Source: Nanobdellota archaeon (lineage in GTDB: Archaea > Aenigmatarchaeota > Aenigmatarchaeia > QMZP01). Taken from it: DNA of 44,835 bases. The translations under genes and the position numbers were made by a program. The stretch spans positions 82,314 through 127,148 of the forward strand of contig JAHIVW010000002.1 of the NCBI GenBank assembly GCA_018816245.1. Direction: 5' to 3'. Positions within the stretch are counted from its first letter, which is position 1; every line of letters starts with the position of its first letter. The notes beneath the pieces are model-generated. The model did not search any database. It had not been told where the DNA came from and saw only the letters and a list, made by a program, of their open reading frames with translations. Positions 1 to 44,835 of the stretch are shown here, in pieces.

Positions 1-50
1 CTTTCTTCAACCCCACCTTGGTTAGCATAGACACCCTTTATGCACTGATC

Positions 51-1070
51 TTAAAAACCGAAACCATCGGGGAAATCCATGTCAAGAGCACTCAGATCAG
101 TTGTTGTAAGTGCCTTGAAGAGCGCGGTGATCTCCTCAGGTGATGCGTCTCGATAGAGTCCCCGAAACAGCAGGCCGATGTTGATTGTTTTTCCAACACC
201 CGCTTTCCAGACGTCATCGTATTGCTCTTTCAGAAACGCTTCATCGAAACGGTTTTCCGCCAATGCATTCGCGATGGTTGTTGCGGCAATCTTCGCACAT
301 GTGAATGAAAAAATAACTCCGCCACCGGACCATGGTTTCACTTGGCAGGCGGCGTCCCCGAGGAGGAGTGTCCGATTGAACGCCGTGGGGATGAGTCCCA
401 ACGGGATGATGGCAGCTTCCTTTTCGTAGGTCGAGAGGTTGAACCGCTTTTCCAGATCACTAAACTGGACGGTTCCCATTGCGCCGTATTCAGTTTGCTT
501 CCCCCGAGGAATCTTCCAGTAGAACCCGTCCTTGAGTGTTTCATCAACCCAGAGTTCCACCTTATCTCCAGTGTTGGTTTCCGGAACAAGGGCAATGATG
601 CCGTTAATGGTTTCCGGAACAGCCACCTTGAAATGGCGGCGAACAAGAGAATTCGATCCGTCTGCCCCAACGAGCAACTTGGCGCTGATTGTCTCGTCAC
701 GGGTCTTGAGACAAACATTGTTTTCGATTAAGAGTGTTTCGATCTGTTTCTGTTCAATGGGAATCTTCCATTGTCGAATAAGTCCCTGTTGCATCTTTTT
801 CCGGGAGACAACGTATGCGTGCCAGTTCTTTTTTTCAGCCCGAATTACGGTTCCGTTGTTTCGGATCAGGGCACCAGAAACACGATGGTCAATCCAGGAC
901 GGGTCGAGTTTCACGAATTCCTCGATCCGAGGAGAATAGAGTCCGGAACAGGCTTTGGTTCCAAGATGCTGCGCTTTATCAAAGATCCGGTAGGAGATGC
1001 CTTGCTGGTCAAGCAGGTGGGCAAGATACAATCCGGCCGGGCCAGCTCCCACGATCGCAACATCAGTCAT
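51..1070 (-). CDS. Geranylgeranyl reductase family FAD-dependent oxidoreductase
   Basis: This is a 339-residue flavoprotein. The N-terminus carries the dinucleotide-binding motif VAIVGAGPAGLYLA. A second FAD motif, LLLGDAACQVKPWSGGGV, lies near residue 250 and is typical of the geranylgeranyl reductase branch. Family members saturate the double bonds of archaeal isoprenoid membrane lipids at the cytoplasmic membrane, which fits the HMG-CoA reductase elsewhere in this window. At 339 residues it is a little shorter than the usual roughly 390-450, with a brief C-terminal region. It starts 23 nt after the end of the epimerase gene, so the two probably form an operon read from the promoter near 1850. 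No strong SD is seen before its ATG. Substrate identity (lipid chain or another isoprenoid) cannot be fixed from sequence. Confidence 0.82.
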   Translation of the reverse strand: MTDVAIVGAGPAGLYLAHLLDQQGISYRIFDKAQHLGTKACSGLYSPRIEEFVKLDPSWIDHRVSGALIRNNGTVIRAEKKNWHAYVVSRKKMQQGLIRQWKIPIEQKQIETLLIENNVCLKTRDETISAKLLVGADGSNSLVRRHFKVAVPETINGIIALVPETNTGDKVELWVDETLKDGFYWKIPRGKQTEYGAMGTVQFSDLEKRFNLSTYEKEAAIIPLGLIPTAFNRTLLLGDAACQVKPWSGGGVIFSFTCAKIAATTIANALAENRFDEAFLKEQYDDVWKAGVGKTINIGLLFRGLYRDASPEEITALFKALTTTDLSALDMDFPDGFGF

Positions 1071-1093
1071 GGTTCGCTGCTGGGATCAGAAGA

Positions 1094-1822
1094 TTAAATT
1101 CGTTTCCCCGAGACCTTCACCCACAGCTTCTCCTCAAAGATCATGGGTACGGGAAGTTCCAGAAGCTGGTAGACCTCCCTGGGGATACCAATATCCGCAA
1201 CCCAGAGCTCGCCGACGAAGGGCTTTGCCTGTTTTGCCATGGTGCCGTTCTTGGGAAGGGCAAGAGCAAGAGTCCAGGTCGCCCGAATGCACGCACCCGT
1301 GACAAAGCCAGTATCAGCATCAATCCCCGAGGGAACATCGACTGAAAGGATCGGCCGCTTTGTCTCATTCGCTTTTTTGATGATCGTGACGAGCGGCTCC
1401 CGGGGGGCTCCGCGCCCGTTGTAGCCGAGGAGCGCGTCAATGATGAGGTCTGCCTCCTCTAGCTCCTCAGGAAGCGTCTGCGTTGGATAGAACTGGTTAA
1501 TGAACATGTTCTTCGCGGTCTGGAGGTGGCTTTTTCCTGGCTCGCGCAGTGTTTCTGGCCGGACAGCAACCAGAAGATGGACAATCGCCCCCCAATTTGT
1601 CAGGTAGCGGGCCGCAACCAGACCATCGCCACCATTGTTTCCTTTTCCTACGAGGATCACGATGGTTTTCCCGGCAACCGTGCCTTTGAGTCGTTCTCGG
1701 GCAAAGGCAGCCACCTTGAACCCCGCGCTCTCCATCAGCTGGCGGAGATCAACCCCAAAAAATGTGATCGTCCGCTCATCAATCGTGGCCATCTCGTCGA
1801 TGCTGATCGAGGGGACATGCAT
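1094..1822 (-). CDS. nnrE: NAD(P)H-hydrate epimerase (YjeF N-terminal domain)
   Basis: This 242-residue protein consists of a YjeF N-terminal domain with the signature GKGNNGGDGLVAARYL. The family epimerises the damaged cofactors NADHX and NADPHX so that a dehydratase can repair them. The dehydratase domain (YjeF C-terminal) that is often fused is absent here and must be elsewhere if present. I chose the ATG at 1822 rather than the upstream GTG at 1834 because the TTTAAA element at 1847-1852 is centred 27-28 nt before it, giving a nearly leaderless transcript. The downstream flavoprotein gene is 23 nt away and probably co-transcribed; a flavoenzyme using NAD(P)H next to a cofactor repair enzyme is plausible but not proof of a link. 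Confidence 0.88.
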   Translation of the reverse strand: MHVPSISIDEMATIDERTITFFGVDLRQLMESAGFKVAAFARERLKGTVAGKTIVILVGKGNNGGDGLVAARYLTNWGAIVHLLVAVRPETLREPGKSHLQTAKNMFINQFYPTQTLPEELEEADLIIDALLGYNGRGAPREPLVTIIKKANETKRPILSVDVPSGIDADTGFVTGACIRATWTLALALPKNGTMAKQAKPFVGELWVADIGIPREVYQLLELPVPMIFEEKLWVKVSGKRI

Positions 1823-1846
1823 ACTTCTATTCACCCATTCGAAGGC

Positions 1847-1853
1847 TTTAAAA
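1847..1853. promoter_or_regulatory. Shared palindromic TATA element between nnrE and secF
   Basis: TTTAAA is its own reverse complement. It sits 27-28 nt from the nnrE ATG (1822, minus) and about 35 nt from the secF ATG (1885, plus), or 27 nt from an in-frame secF GTG at 1876. No other TATA-like sequence of similar quality lies in this 62-bp gap, so one element may serve both directions. Confidence 0.6.
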
Positions 1854-1884
1854 GACTTGGGGCATATTCTTCCCAGTGGTTACG

Positions 1885-2760
1885 ATGGCCGTTTCTGAGC
1901 AGCTCCCGAAAGACGAAGCGCGTGCCCTCTTCAAACGATACCGGCTCCTGATCCTGCTCCCCATCCTTTTACTCATCGGCTCGGTCGCCTTTTTGGGGAT
2001 GGGCTATCTGAACACCGGTGAATGGTTCCTCCGCTCGATTGAACTGACCGGCGGAACAGCGATTACGATTCCAGCGAATGGGTTTGGTGTTGCTGAACTT
2101 GAAACGGCGCTCGAGCCATTTTCAGCGCATGTTCGCGAGTTCATTGGAATTTCTGGAACCTCGTTGATTGTGACCGTAGGCCCAGAAACCGACATGGACT
2201 CAGTTCTTGAAGCGCTTGGCTCCCTCGGCTTGCCAACAAACCTTGCCACAACAGAATCAGTTGGTTCTGCATTGAGTGAGGCATTCTGGTTTCAGGCACA
2301 GGCCGGGATTCTCGTTGCGTTCATCCTCATGAGCATCGCAGTGTTCACCTTGTTCCGGAAACTCGGACCGTCAGTTGCGGTGATTCTTGCTGCGGCATCA
2401 GATATTCTCGTCACCCTTGCGTTGATGCAGGTCTTCCAGATTCCCCTTTCGCTCGCCGGGATAGGCGCGCTCCTGATGTTGATTGGATATTCAGTCGATA
2501 CGGACATTCTCTTGACCAGCCGACTGACACGTTCGGGTACGGACCGTGTTTCTGAGCGCATTCGAAGTGCAATGAAAACAGGGCTGACCATGACCTTCAC
2601 AACCATCGCGGTTGTTGCTGTCTTGTATTTTTCAGGCATCTCTGTTGTGATCTCAACAATTACCGCAGTGTTGCTGATCGGATTGGTAGTTGATCTCGTC
2701 AATACATGGATCCAGAATGTTGCTCTTCTCGTCTGGTTCCTCGGAAGGTCAAAACTATGA
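1885..2760 (+). CDS. secF: Protein-export membrane protein SecF
   Basis: This 291-residue protein has six predicted membrane segments. A first helix at about residues 20-42 is followed by the SecF D1 motif around LTGGTAI (54-60), an external domain, then five clustered helices. The archaeal form of the fourth conserved block, GYSVDTDILLTSR, is present near residue 200. SecF works with SecD beside the Sec translocon, assisting export and membrane-protein release from the outer face. The gene order secF-secD is common in archaea. The stop overlaps the secD ATG as ATGA, so the two are translationally coupled. An in-frame GTG at 1876 adds three residues and cannot be excluded. Confidence 0.93.
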   Translation: MAVSEQLPKDEARALFKRYRLLILLPILLLIGSVAFLGMGYLNTGEWFLRSIELTGGTAITIPANGFGVAELETALEPFSAHVREFIGISGTSLIVTVGPETDMDSVLEALGSLGLPTNLATTESVGSALSEAFWFQAQAGILVAFILMSIAVFTLFRKLGPSVAVILAAASDILVTLALMQVFQIPLSLAGIGALLMLIGYSVDTDILLTSRLTRSGTDRVSERIRSAMKTGLTMTFTTIAVVAVLYFSGISVVISTITAVLLIGLVVDLVNTWIQNVALLVWFLGRSKL

Positions 2761-4634
2761 GTGGCTGGACCTACTGGCGGCTGGCCATCTTGTTGGTGGT
2801 TCTCTTCGGAGCTATTCTTGCAGTGAGTGTGAAGGACAACCCCTATGGGGGGAACGGCGTCGAGGTAGCCTTTGTTGACGCGGCATCGCCGGTGCATGGC
2901 GTCATTACTGCCGGGGACATTATTACAGCAGTTGACGGAATACCAGTTTCGAATGCCGCAGACTTTCTCGCTGCTGCAGAGACTGTCAGTACATCTTTCA
3001 CGCTGACGGTGAACGGGGTCGAAGCATCATTTGAACGGAACGAGAGCCAGGTGCTTGCGGTGAGCGTCTTGGATATTGAACGGACCAATCTGGAGTTCGG
3101 TCTTGATCTCCGCGGTGGCACGCGCCTGATTTTACGGGCAACTGACGCCAATGCAACAGCGGACCAGATCGCTGAAGCAATTACCACATTAGAAACCCGT
3201 GCAAACTTGTACGGGTTAAAAGAGATCAGCTTCACCTCGGTCACTGATACACAAGGAAAGACCTTCATCCAGATTGATGCAGCAGGAGTAGGAGCTGATG
3301 TTGTTGACAATCTCCTGACACGGCAGGGCAATTTCGATGCAAAGGTGGTCATGCCGGTCACCCTGTCGAACGGGTCCGGGAGCTTCACCCTCGGTGATCA
3401 GGAATTTCTTGTCATGGTGACAGGAAACGACACGATCCGCGTCGGCGAAGAAGAAATCACCTTCGGTGAAACTATCACTCTTGCTGATATTCCGTTTCGC
3501 TTCCTCAACATGACTAGCAAGGAAGCGTTCTTGCGCGCCACGGTCTACACAGGAAAGGACATTGAGCTGGTCAAGACCGATCCCCAGTCCTCGGGCGTTG
3601 TTCCTGAAGCGGACGGCTTCCGTTTCTTCTTCCAAGTACTGATTTCAGCCGACGGTGCAGAGCGGTTTGCCGCCGTAACAGCGAATCTTCCCAAGCAGCT
3701 CGATTTCACGAGCGGGGAACAGTATCTGACCTTCCCGCTTGAACTCTATCTTGATAATGATCTTGTTTCCTCGCTTCGAATTTCTGGCAACCTTGGAGGG
3801 CAAATTGTCAATACCCCACAGGTAACGGGATTCGGAGAGAGTCAGGAAGAAGCCCTTGGCGAAAAATTGAACCTGCAAACCATTCTCCGCTCCGGGGCCT
3901 TGCCCATTGCGCTTGAACCGTTATCAGTGGGTGTGATTTCACCAACCTTGGGGGCGAACTTCTTCAAGGATATTCTGATTGCCGCTGGGATTGCTGCGCT
4001 GGTCGTGATTATCATTACCTTTATCCGGTACCGGAGCGTGCGCATCTCCTTCCCCCTTGCCTTCATCAGTTTCTCCGAAGTCATGATCGTCCTCGGGCTT
4101 GCAGCAAAGAATGATGCACTAATCTGGGGCGCAGTTCTCGTTATCAATCTTTTGATCGTGATCACTGCATCCATCAAGAAACAAGGAATTGATGTCTTGT
4201 CGTGGATTGGCGCGATCCTCATTCCGGTGTTCGGGTTCATCTCGTGGACAATTGATCTCCCTGCAATTGCTGGGTTGATTGCCGCGATCGGAACCGGGGT
4301 GGATCACCAGATTATCATTGCGGACGAGGTCCTGTACGGAGAACAGCGGCGACTGGCGGGGTTGAAGGACAAAATTAAAATCGCCTTCTTCATTGTGTTC
4401 GGTGCGGCGCTGACGATTATTGCGGCGATGGTGCCACTCATGTTCATTGGGATCGGCTTGATCCGCGGGTTCGCGATTACCACGATCATCGGGGTGCTGA
4501 CTGGCGTGTTGATTGCGCGGCCGGCATTCGCGACGATTATCGAGGGAATGAAACCGAAACAGAAAACAAAACCAACCCCGAAAAAAGAAGAGCCAAAAGA
4601 AACAACCGAAACCAAACCAGAAGAAACTCAGTAA
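2757..4634 (+). CDS. secD: Protein-export membrane protein SecD with a PDZ-like insertion
   Basis: This 625-residue protein has a first membrane helix at residues 8-24, the SecD signature FGLDLRGGTR at 114-123, a large external domain, and a C-terminal bundle of about five helices ending in a charged Lys/Glu/Thr/Pro tail. Between the first helix and the signature, residues 34-90 read like a compact PDZ domain, with GVITAGDIITAVDGIPVSN closely matching the usual PDZ 'G-D-I-I-x-x-x-[DN]-G' core. The start at 2757 was chosen because ATGA overlaps the secF stop and the first helix follows at once; the upstream in-frame extension lies inside secF. Partner of SecF in protein export. Confidence 0.9.
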   Translation: MSGWTYWRLAILLVVLFGAILAVSVKDNPYGGNGVEVAFVDAASPVHGVITAGDIITAVDGIPVSNAADFLAAAETVSTSFTLTVNGVEASFERNESQVLAVSVLDIERTNLEFGLDLRGGTRLILRATDANATADQIAEAITTLETRANLYGLKEISFTSVTDTQGKTFIQIDAAGVGADVVDNLLTRQGNFDAKVVMPVTLSNGSGSFTLGDQEFLVMVTGNDTIRVGEEEITFGETITLADIPFRFLNMTSKEAFLRATVYTGKDIELVKTDPQSSGVVPEADGFRFFFQVLISADGAERFAAVTANLPKQLDFTSGEQYLTFPLELYLDNDLVSSLRISGNLGGQIVNTPQVTGFGESQEEALGEKLNLQTILRSGALPIALEPLSVGVISPTLGANFFKDILIAAGIAALVVIIITFIRYRSVRISFPLAFISFSEVMIVLGLAAKNDALIWGAVLVINLLIVITASIKKQGIDVLSWIGAILIPVFGFISWTIDLPAIAGLIAAIGTGVDHQIIIADEVLYGEQRRLAGLKDKIKIAFFIVFGAALTIIAAMVPLMFIGIGLIRGFAITTIIGVLTGVLIARPAFATIIEGMKPKQKTKPTPKKEEPKETTETKPEETQ

Positions 4635-4649
4635 AATTTACACAAATGT

Positions 4650-7600
4650 TCACTTCTTCTTGTCCCGCTTCCGCGGATCCCATTCATATGCTTGTTGGCT
4701 TGCCCGATGATAATCCTTCTGCTTGGCGTATTTCACTTGCGGTCCGCCAACAACCTGGATTTCCCGTTTCACTGGCGTTGAAGCAACCGGTGTCTCACCC
4801 TTCTTCTTTTTGAACTTCGAGAAGAAGCCACCTTTCTTCTGGCTTGTTGGGTAGGTGAAACCACCGCCTGTTGACGGCATCTTGAACTTGGGATGGCGGC
4901 GGCGTGGCGGCAGGAGCGCATAGACGACGACACCGACAATGATCACCACCGCAAGGATAATGATCCCCCACACCCAGAGATCGATGACAAACGGAATACC
5001 AACTTCAACGCCTGATTTTTCATTGAATGCGTCAAGTTTCTCCTTAATTTGTGTCGTCACGGTCTGGAGCTCGTCGTACTTTTCAGCAGCCAGGGCACCC
5101 TGTCCTTGGCTTACAAGCGTTTTGATTTCATCGATCAGCGCCTGCAGCTCGTCAATCTCTTCCTGGGTTAGCTGGCTGCGCAAGTTGTCCAGAATCGCCT
5201 GAAGTGCATTGGCTTTTGCAGAAAGATCTGAGAATTCATTCTTCAGTGCCAATTTCTTTTCCTCAGTTGGATTGATGATAAGAGTGAAGTTTCCGGTTCC
5301 CGTGACATTCCCATTCTTCGCAGTGAGCGTCACGGTTCGATTCCCAATGGGAGCGGTGATATCTGCCCACAGTGTTACGGTTGTTGTACAGTAGCCGATT
5401 GTCGCTCCTGCGGTGCAGTTCGTATACGTCATATTTCCAAAAATCCCGGTATCGCTGAAGAAGAGGCTGAAATTGAGATCTTCATCATAACCACCCTTGT
5501 TCGAAATCTTCGCCTTGGTAACACCATAATCACTTCCATTTCCGAGGATGGTTACTTCCGTCGGGTCAAAAACAATCTCAAGTCTATGTTTTTTGACACA
5601 TTTATGATTTTCAGCAACTTCATCAGAGTTACAGCTCAGTGCTGTGCAGACATTACTAGAACAATATTGACTCGAGGAACAGTCGCTGTCTGTGGTGCAG
5701 CTTGTCGAACTACCTGAGCCGGTTGTGCTTCCAGAATCATCCGTTGAACTTGAATTGTCGCTTACAGTGACCGCAAATCCTGTTATATTTGCGTATGCTC
5801 GCTTATTCAAAGATTGGACAGCACCATCCGAACAACTTGTACTCGAGCTCACGGTTTGGGCAGTGAGCTTCCAGACAAGATCACAACCTCGCGGAGAATA
5901 TCCTGGAAGGACCACACTGAACTGCGAACCACTCACGACCGCAGTTGCACCAGTTTCATAACAATGACTGGTAACCGCAGCAACGGTTACTGCACAGGAA
6001 CCGATAGCGAAGTTGATTGATGCATTTGTATTTGTTACTCCTTTTGTTCCCGCGATACCATTTGTTCCTGTCCCGTTGACTGCAGTGGATACCGGTCCAA
6101 AATTCTTTACACTGATGTTCACATACACAATTCCAGTTGTCTCACTAATCGACCCAAGAGAAAGACTTCCAGTTGAGTTTAAGGACAGATTCAGCCCGGT
6201 TTCGTTAATGACGAGCTGGGCAATGGAGACGTTTCTATTCGAGCCTGTTCCCGTCAGATTGGTTGCATAATCAATGCCTGATATTACATTTGTTCCGTTG
6301 TATTTCCAGATTGGATACGAGACATTGATATAAATGGAATAGTTACCACCAGCGAGGTTCGCGGGAATGGTTCCATTGATGTGACAAATGTCGCTTGCAC
6401 AAACGACACCTGTAGCAAGATTCACATTTGTTAAATGACTAATATAATTCGTTACATTATTCTCGACGATGTAGATATTCGGGAAGTCTGTTTGATTCAT
6501 ATAACCAGCTGTTGCGGTATTTGAGATGACCGTTCCGTTGACAAGCTGGACTTTCACATCGACAGTGAGGTTTTCCGTTTTGCTTGCATTCGTCATCATA
6601 AATGATGATGCTGTATGGAAGTCGGTTAACGTGACATTCAAGAATGTTGTATAGTTGACATCGATGACAAGATTGGTAACGGCATACGGATGAGATTGAT
6701 TCAATCCGTTGTCACTTGTTGTATTGAAGACGATGGTACCCGTATACGTGCCTGCTGAATTGCTTGTATTGATACTGCTCGCCTGGATGGTAACTACGAG
6801 TGGTTTCTGGGTACTTCCATCGATGGGGCTGGTGTTGGTGGTGACAACCATTGAAATGTTGTTGAGAGCACTATCCTTGATAGCGGTTTGATTTCCATTT
6901 CCAATCGTAAGGTTATATGCTACAGGAATGGTTCCATTGTTGGCCATGGTGAAGTTGAGGATTATTGTTGTGTTAAGCCCGACATTGACAGCCGTCTTGT
7001 TTCGGACGACTGATGTATTTGCGGTTGGCCGGCCGGTATTGGAGTCCACAAACAGGAGTTGTGGCGCCCAGACCGTGAATTCAAGAGGCACGCGAACCTT
7101 CCAGCCGCTGCCGTTGTAATATTCAGCATATCCTTTGTACGTCCCGTTCACGAAGTTTGTTCCGGTCAGGTTGAGGAAGTGGCTGATGTTGAAGCTGGCG
7201 TTGTGACCAGCGCCAGTCGACCCATTTAATGCTGTTCCATTGGTCCAGTTCGAGACGACCGTGATGCCGAATGCTGATCCATACTTCAGCTGCACCTCGG
7301 TTGTTCGGTTACTCAGGCCAAGTCCCAATGGAGATGGAGCACTGGCATTGAAGATGGTGATGTTCCAGATCCCCTCATTCGAAGCATTAATGCCGCCCTT
7401 CCAGCGGATGTATTCCTCCCGTTCCGCATCCGTAGAGTTGGCAATGAGCCACTTGTTGACGGACGTTGCAACGAGGGTGTTGTTCGGATTGCGAAGATGG
7501 ATGGTATAGTTCGAATCTCCCTTCCCGGTTTCCCTGTTCCACCAGGTTCGGACAAGGATCTCAGAGGTGAAGTTGTAGACCTGGACATAGTACGTTTCTG

Positions 7601-9077
7601 ATGTTTCATTGATGCTTGGATAACCAAGCACCTGGTAGATGGAGACACTTTCTTTGAGATTCGTTATGATGTTTTCATCAATTCCTGTGATGTTGATGGT
7701 GTCGTTGTGCGAGTGGCCGGTGTTATTGGCCATAATCACCCCATAGCGGAGGGTTGGGTACCAGTCCGTTTGATTGCTTCCGTTGGTGATGTTTACCGGT
7801 GCGAAGAAGAAATCGACCTGGTAACTTGCACTCGTGTTTCCCACACGGATTTCCCAAAGGTCGTTGAATCGCGGCCACTGCGGAAGCATGAGGATGAGAT
7901 CCTCACTGTTGTTCTCAATAGATTTTCCAACAGTGTCGCCACTAGAATTCACCACCAGGATGTCAAGGTCCTTCGAGAGGTTTGCCCCAGAGAGGCCGCG
8001 GAGCAGGATCCGGACGGAGGAGGCGTTCCTTGTCTCGTTCGTCCAGAAGTAATAGGTGTGGGATCCCTTTGTCGTGCTGTTGGTGCCCCGGACAAATGCG
8101 CTGTTGTTGGCAACGTTGTACGTGTTGTCCTTGCTGATCGGAATGATAACCTCTGCTGTCAGATTGACGTACTCGCTCGTGCTTGTGATGTTGTGGGTCG
8201 TAAAGTTTCCGATGTAGAGACCAGGCGGACAGATCGGATCAATGAAAAGCGTGAAATTGGCTGTGCTTGCCTCCTCAGTATTCATGAACCCGGTCGAGGA
8301 AATTGCCGTAGTATTGCTGAACACATTAAATGATAATAATCCGTTGCTGCTTGACGCATTTGCGAGGCAACGATCATAGTTGCCACTTGTCAAGTTGTCA
8401 TAGGCGTTTGTTCCATAATCACTGGTAGTAAAGTATTGCGGCTGGATGGTGGTTGCACCGGTGGCATTGGAGATTTTCAGTCCGGTCGTGTTGATGGTTG
8501 TTACCATACTCAGAGAAGCATTTGTCCAGTTGAAGACGATGATTTCAGGACCGATTGCGTATTCACCAGTGGTGCTCGTAACACCGATGAGGGTAATTGT
8601 TACGGTACTTTTGTTATCGATGTTGTATGTATTGCTGGCGTTAAACTCATTCACTTTCGTGAAAATGGTAATCGTGTACGTTCCTGATGTATTTGGAAGG
8701 CGTGCATTGAAACCAAAAAATTGCGTGACAGAAGGTCCAATTGTCCTGTTTGTACTGTTATCAGTCCACGTAAGGTTGTTTGAAACGTTATAGAAGATGA
8801 CACTTGTCCCTCCTGTAGAATTGGTGTGGTTGCTCCCTACACTAAAGGACCAGGTACTCGGGAGCTGGATAATCACCTCACTGATGTTCGCTAAGGCGTT
8901 TTGGTTGTGGACACTAATGTTAAATGTGGCGTTCAGGGAATTGACAACATAGGTCGAGCGGGCTGTATATTGGGTGAAGGGACTGGCTTCAGAGAAGAGT
9001 GCTCCAACTGAGAGGGAAAGCACAACGATGACTATGAGTAGCCAGGCACGTCTGTTGAACGGTTTTAGATCCCCCAT
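4650..9077 (-). CDS. Very large sequon-rich membrane-anchored surface protein
   Basis: This 1475-residue protein begins with a basic N-terminus and a hydrophobic signal segment (about residues 10-32). A very long Asn/Thr/Ser-rich ectodomain follows, with dozens of N-x-S/T sequons and beta-sandwich-like repeats resembling CARDB/NEW3-type domains. Next come a Ser/Thr linker, a Cys-rich patch with CTTDSDCSSSQYCSSNVC, another beta-sandwich, and a heptad-rich coiled coil (about 1270-1350). A single membrane helix (about 1363-1389) precedes an 86-residue basic cytoplasmic tail. The layout is that of an S-layer-like or adhesion protein held by its C-terminus; the function is not known. TTTTAAAT at 9121-9128 would start transcription near 9098, leaving a leader of about 20 nt. 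The gene at 23033 has the same architecture. Confidence 0.82.
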   Translation of the reverse strand: MGDLKPFNRRAWLLIVIVVLSLSVGALFSEASPFTQYTARSTYVVNSLNATFNISVHNQNALANISEVIIQLPSTWSFSVGSNHTNSTGGTSVIFYNVSNNLTWTDNSTNRTIGPSVTQFFGFNARLPNTSGTYTITIFTKVNEFNASNTYNIDNKSTVTITLIGVTSTTGEYAIGPEIIVFNWTNASLSMVTTINTTGLKISNATGATTIQPQYFTTSDYGTNAYDNLTSGNYDRCLANASSSNGLLSFNVFSNTTAISSTGFMNTEEASTANFTLFIDPICPPGLYIGNFTTHNITSTSEYVNLTAEVIIPISKDNTYNVANNSAFVRGTNSTTKGSHTYYFWTNETRNASSVRILLRGLSGANLSKDLDILVVNSSGDTVGKSIENNSEDLILMLPQWPRFNDLWEIRVGNTSASYQVDFFFAPVNITNGSNQTDWYPTLRYGVIMANNTGHSHNDTINITGIDENIITNLKESVSIYQVLGYPSINETSETYYVQVYNFTSEILVRTWWNRETGKGDSNYTIHLRNPNNTLVATSVNKWLIANSTDAEREEYIRWKGGINASNEGIWNITIFNASAPSPLGLGLSNRTTEVQLKYGSAFGITVVSNWTNGTALNGSTGAGHNASFNISHFLNLTGTNFVNGTYKGYAEYYNGSGWKVRVPLEFTVWAPQLLFVDSNTGRPTANTSVVRNKTAVNVGLNTTIILNFTMANNGTIPVAYNLTIGNGNQTAIKDSALNNISMVVTTNTSPIDGSTQKPLVVTIQASSINTSNSAGTYTGTIVFNTTSDNGLNQSHPYAVTNLVIDVNYTTFLNVTLTDFHTASSFMMTNASKTENLTVDVKVQLVNGTVISNTATAGYMNQTDFPNIYIVENNVTNYISHLTNVNLATGVVCASDICHINGTIPANLAGGNYSIYINVSYPIWKYNGTNVISGIDYATNLTGTGSNRNVSIAQLVINETGLNLSLNSTGSLSLGSISETTGIVYVNISVKNFGPVSTAVNGTGTNGIAGTKGVTNTNASINFAIGSCAVTVAAVTSHCYETGATAVVSGSQFSVVLPGYSPRGCDLVWKLTAQTVSSSTSCSDGAVQSLNKRAYANITGFAVTVSDNSSSTDDSGSTTGSGSSTSCTTDSDCSSSQYCSSNVCTALSCNSDEVAENHKCVKKHRLEIVFDPTEVTILGNGSDYGVTKAKISNKGGYDEDLNFSLFFSDTGIFGNMTYTNCTAGATIGYCTTTVTLWADITAPIGNRTVTLTAKNGNVTGTGNFTLIINPTEEKKLALKNEFSDLSAKANALQAILDNLRSQLTQEEIDELQALIDEIKTLVSQGQGALAAEKYDELQTVTTQIKEKLDAFNEKSGVEVGIPFVIDLWVWGIIILAVVIIVGVVVYALLPPRRRHPKFKMPSTGGGFTYPTSQKKGGFFSKFKKKKGETPVASTPVKREIQVVGGPQVKYAKQKDYHRASQQAYEWDPRKRDKKK

Positions 9078-9120
9078 TCACGATCACACAGGATAGAACT
9101 CCTTTAGTATGTGGGAGAGG

Positions 9121-9143
9121 TTTTAAATCCCTTGGCATTTAAA
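9121..9143. promoter_or_regulatory. Back-to-back TATA elements for divergent genes
   Basis: TTTTAAAT (9121-9128) is placed to drive the minus-strand surface protein (ATG at 9077). TTTAAA (9138-9143) is centred 26-27 nt before the plus-strand ATG at 9167, giving a leaderless message. The two elements are only about 10 bp apart, so the divergent promoters probably compete or are co-regulated. Confidence 0.6.
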
Positions 9144-9166
9144 GCGCCGCCAGCCAAAGGAGTAGT

Positions 9167-9805
9167 ATGGCCTTCAGCATCTGCGAGCAGCTGCTCGAAT
9201 TCCTGAATGTCGCCAACACGGTCTCCTGTAACGAGTACCCGACTCCCATGGAGAACTACTTCTACCTGATCGCCTTTCCGACGATCGTGATCATTATTTT
9301 CATCTATATCGTGTCCAGTGCCCTGACGACCCGGTTCACCAAGGAGAACACCGCTGGCATGAAAGGGATCCGGCTCCTGATTGCCGGGTCAGCGTTCATG
9401 TTCATCGTGCTCCAGGGATTGTATTCGTTGTTCATTCCCCTGGCCAAGTTTTGGTTCTGGGTGGTGATTGTCATCGGCGGGCTGTGGTTCTTCTTCTGGC
9501 ATCACTTCAAGGGCGAGAGTTCGAGTGGGGGGTACTCGTTTGGAAAAGGGAAATCCCACGGAAAGCGACTGCTGGATACAATGACCGGCGGCCTCGAGCT
9601 GAATCCATTTGAACATGCACACAACAAGCGCATGCTCGGGGAGGATATCAAGCGACTGAAGCTTACGATTAAAGAATTGGAAGAAGCAAGGAAAAATGCC
9701 TCAACAGAGGATGAGAAGGGAAGGTTTGTTGAGAAGATTGCACAATTGAGAATTCAATTGAAAACCGCGGAAGCATTGCATAGGAAAGGAAAGGAGGCGG
9801 CATAA
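9167..9805 (+). CDS. Small membrane protein with C-terminal coiled coil
   Basis: I do not recognise this 212-residue protein. It has three hydrophobic segments, at about residues 30-50, 66-86 and 91-112, then a Gly/Ser/Lys-rich linker, and a helical C-terminus (about 145-210) with heptad-like charged repeats that should form a cytoplasmic coiled coil. The leaderless start is supported by TTTAAA at 9138-9143. It overlaps the next gene by one base (TAATG), with an SD inside its 3' end, so the pair forms an operon. Position beside the giant surface protein suggests an envelope role, which is inference only. Confidence 0.75.
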   Translation: MAFSICEQLLEFLNVANTVSCNEYPTPMENYFYLIAFPTIVIIIFIYIVSSALTTRFTKENTAGMKGIRLLIAGSAFMFIVLQGLYSLFIPLAKFWFWVVIVIGGLWFFFWHHFKGESSSGGYSFGKGKSHGKRLLDTMTGGLELNPFEHAHNKRMLGEDIKRLKLTIKELEEARKNASTEDEKGRFVEKIAQLRIQLKTAEALHRKGKEAA

Positions 9806-10260
9806 TGGCTCTTCTTATCCCCGAGTTCGTGCTCCCGTTCCTGTTCACGTTCGCGGTTGCGTACGGTGCGCTGCAATTGTCAACCTTGTTCGGCAAGCGC
9901 GTGAACGTGCTGATCGGGGCGGTCCTCGGACTGTTTGCCATCAGCAACGCGTGGGTAATCGATACCATCAACGAGATCCTCCCGTTCGCCGCGATCTTCT
10001 TTGTTGTAGTGTTCTTCATCGGCTTCCTGGTCAAGGCCGTCTCGTCTGGAAAGCAAGGAGAGAAGCCGGATTTCACCCTCATCGTTGTTCTGCTCGTCTT
10101 CGTGCTCCTGCTCCTGTCAGCACAAGGCGGAGAGTTCATTGAGAAGTACGTGAAGCTGCCCGGGTTCGGCACTGAGAATCTCTTCTTCTTGGTTGGGGGG
10201 ATCGTGCTGCTGTTGATTGTCTTCCTCGCATACAAGGCCTCCACGGGCGAGGGAAAGTAA
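9805..10260 (+). CDS. Polytopic membrane protein of unknown function
   Basis: This 151-residue protein is almost entirely hydrophobic, with four predicted helices (about residues 5-24, 33-49 extending to 52-72, 88-106 and 124-144) and short charged loops. An SD sequence AAAGGAGG lies at 9790-9797, seven bases before the ATG, and the ATG overlaps the previous stop. It is therefore translated from the same message as the coiled-coil membrane protein upstream, and the two may form a complex. I do not recognise the family. Confidence 0.72.
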   Translation: MALLIPEFVLPFLFTFAVAYGALQLSTLFGKRVNVLIGAVLGLFAISNAWVIDTINEILPFAAIFFVVVFFIGFLVKAVSSGKQGEKPDFTLIVVLLVFVLLLLSAQGGEFIEKYVKLPGFGTENLFFLVGGIVLLLIVFLAYKASTGEGK

Positions 10261-10293
10261 CCTTTAAAAAACCGATCACCAAAGACGGGTGCT

Positions 10294-10560
10294 ATGAAAC
10301 TGACTGTTCTCGAAAAAGACAAGAACCATATTGCTGTCCAGTTCTCCGGGGAGACGCACACCTTGCTGAACCTGCTCGTTGAGAATGCCTGGAAGGCAGG
10401 GGCAACGCAGGCCGCGACCGTGATGGAACATCCGTATCTTGAGGAGCCCAAGCTCGTGATCCACGGACCAAATCCTCAGAAGATTCTGACTGATGCTGCG
10501 ACCATGGCGGTTGCCGAGGCCAAGGAATTTCAGAGCGTGTTCAAGAAAGCAGTGAAGTGA
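10294..10560 (+). CDS. rpo11: DNA-directed RNA polymerase subunit Rpo11 (RpoL)
   Basis: This 88-residue protein matches archaeal subunit L (Rpo11), the partner of Rpo3 in the polymerase assembly platform. The typical N-terminal strand (MKLTVLEKDKNHIAVQFSGE), the helix-forming 'HTLLNLL' block and the 'MEHPYLEEPKLVIHG' block are all visible, and the length is normal. TTTAAA at 10263-10268 is centred 28 nt before the ATG, so the message is leaderless. It is convergent with the accessory block downstream. Its 3' end is followed by a T-rich run (10561-10574), typical of archaeal termination, and then by a perfect palindrome. Confidence 0.93.
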   Translation: MKLTVLEKDKNHIAVQFSGETHTLLNLLVENAWKAGATQAATVMEHPYLEEPKLVIHGPNPQKILTDAATMAVAEAKEFQSVFKKAVK

Positions 10561-10575
10561 TTCTTTTTTGTTTTA

Positions 10576-10590
10576 TATAACACTGTTATA
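10576..10590. promoter_or_regulatory. Operator-like palindrome, copy 1
   Basis: TATAACACTGTTATA is a perfect 7-1-7 inverted repeat. It matches the palindromes at 12797-12813, 29050-29066 and 33971-33987. Here it lies between convergent genes: after the rpo11 T-rich run and immediately after the TAG (10591-10593) that ends the last open frame of the minus-strand block. No start codon lies at the 41-43 bp spacing seen for the other copies, so its role here is unclear. Confidence 0.5.
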
Positions 10591-10879
10591 CTAAGGAATC
10601 AGAAAGCCACGGTCGTTGAAGACAGCGACTTTCTGGTTTGTGTCCTGTTGGACTATGGCTCCTCCATCTCCTGGGTCCATTCCTGGGATTCCCACGTAGT
10701 CCAAGTCACCATCCCAGAAACCATCTGCGATACTCCAATTCAGCCTCGATGATGTTGTAGTGAAGCTCTTGTACGAGCCACTCTACAAAGAAGGAATAAT
10801 CTACTTGAGAACAAGAACAATCTCGAAACATTCCTTGAAGTTCATCCAGATCAAAAGGGTTGATCCCCGGAAGTCTCAT
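10591..10879 (-). pseudogene. Small unknown gene, apparently split by a frameshift
   Basis: From the ATG at 10879 one frame gives 57 residues (MRLPGINPFDLDELQGM...) and stops at 10706. From about 10760 a second frame reads on as protein-like sequence, including IADGFWDGDLDYVGIPG and QKVAVFNDRGFLIP, to a TAG at 10591-10593. That second frame has no good start of its own: no ATG until 10680, and only a GTG near 10695. Joined by a one-base shift near 10720-10745, they would make a protein of about 95 residues. Whether this is a sequencing error, a real mutation or programmed shifting cannot be told. It is last in the operon with the two small beta-grasp-like genes upstream. Confidence 0.45.
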
Positions 10880-10881
10880 TT

Positions 10882-11097
10882 CTAAACTTTCCCAGCAGTG
10901 AGAACAACACAGAAAATACAGCTGCCGATGCAGCGGCTGTTCGGTTGCAGGATCCCGCCGACAAATGCGTTCCAGCAGCCAGGGACCCTGCACTTCCGCT
11001 TGAGGTCGCCGTACAGGTACACCTCACCTAACGGAACATATTCCGTGCGGTGCACCGGGCCTTCAATCTCGACTCGGATCAAGACATCCTGGATCAT
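10882..11097 (-). CDS. Small beta-grasp-like protein E
   Basis: This is a 71-residue protein with the order strand (VLIRVEI), turn (EGPVHR), strand (TEYVPLGE), a short helical stretch around DLKRKC, then strands near AFVGGILQ and CVVLTAG. This is the beta-beta-alpha-beta-beta pattern of ubiquitin/ThiS-like folds and resembles its four small relatives in this block, although the C-terminal part here is the most divergent and contains five Cys. Its ATG overlaps the stop of the gene before it (ATGA), with GAGG five bases upstream. The fold assignment is by pattern only; no known family member is recognised and no C-terminal Gly-Gly is present. Confidence 0.5.
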   Translation of the reverse strand: MIQDVLIRVEIEGPVHRTEYVPLGEVYLYGDLKRKCRVPGCWNAFVGGILQPNSRCIGSCIFCVVLTAGKV

Positions 11098-11306
11098 GGT
11101 ATCCTCATTTCAACGATTGTTGTCCCGCGCGGAACAGGGTCATTATCGTACACGCAGCGACCGTCAATGAAGCCTTTGAGAGAGGCCGGAGCGTTGCAAA
11201 TCCTCCGGACATCTCCCATAAGCATGTTCGGTCTCCGGCGAACCGTGTGCGTCTCGCGGACAGTCTTCCCTGCTCCAAGAACATTCACTATGATTTGTTC
11301 TTGCAT
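11094..11306 (-). CDS. Small beta-grasp-like protein D
   Basis: This 70-residue protein starts with a strand (IIVNVLGAG), a second strand (THTVRRRPN), a helix (LMGDVRRICNAP), then strand FIDGRCVYDND and the ending VPRGTTIVEMRIP. The last part looks like the 'G-D-x-V-x-h' turn and strand of MoaD/ThiS/ubiquitin-type folds. The start at 11306 overlaps the stop of the zinc-finger gene by one base (TGATG), with GGGAGGG just upstream, so it is translationally coupled. It is one of five similar mini-proteins in this region. No C-terminal di-glycine is present, so classical conjugation by this tail is unlikely. Confidence 0.55.
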   Translation of the reverse strand: MQEQIIVNVLGAGKTVRETHTVRRRPNMLMGDVRRICNAPASLKGFIDGRCVYDNDPVPRGTTIVEMRIP

Positions 11307-11710
11307 CAGTCCCTCCCAACAGTTGAAAGACCTTCTTGTGATTTTCGATACATTTCGACAAAAGGACGACAAAAACGACAGTACGTCGCATGGCGTCGCG
11401 TGGCTTCATCGCCGGCATCGATCTGGGAAATCAGACCCATTGGGCAAAAATACCGGCTGCTGAATCGCTTCCCTAACCCGGATAAAAACCATCCGACGCT
11501 CCGACCTTCCCCTCCTGATTCCATTGCCCGAATCGTCTCGTCAAGCGCCGTGAAGAGGCGATCAGTACACGATTCGCAGCACAGTCCCAGATGCCGGTCA
11601 ACAGCAGGCGAGACCGGTTCCCCAGAAACATACTTTCTGACATCCTCGTCGGAGAGATGACGATGCAGGCGCCACCGTAACCTTACCCATGCCAATAATT
11701 TCGAAAACAC
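11306..11710 (-). CDS. Double Cys/His zinc-finger protein of anti-sigma type
   Basis: This 134-residue protein has the segment HLSDEDVRKYVSGEPVSPAV followed by HLGLCCESCTDRL. This is the zf-HC2 arrangement (H-x3-C-x2-C) found at the N-terminus of bacterial anti-sigma factors. A second H-x3-C-x2-C (RHATYCRFC) lies near residues 108-118. There is no membrane helix, so it is probably a soluble zinc protein. The start is a GTG at 11710 with a strong SD (AAGGAGGTGA) directly upstream; the longer frame from 11755 ignores that SD. It heads a tightly coupled group with the small beta-grasp-like genes. A sigma partner is not expected in an archaeon, so its target is unknown. Confidence 0.62.
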   Translation of the reverse strand: MFSKLLAWVRLRWRLHRHLSDEDVRKYVSGEPVSPAVDRHLGLCCESCTDRLFTALDETIRAMESGGEGRSVGWFLSGLGKRFSSRYFCPMGLISQIDAGDEATRRHATYCRFCRPFVEMYRKSQEGLSTVGRD

Positions 11711-11882
11711 GTTCACCTCCTTCCCAAGACAGGGAAAGACATTGTTTGAAAGCAAAAAACCGCACCCAACTCAGCTCCCGCTACCACGAACGTGCTTCAT
11801 TGAAACGTCGTGCGGACGTGGAAACGACGAGGTGATGGGATGAAAGGATAATACAAGATTTTCAATATGAACAATAAATACC
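11711..11882 (-). promoter_or_regulatory. 172-nt non-coding leader before the zinc-finger gene group
   Basis: No coding potential is seen here. Reading on the minus strand there is an AT-rich start with TATA-like TATTTATT (11872-11879), then a possible stem CGTCGT...ACGACG, a small CACG/CGTG hairpin, a run of six T, and the strong SD before the GTG at 11710. It could be an independent promoter with a leader of about 140 nt, or an intergenic part of a dph2 transcript. Confidence 0.4.
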
Positions 11883-12764
11883 TCACAGCTTGTCGATGTC
11901 GTCCGGGTTCAGGATCGGTTTCTTGAACAGTGCCGTGTCCTCGTTCAGCCGCGGGCACATGGTGTTGACGAGCGCGTCCAGCTTCAAGCCCGCGATCTTA
12001 TCCGGCGTTGCCTGGTCGAACACCAGCACCCAAGCTTTCTTTTCCTTTGCTTCAAGCTCCTTCTTGATGGCGAACGCGCGCGCGCTCCGCTGCCCGGGCT
12101 TGGTCGTCACCAGAATCCCGAAATTCGTTGCGTCCTGCGCCTTGGCAATCGATGCCCAGCGTATTTTTTCTTGTTTTGTTTTCTGCGGTGTCAGATCTTC
12201 CAGCGTGTTCCGTTCCACATCAAGGAAGAACACCGGCTGGTCAACGGCCTTGGCAAGGCCCAGCGGGTGGAACATTCCTGAGCCAATGAACACATAGCAG
12301 TCAACAGCAGTCTTTGGCGGCCGGCAGCCGAGCATGGGCTCCAACACCGTGACCGTCTTGCCGTGTTGTTCAAGGAAGACCGCGGCTGGTTCAAGAGCAG
12401 CGACGAACTGCACTGAGGACGTAAGTCCGATGGTGCGGTAGGGTTTGAGGGCGTCAAGATGCTTCTCCAAGGAGAGCTTCTTATCAATATAATAGGGCTC
12501 GTAGATCACCGGCAGTTTTTCTTGCACACCGAAGGCCGTGTGGCCGATGTGGAGAAGCACGTCGCAGCCGAGGTCGAGCGCGTCTTGGTCGCGGAGGTCG
12601 CAGGCACCGAAGTTCGGTTCGCAGGCAATCAGGACCTCGTAGCCTTCTTTGGTGAGCTCGTCGGCAATCGCCTGGCAGCGGGTCTTGAGCCCCTCGGGGA
12701 ACTGGAGCAGGATACGTTTTGCGTGGCTTTCTTTGAGGCGCTTGCGCGTGGTTTCGGAGAGCAT
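11883..12764 (-). CDS. dph2: Diphthamide biosynthesis enzyme Dph2
   Basis: This 293-residue protein is archaeal Dph2. It is the radical enzyme that uses a 4Fe-4S cluster and S-adenosylmethionine to place a 3-amino-3-carboxypropyl group on the conserved histidine of elongation factor 2. The three cluster cysteines are visible: Cys55 (FGACDLRD), Cys147 (MLGCRPP) and Cys270 (VNTMCPR), with spacing like the family. The ATG at 12764 was chosen because a TATA element (CTTATAA at 12785-12791) lies about 25 nt upstream; the longer frame to 12815 would run through the promoter and operator. The operator palindrome is centred 41 bp before the start. It lies between two accessory gene groups on the same strand. 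Confidence 0.93.
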   Translation of the reverse strand: MLSETTRKRLKESHAKRILLQFPEGLKTRCQAIADELTKEGYEVLIACEPNFGACDLRDQDALDLGCDVLLHIGHTAFGVQEKLPVIYEPYYIDKKLSLEKHLDALKPYRTIGLTSSVQFVAALEPAAVFLEQHGKTVTVLEPMLGCRPPKTAVDCYVFIGSGMFHPLGLAKAVDQPVFFLDVERNTLEDLTPQKTKQEKIRWASIAKAQDATNFGILVTTKPGQRSARAFAIKKELEAKEKKAWVLVFDQATPDKIAGLKLDALVNTMCPRLNEDTALFKKPILNPDDIDKL

Positions 12765-12796
12765 GACTGGTGTAGCGGGCGGGGACTTATAAAAGT

Positions 12797-12813
12797 GTAT
12801 CACAGTGTTATAC
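12797..12813. promoter_or_regulatory. Operator palindrome, copy 2, upstream of dph2
   Basis: GTATCACAGTGTTATAC is a near-perfect inverted repeat around G12805 with one mismatched pair; three further bases on each side also pair (12795-12815). It lies just upstream of the dph2 TATA element and its centre is 41 bp from the ATG. In archaea a protein bound here would touch the BRE/TFB region, fitting either activation or exclusion of TFB. Confidence 0.7.
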
Positions 12814-12821
12814 ACCCTAAG

Positions 12822-12855
12822 CAGTTCGGCACGGTCGCGGGACAGTACCGAACTG
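12822..12855 (-). terminator. Stem-loop after the 12861-13076 gene
   Basis: Perfect 8-bp arms CAGTTCGG (12822-12829) and CCGAACTG (12848-12855), extendable to 10 of 11 pairs, lie five bases after the stop codon of the upstream minus-strand gene. They end six bases before the operator region of dph2. A terminator or insulating hairpin is likely, although no U-run follows. Confidence 0.5.
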
Positions 12856-12860
12856 GTGAG

Positions 12861-13076
12861 TCAGAAGGATTCGAACTCGACGACGTCACCCTCTCGGAAG
12901 TGGCAGCCGCCTCTGAGTGGGTTGCCATTTTCGTCAACGGCCCGCGAAAGCCGTCTGATGGGAAGCCGATCACGGAACGTGTCAGGATCCACGATCTCAC
13001 CGACGGAGACCCTTTTCTTGTGCCTCCTTCCGTCCTCGTCTTCCCATTTCACGGTGATGTGCGTTCGATATGACAC
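12861..13076 (-). CDS. Small beta-grasp-like protein C
   Basis: This 71-residue protein reads strand (HITVKWEDEDG), strand (RHKKRVSVGE), helix (DPDTFRDRLPIRRL), strand (AVDENGNPL) and the terminal REGDVVEFESF. The 'GD-V-x-F' ending is the conserved turn and last strand of ubiquitin/ThiS/TGS-type folds. The start is a GTG at 13076 with a strong SD (AAAGGAGG) seven bases away; it overlaps the previous gene by 28 nt. It is third in the run A-B-C after the transporter gene. No di-glycine tail is present and the function is unknown. The fold call is by pattern and should be modelled. Confidence 0.6.
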   Translation of the reverse strand: MSYRTHITVKWEDEDGRRHKKRVSVGEIVDPDTFRDRLPIRRLSRAVDENGNPLRGGCHFREGDVVEFESF

Positions 13077-13321
13077 TGTATGTCCTCCTTTCCATTAGTC
13101 GAAACAACCTTGAAGATAACCATGTCCCCTTCGAAGAGGGGTTCGTCTTCTTCAAGAAGGATACCGTAGAAAAACGCCTTCGCTTGTTTTGGAATGCTTG
13201 GGAACATCACCCGAAGGCGTGCCGGTGTTAACTCCTCGTTGGTGAGGGTGACAACTTCATGCCTCTTCGTCCTCGGCGGTCCCCGCTCCTTCCAGATGAC
13301 CGTAGCGCTTCCTTCGATCAT
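13049..13321 (-). CDS. Small beta-grasp-like protein B
   Basis: This 90-residue protein shows strand (ATVIWKERG), strand (KRHEVVTL), helix (TPARLRVMFPSIPK), strand (FYGILLEEDE) and LFEGDMVIFKVV, then a short extra tail. It shares with protein A a 'x-MFPxIP' helix end and with A and C the 'GD-x-x-x-F' last strand, so the three look like diverged duplicates. The start at 13321 has only a weak SD (AGGTG), unlike its neighbours. Its 3' end overlaps gene C by 28 nt, so translation is coupled. Confidence 0.6.
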   Translation of the reverse strand: MIEGSATVIWKERGPPRTKRHEVVTLTNEELTPARLRVMFPSIPKQAKAFFYGILLEEDEPLFEGDMVIFKVVSTNGKEDIQCHIERTSP

Positions 13322-13336
13322 TGTGACACCTATTCC

Positions 13337-13558
13337 TTAAACGAAGTCGAACAGATCACCATGCTTGACGACATAATTGGTAGGATACGGCCAACCATCC
13401 TCAGCAAGAGGCCAGTGGTTCCTTGGAATATCCGGAAACATGTTCAGAAGATCTTCGATTACCGTAGTACTCGGAACATTACACTCTCGTCGTTGGGGTC
13501 CCTTGCTGTCAGTCCAGCGCACGAGGATATGAACTGTTTTTGATTCTGGTGTAGCCAT
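13337..13558 (-). CDS. Small beta-grasp-like protein A
   Basis: This 73-residue protein reads strand (VHILVRWTDSKG), strand (RRECNVPS), helix (VIEDLLNMFPDIPRN), strand (LAEDGWPYP) and VKHGDLFDFV at the very C-terminus. The order and the final 'GD-L-x-D-F' turn match beta-grasp domains of the ubiquitin/MoaD kind. The ATG at 13558 was preferred to 13576 because GAGGAGG (13563-13569) sits just upstream of it. The gene follows the transporter by 10 nt and is followed by B and C, so all four probably share one message. Confidence 0.6.
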   Translation of the reverse strand: MATPESKTVHILVRWTDSKGPQRRECNVPSTTVIEDLLNMFPDIPRNHWPLAEDGWPYPTNYVVKHGDLFDFV

Positions 13559-13568
13559 CTCAACCTCC

Positions 13569-14462
13569 TCACACAAGTTGCATCACAAGCCCGGACAACA
13601 TCAAGATCACCCCGATCGTCTTCCAACCAAGGTTGACCATGACCTCGTCGCGGTACCATTGAATGTTCCGTGCTGCGATCATGCCGGCCACCACGAACGC
13701 GAGCACCACGCCGCAATTCACGACTGTGTTCACCAGTGCCGTGGGCCGGGAACACAGAAACGCCTGGATCATAAACAGGATTCCGAAGCCGTTCAAGAAC
13801 TCCGAGGTCCCGATCAGCACCTTCCGCTTGAACGGAAGCCGCACAACCGGGAGGAACACGTGCCACGCGAACAGGGGAAACAGGAAGACCAGCACCGGCA
13901 CCAGCATCACCCGGCTCCAGGCGAAGATCTCCGGTGTCGTGAACCGGCAGCCTTTCAGCCACCGGATCTGGCACGCGTTCAACCCGAAGAACAAGGCATT
14001 GAACAGCATCAGCACGACCACCTGCCGCTGCGCCCGCCGCTTTCCTTGAGCGAAGGCAACGGTCGCCGCGATCATGAAGCCGCACGTCACGGCATCGCCG
14101 AGGGTCAGGGTCTCGCCGAGCCAGAACCATCCGATGAGCAGCGTCGGGATGAACGAGATCGGGAAGAGCGGGCCGATGACTGTCAAGTCCGACACCCGCA
14201 AGGCATAGAAGACAAACAGGACGTACGTCACGTACGTTACCCCGACACCCAGCAGGATGCAGAGTTCCTTGACCGGCGGACGCTCGAATCCAAAAAGCTT
14301 GATGCAAAGCGCACCAAGCACAGCCTGGACAACGATCAGGACATGGATCATCTGGATGGGAGAGAGCACGTTCCCTGTCCCGTTCCGAAGCAGCTTGGTG
14401 CTGCGAATGTAGTTCGCCGCCCCGAAACAAAAGGAGGCGACGAGAATATCACTAAGCCACAT
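13569..14462 (-). CDS. DMT/EamA-type membrane transporter
   Basis: This 297-residue protein has ten predicted membrane helices arranged as two halves. Features of the drug/metabolite transporter superfamily are visible, including 'VTYVLFVFYALRVSDLTVIGPLFPI' style helices (positions about 75-102) and the 'GWFWLGETLTLGD' block that ends helix 4, typical of EamA domains. The substrate cannot be predicted. The start ATG at 14462 has a strong SD, AAAGGAGG (14468-14475). Directly before that SD is a terminator-like hairpin with a run of six U, so expression may be set by attenuation. It leads the operon with the three beta-grasp-like genes. Confidence 0.8.
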   Translation of the reverse strand: MWLSDILVASFCFGAANYIRSTKLLRNGTGNVLSPIQMIHVLIVVQAVLGALCIKLFGFERPPVKELCILLGVGVTYVTYVLFVFYALRVSDLTVIGPLFPISFIPTLLIGWFWLGETLTLGDAVTCGFMIAATVAFAQGKRRAQRQVVVLMLFNALFFGLNACQIRWLKGCRFTTPEIFAWSRVMLVPVLVFLFPLFAWHVFLPVVRLPFKRKVLIGTSEFLNGFGILFMIQAFLCSRPTALVNTVVNCGVVLAFVVAGMIAARNIQWYRDEVMVNLGWKTIGVILMLSGLVMQLV

Positions 14463-14478
14463 GGCCGCCTCCTTTCAG

Positions 14479-14554
14479 AAAAAAGGGAGGCAGCGACGGC
14501 CCGGGAAGGAGACAGGGAATGGCGATTTCCCTGTCTTTGTACCGCCGCTGCCTC
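14479..14554 (-). promoter_or_regulatory. Nested hairpin with U-run just before the transporter SD (possible attenuator)
   Basis: On the minus strand an outer stem GAGGCAGCG (14554-14546) pairs with CGCTGCCTC (14495-14487), with a further CGG/CCG pairing after one mismatch. It encloses an inner perfect 9-bp stem, GACAGGGAA with TTCCCTGTC (14535-14527 and 14519-14511). Six U (14484-14479) follow the outer stem at once, then the SD of the transporter four bases later. This is the form of an intrinsic terminator or riboswitch expression platform. Confidence 0.55.
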
Positions 14555-14571
14555 TTGGTTATCAGAAAAGT

Positions 14572-14641
14572 GTGTGACCGTGACGAATGCTTTCCTTGGG
14601 GGAGGAGGAAGGAAGAGTACTCACACCCACCACGGTCACAC
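14572..14641 (-). repeat. 11-bp inverted repeat, second stem in the transporter leader
   Basis: GTGTGACCGTG (14572-14582) and CACGGTCACAC (14631-14641) are perfect inverted copies 48 bp apart. They lie just upstream (in the minus-strand sense) of the terminator-like hairpin. The 48-nt loop is purine/pyrimidine biased. It may be a sensor stem, or the terminator of the preceding gene pair. The 14642-14711 stretch contains only AT-rich TATA-like sequence and no gene. Confidence 0.45.
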
Positions 14642-14711
14642 GTCTCACCTATATGCTCAAAAATATCCTGTACGACGCCGCTTTAGAGAGTTTCAGTCGG
14701 AACGCGGACTG

Positions 14712-15266
14712 TTACTCTTCGCTGAGGTTTCTCCCGGTCATTGTTGAGATAAGCCCTGCGAAGACCTCCTCCAACACATCGCACAGGGAAGAGAACCGTT
14801 GAACATCCGGCGGCGCAAACTTGCGTGCAACCGCAAGAACGAGCTGCTCCGGATCAAGCTCCGGCCTCCGTGCCGTGTTTATGATCTCGTCGAAGTTCGC
14901 GAGGAACAACGCCCGCTCCTCGAGCGTTGCAGGCGGCAACCCTGCGCGCGCGAGTTCGATGTCGAGCGCCTGTTCGTAGCCGGAACGGGACAGCTTGCAC
15001 CCGTTCTGCAGGGCCTTCGGAAGCTGGGCGAGCAACGCTTCGATAATGCCTTTCTTCATGGCAGCGCATCGTTCCTCGCCAAGATGCTCCCAAACACTCT
15101 TCTTCAGCGCCGTGGCAAACTCGTCTTTGAAGACGATCCCCTGGACAGCAACCAAGGTTCGCAAGGTCCGTTCGTAATGTCCAGGAAGGTGAGGATCGTC
15201 ATTCACTACATCCTCTTGCGCCTGCTTGAGGACACCGTCGATCAGCATTTGTACCCGGTCATCCAT
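14712..15266 (-). CDS. Unknown helical protein H
   Basis: I do not recognise this 184-residue, largely alpha-helical, soluble, acidic protein. It contains a central pair of helices around KKSVWEHLGEERCAAMKKGI and a C-terminal helix LCDVLEEVFAGLISTM. No signal peptide, membrane helix or metal motif is visible. The ATG at 15266 was chosen over the GTG at 15269 because AGGAGGC (15271-15277) sits at proper spacing. The SD overlaps the end of the preceding 65-residue gene, so the two are coupled. Confidence 0.6.
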   Translation of the reverse strand: MDDRVQMLIDGVLKQAQEDVVNDDPHLPGHYERTLRTLVAVQGIVFKDEFATALKKSVWEHLGEERCAAMKKGIIEALLAQLPKALQNGCKLSRSGYEQALDIELARAGLPPATLEERALFLANFDEIINTARRPELDPEQLVLAVARKFAPPDVQRFSSLCDVLEEVFAGLISTMTGRNLSEE

Positions 15267-15275
15267 CACAGCCTC

Positions 15276-15473
15276 CTAGCCCTTCGCTTCCCGGAGGAGC
15301 GCAAGGAACTCCTGCTCATCCTCCGCAGTGACCGATAGTCCGTGCAACTTCAGCAGAACTTCTCTGAAGATCTGGAGGTACACCTCTTCCCGTTGCGGCG
15401 TGAGGTTCCGGTCGTCGATCTTCACGAGATTGAGAAACGTTTGAGCGACCTTACGCTTCTTGTCGTGCACCAT
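15276..15473 (-). CDS. Unknown 65-residue helical protein G
   Basis: A short, charged, helical protein (MVHDKKRKVAQTFLNLVKID...). The ATG at 15473 is preceded by AAGGAGGG, and this decides the start against the longer upstream frame. Two helices are predicted, about residues 4-18 and 28-62, with the second rich in Glu/Leu (EEVYLQIFREVLLKL). It opens the minus-strand accessory block and is followed within 10 nt by gene H. No family is recognised. Confidence 0.55.
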   Translation of the reverse strand: MVHDKKRKVAQTFLNLVKIDDRNLTPQREEVYLQIFREVLLKLHGLSVTAEDEQEFLALLREAKG

Positions 15474-15618
15474 ACCCTCCTTAGAAACGACGTCTTTCGA
15501 CGTCTTGTGAGAAAATCCACCCGCGCTCCCGCTCCCTGATGCGAACAATCAACTGACTGTTCATTCCTGCTTCAGGTCAAGCCCAAAGGACTTGGAACGC
15601 CAACGTGGGTGGTGTGAG
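15474..15618 (-). promoter_or_regulatory. Structured leader before genes G and H
   Basis: If transcription starts about 26 nt downstream of the TATA-like CTATAAATAG (minus strand, 15641-15650), a leader of roughly 145 nt results, unlike the leaderless neighbours. A 6-bp hairpin GACGTC-GAAA-GACGTC (15489-15504) lies just before the SD, and a longer-range CCACCC/GGGTGG pairing is possible. No gene is seen in it. Confidence 0.4.
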
Positions 15619-15636
15619 AAATCACTGTTTGGGAGT

Positions 15637-15652
15637 GAACTATTTATAGTTC
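15637..15652. promoter_or_regulatory. Palindromic TATA element between block gene G and HMG-CoA reductase
   Basis: GAACTATTTATAGTTC has perfect 7-bp arms around a 2-bp centre and includes TATAAATA on the minus strand, a near-consensus archaeal TATA box directed at gene G. It is also about 20 bp upstream of the TTTAAA (15671-15676) used by the divergent HMG-CoA reductase gene. A regulator binding the palindrome would block the minus-strand promoter. Confidence 0.5.
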
Positions 15653-15697
15653 TTCGGCCTTGCATAGGCATTTAAACCTCAACTCGAGGCGAAACGT

Positions 15698-16969
15698 ATG
15701 GAACTGTATCGCAGGCTCGTCAAGGGGGACGTCAAGCCCCACGAACTCGAAATGATCATCTGGGAGGAGCAGTACCAGAAAGATCCTGATCATTGGGTCA
15801 AGGCACACGAAGAAGCAGCACTCCTCCGGCTGAAATACTACGAACAACACACCAAGAAGTCCCTGGACACAATCGGCCGGCATTTCATTTCCACAGCCAA
15901 GAACGGTACAGTTGGGATCGAACAGGCAATCGGCGGCGCAGTCATTCCCCTCGGGGTTGCCGGTCCCCTCAGAGTGAACGGCACCGAGGCACGGGGCGAT
16001 TTCTTCCTGCCAGCAGCCACCAACGAGGCAGCATTGATTGCCGGTCTCACTCGCGGCTGCAAGACCCTCAACGCCGCAAACGGTGTTGAGGTCGTGATCA
16101 CACGCGATCACATGGCACGCGCACCGGTGGTTGAAGCGAACACCATTGAAACAGCGCAGAAGATCGCCGCAGAGATCAACGAGCACAGCGAGTTGTACGA
16201 TGCCATGCGCGAGGCAGCAGAAGCAGACGCAACAGTATCGAAACTCAAGGACATTGTCCCGTTCCAGATGGGGCGGCGACTCTACATCCGCTTTACCTTT
16301 ACCACCGGGGACGCCATGGGTATGAACTCAGTGACGAAGTACGCAGGCAATGGCGTGCGCGCCTTACTCAAGCAACATCCACTTCTCAAGCTGGTCAGCT
16401 TAACCGGCAACATGTGCACGGACAAGAAGGCGTCGCATGTGAATGTTCTGCTTGGTCGAGGAAAATCTGTAGAAACCGAGGTTGTGTTGCCCGCGCGACT
16501 CGTCAAGAAAATGTTCGGCGTCGAGGCAGCGGACATTGCCAACCTGAACCGCATCAAGAACTTGGAAGGAAGTGCATTGTCCGGAACGATCTCGGGGTTC
16601 AATGCAAATGCAGCGAACACCGTTGCTGCCCTGTTCCTGGCAACAGGACAAGACGCAGCACAAATCGTGGAATCAAGTTCCTGTTTCACCCATGCAGAAC
16701 TGAACAAGGACACCTTGTTATTCGGGGTGTCCATGCCGTCACTCGAAGTCGCCACCGTGGGCGGGGGTACTGGCTTTGGCACGGCGAAAGAGGCCTTAAG
16801 CCTCCTCGGTTGTGCAGGTCCGGGCTCAAAACCAGGCGCGAATGCGCGCAAGCTTGCCGAGATCATCGCTGCTGCGGTGACCGCACAAGAACTGAATCTG
16901 CTCGCTGCAGAAGCGCACGGGTATGAGCTTGCGGATTCACATATCCGACTCGCACGCGGGAAAAACTAG
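15698..16969 (+). CDS. hmgA: 3-hydroxy-3-methylglutaryl-CoA reductase, class I
   Basis: This 423-residue enzyme reduces HMG-CoA to mevalonate with NADPH, the committed step towards archaeal isoprenoid lipids. The visible blocks are the substrate-binding LTRGCKTLNAANGVEV region, the cofactor motif TGDAMGMNSVTKYAG, the NANAANTVAALFLATGQD stretch with the catalytic aspartate, and the C-terminal TVGGGTGFGTAKEALSLLG. The length and class I layout are normal; the catalytic His expected near the C-terminus is probably in 'EAHGYELADSH'. TTTAAA at 15671-15676 is centred 24-25 nt before the ATG, giving a leaderless message. It is divergent from the accessory block. Confidence 0.93.
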   Translation: MELYRRLVKGDVKPHELEMIIWEEQYQKDPDHWVKAHEEAALLRLKYYEQHTKKSLDTIGRHFISTAKNGTVGIEQAIGGAVIPLGVAGPLRVNGTEARGDFFLPAATNEAALIAGLTRGCKTLNAANGVEVVITRDHMARAPVVEANTIETAQKIAAEINEHSELYDAMREAAEADATVSKLKDIVPFQMGRRLYIRFTFTTGDAMGMNSVTKYAGNGVRALLKQHPLLKLVSLTGNMCTDKKASHVNVLLGRGKSVETEVVLPARLVKKMFGVEAADIANLNRIKNLEGSALSGTISGFNANAANTVAALFLATGQDAAQIVESSSCFTHAELNKDTLLFGVSMPSLEVATVGGGTGFGTAKEALSLLGCAGPGSKPGANARKLAEIIAAAVTAQELNLLAAEAHGYELADSHIRLARGKN

Positions 16970-17007
16970 GGAAAAACCTTTTTACTGTAATGCGTGCAGG
17001 GTGCAGT

Positions 17008-18369
17008 ATGAAACCGTTTCACGCATATGATATTCGCGGACCGTATCCCGACGACGTGAACGAAACCTTTGCGGAAAACCTCGGACGCGCGTTCGCACGG
17101 TGGTTAGGAAACAAATATCCAAACAAGAAGCTTTCTGTTGCTGTCGGATCCGACGTCCGGCTCTCAAGCCCGTCATTGAAAAAGGCACTGGTGGCCGGTT
17201 TGACGCAAGCTGGCTGCGATGTCATCGATGTCGGCGTTGTTCCCACGCCTGTTGTCTATTTCGCAAGCGTAACCAAGAAAACCGACGGTGCTATTGTTGT
17301 TACTGCAAGCCACAACCCCGGAAACGACAACGGCTTCAAGCTCTGCGCCCGGGACGCGCAGTGCATCAGCTACGAAGCCGGGATGCACGAGATTGAAAGT
17401 CTTATGGACGAGCCATTGGTGTCAGTGGAACCGGGAACCGTCACAAACGTGGACATTGTTCCTGCGTACATTGCAGACATGCTGTCGAAAACAACGGTCC
17501 CGAAGCTCCGCATCGTTGTCGACGCGGCAAACGGCGCCATGTCGGACATTGCGCCGCGCGCACTGGAACAGGCCGGCCTTGACGTGGTCCCGTTGTACTG
17601 CGTTCCGGACGGCACGTTCCCGAACCACGAGGCAGATCCGCTCAAGCTCGAGAACATGCGGGATTTAATGGCCGCGGTCACTGAATACCAGGCTGATCTC
17701 GGCATCGGCCTTGACGGTGACGGCGACCGCCTTAATTTCGTTGACAAACATGGGAAGATTGTGGACAGCGACCTGATCATTTCCTTGCTCGCGCGGACCG
17801 TCCTGAAACAGCAGCCGGGCGCTATGATTTTGTCAAATGTGCTGGCGTCGCAAACCGTCACGGATACCATCAAGCAGCACGGCGGCACGACCAAGACGTG
17901 CCGGGTGGGCCACACCTACATTATGGACCTCATGCGCGAGGTTGGCGCAGCCTTCTGCGGGGAACCAGGCAGCGGCCACTACTTCTTCGCGGACAATTAC
18001 AATTACGACGACGCCCTGTACGCAACCCTGAAAGTGCTCGAGGCTATCGGCACAACGCCGCTGCACGAAGCAGTTGCCGACATTCCCCGGTACAAAACAT
18101 CACCTGAATACCGGCCAACCGTGTCGCATGAACAGAAAACAAGAATTGTGAATGACATTGCAGAGGAATTGCGGAAGACGTACGACGTGAACACGCTTGA
18201 CGGCGTGCGCGTGCAGCTGGACGACGGGTGGTTCATCATCCGGCCGTCGAACACGCAGCCGCGGATCTCGATCCGGTTTGAAGGGAAGACCGACGAGGCG
18301 TACGCGCGCATTCACGATCTTGTTGAAACACTTCTTGCAAAACACAACGTTACCTTGGAGTGCACATGA
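17008..18369 (+). CDS. Phosphomannomutase/phosphoglucomutase
   Basis: This 453-residue alpha-D-phosphohexomutase carries the phosphoserine loop TASHNP (Ser101), the metal loop DGDGDRLNF near residue 240 and the sugar-binding GEPGSGHYF near 320. It interconverts hexose 1- and 6-phosphates, feeding nucleotide sugars. The ATG at 17008 was chosen over 16990 because the TATA-like T-rich element at about 16978-16985 is then 26-27 nt away. The stop overlaps the next ATG as ATGA. With the following isomerase it would take fructose-6-P to mannose-1-P, useful for glycosylating the sequon-rich surface proteins (inference). Confidence 0.9.
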   Translation: MKPFHAYDIRGPYPDDVNETFAENLGRAFARWLGNKYPNKKLSVAVGSDVRLSSPSLKKALVAGLTQAGCDVIDVGVVPTPVVYFASVTKKTDGAIVVTASHNPGNDNGFKLCARDAQCISYEAGMHEIESLMDEPLVSVEPGTVTNVDIVPAYIADMLSKTTVPKLRIVVDAANGAMSDIAPRALEQAGLDVVPLYCVPDGTFPNHEADPLKLENMRDLMAAVTEYQADLGIGLDGDGDRLNFVDKHGKIVDSDLIISLLARTVLKQQPGAMILSNVLASQTVTDTIKQHGGTTKTCRVGHTYIMDLMREVGAAFCGEPGSGHYFFADNYNYDDALYATLKVLEAIGTTPLHEAVADIPRYKTSPEYRPTVSHEQKTRIVNDIAEELRKTYDVNTLDGVRVQLDDGWFIIRPSNTQPRISIRFEGKTDEAYARIHDLVETLLAKHNVTLECT

Positions 18370-19325
18370 TCGAACAGCTTGCCCGCGACTTCCCCGATCA
18401 GTGCACGCAGGCAGCAAAGCAGACGATCTCGCTCTCCTTCACGAAAGATGACATCACCGCAATCGTGTGCGTTGGCATGGGCGGCAGCGGCATGCCCGCG
18501 TCCCTGATCAAGGACGCGTTCGATGTGTCGCTTCCTGTTCTTGTTATTAAGGACGAAGTCCTGCCGGCGTTTGCGGACGAAAAAACCCTGCTGATCCCGG
18601 TTTCCTATTCCGGCAACACCTATGAAACCCTGGCCGTGTTCAAGGAAGGCCTGAACCGCGGCTGCAAGATCGCTGGCGTGACCAGCGGCGGGGAACTGCT
18701 GCGCTTGTTGGAAGAGCACAACCTGCCCTTTGTCCGGGTGCCGGACACGATACCGTTGCAGCGCATGAGCGTCGGCTGGCAGTTCTTTGCGATTGCAGCT
18801 ATTTTTTCAGCACTGAAACTGGTTGACCGGAAGCGGTACCTGCACATCGGTTCCTTCTTGGCCGCACACCAGGATCAGTTGCAGCAGCGCGCAGCGGAAC
18901 TCGCTTCCCAGTTTGATGACAAACTGCTCGTCGTGTACAGTACTGCGCCGGCGATCGTGACGCGGTGCCTCGGCCAATTCAACGAAAACGCGAAACAGCT
19001 CGTGCACGGGTCCGTGTGCCCGGAGCTGAACCACAACGAGATCAACGCGTTCCAGACCGTGCAGAAGCACGTCCGCGTGCTCCGGTTCCGGCTGGACACG
19101 GAAAGCGAGAAGATCAAGACGGCGTATGCGTTCTTTGCTGACACCGTGACCGCCCAGGGAGTTCCGCTGATTGATATTCCTCCGCTCGGTGCAACAAAGC
19201 TTGAACAACTGTTCGCGCACGTGTACCTCACTGACTTGCTGAGCATCGCACTGGCAAAGCAATGGAAGATTGACGCAGAAACGATCCCGCTTATTGGCGA
19301 GCTGAAGAGACGGCTGGGCACGTGA
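18366..19325 (+). CDS. Bifunctional phosphoglucose/phosphomannose isomerase
   Basis: This 319-residue SIS-domain protein has the sugar-phosphate loops VGMGGSGMPASLI and VSYSGNTYETL, and the catalytic region PELNHNEINAF of the archaeal PGI/PMI family, which interconverts glucose-6-P, fructose-6-P and mannose-6-P. The ATG at 18366 overlaps the mutase stop (ATGA) and has GGAG about seven bases upstream, which decides it against the GTG at 18360. Co-transcription with the mutase gives a compact route into mannose nucleotides. Confidence 0.9.
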   Translation: MIEQLARDFPDQCTQAAKQTISLSFTKDDITAIVCVGMGGSGMPASLIKDAFDVSLPVLVIKDEVLPAFADEKTLLIPVSYSGNTYETLAVFKEGLNRGCKIAGVTSGGELLRLLEEHNLPFVRVPDTIPLQRMSVGWQFFAIAAIFSALKLVDRKRYLHIGSFLAAHQDQLQQRAAELASQFDDKLLVVYSTAPAIVTRCLGQFNENAKQLVHGSVCPELNHNEINAFQTVQKHVRVLRFRLDTESEKIKTAYAFFADTVTAQGVPLIDIPPLGATKLEQLFAHVYLTDLLSIALAKQWKIDAETIPLIGELKRRLGT

Positions 19326-19359
19326 CACGGTTTTAAGGCTTGGGTGCTCAAACAGGGAT

Positions 19360-20337
19360 ATGAGAACGCGTTATGCGGTCCTGGTGCTTGGCATCCTGCT
19401 GGCGGTTCCTGCGGTTGCTGCGCAGCCGATTGTTGCCGGGGAAGTAACCTGGACGCCTTCCATCACAACGAACACGGCTCATTGCTGGGACATTCCTTCC
19501 TGTAACCAGGAACTGTCCACGGGAAGCATACAGAAGATCGTCTACCTGGACAACGACATCACCGGCGTTGTCGGCAACGGGATTGCTATCTCCCGGAACA
19601 AGATCACCTTCGACGGGCAGGGTCATAAGATTACGGGGACGTCGGACGGGCAGAATGGGTACCTTGGGATTAATGCTAGATTCCGCAACGACGTGATGAT
19701 TCAGAACATTGAAGTTTCCGGGTTTGATGGGGGTATTGCTGCAGAGCAGACAAGTAATCTGCAAATTGTTAATAGTAAAATCAATAATAATCAATGGATT
19801 GGAGTGATGGTCGGAGGTACCAATGACATCGATATTAAGATCCTCGATAATGAGATGAAATTCAACGGATTTCAAGCATTGGGAGTTTATACTTCACAAA
19901 ATGTTGAGATAAAGGGAAACACATTCTATCAAAACAATCTTGTCTGTGCATCTAACTATCCAATCGAACTTCAAAGTGTCTCTAACTCGGTAATTGCAGA
20001 AAATACATTTGAACAAAACAATTACGGTCTTGAGCTGACAAATGGATATAACAACATTTTTTATCACAATAATTTCATTGGCAATGGTGTTGACGTCTCT
20101 GTGAACGGCGGCAGCGACAACGCCTTCTTCCTCCCCTACGATAGCCAGAACCCCAAGAACGGGGGCGGGAACCACTGGGCCGATCTCAGCGGCCCGTGCA
20201 CCGACCTCTACGACGGCCCTGACGTCCCCCAGACCACCGGCTCCCCGGACGGGATCTGCGATGCAGGCTATTTTGGAAATCCCTTGTATACTATAAATGA
20301 CAGTTACGCATTCGTTGCTCAGAACGGCTGGATTTAA
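19360..20337 (+). CDS. Secreted NosD-like right-handed beta-helix protein 1
   Basis: This 325-residue protein has a signal peptide (residues 1-21, ending AVAAQ). It then shows a Cys pair (CWDIPSCNQ), a strand-rich core of about 22-residue coils with many Asn (for example NLQIVNSKINNN and NVEIKGNTFYQNN), and a capping region LPYDSQNPKNGGGNHWADLSG. This is the parallel beta-helix family related to NosD and pectate-lyase folds, usually binding or cleaving carbohydrate. A TATA-like GTTTTAAGG is at 19329-19337. The middle of the gene (about 19740-20090) is far richer in A+T than its two ends, and the ends are nearly identical to those of the gene at 21952. Confidence 0.8.
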   Translation: MRTRYAVLVLGILLAVPAVAAQPIVAGEVTWTPSITTNTAHCWDIPSCNQELSTGSIQKIVYLDNDITGVVGNGIAISRNKITFDGQGHKITGTSDGQNGYLGINARFRNDVMIQNIEVSGFDGGIAAEQTSNLQIVNSKINNNQWIGVMVGGTNDIDIKILDNEMKFNGFQALGVYTSQNVEIKGNTFYQNNLVCASNYPIELQSVSNSVIAENTFEQNNYGLELTNGYNNIFYHNNFIGNGVDVSVNGGSDNAFFLPYDSQNPKNGGGNHWADLSGPCTDLYDGPDVPQTTGSPDGICDAGYFGNPLYTINDSYAFVAQNGWI

Positions 20338-20813
20338 CGAGCAGTCACGAGCCTGAATCCGTCCCGCAGCCACGGCGTCACGTCCCCCGACGCGATGATT
20401 TCCCGAACATCTCTTTCCGTGTACCATGCCCCTGACACAGCTTCGTGCACATCAAGCCGCGGTTCTTCGTCAGTAATCGCCAAATACACAGACACGATCT
20501 GGCGCTCCGGCGGGTCGTAATGACGGAACTTCCCGATAAATTGGAGATCTGTGTCAAGTCCGGTTTCCTCCTTATATTCACGGTGCGCTGCATCGTCATA
20601 GGTTTCACCAAACACAACATGAAACGAAACCGGGGAGTCATAACAGTTCGGGAAGGTCGGCTTGGCCGCCCGGCGGACGATGAAGTACTTCCCGGCAGTA
20701 TTCTTCACGAACACCATACCGGTCCGGTGCAGGCGCTCTTCTTTGTGCGCTTTGTCACGATCAATCGGCCCGAGCACCTCGTCCGCATCCGTGACATGGT
20801 ACAGCAGCTCCAT
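20334..20813 (-). CDS. Nudix hydrolase
   Basis: This 159-residue protein has a Nudix box, GETYDDAAHREYKEETGL, holding the REYKEETG metal-binding core. The glycine that usually opens the box is replaced: the sequence reads SFHVVFGET where SGHVxxGES would be normal. The upstream layout (DADEVLGPIDRDKAHKEERLHR) resembles the isopentenyl-diphosphate isomerase-like/ADP-ribose branch. It probably cleaves or senses a nucleoside diphosphate derivative; the substrate is unknown. It lies 14 nt after the winged-helix gene and is probably in one operon with it. Its stop overlaps that of the convergent beta-helix gene in the shared TTAA. Confidence 0.82.
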   Translation of the reverse strand: MELLYHVTDADEVLGPIDRDKAHKEERLHRTGMVFVKNTAGKYFIVRRAAKPTFPNCYDSPVSFHVVFGETYDDAAHREYKEETGLDTDLQFIGKFRHYDPPERQIVSVYLAITDEEPRLDVHEAVSGAWYTERDVREIIASGDVTPWLRDGFRLVTAR

Positions 20814-20827
20814 GCACTGTTTTTCGT

Positions 20828-21682
20828 TTAGACTCTAAAATAGGACAGGATCCGGTTCCGCAGGGTCGCTGCAAGCAGCGGATTCTTCTGCACGACCAGA
20901 TGGTGCTCAGCCTGTTTCCGGTACACAGTGTTGTAGAGGGTGGGAACATTGATGGTGACAATATCCTGCCGTTGCTGGTAGAACGCGTCAATCACCTTGC
21001 TGATCCGCTGATCAAAGAAGCTCTGCACGACAATATCATCAAGCACCATAATATCATCCCCGTCCGCAAGCGGAACGCCGGTCTTAACCGTGATGTACTT
21101 ATTATGATATGAGGCCGCGCACCACCGGTCAATCGGCGTGTCTCCCTGGATGGCGATGTAGCAATAGGTCCCGGTCTCCTTGACCAAGCGGAGGATCCCG
21201 AGTGCCCGCTCCGTGAACACGAGCGGGGACCGCATGTGCGTGCTTTGCCCGAAGTAGGGGAACCGCTTCTGCTGGTCAGCGAAGAATTCCCGCTGGAGCC
21301 GCTTCCGGTACTGTTCGTGTGCCTCGAGGGTCTGGAAGGTGAACGACTGGGCGTTCCCGTTCTGCTGGAAGTCAAAGTAGGAAGGAAGCGCTGCATTCCC
21401 GGCCTCCCGACCGGTCTGCTTGAGGAAGCGTGCCAGCTCAACGACCCAGCGGGGCGAGAGGCGGTAGGTTCGCTCCTCTTTCTCAACGACCCCCTCGGAG
21501 ACAAGTTCCTTGAGAGCCTTGTAGACGCCTTGGTAGGTGCCTGCTGCCCCGGCCCGCTTGACCTCGTAGTAGAGCTGCCGGGCCGTGAGCGGCCACCGGG
21601 TCGCGAGGACGGAGAGGAGCGAATCCTTGAGCGAGTGACCACTGCCGCTCCGGAGAGACGGCAACATGAGGGTATATGCCAT
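20828..21682 (-). CDS. Winged-helix transcriptional regulator
   Basis: This 284-residue protein has an N-terminal winged helix-turn-helix (residues about 15-80): LLSVLATRWPLTARQLYYEV, then GTYQGVYKALKELVSEGVVEKEERTYRLS, with the wing at the end. The long C-terminal part (about 95-284) has no recognised domain and may sense a ligand or dimerise. An inverted repeat AGTATTC-6-GAATACT at 21712-21731 encloses the gene's own TATA element, so autorepression is likely. The Nudix gene follows after 14 nt, suggesting a nucleotide-derived signal, as in known regulator/Nudix pairs. Confidence 0.75.
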   Translation of the reverse strand: MAYTLMLPSLRSGSGHSLKDSLLSVLATRWPLTARQLYYEVKRAGAAGTYQGVYKALKELVSEGVVEKEERTYRLSPRWVVELARFLKQTGREAGNAALPSYFDFQQNGNAQSFTFQTLEAHEQYRKRLQREFFADQQKRFPYFGQSTHMRSPLVFTERALGILRLVKETGTYCYIAIQGDTPIDRWCAASYHNKYITVKTGVPLADGDDIMVLDDIVVQSFFDQRISKVIDAFYQQRQDIVTINVPTLYNTVYRKQAEHHLVVQKNPLLAATLRNRILSYFRV

Positions 21683-21711
21683 AGGGACGCATCCTGCCTG
21701 ACCGTACTGAA

Positions 21712-21731
21712 AGTATTCTTATATGAATACT
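21712..21731. promoter_or_regulatory. Operator enclosing the TATA box of the winged-helix gene
   Basis: Perfect 7-bp arms AGTATTC (21712-21718) and GAATACT (21725-21731) flank TTATAT, which on the minus strand forms the TATATAAG element about 40 nt before the ATG at 21682. A bound dimer would cover the TATA box. The 220 bp up to the plus-strand ATG at 21952 is AT-rich and otherwise shows only TATA-like stretches (for example GCTTATTAA near 21909). Confidence 0.6.
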
Positions 21732-21951
21732 GTTGATCCGCTTCTCTACTCCGGCTATATATTGACTCCATCAAGAAAGTAGAAAAAATAACAAAAAGTT
21801 CAGAAAAGAAGGGTCAAAAATGGAACATTTTTCCACTTTATAAGGAAATCAGCGCTTGGTACGGGTTTTTGCTTGCTTTTAAAGGGCTTTTATGCACCTA
21901 CTTAAATGGCGCTTATTAACCCTCAAGTCCCACTAATGGATAGGTGGCCAC

Positions 21952-22989
21952 ATGGAACACACCAAGGCACTCTGGGGAATGTTGGGCGTTGTGCTACTCT
22001 TGGGTTCAATGTTTAGTGTGTTGGCTGCACCGACCGCTGACGCGCAGCTGACGCGAATAAAACTTCCGCAAGGATCTGGGATTACCACGACAGGTCCGGC
22101 CACGGCAATTGGCGGGACAACGACCTACACCGAGCACTGTGGGGATATTGCTTCCTGTAACCAGGCGCTGGCACCGAACGGGAACAGTCAGCCGAAGATT
22201 GTCTACCTGGACAACGACATCACCGGCGTTGTCGGCAACGGGATCGTGATCTCCCGGAACAAGATCGTCTTCGACGGGCAGGGACATACGATCACCGGGA
22301 CGTCAGACGGGCAGAGTGGGGATATTGGGATTTCTACACAGTTCCGAGACGCTGTGACAATTCAAAATATTGAAGTGACGAATTTTGATTTGGGAGTTTC
22401 AGCAGAACAGACTAGCAATCTTCAACTCCTTAATAATAAAATCAATAACAATAATTGGATTGGCGCCAGTGTTGGTGGAGGCAGTCTCAATAATATCAAA
22501 ATCCTTAATAATGAATTCCAATATAATGGTTATCAGGCATTAGTTGTTAGTCCCTCTATAAACATCGAAATAAGAGGCAACTTTATTTATCAGAATAACG
22601 CTGTATGTGATCCTAATTATCCAGTTAGACTCAATACTATCACTGATTCAATAATTACAGAAAATACAATTAAATATAATAATAATGGTATTGAGCTTTA
22701 TAACGGGTACAATAACCTTATTTACCACAACAATTTCATTCTAAACGGCTACGACGTCAACGTCGTCGGCGGCAGCGACAACGCCTTCTCCCTCCCCTAT
22801 GACAGCCAAAACCCCAAGAACGGCGGCGGGAACCACTGGGCCCTGATCGGTGGTGGGTACTGCACCGACCTCTACGACGGCCCTGACGTCCCCCAGACCA
22901 CCGGCTCCCCGGACGGGATCTGCGATGATGGACATACAAATGGTGCTTCTGATCCTTACGCCTTTGTATACGAAAATGGTTGGATTTAA
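21952..22989 (+). CDS. Secreted NosD-like right-handed beta-helix protein 2
   Basis: This 345-residue paralogue of the protein at 19360 has a signal peptide (about residues 1-31), a Cys pair (HCGDIASCNQ), an Asn-rich beta-helix core (LNNIKILNNEFQYNGYQ and similar coils) and the same C-terminal cap NPKNGGGNHW plus DGPDVPQTTGSPDGICDDG. The 5' and 3' GC-rich parts are almost identical in DNA to the first copy, with 67 bases shared without change at 22861-22927, while the central AT-rich part (about 22360-22750) has diverged. It is transcribed away from the winged-helix gene. Likely surface or secreted carbohydrate-active or binding protein. Confidence 0.8.
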   Translation: MEHTKALWGMLGVVLLLGSMFSVLAAPTADAQLTRIKLPQGSGITTTGPATAIGGTTTYTEHCGDIASCNQALAPNGNSQPKIVYLDNDITGVVGNGIVISRNKIVFDGQGHTITGTSDGQSGDIGISTQFRDAVTIQNIEVTNFDLGVSAEQTSNLQLLNNKINNNNWIGASVGGGSLNNIKILNNEFQYNGYQALVVSPSINIEIRGNFIYQNNAVCDPNYPVRLNTITDSIITENTIKYNNNGIELYNGYNNLIYHNNFILNGYDVNVVGGSDNAFSLPYDSQNPKNGGGNHWALIGGGYCTDLYDGPDVPQTTGSPDGICDDGHTNGASDPYAFVYENGWI

Positions 22990-23032
22990 CCCCTTTCTTC
23001 TCTTTTATTCATCCTCATTTCAATAATATAAT

Positions 23033-26000
23033 GTGAAATGGGGTATTTCTATACTACTACTCATTATAGTTTTTGCAGTTCTATCTTTCTTTATTACTTC
23101 ACCTGTTCGTTCTCCTGCCATAGATATCCCTATAAGTCATCAAAACTGCTCAGAAATTAATAGCTGTTCAAATTCTACAGAACTTCGAACATGTACTTGC
23201 AATCAAGTTAATGCGAGTGACAATATTTATGCTGCAGATGGATTGGAAGCAGGAACTGCTTTAAGCCAAGCAAATATCACTTCTCATCATAACTTCTCAG
23301 ACATCAAGGATGGTAGCCAAATAAAAGATGTTCAACTATGGATCGAATGGAAAGTAGGAGGTACATCTTTCTCTACCTGTGGTATCGAAATTAACAACGG
23401 AAATGGAACTTGGATAACAATAAACAACACCTGTATGGGAACAGAAGCACTATATAACTATACCATCACCAACTTTGCCATAACCGATAATCTGGCAGAA
23501 AATATTTCCGTTAGAATTAACTATACAAGGGCAGCTGGTGGTGACCAAAACCTCTACGTTGATCTCATTCAAGTCAACGTCACCTACCTCCCGCCCCACC
23601 GTCCCACCGTCTGGAACCTTACTCAGGCCGACGACTTCAGCACCAACGTGACCGATGGCGACAACCTCACGAGGGTAGACCTGATCAACGCAACCGCCCA
23701 CTGGGATACCACCAACCTCCTCGGGGACGCCGCTGCCCAGCTCATCGAGCACAACGGCTCCGGCGCCTTCACCAACTACTCCATCGACACCGCAAGCGCC
23801 AACTGGACCAACTACACTCTGAATCTCTCCAATATCACGGAATTCCCCCTCGCCGGCAACTTCTCGGTCCGCCTCCACATCCAAGACATCTACGGCCAGG
23901 TCAACACCACCACACCAACTCACTCCTTCACGCTCCTCGGCACCGCCAACCTCACGAACATCTCGGTCGCCACGAACATCCGCAACAGCACCACAGCCAA
24001 CGTCTCCTGCACCGTGGTCGACGCGAACACAAGCGTCCCGCTCAACGGCTACACCGTCAACTTCTTCGTGAACGACACCCTCGTCCTGAGCAACACCACG
24101 AACACCTCTGGCGTCGCCGTGCTCCAGGCCTACCCGACCAACGCGTCTGTCCCGACCATCGCCAACTACACCTGCGACATCGACACAGGCTTCTTCTACA
24201 CGGTCCTTGACACCAGCAACGTGTCCCAGGACGCGAACCTCACGAACGTCTCCATCCTCAACAACACCAACAACCAGTCCATCTACAACCTCGGCGAGAA
24301 CATCATCTGGACGCTGCTTGATTCCCAGAACGAATCTTTCAGTACCGTCGGCTGGAACGTCTCGGTCACCCGCTTCTACGCCAATACCACCCTCAATCAG
24401 AGCAAGGTGAACATCTACAACCAGACCAACGATACCTTTACCATCAACCTCACAATCAACGACTTCCTTGGCATCTGGCAAGTAGAAGTCTACGCGAACC
24501 ACAGCGGTATTCTGAAATTCAATACTTGGAACTTCACGGTCTCGAACACGATCACTCCGGTCTTCGTGCTCCCGCCGGCAGCATCGACGTATAGTGCCTC
24601 TGCCGCCATCAGCCCCATACCCCGGATCCAAGTGCAGAACGCCCGGGGTGAGGTCCTGAACACTACCATCAATGTCTCCATGACCTGTCCCACGGGCGGG
24701 ACCTTCAACTCAACCTCCTCGTATCCCACGCTCATCAAGACCGAGACAAACTATTCCCTGAACAGCACCGACTGCCAGGCACCGGGCAGCAACGGCGCAA
24801 CCTTCACGCTCACCGCAACCGCGAATGACACCCTCAATAACACCGGCGCAGGCAGCATCACCCTGTACACCTCAACGCCGGCCTCGGGCAGCCCTGGTGG
24901 AGGTGGGAGCAACGGAGGGAGTGGCGGCGTCCTCTGCAACTGCACGGCCTGGGTCGACAACATCTGCGGCTTCGGGGAATGTATCCCTGCAGAACGCTAT
25001 CAGGAACGAACCTGCACGCCCTCTGGCTGCAACGACGAATGGCAATGTATCGAGGATCCCATCTGCGAAGCAGTGGCTGATTTCAATTTCACCCTGAAGA
25101 CAGACGCCATCCAACTCGTTGCCGGAACAAACGGAAAAGTGATTGGCAAACTGGTCAACACCGGCGAGCTTCTATTGAACGTCTCTCTCTTGATTGGCAG
25201 CGAGTGTTGTAAGGTGACCGCGCCGAACGCCGTGAACATTTCTGTCGGCGGTGAAGCAGAGTTTGCACTCGATGTCCGTGCGCAGTTGATTGATCTCCCC
25301 GGGACGTACGAAGTGAATGTCACTGCAGCTGCAGAAAGCAAACAGGGCGTCCCATTAGTTCAGACACAAAGTTTTGTGGTAACCATAACTCCGAACGAGC
25401 TTGTTCCCGGCGTTGAAGATCTTGTTCAGGCCCTGAACCAGCTTGCAGACATGATCGATTGGTATGAGCAACAGGGTGTAAACATGGATACTGTAAAGAA
25501 CATTCTCGTGCAGGCGAACAATGCCCTCGCCGCTGCCGAAGCGAGCTTGAGTGGAGATCAGGTTGCAGCCTTGCAAGCACAGCTGGACGAAGCACGGATG
25601 CACCTCGCGAACGCCATGGAAGGTGTGAATGCCAAATATATCGAACTCGTGGTTCGGCAGAATCTTGTAGTAATCATCATCATCCTGATCAGTATCGTGG
25701 TGCTGACCTATTTGCTGACACAAATTGGGATTCCGTACCTCCGGATGAGTCGCGAGGTTGGGCGGCTCCGCAAGGAAGAGGAGATCCTCATCCAGAAGCG
25801 GAAGCTCACGGAGCGGGACTACTTCCAGCGGAAGATCGACGAGAAGATATTCAACAAGACCATGATTACAACACAGGGCGAGATCTTCAAGGTGCGCGGT
25901 CAGATCAAGCGCCTGCAGGAAAACAAGGAGCTCCTCTTGCGGACGCGGAAGACCCCGGGTGGGGCGAAGGACGTGGTGGCCGGCCACGGGCGGTCCGTCC

Positions 26001-26062
26001 GGCACGCGTTGTTCACGGCCAAGCTGCGGATCAAGTACTGGTTCAAGCGGCGGCGGTTATAG
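23033..26062 (+). CDS. Large membrane-anchored surface protein with Cys-rich and coiled-coil regions
   Basis: This 1009-residue protein starts at a GTG 27 nt after the TATA-like CTTTTATT (23002-23009). Order: N-terminal signal/anchor, Cys-rich strand domain, several Ig-like or CARDB-like domains rich in N-x-S/T sequons, a glycine linker (SPGGGGSNGGSGG), a Cys-rich module (CNCTAWVDNICGFGEC and following), another beta-sandwich, a helical segment, one membrane helix (VVIIIILISIVVLTYLL), then a long basic cytoplasmic coiled coil. The architecture mirrors the 1475-residue protein at 4650-9077. Codon use changes sharply at about 23580: the first 180 codons are AT-rich, the rest GC-rich, suggesting a joined gene. 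Confidence 0.8.
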   Translation: MKWGISILLLIIVFAVLSFFITSPVRSPAIDIPISHQNCSEINSCSNSTELRTCTCNQVNASDNIYAADGLEAGTALSQANITSHHNFSDIKDGSQIKDVQLWIEWKVGGTSFSTCGIEINNGNGTWITINNTCMGTEALYNYTITNFAITDNLAENISVRINYTRAAGGDQNLYVDLIQVNVTYLPPHRPTVWNLTQADDFSTNVTDGDNLTRVDLINATAHWDTTNLLGDAAAQLIEHNGSGAFTNYSIDTASANWTNYTLNLSNITEFPLAGNFSVRLHIQDIYGQVNTTTPTHSFTLLGTANLTNISVATNIRNSTTANVSCTVVDANTSVPLNGYTVNFFVNDTLVLSNTTNTSGVAVLQAYPTNASVPTIANYTCDIDTGFFYTVLDTSNVSQDANLTNVSILNNTNNQSIYNLGENIIWTLLDSQNESFSTVGWNVSVTRFYANTTLNQSKVNIYNQTNDTFTINLTINDFLGIWQVEVYANHSGILKFNTWNFTVSNTITPVFVLPPAASTYSASAAISPIPRIQVQNARGEVLNTTINVSMTCPTGGTFNSTSSYPTLIKTETNYSLNSTDCQAPGSNGATFTLTATANDTLNNTGAGSITLYTSTPASGSPGGGGSNGGSGGVLCNCTAWVDNICGFGECIPAERYQERTCTPSGCNDEWQCIEDPICEAVADFNFTLKTDAIQLVAGTNGKVIGKLVNTGELLLNVSLLIGSECCKVTAPNAVNISVGGEAEFALDVRAQLIDLPGTYEVNVTAAAESKQGVPLVQTQSFVVTITPNELVPGVEDLVQALNQLADMIDWYEQQGVNMDTVKNILVQANNALAAAEASLSGDQVAALQAQLDEARMHLANAMEGVNAKYIELVVRQNLVVIIIILISIVVLTYLLTQIGIPYLRMSREVGRLRKEEEILIQKRKLTERDYFQRKIDEKIFNKTMITTQGEIFKVRGQIKRLQENKELLLRTRKTPGGAKDVVAGHGRSVRHALFTAKLRIKYWFKRRRL

Positions 26063-26226
26063 GTTTAAGAAGTTTTCAGCATAACCGAGTGATAGTCACT
26101 CACTGCATCGAAACCGTCTCCAAATCCTGCACGGGTTTGTTCATCCGATTACAGGCAGGGTGACGAGTCTCGATGGTTCGATTTCACTGTTTTCCAGCAG
26201 TCTTTCGACTGTCTCGGGAGGTAATC
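26063..26226 (+). promoter_or_regulatory. 164-nt leader before the unknown five-gene operon
   Basis: No gene is seen. TTTAAG (26064-26069) may be the TATA element, giving a leader of about 135 nt. It holds GAGTGA-tag-TCACTC near 26089-26103 and a 5-bp hairpin CAGTC-TTTC-GACTG (26198-26211) directly before the SD GGGAGGT (26216-26222). Confidence 0.4.
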
Positions 26227-26805
26227 ATGTTTTACTTGTACGTCCGGCCTTTGGACGGGTCATCCCCTTCTCTGTATCCCCTTCTTGGTGAGCATCCAAC
26301 CTTCAGGAATCCTGTCAGCTGGCTAGTGGTTGAGATTCCTGACCCTGCCTTGAACGCTTTGCAGGTGACAGACCATGCTCATGCTTTGTCTGCCGGCCTC
26401 GGGAAGGTCATAACAACCTGCCTTCGGTTCGCAGACCAGGAACCACCAACGTATCCGATCACTCATCTGCTCTTTCCGAGAGAACGCCCAACGACAGGAA
26501 CGCAGATTGAGGGCATCTTCTTGATCCAGATGCCTACTAATGAGGTCTTGTTCCGTGCCCCGGCAAGCAGGGTTCTCCCATCCCGAGTCACCAACAGTAC
26601 TATCGCGAACACGTTCTCTCTGTCCCAACGAGTGGTCAGTGTTTCTGGAGTCACTGGCGTGCTCGGCGATCTTGTGTTTTGGGCAACTCCCTGTGATACC
26701 CGGATCGTCGTTACCATGGGGAGCTGGCCGAGGCCCAACTACACCAGAGAGATCGGACGCTATTGCTGGGAAACGCGGGAATGGTTTCCCTATGGCAACG
26801 ACTAA
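26227..26805 (+). CDS. Unknown soluble protein, first gene of the five-gene operon
   Basis: I do not recognise this 192-residue protein. It is beta-rich, with many Pro and aromatic residues, no signal peptide and no membrane helix. Internal strands such as WLVVEIPDP, IEGIFLIQMP and RIVVTMGSWPRP stand out. The ATG at 26227 has a clear SD (GGGAGGT). It opens an operon alternating soluble and polytopic membrane proteins; codon use is GC-rich like the chromosome. Confidence 0.6.
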   Translation: MFYLYVRPLDGSSPSLYPLLGEHPTFRNPVSWLVVEIPDPALNALQVTDHAHALSAGLGKVITTCLRFADQEPPTYPITHLLFPRERPTTGTQIEGIFLIQMPTNEVLFRAPASRVLPSRVTNSTIANTFSLSQRVVSVSGVTGVLGDLVFWATPCDTRIVVTMGSWPRPNYTREIGRYCWETREWFPYGND

Positions 26806-26834
26806 GGACAATACTGAACGAAAGGAACACCGCA

Positions 26835-27352
26835 ATGAATTTCATTCGCCCCAACAGCGACAAGCTCCTGAGGGATTTCTCCATTCCCTTCTGGATAGAC
26901 CTTATCTGCAGCATCTTCTGCCTGGGTTTATTCATCTTGATGGGGTATGATGGTTTCTATGTTCTGCAAGAACCAGCAGTATGCGTGGTGTCCGCGATCA
27001 TATTCTGGTTTCTCTGCGTGCTCTTTACAGTCCTTGCCGCGAAGAAGCACGCAGCGATCTGCGCCTATAAGAACCCGACGAGGAAGAAGCCGGCTCGGGG
27101 CTTTGTCGTCTATCTTCTCATCCCGGTGACCCTCTTCCTCGTCCTCGGCCTTTGGTTTATGACGAAGCAACCGTGGACGCATTCACTTTTTGGGATCTGG
27201 TGGGGGACCGGGTTCACAATCGTGGGATTGTTCCTCCTCTTCATCAGAACCTGTGCGCAGCGGCTCCGTGTGCTGCACAAGCAAAAGGTTCTGAGAGGAG
27301 GGTATTCGATATTCACAGGTTCACCACCCTTCACTCTGACGGGTCGGTGTAG
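26835..27352 (+). pseudogene. Membrane protein of the five-gene operon, probable frameshift near its 3' end
   Basis: From ATG 26835 the protein has four predicted membrane helices (residues about 20-38, 45-66, 86-106 and 113-135) and a basic end RLRVLHKQK. In the starting frame it then runs on for over 100 residues through the next gene, which has its own strong SD and start. In the neighbouring frame the sequence after about 27285 reads GSERRVFDIHRFTTLHSDG and stops at 27352, a natural distance before the next SD. A one-base shift around 27280-27292 (an AAAAGG stretch) is the simplest explanation, by error or mutation. The family is unknown. Confidence 0.5.
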
Positions 27353-27375
27353 TTCAGGCAGAAGGAGGTTTTCTT

Positions 27376-27933
27376 ATGGTTACACCAACAGACCAAGAAC
27401 TGTTGGAGTTCCCTCCAAACGTCTTGGTCAAGCCCTGTCGCAAGTACATCGTGGATGTGGAGAAGACGAAGGCATACCTCTTCGGCATCCTCGGCCTGCT
27501 GCTCTTCTTCCTCGGGTGCTTGTGGTTCTTTCTCACGGAGTTTCCGGGCAATCTCTTCGTTGCGATCCTGGCGAACTTCGTCCTCTTCGCTTTGGGCGGC
27601 ATCTGCATCGTCATGAGCGGTGCAGCGGCCGAGACGATCAGAGTGTTCGATTGCTCTCAGGACAAGCAATTGCCACAGCCAACATTTGAAGCGCGGCTAG
27701 GATGGGTATGTGCTGGCGTCCTCCTTTGTGGTGTCGGCTGGTTTCTCATTTGCCTTTCTGTTGATCCAACGATCTGGTGGTTGTCCAGGGTTGGAATCGC
27801 CCTTCTCATCCTCGCGGTCATGACTCTCTTCATCTTCGGTGGCGTCGGGCAACGGTACCTATTGTGGCGGTATAAGGTTCTCCAGCCCGATGGGGGACCT
27901 GACGTGTTCCGCTACATGAAGCAAGTGACGTAG
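27376..27933 (+). CDS. Unknown four-helix membrane protein
   Basis: This 185-residue protein has a soluble N-terminus (about 30 residues), two membrane helices (about 33-53 and 58-80), a short polar loop, two more helices (about 108-126 and 133-152) and a basic C-terminal tail ending in FRYMKQVT. SD AAGGAGGTT precedes the ATG at 27376. The layout resembles the upstream membrane protein (two helical hairpins with a cytoplasmic tail), and they may be distant paralogues. Confidence 0.62.
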   Translation: MVTPTDQELLEFPPNVLVKPCRKYIVDVEKTKAYLFGILGLLLFFLGCLWFFLTEFPGNLFVAILANFVLFALGGICIVMSGAAAETIRVFDCSQDKQLPQPTFEARLGWVCAGVLLCGVGWFLICLSVDPTIWWLSRVGIALLILAVMTLFIFGGVGQRYLLWRYKVLQPDGGPDVFRYMKQVT

Positions 27934-27951
27934 TCACGAAGGAGGTTTCTC

Positions 27952-28497
27952 ATGATGATCTTCGTCAGAACAAAAGAAGGGGAGTCCTTTCTCTTCTCAC
28001 TCCAATTCTTGAGTTGGTGGATGGAGAAGACCCATCCCGAGATCGGTCTTTGGGAGATCACAGACGTTTCTTCTGCAACCATCGAGCGGATCCACGATGA
28101 TGCAGAAGGGGGGATCAGGACAGCAACGATCCTCGGAAGGGTTTACCATGCCGGCAAGACGAGAACCGGCTTGGTCACAGTGACTCATGCTGTTGTTCCG
28201 AAGGGTGCGAACAAGGACATCTCTCCACTTCATGCCGTCTATACCATAGAAAACGGTATTTTTGTGGGTCGTCCTGGTGGCAAGCTCCTGCGTGTCATGT
28301 TCAGCGGAACAGAAGCAGCCGTCAAGGAGCTCAAGAGCGGTCCTTTGTCTGCGGATAATAGATTCATTGAATTGTTGTCCCCGCAGACGGTCCCCTTTAA
28401 TCAATCACAGCTCTCGGCTCTGGGCAACACGGTCCGAATGGGCCCGAGCGGAAGTGAGCAGATCGTCGCCCAGATCCCGGTCTGGGCAGGGACGTAA
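27952..28497 (+). CDS. Unknown soluble protein of the five-gene operon
   Basis: This 181-residue, strand-rich soluble protein has no signal peptide or membrane helix. It contains TILGRVYHAGKTRTGLVTVTHAVV and a C-terminal segment IVAQIPVWAGT. An excellent SD (AAGGAGGTTTCTC) precedes the ATG. I recognise no family. Its position between two membrane proteins suggests a cytoplasmic partner. Confidence 0.58.
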   Translation: MMIFVRTKEGESFLFSLQFLSWWMEKTHPEIGLWEITDVSSATIERIHDDAEGGIRTATILGRVYHAGKTRTGLVTVTHAVVPKGANKDISPLHAVYTIENGIFVGRPGGKLLRVMFSGTEAAVKELKSGPLSADNRFIELLSPQTVPFNQSQLSALGNTVRMGPSGSEQIVAQIPVWAGT

Positions 28498-28513
28498 CAC
28501 GGAGGAGCTTGGA

Positions 28514-28975
28514 ATGAGCAATTATGCTACAGCACACACCGATCGGACGAAGTTCTGCATCAGGAGCATTGTCTGGGGTGTTCTGGTCTGTGCCTTCGCA
28601 CTCCTGGGATTCTGGGACTGGCTTGGTGTCTGGCTCCGGATCCTGCTCTTCCTGATGGGCATTCTCATCACGGGGTTCACTATTTCTCAGGTGTCACGAT
28701 GGGGAAACATCTCAGGAGAGTTCTGTATCTACAGTCCTCCTTCGAAGGTGAACCTCAGCTTTTCGTGGATCCAAAAGGTTGCCCCCCCTGTTGGTATATT
28801 CTCCTTCCTTGGTGGCGTGGTTTTCCTTTTCCTGCAGATCCTCTTCCCACAATGGTTGTTCTATATTCTCTTTGTCGGGGCCTTCCTCCTCTTTTCTGGA
28901 ATGGTCTTCGCAGATGAGTATTGGGTTGTCATTGACAGGGAGAGGTTCGAGCCCGAACTCTGGGAACCCTATTGA
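28514..28975 (+). CDS. Unknown membrane protein, last gene of the five-gene operon
   Basis: This 153-residue protein has two N-terminal helices (about 18-36 and 41-58), a polar loop with FCIYSPPSKVNLSF, two further helices (about 92-112 and 115-132) and the acidic tail RERFEPELWEPY. This four-helix layout again resembles the genes at 26835 and 27376. The ATG at 28514 is preceded by GGAGGAG; the longer upstream frame overlaps the previous gene and lacks an SD. A strong stem-loop follows at 29002-29045. Confidence 0.6.
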   Translation: MSNYATAHTDRTKFCIRSIVWGVLVCAFALLGFWDWLGVWLRILLFLMGILITGFTISQVSRWGNISGEFCIYSPPSKVNLSFSWIQKVAPPVGIFSFLGGVVFLFLQILFPQWLFYILFVGAFLLFSGMVFADEYWVVIDRERFEPELWEPY

Positions 28976-29001
28976 TAACCATGTGGGGTTGCGAGAAGGC
29001 G

Positions 29002-29045
29002 AAAACAGGGAGGGGGTGTCAGAAACGATAACCCCTTTCTGTTTT
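29002..29045 (+). terminator. Stem-loop terminator after the five-gene operon
   Basis: Arms AAAACAGGGAGGGGGT (29002-29017) and AACCCCTTTCTGTTTT (29030-29045) pair over about 15 positions with a 12-nt loop, ending in UUUU. It stops just five bases before the operator region of the next promoter, insulating the two units. Confidence 0.65.
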
Positions 29046-29049
29046 GAAT

Positions 29050-29066
29050 GTATAACAGTGTCATAA
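29050..29066. promoter_or_regulatory. Operator palindrome, copy 3, upstream of the agmatinase-dys operon
   Basis: GTATAACAGTGTCATAA is an inverted repeat around G29058 with two mismatched pairs, matching the other copies. A TATA-like CATATTAATA follows at about 29070-29079, and the ATG at 29101 is 43 bp from the centre. The geometry is the same as for dph2 and the PQQ operon. Confidence 0.65.
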
Positions 29067-29100
29067 CATCATATTAATATCTTCCCCCAGTACCAGTACC

Positions 29101-29910
29101 ATGCTCCACACCCGCCGCACCTTTTCCTTCGAACACCCACCTGAGGAAGCAGAGTTTGCGCTGTTCGGCATCCCCTGGGATGCAAGTGAAACCGGTACGT
29201 CCGTCAAGCATGGCCCCCTCTTCATCCGGGAGGCCCTCAAGAACATCCCTGGGTACGACCCGCAAACCAAAACCAACCCATTCGAACGAAAATGGACCGA
29301 CCTCGGCGACATTGAGCCGGTCGTGAACAACTGGAAGCTTACCAAACAGGCAATCACGGAAACGATCAACGAGCTCCTCACGACCAACCCGAACATCATC
29401 CCCATCACCATGGGCGGCGACCACCTCATCACCCTCGGCATCCTCGAGGTCCTCAAACAACACAAAAAGTTCACGGTTGTTCATTTTGACGCGCACGCTG
29501 ACCTGTCCACGGACTGGATGGGCGAGCCGTACGCGCACATCACCTGGGCATCCCACATTCTGAAGGATCTGAAGCTCGTGCAGTTCGGCGTCCGCTCCAT
29601 GACACAAGAAGAAGCAGTTCTCATTGAACAACAGAAGATTCCACAGAACAATCTCGAAGCAATCACCGGCCCGATCTACGTCACTGTTGATCTTGATGTT
29701 CTCGATCCCGGCTTCGCTCCCGACGTCGGCACTCCCGAGCCGAACGGCATGGATCCCAAAACATTCTTCTCGTTGTTAGATTCCCTCTTTGCAAAGCATC
29801 CGCTCGTTGGCCTGGACATCGTTGAATGTGCAGCAACCAGGATCAATACCCCGACTGCCGTTATCGCCGCACAGGTGATTAAAAAGGCTGCAGTGTATAG
29901 CAAGGTATGA
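29101..29910 (+). CDS. speB: Agmatinase/ureohydrolase family protein
   Basis: This 269-residue arginase-fold protein keeps the two-manganese site: His108 in MGGDH, Asp130-His132-Asp134 in HFDAHAD, and Asp197/Asp199 in TVDLDVLDP. Typical agmatinases convert agmatine to putrescine and urea. Its operon also encodes deoxyhypusine synthase. In Haloferax volcanii an agmatinase-like enzyme is reported to act in hypusine formation when agmatine rather than spermidine is the donor, so a role on modified aIF5A is plausible here. The stop overlaps the following ATG (ATGA). A leaderless message is suggested by the TATA element about 26 nt upstream. Confidence 0.85.
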   Translation: MLHTRRTFSFEHPPEEAEFALFGIPWDASETGTSVKHGPLFIREALKNIPGYDPQTKTNPFERKWTDLGDIEPVVNNWKLTKQAITETINELLTTNPNIIPITMGGDHLITLGILEVLKQHKKFTVVHFDAHADLSTDWMGEPYAHITWASHILKDLKLVQFGVRSMTQEEAVLIEQQKIPQNNLEAITGPIYVTVDLDVLDPGFAPDVGTPEPNGMDPKTFFSLLDSLFAKHPLVGLDIVECAATRINTPTAVIAAQVIKKAAVYSKV

Positions 29911-30077
29911 ATCTCCTCATCCTCCTCGGTGCGATCCTGATCATTGTTGGGATCATTGCAGCGGCAGTCACGGCTTGGATTGACATCCCTGACTTTCTCA
30001 CCATCGGGCTGCTCATGATCATCGCCGGTGTTGTCATCGCGTTGTTGTCCGCCATGCCCGAAGAGAAGAAAGAGTGA
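29907..30077 (+). CDS. 56-residue two-helix membrane protein
   Basis: A very small protein starts with the ATGA overlap and ends four bases before the deoxyhypusine synthase ATG. Two hydrophobic helices (residues about 2-22 and 30-48) are joined by a short loop (TAWIDIPDF), with an acidic/basic tail PEEKKE. Its exact fit between two coupled genes supports it as real. The role is unknown; it could anchor the neighbouring enzymes or be a small permease-like peptide. Confidence 0.6.
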   Translation: MNLLILLGAILIIVGIIAAAVTAWIDIPDFLTIGLLMIIAGVVIALLSAMPEEKKE

Positions 30078-30081
30078 TCAT

Positions 30082-31014
30082 ATGGACGTTCCGGTGAAGG
30101 ACTACACCATTGGCAAGAACACCTCGCTCAGCGACCTGGGAAAACAATACTTTGACGCGGGCGGCTTTGTTGCCAAGAAGGTCGGCGTTGCAATCGACAT
30201 CATGAAGCAGATGACGTCGGAAAAAGATGCCGTGAACTTTCTATCGTTCCCTGCAGCAACCGTGTCAACAGGGACGCGCGGCATCTTCGTGCAACTCCTC
30301 AAGAAGAAGCTGTTCCACATCGTCATGACCACGTGCGGGACGCTAGATCACGACTTCGCGCGAGTGTATGTTGATTACTATCACGGTTCGTTTGATGCAG
30401 ACGACAAGGAACTGCACAAGAAGAACATCCACCGGCTCGGGAACATCTTCATTCCCAACAAACACTACGGTGATATTATTGAACAGAAGCTGCAGCCCAT
30501 GCTGCAGGACATGTACGATAAGGGCGTTCGGGAATTGGCAACGCACGAGTTCGTCTGGGAGCTCGGGAAACGATTGGAACAAGAACCCAAGAAAGAGGAA
30601 TCAATCATCTACTGGTGCTACAAAAATCAGATTCCCATGATCATCCCCGGGATTACGGACGGCGCATTCGGGATCCAGCTTACCATGTTCATGCAAGACC
30701 ACAAGGACTTCAAAATCGACGTGTTCAAGGACGAGCAGTTCCTGATCGGCAAGCTGTTCGGAAAGATCACGACCGGCGCGCTCATGATCGGCGGCGGCAT
30801 TTCAAAACACCACACGATCTGGTGGAACCAATGGTGTGACGGGCTGGATTATGCTGTCTATATTACCACGGCACCAGAATGGGACGGGTCGCTCTCCGGC
30901 GCGCGGCTCAAGGAAGGCATCAGCTGGGATAAGGTGAATGAGAACGCACGCTACATGACGGTTGAAGGGGACGCGACAGTGCTGCTGCCATTGATTGTCG
31001 GGCCATTGTTGTAA
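30082..31014 (+). CDS. dys: Deoxyhypusine synthase
   Basis: This 310-residue enzyme transfers an aminobutyl group to the conserved lysine of aIF5A. The active-site lysine is visible as Lys242 in GGGISKHH, and the family blocks FPAATVSTGTRG, DYAVYITTAPEWDGSLSGARLKEGISW and EGDATVLLP are present. The usual SNL and NAD-site segments are modified but recognisable. The ATG at 30082 was chosen because it follows the small gene by four bases and begins the conserved N-terminus; the 30028 frame would overlap. It is in one operon with the agmatinase-family gene, downstream of the shared operator. Confidence 0.9.
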   Translation: MDVPVKDYTIGKNTSLSDLGKQYFDAGGFVAKKVGVAIDIMKQMTSEKDAVNFLSFPAATVSTGTRGIFVQLLKKKLFHIVMTTCGTLDHDFARVYVDYYHGSFDADDKELHKKNIHRLGNIFIPNKHYGDIIEQKLQPMLQDMYDKGVRELATHEFVWELGKRLEQEPKKEESIIYWCYKNQIPMIIPGITDGAFGIQLTMFMQDHKDFKIDVFKDEQFLIGKLFGKITTGALMIGGGISKHHTIWWNQWCDGLDYAVYITTAPEWDGSLSGARLKEGISWDKVNENARYMTVEGDATVLLPLIVGPLL

Positions 31015-31019
31015 GTGAT

Positions 31020-31412
31020 TCAGGATTCCTGATACCCGGGAACGAACACATCTTTACAGACCATTTGTCTCCCACTCACGGCACAAACCTGAAAGGTACG
31101 ATCTACATCCGGATGTCGAACAATAAACCCTGTCATGGGATCACCAATACAGCTTGTAATCTGGCAGCTTCCGGCATGCTCGCAAATCTTCGAACAGCCT
31201 TCGTACTCCTCGGTGGACGAGCTTGTTGCAAGAATCTGGAGATTGTCAATGTTTGTGTTCACCACAAGTTGGAGGAGACCAGCAGAATGATCGGTGTAAA
31301 CGCTTACGTAGTCCAAGCTTACAACCTCAAAGTCGTCCTCCGATACCGGTCTTTCGATGCAGCCACTCACGACCACGAGCAGGAACAGCATCCCAACCAA
31401 CGCGGTTTTCAT
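31020..31412 (-). CDS. Secreted lipoprotein-like Cys-rich protein
   Basis: This 130-residue protein has a signal peptide and lipobox-like VVVSGCIERP (Cys18). The mature part holds six further Cys (CSKICEHAGSCQITSC, VCAVSG, VCKDV), probably disulfide-linked, so it acts outside the cell. TTTAAG at about 31433-31438 is placed about 24-26 nt before the ATG for a leaderless message. It is convergent with dys and stands alone. The family is unknown. Confidence 0.72.
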   Translation of the reverse strand: MKTALVGMLFLLVVVSGCIERPVSEDDFEVVSLDYVSVYTDHSAGLLQLVVNTNIDNLQILATSSSTEEYEGCSKICEHAGSCQITSCIGDPMTGFIVRHPDVDRTFQVCAVSGRQMVCKDVFVPGYQES

Positions 31413-31472
31413 GCTTGATGTAGAAAGAGCTGCCTTAAATCACTGACGTGGCTCCCCTCAGTACACCCGCTT

Positions 31473-31712
31473 TCAATGGTCGATCTTGACAATACCGATC
31501 ATCTTCTGTCTGAAATCAACTTCATAGAGAATTCGATATGACCCAATACGAATACGAAAGAGCATTTCCTTCGAACCACGAATTCTTTTCACATTACGAG
31601 GAAGAGGAGTTTTCTCAAGGGATTCTATTTTTTCGAGAATCTTTTCTCGAATTAACGGCTCTGCTCCTTGAAGAAACTTTCGTGCTTGGTGAGAGTAGAG
31701 AATTGTATGCAT
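31473..31712 (-). CDS. RelE/ParE-family toxin, truncated by a stop before its catalytic end
   Basis: This 79-residue protein matches RelE toxins from the N-terminus (HTILYSHQARKFLQG) through RIRGSKEMLFRIRIGSYRILYEV to IGIVKIDH. Active RelE proteins cleave mRNA on the ribosome and usually end in a motif like DHRxxVY, where the Arg and Tyr take part in catalysis. Here DH is followed by TGA (31475-31473) and then, in frame, AAG CGG GTG TAC TGA, that is K-R-V-Y-stop. A single CGA to TGA change would explain it. The toxin is therefore probably inactive, unless the stop is read through. It lies three bases after the antitoxin gene. Confidence 0.8.
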   Translation of the reverse strand: MHTILYSHQARKFLQGAEPLIREKILEKIESLEKTPLPRNVKRIRGSKEMLFRIRIGSYRILYEVDFRQKMIGIVKIDH

Positions 31713-31715
31713 ATT

Positions 31716-31904
31716 TCAGGCGAGCTCGTTCTTCACCGTCTTGTGAGAGACAAGCTTGCCTGCTTTCTTTTCTTTCCGATAGGCGTCCAATGCCTTGCGG
31801 TCGTCTTCGTTCATGATATGGTCCGGTTCCATAAGCTCCTGAATTTCTCTGATGTCGTTCACAATTTTTTCAAGCTTCGTGAGGATCTGTTGTTCCATAT
31901 TCAT
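31716..31904 (-). CDS. Antitoxin of the RelE-type pair
   Basis: This 62-residue, charged, helical protein (MNMEQQILTKLEKIVNDIREI...) ends in a basic Lys-rich segment (KEKKAGKLVSHKTVKNELA) typical of toxin-wrapping antitoxin tails. It precedes the toxin by three bases, the usual order. An AT-rich TATA element (TATTTAATA, about 31921-31931) and a 21-bp operator-like palindrome (31931-31951) lie directly upstream, matching autoregulated toxin-antitoxin promoters. Confidence 0.72.
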   Translation of the reverse strand: MNMEQQILTKLEKIVNDIREIQELMEPDHIMNEDDRKALDAYRKEKKAGKLVSHKTVKNELA

Positions 31905-31930
31905 CTGGGATTTCCTGTCTTATTAAATAT

Positions 31931-31951
31931 AAGGTTGATCCAATCAACCTT
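31931..31951. promoter_or_regulatory. Operator palindrome of the toxin-antitoxin promoter
   Basis: Perfect 9-bp arms AAGGTTGAT and ATCAACCTT flank CCA. It borders the antitoxin TATA element and is also about 30 bp before the TATA (CTTATAAG, 31980-31987) of the divergent beta-propeller gene, so binding could affect both. Confidence 0.6.
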
Positions 31952-32009
31952 TCGGTTTCTCCCGAACAAAATCCGCCTGGCTTATAAGTCATGAGACCAA
32001 GACCATCCC

Positions 32010-33956
32010 ATGCGAGGAACCATCACTGTGGGGGTCATCGTCGCTGTCGCAGCACTGATTGTCATCATCGGTGCGGTGTCCTTAACATCTCTTGATGTCG
32101 TCAGTGCAGACGAGCTCCCAACCTTCAGTTCCTGTAACGCTATCGTGGACAGCTTCCAGAGCCGACAATCAGGCTACAAAGGAGTCGGGATAGCAAATGA
32201 TCTGGCAATCGCTGAGAGTGCTGCGCCTCTCGCTGCCGGTGACAGCTATTCCCAAACTAATGTCCAGGTCGCGGGCATTGACGAAGCAGATATCGTGAAA
32301 ACCGACGGGTCGTTCATCTACACATTGTCTGGCACATACCTCGTCATTGCTGATGCAGACCCGTTGACGGTGCTTTCTGAAAGCAAACTTGAACTCATCT
32401 ATCCAGAGCAGCTCTTCATCGAGGGGAATCGCCTGCTCGTGCTCGGCATGAAGACACGGGAAATCGAACCACTTCCTGGAGAGCCGATCGCCAAGCCGCT
32501 CCTTGATGACATGGACGTGATTAGTGAACCACGGTATTACCCCTATACGATTTCCGAACTCGTTGCCCAGATATACGATATCACCGACAAGGCGAATCCA
32601 ACCCTTGTTCGTGAGATCGATCTTGAAGGATCACTGACTGCAGCACGGAAGATCGGCTCTGATATTTACCTCGTGTCCACATCCTATCCCCTGTATTACG
32701 CCTTAGAGGAACGCATTGTTCCTGAGTTCCGGGACACTGCTGTTTCAGAGGACTATGATATTGTTGCACCGTGTTCAGAAATCAGATACCTGCCACCTGT
32801 CCAAGCGAACTCTTTCATCACAGTTTCGAGTTTCTCCATGACCGACGAGACGCCAGTAGAAACCCAGACCATTGTCGGCACAGCAGAAAGCGTGTACATG
32901 TCGTACAACAAATTGTACGTTGCCCAGTCATACTGGCCCCAACCAACGCTCGGTGCACTGGTCCCCAATATTGATGTTCTCCCAAACTCAGAAACCATGA
33001 CGAATGTCTACGTGTTCTCGATTGCCGGAGGCATTTCCTATGACGGCCTGCTTACGGTTCCTGGCAGGGTCCTGAACCAGTTCTCCATGGATGAATACAA
33101 CAACGTGTTCCGGATCGCAACCACCCGGCAGAGCAACATGCGAAATGTCGACGTGCGGGAGCCGCAACAGACCAACGGGATCTATATCTTTGACGCAACC
33201 ACGCGGACCCAACTTGGTGCGCTTGACGGGCTTGCGCCGACCGAGCAGATCTATTCCGTGCGCTTCCTTGGCGACCGCGCCTATATGGTCACGTTCAAGA
33301 CCATTGATCCGTTGTTCGTTTTTGACGTGGCTGATCCAGCGAACCCGAAGCTCCTTGGTCAACTGAAGATCCCCGGCTACTCAGGCTACCTCCATCCGTA
33401 CGACGAGACGCACCTCATCGGCGTCGGGAAGGAAGCGATCGACAAAGGAAACTTCGCCTTGTTCCAGGGCGTGAAGCTCGCCCTCTTTGACGTGGGTGAT
33501 GTTGCGAATCCCAAGGAGCTCTCCTCTATTGAGATCGGTGAACGCGGGACGAGCACACCGGTGTTGTACGATCACAAGGCCTTCCTGTTCGACAAGGAGA
33601 AGAACCTGCTTGCGCTGCCCATCGAGCTCTACGAGAATGCCGGCGGGCCAAGCGGCTACGGCGAATTTACGTATCAGGGTCTGTACGTCTACCGGCTGAC
33701 CCTTGAGAACGGCTTCGAGCTGCTGGGAACGATTAGCCACAGCGACTTCGTCAAAGGTGCGCTCAGTCCTTGGGAGCACGCGGACCGGTTCGTGGAGCGC
33801 AGCATCTCCATCGGGAACGTCCTCTACAGCATCTCCCCCACGATGATCAAGGCGAACCAGCTCTTCGAGCTGGAAGAAGCGGGGGGCATCTCCTTTGGAG
33901 AACCGAATTCCTATCCCTGTCTTGGATGCGGGGGGATCGAGCCAGCGTTTATCTAA
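32010..33956 (+). CDS. Secreted beta-propeller domain protein
   Basis: This 648-residue protein has an N-terminal hydrophobic signal/anchor (residues about 5-28). It is followed by the Beta_propel family blocks: TNVQVAGIDEADIVKTDG, VAQIYDITDKANP, YMVTFKTIDPLFVFDVADPANPKLLGQLKIPGYS, and a Cys-containing end (PCLGCGG). This family occurs in archaea and bacteria as extracellular propellers that probably bind proteins or polymers. CTTATAAG at 31980-31987 is centred 26 nt before the ATG, so it is leaderless. It is separate from the PQQ propellers that follow. Confidence 0.85.
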   Translation: MRGTITVGVIVAVAALIVIIGAVSLTSLDVVSADELPTFSSCNAIVDSFQSRQSGYKGVGIANDLAIAESAAPLAAGDSYSQTNVQVAGIDEADIVKTDGSFIYTLSGTYLVIADADPLTVLSESKLELIYPEQLFIEGNRLLVLGMKTREIEPLPGEPIAKPLLDDMDVISEPRYYPYTISELVAQIYDITDKANPTLVREIDLEGSLTAARKIGSDIYLVSTSYPLYYALEERIVPEFRDTAVSEDYDIVAPCSEIRYLPPVQANSFITVSSFSMTDETPVETQTIVGTAESVYMSYNKLYVAQSYWPQPTLGALVPNIDVLPNSETMTNVYVFSIAGGISYDGLLTVPGRVLNQFSMDEYNNVFRIATTRQSNMRNVDVREPQQTNGIYIFDATTRTQLGALDGLAPTEQIYSVRFLGDRAYMVTFKTIDPLFVFDVADPANPKLLGQLKIPGYSGYLHPYDETHLIGVGKEAIDKGNFALFQGVKLALFDVGDVANPKELSSIEIGERGTSTPVLYDHKAFLFDKEKNLLALPIELYENAGGPSGYGEFTYQGLYVYRLTLENGFELLGTISHSDFVKGALSPWEHADRFVERSISIGNVLYSISPTMIKANQLFELEEAGGISFGEPNSYPCLGCGGIEPAFI

Positions 33957-33970
33957 CTTTTCTTGGTGTT

Positions 33971-33987
33971 GTATCACACCGTGATAC
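33971..33987. promoter_or_regulatory. Operator palindrome, copy 4, upstream of the PQQ-propeller operon
   Basis: GTATCACACCGTGATAC pairs 7 of 8 bases around C33979 (one more pair on each side). It is followed by a weak TATA element (CTTATTTC, about 33992-33999) and the ATG at 34020, 41 bp from its centre. Confidence 0.7.
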
Positions 33988-34019
33988 ACCTTCTTATTTC
34001 TCCAACCGTTACCTCTCCC

Positions 34020-35303
34020 ATGCCCTACCAGACCGGATCCCCGCTCTCCGGCGGACCGACCTTCGACACCTCCCAGTTCGGGGACGTGGAGCTCGGTAGC
34101 CTCATCGTCCAGTACAAGCAGCAAGGCAAAAGCTTCTGGGAGGAGATCCAGCCCGGCGGCAGCATCACGTCCCGGGTCGTGGTCCACAACAACCTCGTCC
34201 TGATCGGTGCGTGCGACAAGAACTTCTACGCCCTCACCATGGACGGGAAAGAAGTCTGGCGCTTCAAAACCGAGGGCGTGATCCTTGATCGGTGCGCTGT
34301 CCACGGTGACACGCTCTATTTTTGTTCTTATGACCAGAATCTGTACGCGGTTGACGTCGCGACAGGAAAAGAACAGTGGCGCTTTCAAACCAAAGGACCG
34401 ATTACCGAGGCCCCGACGTACTTCAACGGCCGCCTCTTCTTCGGTTCTGCTGACAAAAGTGTCTACTGCCTTGACGCGGCAACAGGGCAACAGGTTTGGC
34501 GCTTTCGGGTTCAGTCAGGCTGTGTTCCCTGTCCTTTGGTCACCAACGATCGCATCTATTTCGGGTATGACGACCGGAACTTCTACTGCCTGAACCATAA
34601 CGGCGAACTCCTCTGGAAATACAAGGCGAACGGGCTTGTGGCCTGCTGGCCTGCGGCCATTGACGAGCAGCGCGTCTACTTCGGCTCGTTTGACAAAACC
34701 CTGTACGCACTTGACAAAACCACCGGCCAACTCATCTGGAAGTTCCAGACAACCGAAGAAGTAATGTCACCGATTGTAGAGAACGGAAAGGTCTACGTCA
34801 GCTGCTTGGATCGGAACATGTATTGTCTTGATGCTGCAACAGGGGCAAAACAATGGCAATGCAAAACCAATGGGATGCTGTGCGGTACCATCAGCTTCTG
34901 TGATGTGTTATGCTTAGTCGGCTGCGAAGACAGGAACGTGTATGCAATCAACAAACGAACCGGGACCATCGTCTGGAAATACAAGACCGACGGTATGATC
35001 ATGCAGGTGGAATCATTCGGAAACCGCATCTATGCAGGATCCTGGGATTGCAAACTGTATTGCCTTGACCCTTCCGGAAATCTTCTCTGGGAATTCAAGA
35101 CGAGTACGGGAACACCCTCAACAATTACGCCGCCGGAAATCAAGTTCGGTGAAGCGATCCAAGTTGTCGCTCAAGAAGAAGAGGAAGAAGAATCTATTGA
35201 TCGCTACAAAGAGGCCTTCGCCGCCGAGGGAGGCGGTAGCAGTGTCTACCGGTCTTCGTCCCAGTATATCAAGAAGCATCGATACGGGGGAAGGAACGAA
35301 TGA
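34020..35303 (+). CDS. Cytoplasmic PQQ-like beta-propeller protein 1
   Basis: This 427-residue protein has no signal peptide. About eight repeats of roughly 40 residues follow the PQQ-propeller pattern, each with a D-x-x-x-Y-x-[LI] strand and a W-x-[FY] turn (for example DKNFYALTMDGKEVWRF). After the propeller an acidic linker leads to a tail with SSSQYIKKHRYGG that is almost unchanged in the next two genes. The start at 34020 follows the operator and TATA; the longer frame from 33963 runs through the operator. Its stop overlaps the next ATG (ATGA). No quinone enzyme residues are evident, so a binding scaffold is more likely than a dehydrogenase. Confidence 0.8.
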   Translation: MPYQTGSPLSGGPTFDTSQFGDVELGSLIVQYKQQGKSFWEEIQPGGSITSRVVVHNNLVLIGACDKNFYALTMDGKEVWRFKTEGVILDRCAVHGDTLYFCSYDQNLYAVDVATGKEQWRFQTKGPITEAPTYFNGRLFFGSADKSVYCLDAATGQQVWRFRVQSGCVPCPLVTNDRIYFGYDDRNFYCLNHNGELLWKYKANGLVACWPAAIDEQRVYFGSFDKTLYALDKTTGQLIWKFQTTEEVMSPIVENGKVYVSCLDRNMYCLDAATGAKQWQCKTNGMLCGTISFCDVLCLVGCEDRNVYAINKRTGTIVWKYKTDGMIMQVESFGNRIYAGSWDCKLYCLDPSGNLLWEFKTSTGTPSTITPPEIKFGEAIQVVAQEEEEEESIDRYKEAFAAEGGGSSVYRSSSQYIKKHRYGGRNE

Positions 35304-36601
35304 ACTACAAAACAGGGGCGTATGATACTGATTCTCAACGTCTCAGCGGACCGACGTTTACGACAGACCAATTCCGAGAACTCGAACTCGTGGGAACCGT
35401 TCTCCAATACAAGGACAGTGTCCGTGATTACTGGGAACGAATCGGCATTGGAGGAAGCATTTCAGCCCGCGCCTTCGTGACACCTGATGGTGTGTTCATC
35501 GGTGCCTGCGACAAGAACTTCTACTGTCTTGACAAGAACGGCAAAGAAAAGTGGCGCTTCCAGACCAATGGTGTCATTATGGAAAGTGCTGACGTCTCAG
35601 AAACCATGGTCTATTTCGGATCAGCCGACCAGAATGTCTACGCCCTCGACGTCAAAACAGGCAAAGAAATCTGGCGATTCAAAACAAATGGGATTGTTCC
35701 ACAAAAACCCGTTGTCCATGGAGGACGAGTGTATATCGGTTCCACGGACAAGAATCTCTACTGTCTTGATGCGCATACTGGAAAGAAGATCTGGGGTTTC
35801 CATGTCAAAGAGGGAAGCATCCTTGAGCCACTGATTGTAAATAATCGTATCCACTTCTGCGCAAAGGACAATACCTACTATTGTTGCACCCTTGACGGGA
35901 ACCTCGTCTGGCGGTTCCTCACAAACGGATCGATTTGTGGCGGGCCTGCCTTCTACCACAACGGGAAACTCTACATCGGTTGTTGGGATCAAAATGTCTA
36001 CTGTCTCAATGAAACAACTGGCGAGCGTATCTGGGCCTATAAAGCAAACGCACCAACCATGATTCCCGTTGTCTGGAATAATCGTGTCTACGCTGGCTGC
36101 TGGGACAAAACAATCTACTGCCTTGATGCGGAAACAGGAAAGCGAATTTGGGCGCATCACATTACTGACTTCCCCTCGTATCAAGTTGTCCTCCAGAAAG
36201 GCCTTTGTATTTTCGGGACTGCTGATAACAAGATCTGCGGGATTGACGCAGAAACCGGCACCGAGCGATGGACAGTCAAAACAAACGGCATGAACGCCCA
36301 GCTTATGGGCATCGACGGAACGATTTACGCTGGCTGCTGGGACTGCAAACTTTATTGTATTGACGCAGCAACCGGAAACGTCAACTGGGTTTTTCACACA
36401 AGCATGAGTACCCCATCACCCATTGAACCGCCAACAGAAACCGTGACGTCAACAGTGGAACATATTATCCCAATCGAAGATACTCAAGAAGAACAAAGTA
36501 GATACAAAGAACAGTTCTCTGCAGAAGGCAGTGGGAGTAGCGTGTATAAATCTTCCTCTCAGTATATCAAGAAGCACCGGTACGGAGGAGGCGAAGAATG
36601 A
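35300..36601 (+). CDS. Cytoplasmic PQQ-like beta-propeller protein 2
   Basis: This 433-residue paralogue of the gene before it opens with the same N-terminal block (SGPTFTTDQFRELELVGTVLQYKD...IGGSISARAF). It carries eight PQQ-type repeats, such as GCWDQNVYCLNETTGERIW, an acidic linker and the conserved tail SSSQYIKKHRYGGGEE. Many strands contain YCLDA-type cysteines, consistent with a reducing cytoplasm. It is translationally coupled at both ends by ATGA overlaps. Confidence 0.8.
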   Translation: MNYKTGAYDTDSQRLSGPTFTTDQFRELELVGTVLQYKDSVRDYWERIGIGGSISARAFVTPDGVFIGACDKNFYCLDKNGKEKWRFQTNGVIMESADVSETMVYFGSADQNVYALDVKTGKEIWRFKTNGIVPQKPVVHGGRVYIGSTDKNLYCLDAHTGKKIWGFHVKEGSILEPLIVNNRIHFCAKDNTYYCCTLDGNLVWRFLTNGSICGGPAFYHNGKLYIGCWDQNVYCLNETTGERIWAYKANAPTMIPVVWNNRVYAGCWDKTIYCLDAETGKRIWAHHITDFPSYQVVLQKGLCIFGTADNKICGIDAETGTERWTVKTNGMNAQLMGIDGTIYAGCWDCKLYCIDAATGNVNWVFHTSMSTPSPIEPPTETVTSTVEHIIPIEDTQEEQSRYKEQFSAEGSGSSVYKSSSQYIKKHRYGGGEE

Positions 36602-37881
36602 CCAATTACGACACTGGTTCATGGACTCCTAGCGGTCCCTCATTTGACACAACCCAGTTCGGAGACGTAGAACTCGTCGGGACTCTGATGAGCTTCAAGG
36701 ACGCAAGGGAACAATTCTGGAGCAGCATTGGGATTGGCGGCAGCATCATCGCGGCCCCACTTATATACAATAACACAATCTACGTCGGCGCCTGCGACAA
36801 GAATTTCTACGCCATCACGATGGATGGCAAAGAAAAGTGGCGCTTCCCGGTTCAAGATGTGATATCCTTCTGGGCCATCGCTCATGATGGCGTGATCTAC
36901 TTCACCAGCTTCGATAGAAATATTTATGCTATCACCGAAGATGGCAACGAAGTCTGGCGTTTCCAGACGAACGATCAGCTCCATGGTCCTCCAGTATACC
37001 ATGATGGGCGAATATACCTCTGCTCTCGTGACAACAATCTTTATGTGCTTCATGCCAGAACCGGGGAATTTCTCTGGAAATATCAAACAAACGGACCGAC
37101 ATACGTCCCGACAATCGGCAATGGTCGCATTTATTTCGGGAGCTACGATAACAATCTCTACTGTCTGAACATGGACGGTCAGCTGCTCTGGAAGATCCCG
37201 TTCCCTGATCGCGTCATCACTTGGCCTGCTCCGTTAGTGAACGGTGTCATAATTACCGGCTGTTGGAACAACACAATTTATGGTCTTGACGCAGAAACCG
37301 GAACCCAGAAGTGGACATTCAAGACGCTTGATGTTCCGTTTCCCCGAGTTGCCTGGAACAACCGACTCTATAGTGGATCGAGGGATTGCAACTGCTATTG
37401 CATTGACGTGAACACAGGACAATTGATCTGGAAATTTCCAGCACAAGGATTCACTGGTCTGATTCCCTCTGTTGCAAATGGCAGAGCATTCTTTCCGTCA
37501 ATGGACCAGAATGTTTACTGTCTTGAGGCGAATACAGGCCGGCTCCTCTGGAAGTTCCAGACTGATGGACCGGTCATTGGGGTGCGGGCTCATGAAGATA
37601 AGGTCTACTTCGGTTCCTTCGATTGTCATCTCTATTGCGTTGATGCAACAGGAAGAGTGGTATGGAAGTTCCGCACAAACTCAGCAAACCCCTCAGAAAT
37701 CAAACCGCCCGGGAACAAGCCTGATCAATTCGAGCAAACTTTGACAGTCACGGACGATGCACCAGAGGATTCTGTGGATCGGTATAGAGAATCATTCGCA
37801 GCGGAAGGTGGTGGAAGCAGTGTCTACAAGTCCTCTTCTCAGTATATCAAGAAGCACCGGTACGGCGGCGGGAGCCAGTAA
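36598..37881 (+). CDS. Cytoplasmic PQQ-like beta-propeller protein 3
   Basis: This 427-residue third paralogue has the N-terminal block SGPSFDTTQFGDVELVGTLMSFKD, eight PQQ-type repeats, an acidic linker and the tail SSSQYIKKHRYGGGSQ. The three proteins clearly arose by tandem duplication; the blades have diverged much more than the tails. Equal dosage from one coupled message suggests a hetero-complex (inference). Confidence 0.8.
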   Translation: MTNYDTGSWTPSGPSFDTTQFGDVELVGTLMSFKDAREQFWSSIGIGGSIIAAPLIYNNTIYVGACDKNFYAITMDGKEKWRFPVQDVISFWAIAHDGVIYFTSFDRNIYAITEDGNEVWRFQTNDQLHGPPVYHDGRIYLCSRDNNLYVLHARTGEFLWKYQTNGPTYVPTIGNGRIYFGSYDNNLYCLNMDGQLLWKIPFPDRVITWPAPLVNGVIITGCWNNTIYGLDAETGTQKWTFKTLDVPFPRVAWNNRLYSGSRDCNCYCIDVNTGQLIWKFPAQGFTGLIPSVANGRAFFPSMDQNVYCLEANTGRLLWKFQTDGPVIGVRAHEDKVYFGSFDCHLYCVDATGRVVWKFRTNSANPSEIKPPGNKPDQFEQTLTVTDDAPEDSVDRYRESFAAEGGGSSVYKSSSQYIKKHRYGGGSQ

Positions 37882-37920
37882 TCAACCTCTCGTATAAGTC
37901 GCCGAAAATCAACATAATCT

Positions 37921-38787
37921 ATGCGCTTTAGACTCGAGTATCGCTTCCAAAAGGAATTTCTGTACTCATTAAAAGGAGAGAAAACATGGCAAAACCTTGC
38001 TGATAAATTACAGACAACATCGGGTATTCTGAAAGGTTGTTGCATAGAAGGGAATACCATTCCTGAAGAGCTTTACCAGAAAATTCGTACTCCTGAAACA
38101 GATCAACATATCCTTGATATTCTCGACAATCAATGGGGTCGAAGAAGAGGTGGATTTACCTCAGATGGAAATACAAAATCAATTTGTATTCCTAGATTAA
38201 GCGATGATCTAGCCGAGGTCATCGGCGTCATGCTTGGAGACGGCTCAATTTATATCAACAAAAAGAAAGGTATCTATCAAATTCGGATAGCAGGAAACGT
38301 TTACAAAGAACAAGAATACTTTCTTTATCTTTATTCATTGTTCAAGAAACTATTTGGAATAACAGGGAGATTCGTTAAGCGAAAGGAAAGAGGGGCAATT
38401 TATTTGTGTTTTGATTCGATGAAACTTGTTCGATTCTTCGAAGAGATAGGACTCTTTCAAATAAAATGTGGCATTCCGCAATGGATATGGAAAGATCATA
38501 AGTTCCTTAAAGCTTGCATCAGAGGTCTTATCGATACTGATGGATCGGTTTTTCGACTATCTCAAAAAGACCCCCATATCGTGAGGATATCGTTTAAGAA
38601 CAAGGATAAAACGCTATTAGAGGATTTGAGATATGCATTACTCCAGCTCAGATTTCATCCAAGTCAGGCGATTCATTGGAACATCTCCTTGACGAGGAAG
38701 GGGGATACCCTCCGATACTGGCGAGAGATCGGTTTTAAAAACCCAAAGAACCGAAGTAGGTTTCAACAATTCAGCCCCGTCGTCTAG
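37921..38787 (+). CDS. LAGLIDADG homing-endonuclease-like protein
   Basis: This 288-residue protein has two LAGLIDADG motifs: DLAEVIGVMLGDGSI (about 96-110) and LKACIRGLIDTDGSV (196-210). Both keep the acidic metal ligands (GDG and TDG), and the spacing is right for a single-chain enzyme. The N-terminal 90 residues look like a helix-turn-helix DNA-binding domain (KTWQNLADKLQTTSGILKG). The gene is AT-rich compared with its neighbours, suggesting transfer. CGTATAAGT at about 37892-37900 gives a leaderless start. It is not inside a protein gene as an intein; instead its last five codons overlap the tRNA-Gln gene, which carries an insertion. Confidence 0.82.
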   Translation: MRFRLEYRFQKEFLYSLKGEKTWQNLADKLQTTSGILKGCCIEGNTIPEELYQKIRTPETDQHILDILDNQWGRRRGGFTSDGNTKSICIPRLSDDLAEVIGVMLGDGSIYINKKKGIYQIRIAGNVYKEQEYFLYLYSLFKKLFGITGRFVKRKERGAIYLCFDSMKLVRFFEEIGLFQIKCGIPQWIWKDHKFLKACIRGLIDTDGSVFRLSQKDPHIVRISFKNKDKTLLEDLRYALLQLRFHPSQAIHWNISLTRKGDTLRYWREIGFKNPKNRSRFQQFSPVV

Positions 38788-38864
38788 CGGTCAAACTCTC
38801 GAGAGAGGGCTTAGGATACGGGCCTCTGGAGCCCGGGACCCCGGTTCGAATCCGGGCGGGGCTA
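38773..38864 (+). tRNA. tRNA-Gln (CUG) with a 20-nt D-loop insertion
   Basis: Acceptor arms AGCCCCG (38773-38779) and CGGGGCT (38857-38863) pair fully, with discriminator A. The anticodon stem CGGGC/GCCCG encloses loop CTCTGGA, so the anticodon is CUG. The T-arm CCCGG-TTCGAAT-CCGGG is normal. The D-arm reads GTCTAGCGGT, then about 20 extra bases (38792-38811) that include the palindrome CTCTCGAGAG, then TAGGAT. Removing them gives a typical Gln D-arm. An archaeal intron at an unusual place is likely, but I could not draw a canonical bulge-helix-bulge. Confidence 0.85.
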
Positions 38865-38928
38865 TGTTTTGGCCCAGCCGGTAGGCCGCTTCCCTCCGGC
38901 TTATACTGTCCTGTTCCCAGAATCATCC

Positions 38929-40056
38929 ATGAACACGGTCGAGAAGATCAAGATTCTAGGAAGCGGTTCCAAGTTCGATGCATGCTCCTGTACACCAGCC
39001 ATGCGCGCAGAACACGGAACCAAGCACATCGGGGATACCCTCGGCTGTGCCATTACCCGGTCCGCAACGCCGGACGGGAAACCGATCTCCCTATTCAAGG
39101 TCTTGTACAGCAACGTTTGCTCCTTTGATTGCACCTACTGCCCGAACCGGACGGGGTGCAGCAAACAGAAAACCACGTTCGAGGACACAGAACTCGCGGC
39201 AGCGTTCATGAAGCTCTACATTCAGAACTATGTCGAAGGCCTGTTCCTGAGTTCCGGGGTGATGAAGGACCCGGACACGACCATGGAACAGATGCTGCGT
39301 TCTGTCACACTGCTCAGGGAAACCTATCAGTACCGCGGGTACATCCATCTCAAAATCATGCCCGGGACGAATCGTGATCTCGTCAAGCAGGCAGGCGAAC
39401 TCGCTGATCGATTGAGCATCAACGTTGAGGCCCCGTCGCAGGACCGGCTCACTGATTTGTCCACAATCAAGAACCTGAAAATCGATGTCATCCGCCGGCA
39501 GCGCTGGATGGACAGTCAACACATCCGTTCGGGCCATTCAACGCAGTTCGTTGTCGGTGGTGCCGGCGAATCAGACTGGGAGATTCTGCGCATGGCACAC
39601 TGGGAATACAAGAACGTTGGTTTGCAAAAGGCCTACTATTCTGCATTCAAACCAGTCGAATCCACCCCATTGGCAGCGAAGAAACACGTTCCTGTGACGC
39701 GAGAAGTTTCCCTGACCCGGTCTGATTTCCTCATGCGCTCGTACAAGTATTCCTTGGCCGACATTCACGGCATTCTTGATGATGACGGTATGCTCCCTCA
39801 AGGTGATCCAAAGTTCCACATCGCCCTGAACGAATTCGATCGGCCTGTTGACCTGAATGATCTTTCCTACGAAGAGTTGCTCCGCATTCCTGGCATCGGC
39901 CACATATCCGCTATGCGGATCCTGCGTCTCCAAAAACAACACAAGATCAGGAGTGCAAAACAACTCCACACTATGGGCGTTGTCATGAAACGGGCACGGC
40001 CCTTCTTGAAACTGAACGGGCACGCACAAACTGCGTTGACCCGATTTGCGAGGTGA
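38929..40056 (+). CDS. Putative DNA modification/repair radical SAM protein
   Basis: This 375-residue protein has the radical SAM cluster motif Cys64-x3-Cys68-x2-Cys71 in VCSFDCTYCPNR and a C-terminal helix-hairpin-helix (LLRIPGIGHISAMRILRL). This is the layout of the family described as radical SAM protein linked to uracil-DNA glycosylase. CTTATAC at about 38900 is 26 nt before the ATG at 38929; the longer upstream frame enters the tRNA. The next gene follows by four bases and encodes the usual partner. Confidence 0.88.
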   Translation: MNTVEKIKILGSGSKFDACSCTPAMRAEHGTKHIGDTLGCAITRSATPDGKPISLFKVLYSNVCSFDCTYCPNRTGCSKQKTTFEDTELAAAFMKLYIQNYVEGLFLSSGVMKDPDTTMEQMLRSVTLLRETYQYRGYIHLKIMPGTNRDLVKQAGELADRLSINVEAPSQDRLTDLSTIKNLKIDVIRRQRWMDSQHIRSGHSTQFVVGGAGESDWEILRMAHWEYKNVGLQKAYYSAFKPVESTPLAAKKHVPVTREVSLTRSDFLMRSYKYSLADIHGILDDDGMLPQGDPKFHIALNEFDRPVDLNDLSYEELLRIPGIGHISAMRILRLQKQHKIRSAKQLHTMGVVMKRARPFLKLNGHAQTALTRFAR

Positions 40057-40060
40057 TCGT

Positions 40061-40693
40061 ATGGTCCGACAGAAACGACGATTTGCACCACCATCCTGGA
40101 ACCAACAACTGGAGCTGGCCCGGCGACATAGCAGCTTCAAGGAAGATCTCCTCCTGAAAATCGAAACCCAGGACAAGCGTCTTGTTCGTGTCCAGGCAAC
40201 ACCAGAAGCACGGACGCTCTACAATTGCTACAGTCAGGTCATGACCGAGATCAACCAATTAATGAACTACCTCCGGTTTACGATCAATCCCCATGGGATT
40301 CTTCACGTTTCCTACACACCGCGGCATTCCATCGAAGATGTTGTTGTTGCCCAGTTCCACCGACGGTTTCCCCGGTTTGCAATTGTCCTCGCCAGCGCAC
40401 GAGGCACGTTCGTTGCTGACATGATGACCGTGCTCCAGCTCACGAAACCGCTTGCAGACGTGATTCTGGATCTCGAGAATCAGCGACCGCGTGACCCGTT
40501 CCTGAAGGACCTCAACAACACCGACGACGCGATCTGGGAGGCGTTCTACCGGAGCCAGCGGCGAACCACGGAACGCGATCCGAAGCGGGTCGCGGCAATT
40601 GTTCCCAAACGGTTCCAGAAAATGCCGTCATTCCAACTGGAACGGGAACTGTTTGCCGGGGCAACGTTGAAGCCGTTCCTTCCACAACACTAG
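40061..40693 (+). CDS. DUF4130-type partner of the DNA-repair radical SAM protein
   Basis: This 210-residue protein resembles the DUF4130/'probable DNA metabolism protein' family that is paired with the radical SAM gene in bacteria. The pattern YNCYSQVMTEINQLMNYLRF, then HVSYTPRHSIEDVVVAQFHRRFP and the ARGTFVADM block fit. The ATG at 40061 has SD GAGGTGA and lies four bases after the radical SAM stop. In many bacteria this family is fused to uracil-DNA glycosylase; here no glycosylase is adjacent. Confidence 0.7.
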   Translation: MVRQKRRFAPPSWNQQLELARRHSSFKEDLLLKIETQDKRLVRVQATPEARTLYNCYSQVMTEINQLMNYLRFTINPHGILHVSYTPRHSIEDVVVAQFHRRFPRFAIVLASARGTFVADMMTVLQLTKPLADVILDLENQRPRDPFLKDLNNTDDAIWEAFYRSQRRTTERDPKRVAAIVPKRFQKMPSFQLERELFAGATLKPFLPQH

Positions 40694-40723
40694 TTTTATA
40701 CCTTCATCACCAATTCTCCCCAT

Positions 40724-41884
40724 ATGTTCGGTTCCCTGAAGAAGAAGCTGAAGGAAGGCGTCAAGCGCTTGACTGAGAAGATGGAACATCCTCAACAACA
40801 GCCACAGGAAGATCTCCCACAAGAGCAACCACCTGAAGAACCGAGTGACGTGTCAGAACCTGTTGAGGAATCACATCCTGAAGAAACACCTGAAGAGCCC
40901 CTTCCAGAAGAACCACCAAAACCAGAACCACCCCCAAAACCTCCTGAACCAGAGATACCACCAGAACCTCCCAAAGAAGAACCAAAACCAGAAAAGAAAT
41001 CCTTCAAGGAACGCCTCGGCATCAAGAAAGTCACAACCAAAATCATTGAACGATCATTATCGCTCTCTGATATCGAGAATTTCTTTACAGAAAGTGAGCC
41101 TGATTTACTCGAAGCAAACGTGGCAGTCCCGGTGATAGACTTCCTGAAGCACGATCTTGAGGAGCAGCTTGTCAAAAGACAAGTCAAACGCGGGAAAGCA
41201 GGAAACGAAATCACAAATGCGTTCAAACATGCATTGCTTGGGGTCCTCGACCAGGGTTCTCTCAACTTGTTCGACAAAATGAAAGAAAAAAAACCACTCA
41301 CCGTTCTCATGCTCGGCTTCAATGGATCAGGAAAAACGACCACGATCGCGAAGCTCGCCCACCTTCTGAAGAGAGAAGGGAAAACATCTGTCCTTGCCGC
41401 CGGAGACACCTTCCGCGCAGCTTCAATCGAACAGCTTGAGGTGCACGCAAAACGGATCGGCGTTCCGCTCGTCAAACAACAGTACGGCGCAGATGCCGCT
41501 GCGGTCATCTTCGACGCGAGAAAGCACGCCGAGGCGAACGCCATTGACGTGGTCCTCGCTGACACCGCAGGGCGGACGCATATTGACAAGAATCTCATCG
41601 ACGAACTCAAGAAGATTGTCCGTGTCAACAAGCCTGATCTGAAGGTCCTGGTGATTGATTCCCTGACTGGAAACGATGCTGTTGAACAGGCAAAGCTCTA
41701 CCATGACGCTGTTGGCGTTGACGCGGTCGTCCTCACCAAGGTCGACGTAAACACCAAGGGCGGCGCTATCCTTTCTGTCGCGTTCGCCATAAAGAAGCCG
41801 ATTCTTTACCTAGGAACAGGCCAAGGGTACGACGATTTGCAGGTGTTCGATCCTGACACCTTCGTGAACGAGTTGCTTGCATAA
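40724..41884 (+). CDS. ftsY: Signal recognition particle receptor FtsY
   Basis: This 386-residue GTPase has an acidic Glu/Pro-rich N-terminal region (about 22-92), the helical N domain, then the G domain. Its G elements are GFNGSGKTT (198-206), DTFRAASIEQLE, DTAGRTH and TKVDVNTKGGA. It receives ribosome-SRP complexes at the membrane, matching secDF earlier in the window. TTTTATACC at 40693-40701 is centred 27 nt before the ATG, so the message is leaderless. A 6-bp hairpin (41885-41900) follows its stop. Confidence 0.94.
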   Translation: MFGSLKKKLKEGVKRLTEKMEHPQQQPQEDLPQEQPPEEPSDVSEPVEESHPEETPEEPLPEEPPKPEPPPKPPEPEIPPEPPKEEPKPEKKSFKERLGIKKVTTKIIERSLSLSDIENFFTESEPDLLEANVAVPVIDFLKHDLEEQLVKRQVKRGKAGNEITNAFKHALLGVLDQGSLNLFDKMKEKKPLTVLMLGFNGSGKTTTIAKLAHLLKREGKTSVLAAGDTFRAASIEQLEVHAKRIGVPLVKQQYGADAAAVIFDARKHAEANAIDVVLADTAGRTHIDKNLIDELKKIVRVNKPDLKVLVIDSLTGNDAVEQAKLYHDAVGVDAVVLTKVDVNTKGGAILSVAFAIKKPILYLGTGQGYDDLQVFDPDTFVNELLA

Positions 41885-41900
41885 TATTCCGAAGGGAATA
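41885..41900 (+). terminator. Short stem-loop after ftsY
   Basis: TATTCC-GAAG-GGAATA lies one base after the ftsY stop: a 6-bp stem with a four-base loop. It may stop transcription or act as an operator for metK, whose TATA-like CTTAAAG is at 41939-41945. Confidence 0.35.
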
Positions 41901-41982
41901 ATTCATGGAGCAGTATTTTAGAAGCTCAACGAAACGTGCTTAAAGCTTCGAGCCTTGTATGAAGGCGAATGGAGGTTTGTCT

Positions 41983-43137
41983 ATGAGAAGTTATTTGTTT
42001 ACGTCAGAATCAGTGACCGAGGGCCATCCCGACAAAGTGGCTGATCAGATTTCAGATGCAATTCTGGACGCACTGATCAAGCAGGATCCGAATTCCCGCG
42101 TCGCGGTCGAAACCCTCACCACAACAGGGTTGATCCTCATTGCAGGAGAGGTCACAACCAAAGGGTACATCGATGTTCAAGGAGTTGCGCGCGGCGTCCT
42201 GAAACGAATCGGCTACAATAAACCCGAGTACGGGTTCAACTACGACGACTGCTCTGTCATGGTATCACTTCATGAACAGAGCCCGGACATCTCGCAAGGT
42301 GTGAGTGAGGGACAAGGCGACGACAAGGAACAAGGTGCAGGTGATCAGGGACTCATGTTCGGCTATGCCTCGAATGAAACTCCTGAATACATGCCGCTCC
42401 CGATCGTGCTCGCCCACAAACTGACCATGCGGCTGTCTGAAGTCCGCCGGTCAGGAGAACTTCCTTGGCTCCGCCCGGACGGAAAGTCCCAAGTCACGAT
42501 CGAGTACGACAACGGCACCCCGAAACGAGTGCACACCGTCGTTGTCTCTGCACACCATGAAGATATCTCCATGGACAAGATCCGGAAGGAAATCAGAGAG
42601 AAGGTCATTAACCCAGTGTGCAAGGACTGGATGGACGAGAATACAATTGTGTACATCAACCCAACCGGTCGTTTTGTTCGAGGCGGACCACCTGCAGACA
42701 CAGGACTGACCGGAAGAAAGATCATTGTTGACACCTACGGTGGGCATGGCAGCCACGGCGGCGGATGTTTTTCTGGAAAAGATCCGTCCAAAGTGGACCG
42801 TTCTGCGTCTTACATGGCACGCTATGTCGCCAAGAACATCGTTGCAGCTGGCCTGGCAGACAAGTGTGAAATTCAGATTGCCTACGCCATTGGTGTTTCC
42901 AAGCCGGTCTCCATCCTCGTCAACACGTTTGGAACGAACAAGATCCCCGAGGAGAAGATTGAGCAGGCGGTGAAGCAGGTATTCGACCTCCGCCCCAAGG
43001 CGATCATAGAACATCTCCAGCTTCGCCGTCCAATCTTCGAGAAGACCGCTTCGTATGGCCACTTCGGTCGGAACGACCCAGATTTCACTTGGGAAAAGAC
43101 CGACATGGTCGAGAAACTCAAGCAAGCGGCACAGTAG
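41983..43137 (+). CDS. metK: S-adenosylmethionine synthetase, bacterial type
   Basis: This 384-residue enzyme makes SAM from methionine and ATP. It is the bacterial/eukaryal MetK, with [22 protein letters not shown] and [19 protein letters not shown] (the usual Ala before Phe is Cys), and the length matches the bacterial enzyme. Most archaea use a distinct MAT family, so acquisition from bacteria is likely. The ATG at 41983 has a good SD (GGAGGT, six bases away); the ATG at 41959 lacks one. SAM feeds the radical SAM protein and Dph2 in this window. Confidence 0.92.
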
Positions 43138-43173
43138 GGACGACCCTTATAAGGGGTCCTGGTAAGTTCTACC

Positions 43174-43674
43174 ATGGGTCTCTTCACTGTTTTTCTTGCC
43201 TCCATTGAGGCCTTTGTCCAGACCTACGGCCTCGGCGGAACCTTCATCATCTCACTCTTTGAATCCTTCATCTTTCCTGTTCCCACGGCCGTGATTATCG
43301 CTCCCACGACCGCGTTCGGGCAGGACCCGCTCCTGACCGTGCTGGTCGCGACAGTCGGTTCTGTGATCGGAGCTGTGGTCGGCTATGTCCTGGGGATGAA
43401 GCTCGGTCATCCCATTGCACACCGGTTGTTCAAAAAGAAGCACCTCGATCGTGTTGAGCAGTGGTTTGAACGATGGGGTGTTTGGACGGTGTTGCTTGCT
43501 GCCTTTTCCCCCATCCCCTTCAAGGTTGTGACTGTCGCAAGCGGGATCTTCCGCTTATCGTTCCGTGGGTTCATTCTTGCTGCAATTGTTGGTCGATTCT
43601 TCCAGTTCCTCGTCGCAGCCTACGTTGGCGACATTTTCGGCGCTGCAGTCATCGGGTGGCTCGGATCACTCTAG
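43174..43674 (+). CDS. VTT-domain (DedA/YqaA-like) membrane protein
   Basis: This 166-residue protein has about five hydrophobic segments and the signatures of the VTT/SNARE-associated family: an acidic residue in the first hairpin (LFESFIFPVPTA), G-rich GSVIGAVVGYVLGMKLG and the re-entrant FSPIPFKVVTVASGIF. Family members are lipid scramblases or flippases. CCCTTATAAGGG (43144-43155) is a palindromic TATA element centred 24-25 nt before the ATG, giving a leaderless start. Confidence 0.85.
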   Translation: MGLFTVFLASIEAFVQTYGLGGTFIISLFESFIFPVPTAVIIAPTTAFGQDPLLTVLVATVGSVIGAVVGYVLGMKLGHPIAHRLFKKKHLDRVEQWFERWGVWTVLLAAFSPIPFKVVTVASGIFRLSFRGFILAAIVGRFFQFLVAAYVGDIFGAAVIGWLGSL

Positions 43675-43899
43675 ATTCTGCAGATCGAATTCCGTCCCGC
43701 CATGAAGCAGTAACAATTTTTTTCTTCCTGTTTTCCCAGAGAGAATGGAAACCTTCTTCCCAAATAATTTTGAAAGGTGCGTCATGAGTTCTTGGTTTGC
43801 TTTTCCACCAGCTGCTTGCTGTTTCAAAAAAATAGTTACACTGTCTTCTGTTTTTCGGATTCGGAATGAACCGCTTCCCGGGCGGACGCGCACCGTCAA
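43666..43899 (-). CDS. DUF167 (YggU) family protein
   Basis: This is a 77-residue protein with the DUF167 core: LTVRVRPGSG, then LKQQAAGGKANQELMTHLSKLFGKKVSILSGKTGRKKLLLL, where GGKAN and 'GxxxRKK' are the conserved features. The longer frame to 43992 would read through the tRNA-Pro gene, so a later start is needed. TATAAA on the minus strand at 43921-43926 is centred 24-25 nt before TTG 43899, which I take as the start; GTG 43893 is the alternative. It overlaps the convergent VTT gene by nine bases. Confidence 0.72.
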   Translation of the reverse strand: MTVRVRPGSGSFRIRKTEDSVTIFLKQQAAGGKANQELMTHLSKLFGKKVSILSGKTGRKKLLLLHGGTEFDLQNLE

Positions 43900-43935
43900 T
43901 TCAAAGCCAAAGGGGACGCGTTTATACCACATGCA

Positions 43936-44008
43936 TGGGACCGCTGGGATTCGAACCCAGGTCGCGAGCTCCCGAAGCTCGAATGTTACCAAGTTGCACC
44001 ACGGTCCC
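43936..44008 (-). tRNA. tRNA-Pro (CGG)
   Basis: Acceptor arms GGGACCG and CGGTCCC pair fully, with discriminator A. The anticodon stem CGAGC/GCTCG has loop TTCGGGA, giving anticodon CGG. The T-arm is CTGGG-TTCGAAT-CCCAG. It is 73 nt with no intron and no encoded CCA. The AT-rich element at 44030-44043 provides the promoter. Confidence 0.93.
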
Positions 44009-44029
44009 GGTGTCCACAGTTTATCGACG

Positions 44030-44043
44030 CTCTATTTATTTAA
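44030..44043. promoter_or_regulatory. Shared AT-rich promoter core for tRNA-Pro and the GbsR-like gene
   Basis: The stretch TCTATTTATTTAAG reads as CTTAAATAAATAGA on the minus strand. It is centred about 27 nt from both the tRNA-Pro 5' end (44008, minus) and the ATG at 44062 (plus), so one TATA region can serve both directions. Confidence 0.5.
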
Positions 44044-44061
44044 GTGAATAAGAATACACCC

Positions 44062-44562
44062 ATGAGGAAGCGAAACCCTGTTTCAGAGAATGAATTGACC
44101 CAAGTCAAGCGCCGAATCCTCGAGACCTTTGGAGAGGTTGCGAATTCGATCGGCTACTCCCCCCTCCATGGTCAGGTTATTGGTGTCCTCCTGATCAAGG
44201 GAGAGCCAGTCTCGCTCCAGAAGCTCGCTTCGGAGACAGGCTATTCAACGTCAACCCTTTCCCTTTCCCTAGATCTCCTCGAGGTGCTTGGCGTGATTAA
44301 GAAGATCAAGAAAACCGGTGACCGCCGGCTCTATATCCAGCTCCACGGCGATCTCTTGGGAGCGCTCAAAAAAGCGATCATGCTCCGCCTCGAAAAGAGC
44401 ATTACCTCCTCCCTCAACGAATTCAAAGATTGTAAAGAACGAATTGCACGGCTCTCCGGAGAAGAGAAAGAAAAACTTGTTCATTCAATTGATATTCTTG
44501 AAGGTCATATCAAGCGTCTTGAGTCGTATGTCGACATCCTTTCCAAGATGGAACTCCCATAA
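44062..44562 (+). CDS. GbsR/MarR-type transcriptional regulator
   Basis: This 166-residue protein has a winged helix-turn-helix: GYSPLHGQVIGVLLIKGEPVSLQKLA, then STSTLSLSLDLLEVLGVIKKIKKTGDRRLYIQ, as in GbsR-like repressors. A long helical C-terminus (about residues 95-165) should dimerise. The ATG at 44062 was chosen over GTG 44044 by the 27-nt distance from the TATA region. Target genes are unknown; osmolyte uptake is the classical GbsR theme but no such gene is near. Confidence 0.75.
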   Translation: MRKRNPVSENELTQVKRRILETFGEVANSIGYSPLHGQVIGVLLIKGEPVSLQKLASETGYSTSTLSLSLDLLEVLGVIKKIKKTGDRRLYIQLHGDLLGALKKAIMLRLEKSITSSLNEFKDCKERIARLSGEEKEKLVHSIDILEGHIKRLESYVDILSKMELP

Positions 44563-44835
44563 CGATACCGACGCTTGATCCGGTCCCAGGGGAGATTTCG
44601 TTCGTAGCGAATAAGCATACCAACAATGCCCATGATTCCTACGCCAGCAATAATGAATAACATCCAGATCATTTGTGCTGCTTCACAACTCTGTTCGCAC
44701 ACCCCACCGCAGTCAACACCTTCCTCACCTTCGTCCTGAATACCGTTCTGACAGTTCGTCGCTGCGATGGCGCAGCCCTCGTTGACCTCGCCGTCGCAGT
44801 CGTCGTCCTCGCTGTTCGTGCAGACTTCGATGGTC
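44505..44835 (-). CDS. C-terminal part of a Cys-rich surface protein (cut by the window edge)
   Basis: An open frame enters from the right edge. It reads VCTNSEDDDCDGEVNEGC, then NCQNGIQDEGEEGVDCGGVC, followed by one membrane helix (MIWMLFIIAGVGIMGIVGMLI) and a short basic tail. These Asp/Cys repeats resemble metal-binding or thrombospondin-3-like extracellular modules, and the C-terminal anchor matches the other surface proteins here. Its last 58 bases overlap the end of the GbsR-like gene on the other strand. Confidence 0.7.
   Translation of the reverse strand, partial: TIEVCTNSEDDDCDGEVNEGCAIAATNCQNGIQDEGEEGVDCGGVCEQSCEAAQMIWMLFIIAGVGIMGIVGMLIRYERNLPWDRIKRRYRYGSSILERMSTYDSRRLI

Follow-up and report, generated by a model that had tools for sequence, protein, structure and literature searches.

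What are the five small open reading frames that lie on both sides of the diphthamide synthesis gene dph2 in this archaeon? Do they share the ubiquitin fold, and if so, are they conjugated to other proteins or used in some other way? The window, by which we mean the whole stretch of 44,835 nucleotides analysed here, is part of a 127-kb contig from a genome of 886 kb in 6 contigs, and among the products it encodes are RNA polymerase subunit L, Dph2, deoxyhypusine synthase, and SecD/F, which mark the host as an archaeon; its genome size points to a lineage of DPANN type. An earlier reading made from the letters of the sequence only (the sequence-only reading) had claimed five ORFs at 10882, 11094, 12861, 13049, and 13337. 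All are present at those coordinates on the minus strand, and in order of transcription they are U1 (13337–13558, 73 aa), U2 (13049–13321, 90 aa), U3 (12861–13076, 71 aa, GTG start), U4 (11094–11306, 70 aa counted from an internal ATG), and U5 (10882–11097, 71 aa, with five cysteines). A Shine-Dalgarno-like sequence precedes each of the five; that of U1 is GAGGAGGTTGAGATG and that of U3 is GGAGGACATACAGTG, with GGAGG ahead of the GTG start. Scored against the codon use of the core genes of the window, the own frame was the top one of six in every case. Because of these sites and the best codon signal being in their own frame, U1–U5 are real genes. Their codon scores (0.01–0.17) are lower than the 0.19–0.25 of the core genes listed, and the score of the neighbouring ZF gene is −0.09; such values would suit genes that are foreign or that evolve fast, as far as codon use can tell.

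The five genes belong to two minus-strand operons, EamA-U1-U2-U3 and ZF-U4-U5, that flank dph2 (11883–12815, minus strand; Pfam E 4e-55). In the direction of transcription, the order runs from an EamA-type transporter gene (14462–13569; Pfam EamA E 3.6e-7), directly upstream of U1 with a 10-nt gap, through U1, U2, U3, a hairpin, dph2 (from 12815), ZF, U4, and U5 to a damaged-looking ORF (from 10879), which appears to be frame-broken. The genes had been described as standing after a transporter and after a zinc-finger protein, and this is correct along the minus strand, the transporter being EamA by its Pfam match and the zinc-finger protein being ZF (11306–11713, minus strand). Inside each group the genes are separated by 10–15 nt or overlap, by 28 bp between U2 and U3. 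At the sequence level translation is coupled from ZF to U4, where the ZF stop and the U4 start share TGATG, and from U4 to U5, where they share ATGA. ZF is a protein of 135 aa with a GTG start after GGAGGTGAAC and two H/C clusters that resemble zinc-binding anti-sigma (ZAS) modules; the second, RRHATYCRFC, reads H-x3-C-x2-C, a ZAS-like spacing by eye. ZF matched nothing in Pfam with a cut-off as loose as E 10, had no NCBIfam or PADLOC match and a best PHROG match of only E 0.007, and pattern scans of genome contigs and viral contigs found no relatives of it.

The evidence for fold is strongest for U1. Its AlphaFold2 model, made with a five-row alignment as input, had a pLDDT of 88.7, and the best Foldseek match in the PDB was a chain of the ESX-3 translocon (EccD3, E 1.1e-4), with SUMO, ISG15, and Caldiarchaeum ubiquitin also among the top matches. 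The best 50 matches ranged from E 1.1e-4 to 3e-3, with probability 1.00 and TM by query of about 0.52–0.69. On this model U1 is firmly predicted to have a ubiquitin-like beta-grasp fold, with the last strand forming the C-terminus (..HGDLFDFV). The U2 model (pLDDT 70.9, order E-E-H-E-E) had weak PDB matches (best E 0.28) that were mostly to ubiquitin-like proteins, FAT10 and Elongin B among them and MoaD and TtuB further down the list; together with its sequence similarity to U1, described below, this makes a ubiquitin-like fold likely for U2. U3 likely has the same fold by homology to U1. PDB sequence searches were uninformative. For U4 and U5, a strand-helix-strand pattern like that of U1–U3, seen by eye, and a weak sequence link lead us to infer a beta-grasp fold. 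The sequence-only reading had assigned this fold to all five and had proposed structure prediction as a check. The models, which cover U1 and U2, bear the assignment out with confidence for U1 and less strongly for U2, homology extends it to U3, and for U4 and U5 it is suggested by the strand pattern and the weak link. Going by its model, at least one of the five folds like ubiquitin, and probably all do.

How are the five related to each other? Two groups of homologues were shown by sequence comparison. The U1-U3 pair gave a shuffle z of 7.3 and a blastp E of 4e-4, and the U4-U5 pair a shuffle z of 6.8. U1-U2 (z 3.4, p 0.008) and U1-U4 (z 3.1, p 0.01) followed, and the other pairs were weak by shuffling (p 0.03 to 0.9). 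Leave-one-out profiles ranked U1, U4, and U5 just behind the training members and above all 1,180 background ORFs, which were drawn from the window and the fetched loci; against the same background the profiles failed for U2 and U3. Profile-profile comparison with hhalign did not join U1–U3 to U4–U5, nor did the U1–U3 profile pick up U4 or U5. The final GD-x-x-x-F strand, said to be present in most of the proteins, occurs in three of the five (GDLFDF in U1, GDMVIF in U2, GDVVEF in U3) and is lacking in U4 and U5. Common descent of all five appears likely from these comparisons.

The surroundings of dph2 give some indication of the history of the locus. In five relatives from four genera (L028, L030, L032, L041, and L044), dph2 and the HMG-CoA reductase gene are direct, divergent neighbours with small gaps, and in the remaining relatives where dph2 was matched, either the contig breaks off or HMG-CoA reductase does not adjoin dph2. 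In the present genome the two genes are 2.9 kb apart, with U3, U2, U1, EamA, and two ORFs between them. Because the two genes adjoin in five relatives, a lineage-specific insertion of the EamA-U1-U2-U3 block is the simpler reading, though not the sole one, of a comparison that covers this side of dph2 only. Native-like codon scores were obtained for EamA as well as for the ORFs behind it at 14712–15269 and 15276–15548. A tRNA-linked insertion was rejected, the only tRNAs of the window being at 38.8 and 43.9 kb, and so were integron gene cassettes, as attC sites (RYYYAAC..GTTRRRY) are absent from both strands of 9000–16500 and the hairpins found are of another form. One of these hairpins (12822–12855, minus strand) has 14 pairs, an RNA fold of −21.4 kcal/mol, and a z of −6.2, and stands right after the U3 stop, where the first operon probably has its 3′ end. 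The other (10600–10635, minus strand), also of 14 pairs, closes the ZF-U4-U5 operon on its 3′ side and has the same geometry; both show 11 pairs, one U-C mismatch, GUC/GAC, and a loop of 4 or 6. The common form, a likeness noticed after the fact, mildly supports a shared history of the two blocks. Each of these hairpins is followed after 9 nt by a 15-bp palindrome, which was rejected as a cluster-specific site since it has some 48 occurrences genome-wide.

Similar clusters were sought elsewhere, as the sequence-only reading had proposed, and the searches below found none. A profile search of the own genome returned exactly the five U1–U5 places. Across the phylum (156 genomes), profile A1 found nothing at E 0.01 in the 155 others, many of which are incomplete, and within the family (24 genomes) it found only short chance matches outside the own genome, at E 0.02 or worse. 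Searches with U2 in 60 relatives gave chance matches only (E 0.017 or worse), and two loci inspected from these matches were rejected, the genes there being unrelated. Pattern scans, which reach close relatives only, found nothing in genome contigs (U1 and ZF) or in viral contigs (A2, ZF, U2, U4, and U3). No relatives of U1–U5 were found in phages, plasmids, or family libraries: a tblastn match in a Xanthomonas phage (E 0.01) was rejected, as it overlaps two annotated genes and its extended frame is unlike U1, and so were plasmid tblastn matches at E 2. PADLOC gave no match to U1–U5, and neither a PHROG nor a toxin-like neighbour was found at a meaningful score.

Are these proteins conjugated? 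The C-terminal ends are FDFV (U1), ERTSP (U2, at the end of a C-terminal extension), EFESF (U3), EMRIP (U4), and TAGKV (U5), so that, as had been said from the sequence, none of the five translations carries a C-terminal Gly-Gly. U1, U3, and U4 stop at the last strand and therefore have no tail able to enter an E1. No E1, E2, JAB, or ThiS gene lies beside U1–U5, in agreement with the earlier statement that no E1 or protease gene was adjacent. The genome has a single E1-like gene over the cut-off, a ThiF/MoeB-like E1 of about 260 aa, which is located on another contig (C4, about 387.4–388.2 kb) in the company of aEF-2 and further core genes. Of 23 relatives, only one (G001) had a match to this E1, and that relative has no U1–U5 match. 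The ThiS family model (PF02597) had no match over the cut-off in the own genome or in U1–U5, and Prok-JAB had none in the own genome; the genome-wide search for conjugation genes covered ThiF-type E1, ThiS, and Prok-JAB. The genome is about 88% complete, and these absences of conjugation genes are provisional. The view that this is not a known conjugation system is thus supported by the C-termini and by the neighbourhood.

The pertinent question then is which account of the five genes fits best. Tentatively, and with somewhat less than an even chance of being right, we favour a small, lineage-specific family of solo, non-conjugated ubiquitin-like beta-grasp adaptors or subunits; counted against it are the weak sequence link between U4/U5 and U1–U3 and the E1-like gene elsewhere in the genome. 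That same weak link invites the reading that U1–U3 alone are ubiquitin-like and that U4 and U5 form a separate pair, similar in strand order but not in origin, which would make two unrelated small-protein families around dph2. The negative profile-profile comparison, the failure of the U1–U3 profile to detect U4 and U5, and the GD motif missing from both speak for it, but the U1-U4 shuffle (p 0.01), the placing of U4 and U5 above all background by leave-one-out profiles, the strand-helix-strand pattern alike by eye, and the common hairpin geometry at both operon ends argue the other way, and we regard it as doubtful. A further reading has U1–U5 as cryptic modifiers or sulfur carriers that use the distant ThiF/MoeB-like E1, perhaps after C-terminal trimming. 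This E1 has no recognised ThiS/MoaD partner and is matched in so few relatives, yet Gly-Gly is missing from all five proteins, U1, U3, and U4 have no residues past the last strand for trimming to expose, no JAB was matched, the E1 itself sits among core genes on another contig, and the one relative with a matching E1 lacks U1–U5. This we consider very improbable.

It is rather unlikely, in our judgement, that U1–U5 are conflict proteins, that is, fast-diverging inhibitors or immunity-type proteins directed at a virus, toxin, or partner-cell protein and kept as an array while targets vary. In its favour are the small size, tandem order, and orphan state of the ORFs, with no homologue in other genomes of the phylum, a codon use atypical of the core genes (most of all in ZF), and the probable insertion that separates dph2 from the HMG-CoA reductase gene when five relatives are compared; against this stand the lack of any meaningful PADLOC, PHROG, or toxin-like score and the empty searches of viral contigs and phages. 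The low codon scores, negative in ZF, and the broken frame behind U5 might also indicate decaying or non-expressed ORFs. That possibility is slight in view of the Shine-Dalgarno-like sites, the coupled starts, the own-frame signal that was best of six in all five, and the well-folded model of U1.

No relative appeared in any search, and the proteins are therefore probably lineage-specific protein-binding adaptors, with non-covalent binding, by analogy with the proteins discussed below, the most likely role. The exposed sheet of each would be the protein-binding surface, as in YukD/EsaB, TmoB, and Elongin B. U4 and U5 would be co-made with ZF by coupled translation and probably bind ZF or its complex, ZF being their natural partner because of that coupling. 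U1–U3 would be made together with the EamA transporter, and duplication followed by strong divergence may have given each copy its own partner. The adaptor role, the ZF partnership, and the fold of U4 and U5 are what we infer, the EamA neighbour may be accidental, and any functional claim for U1–U5 is a weak one. To the more specific proposal of a module of interchangeable, tail-less ubiquitin-like adaptors around a double-zinc protein, unrelated in sequence to described ubiquitin-like families, in a reduced-genome archaeon, we would give only a small chance.

Among known systems, ThiS/MoaD/SAMP/Urm1 resemble U1–U5 in size and strand-strand-helix-strand layout, with the final GD-x-x-x-F strand in three of the five, but U1–U5 lack the terminal Gly-Gly, an adjacent E1, and a ThiS model match over the cut-off. 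The ubiquitin-like proteins of bacterial E1-E2-JAB operons share the fold, whereas U1–U5 have no adjacent E1, E2, or JAB and no PADLOC match. TmoB and Elongin B are stand-alone beta-grasp proteins that act by non-covalent binding; they are solo as U1–U5 would be, and Elongin B is only a weak structural match of the U2 model. For the proposed role the closest parallel is YukD/EsaB/EccD of type VII secretion, with a ubiquitin fold and no conjugatable tail, where the EccD3-bearing ESX-3 chain is the top Foldseek match of U1. YukD was reported not to be conjugated in spite of its ubiquitin fold (PMC5845737), and prokaryotic ubiquitin-related families without a terminal glycine have been described (PMC1779556). 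Unlike YukD/EsaB/EccD, the present set has an archaeal host, five diverged copies, and no sequence-level match (Pfam/NCBIfam), and the window genes scanned include no FtsK-like ATPase, WXG100, or other family of type VII secretion. By analogy, we liken the way U1–U5 would be used to that of YukD/EsaB, and do not claim membership in the family. If the preferred reading is true, a sub-megabase archaeal genome carries as many as five diverged paralogues that were not found in the relatives searched; outside eukaryotes, the ubiquitin fold would then have expanded independently as a scaffold for binding, and the set would be a test case for what this fold does without conjugation. Ubiquitin-like proteins that stand alone and are not conjugated are known one at a time. 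Neither the fold nor its non-conjugated use would be new here; the diversified orphan set would be.

With up to two mismatches allowed, about 48 sites across the genome match the 15-bp palindrome TATAACANTGTTATA, versus none for its reversed control. Copies in the window lie at 10576–10590, 12798–12812 and 29051–29065, each 5–9 nt beyond a hairpin (10600–10635 (−), 12822–12855 (−) and 29002–29045 (+), respectively) whose arms read CAG..CTG and whose tip is TGTC-loop-GA(C/T). The stem geometry is exactly alike in 10600–10635 and 12822–12855, the hairpins at the ends of the two operons that carry the small, probably ubiquitin-like (Ubl) genes. Judged from flanking sequence, many of the palindrome copies appear to be intergenic, or to lie close to TATA-like boxes or to 3′-end hairpins, and the palindrome looks like a site of a global regulator or chromatin protein.

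Downstream of U5, the last gene of the ZF-U4-U5 operon, an ORF on the (−) strand (about 10591–10879; MRLPGINPFDLDELQG...) has a premature stop, and its +1 frame runs on as a plausible protein (ADGFWDGDLDYVGIPGMDPGDGG...). This looks like a broken gene, an assembly error or a frameshift.

At 4650–9077 (−) is encoded a secreted-looking protein of 1475 residues, rich in Ser, Thr and Asn and with a membrane segment at its C-terminus, which is probably a surface protein.

A genome search recognised no ThiS/MoaD partner for the ThiF/MoeB-like E1 protein with a CxxC motif, which is encoded on another contig of this genome (C4, about 387421–388197; positions 4419–5198, (−) strand, of locus L022).

Follow-up and report, generated by a model that had tools for sequence, protein, structure and literature searches.

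Operators of lambda/XRE-type repressors are 17 bp long and have a TATCAC half-site, which recurs in the Thermococcales glycolytic motif of TrmBL1, TATCAC-N5-GTGATA. Iron-sulfur (Fe-S) biogenesis has its own regulators in bacteria, of the SufR, IscR and RisR type, and a methanogen Fe-S regulator is reportedly called IssR1. For the Aenigmatarchaeota, which are uncultured DPANN archaea, our literature search found no described regulator or operator. The element that we describe here, from an aenigmatarchaeal genome, is a palindrome of 17 bp including flanks, with the core ATAACA-N-TGTTAT. Its half-sites and their spacing can be written TATMAC-N3-GTKATA, and the spacer is 3 in every copy.

The window, by which we mean the whole stretch of 44,835 nucleotides that was analysed, contains four matches to this palindrome at up to three mismatches, compared with 0.10 expected from shuffles (Table 1). 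The initial annotation had placed three of them in front of dph2, an agmatinase-dys unit and a PQQ-propeller operon. We confirmed these three copies in the sequence, the centre-to-start distances it had given are correct, and at all three promoters a TATA-like element lies between the palindrome and the start codon, as it had said. It had also spoken of four copies; a fourth does exist, but it had been given no coordinates and it lies in a convergent gap, beside a gene for an RNA polymerase subunit L-like protein (rpoL-like). The copy before the propeller operon has a T-rich tract on its 5' side, after the stop codon of the upstream gene.

Table 1. Palindrome copies and neighbouring features in the window (positions count from its first nucleotide).
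Feature	Position	Strand	Remarks or basis
Palindrome copy ATATAACACTGTTATAC	10575-10591		1 mismatch; 15 bp past the rpoL-like stop codon, between convergent genes
dph2, diphthamide synthesis protein	11883-12767	-	Pfam PF01866
TATA-like element of dph2	12787-12794	-	Sequence; on the gene side of the palindrome
Palindrome copy GTATCACAGTGTTATAC	12797-12813		Exact consensus fit; centre 41 bp before the dph2 start
Palindrome copy GTATAACAGTGTCATAA	29050-29066		2 mismatches; centre 43 bp before the agmatinase start
TATA-like element of the agmatinase-dys unit	29072-29079	+	Sequence
Arginase/agmatinase family gene	29101-29910	+	Pfam PF00491
dys, deoxyhypusine synthase	30028-31014	+	Pfam PF01916; true start probably at 30082
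Palindrome copy GTATCACACCGTGATAC	33971-33987		1 mismatch; centre 41 bp before the first PQQ-propeller gene
TATA-like element of the propeller operon	33994-33999	+	Sequence
Three PQQ-propeller genes	34020-37881 (34020-35303, 35300-36601, 36598-37881)	+	First gene, Pfam; others, sequence similarity

We scanned the whole source genome (886 kb, 88% complete) with the symmetrised pattern DTATMACANTGTKATAH, using the reversed pattern as a control, then read the stretch around each site and called genes with a codon model. At up to one mismatch there are 44 sites, and the reversed control gave none. With two mismatches allowed, all 54 sites are intergenic and none is inside a gene, at a coding density of 0.89 (over 165 kb). 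Random matches within genes were the outcome that the initial annotation had named as speaking against an operator; the bias towards promoters is instead strong, and the palindrome is therefore a real element, and one under selection. By type of gap, the 44 sites comprise 23 tandem, 11 divergent and 8 convergent cases, with 2 unresolved, against a background of 53 tandem, 24 divergent and 7 convergent gaps of at least 30 bp; convergent gaps are not under-represented among the sites. No start codon facing a site is closer than 40 bp, except at one doubtful gene call, and there is a strong cluster at 40–45 bp. In 37 flanks, each read over at most 45 bp, we looked for a TATA-like hexamer between site and start; 22 have one, compared with 5 in shuffles. 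Because the spacing between site and TATA element is variable, we see no sign of a fixed helical phase. Two neighbouring loci, C4:84262 and C4:86539, have longer flanks in common, and flanks elsewhere are unrelated.

The genes beside these sites have very mixed functions. They encode proteins of protein folding (the thermosome, with two sites, and prefoldin), ribosomal proteins (L1, L6, L23 and S15) and RNA-related proteins (a class I tRNA synthetase, exosome Rrp4, RtcB, archease, RNase P p29 and a TYW1-like enzyme), as well as a DRG-like GTPase, S-adenosylhomocysteine hydrolase, a topoisomerase, CTP-dependent riboflavin kinase, transporters, a GGDEF protein, a sigma-70-like protein and an XRE regulator. 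A CTP synthase, identified from sequence only, is another neighbour. We considered and rejected a conserved site before the thermosome gene, which is present only in the source genome and in one relative, G025. Dph2 and TYW1 are Fe-S enzymes, but Fe-S genes make up a minority of the expanded targets. The suf operon of the source genome, consisting of SufB (split by an intein-like LAGLIDADG insert), SufD, SufS and IscU, has a core-perfect copy, ACATAACAGTGTTATTC, 58 bp upstream of the first open frame, and the Fe-S link therefore persists in this genome.

This breadth bears directly on the initial annotation, which had proposed that the palindrome is the operator of a regulator dedicated to diphthamide and hypusine formation. 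Its more general point, that one palindromic site common to several promoters suggests a common regulator, is supported at the level of sequence. The specific role in translation-factor modification would fit the copies 41 bp before dph2 and 43 bp before the agmatinase-dys unit, but it does not fit the same site recurring at about 45 places in the source genome, at genes of mixed function. Nor is the site conserved before these genes in relatives, which is the other outcome that the initial annotation had named as refuting it: among 29 other loci each for dph2 and dys, no ortholog has a nearby site at up to one mismatch, and the few matches at two mismatches are all at least 188 bp away. A dedicated diphthamide and hypusine regulator is thus already contradicted by both sets of observations, and we regard it as extremely improbable.

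The palindrome extends well beyond the source genome. Perfect palindromes occur in 83 of 156 genomes of the class, compared with 2 in total for the control. These site sets were found with the pattern from the source genome, which makes their likeness in base composition partly circular, whereas placement is not affected. We read one locus per genome in 30 genomes, identifying genes mostly by Pfam. The site lies at Fe-S assembly genes (nifS/sufS, sufC, iscU or sufT) in seven of these loci, at orc1/cdc6 in another seven and at a gene for a small helix-turn-helix (HTH) protein in four; three more are at genes for superoxide dismutase/rubrerythrin or peroxiredoxin, and a cation-efflux gene and a radical-SAM gene account for one each. 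When we looked instead at iscU loci, 8 of 30 have the site either at iscU itself or roughly one gene before it, where a nifS-iscU unit would start. The site is most constant across the class at the gene for the probable regulator itself, at genes for Fe-S cluster assembly or oxidative stress, and in the region of the Orc1/Cdc6 origin. In the class genomes that we read, the site is often over the start codon or almost touching it, which should be a repressor position.

The small HTH gene encodes an XRE-type protein of about 100–125 amino acids (beginning MKPYCE...), a family that we found in 125 of 156 genomes and which we take to be COG2522-like. Three members have an HTH_3 domain (PF01381) above the cut-off. 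In Pfam and NCBIfam searches the family matched neither Rrf2 nor SufR, giving only HTH_3 or unspecific weak matches; among solved structures none is close to it, and our literature search found no description of the family, of its operator, or of COG2522 in archaea. The palindrome lies within 70 bp of the start of the HTH gene at 22 of 30 loci at up to one mismatch (25 of 30 at up to two), but its placement there differs: in family f6 it covers the start codon, and in family f1 it immediately precedes the TATA element. Most members carry a C-terminal cysteine cluster, C-x2-C ... C-x2-H ... C-x2-C. In 32 of 93 genomes a family member is encoded no more than 6.5 kb from an iscU-like gene, whereas about 2 such genomes would be expected; part of this linkage is due to an HTH paralogue type without the site. 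The source genome has a single member (G000:C4:317073-317366), with a recognition helix of the same kind as in its relatives and a single remaining cysteine; the palindrome before its gene is degenerate and no more than half intact (7.9 bits).

From the occurrence of the palindrome at the HTH gene, at Fe-S assembly and oxidative-stress genes and at the Orc1 origin, the HTH protein is most likely a regulator of Fe-S biogenesis and redox response. We consider it probable that the palindrome is the operator of this small XRE-type protein, that the protein is autoregulated, and that the source genome combines an expanded regulon with a regulator lacking the cysteine cluster. A dimer of the HTH protein would bind the palindrome. 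In the relatives that have the cysteines, an Fe-S cluster would tune binding and the Fe-S assembly and stress genes would be repressed, a site 7–22 bp before the start codon being expected to lead to repression. In the source genome, cluster control would have been lost or changed, and the regulon would have spread to about 45 places, suf, dph2, agmatinase-dys and the propeller operon among them; here the sites are upstream of the TATA box, a position that would suit activation, and the genome's own family member would be the binder.

Some observations sit uneasily with the HTH model: the degenerate upstream site and missing cysteine cluster of the source genome's own member, the minority share of Fe-S genes among the targets in that genome, and the eight sites between convergent genes, a place where a promoter would not be expected. 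Genomes of family f5 have kept the HTH family with only 0–2 sites. We also considered whether cysteine loss tracks site number, and by eye there is no clear relation across relatives–for example, the cysteine-poor genomes G002 and G022 have few sites, and the cysteine-bearing G012 and G014 have many.

The convergent sites invite a different reading of the source genome, in which the palindrome is a boundary or roadblock: a bound protein would separate transcription units, stop polymerase on a T-rich tract and shield promoters, much as yeast factors of the Reb1 type do. Its sites do lie in tandem, divergent and convergent gaps, with convergent gaps not under-represented against the background given above, and a T-rich tract abuts the site on flanks that face gene ends (T 41–53% and A 12–24% over the 15 bp that precede it), although these figures come from site-bearing flanks only and such tracts are expected past archaeal genes anyway. 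The eight convergent sites and the tracts keep this roadblock reading alive for the source genome, but divergent sites have no gene end coming in, the site overlaps start codons in distant families, and five relatives with 54 sites have none in convergent gaps (25 are divergent and 19 tandem); we judge this boundary reading quite unlikely. A related idea, also unlikely in our view, joins it to the HTH model. An Fe-S-sensing repressor that lost its cysteine sensor in the lineage of the source genome could have become a general factor between transcription units of every orientation, at promoters, convergent ends and the origin, and could serve many housekeeping genes both as an upstream promoter element and as a boundary.

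The binder might instead be a different protein, the pan-archaeal XRE protein encoded beside the Orc1 origin (G000:C6:8084-8812), which has an HTH_3 domain. A perfect site lies 43 bp before the start of its gene, sites occur there in 6 of 29 relatives, and these 7 genomes at first made a convincing case. We rejected this candidate, leaving it very little probability: its recognition helix hardly varies between genomes, whether they have 0 or as many as 44 sites, and across archaea its gene carries a different upstream element, TCGACA-N2-TGTCGA-like (28 of 78 loci, compared with 4.2 in shuffles). The palindrome is also found far more often before the gene of the small HTH family. Lastly, the high copy number in the source genome, together with the longer flanks common to C4:84262 and C4:86539, could point to a small mobile repeat without a regulatory role that has spread through gaps. 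This reading is already contradicted, and we give it practically no credence: flanks are otherwise unrelated, none of the 54 sites is in a gene, the copies are placed upstream of TATA elements, and placement at the same gene families has been kept across the class.

Under the HTH model, sequence alone is enough in this uncultured group to recognise an operator and the regulator that probably binds it, to name the ancestral targets and to follow how the regulon expanded. Control of Fe-S assembly, a redox response and a link to the replication origin are thereby open to direct test in vitro. If sensor cysteines were lost while targets multiplied, the source genome would offer a visible case of a specific regulator turning into a global factor.

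The system has parts in common with several known ones. It resembles lambda/XRE operators in its odd-centred 17-bp palindrome, its similar half-site and its HTH_3 protein, and is unlike them in having a spacer of 3, not 5, and a cellular regulon. The TrmBL1 motif is similar in half-site and in its placement either upstream or downstream of TATA, with opposite effects expected; unlike that motif, the palindrome has the spacer of 3 in all copies, a probable regulator that is XRE-type and not TrmB-type, and unrelated target genes. With the Reb1-type factors of yeast it shares, in the source genome, sites between units of every orientation and a T-rich tract before the site, but the lack of convergent sites in five relatives and the unrelated protein set it apart, and termination at the palindrome would be a prediction from that tract. 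There is also a parallel with bacterial SufR, IscR and RisR-type regulators, which similarly have an autoregulated operator and suf/isc and oxidative-stress targets; an operator at suf/isc genes and at the regulator's own gene, the mark of a regulator of Fe-S biogenesis, is what we found, and in most relatives the regulator also has a cysteine cluster. Unlike SufR and IscR, the protein is a short XRE-type HTH, it would act at archaeal promoters, the origin region is among its targets, and its Fe-S cluster is predicted from cysteines. As far as its sites and genes indicate, the system works like SufR and IscR and belongs to neither family.

The palindrome of the window's own genome (G000) adjoins, among others, two genes on contig C1. 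One encodes a sigma-70-like protein, in an archaeal genome, and has a perfect palindrome 51 bp upstream of its start; the protein matched sigma-70 regions 2 and 4, with NCBIfam/Pfam scores that were sub-threshold. The other encodes a GGDEF-domain (diguanylate cyclase-like) protein and is divergent from the CTP synthase gene, with the palindrome lying in the gap that separates them. When the window was scanned for the palindrome, no copy was found at its MarR/GbsR-like regulator gene.

In related genomes, palindromes cluster at replication genes. Genome G012 has four copies ahead of Hjc, at spacings of 64, 64 and 68 bp, and G024 has two in the gap between orc1 and a polymerase-like gene; a single palindrome adjoins orc1 in both G012 and G019. 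Upstream of the gene for the pan-archaeal XRE regulator we found a different element, resembling TCGACA-N2-TGTCGA, within 150 bp at 28 of the 78 loci (L223-L302), compared to control values of 4.2 for shuffled sequence and 2 within the XRE gene itself. This element is perhaps that regulator's own operator.

LAGLIDADG sequences recur in the suf operon of G000, where an intein-like insert bearing this domain splits SufB and the first open frame also encodes a LAGLIDADG protein.

Locations of genes, palindromes and hairpins (L, fetched sequence stretches; C, contigs of G000)
Feature	Location	Remark
Sigma-70-like gene	L021:536-1258, minus strand, G000:C1	palindrome C1:82038
GGDEF gene	L019:465-1241, minus strand, G000:C1	palindrome C1:42338
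SufB gene with its insert	L443:2697-5294, minus strand; G000:C4:280296-282893	
Palindromes at replication genes of relatives	L215:688-900; also L209, L214, L198	
LAGLIDADG endonuclease-like gene	window 37921-38787	immediately downstream of PQQ-propeller operon
MarR/GbsR-like regulator gene	window 44044-44562	at window's end
Hairpin and T-rich stretch beside palindrome	C4: 79077, 432746, 435295, 442620, 449875, 460509, 506381	by eye
Hairpin and T-rich stretch beside palindrome	C6: 26817, 43760	by eye

At several G000 sites, reading by eye revealed a large hairpin followed by a T-rich stretch directly before the palindrome, on the side where the upstream gene ends. These structures look like intrinsic terminators, a feature that is unusual in archaea.
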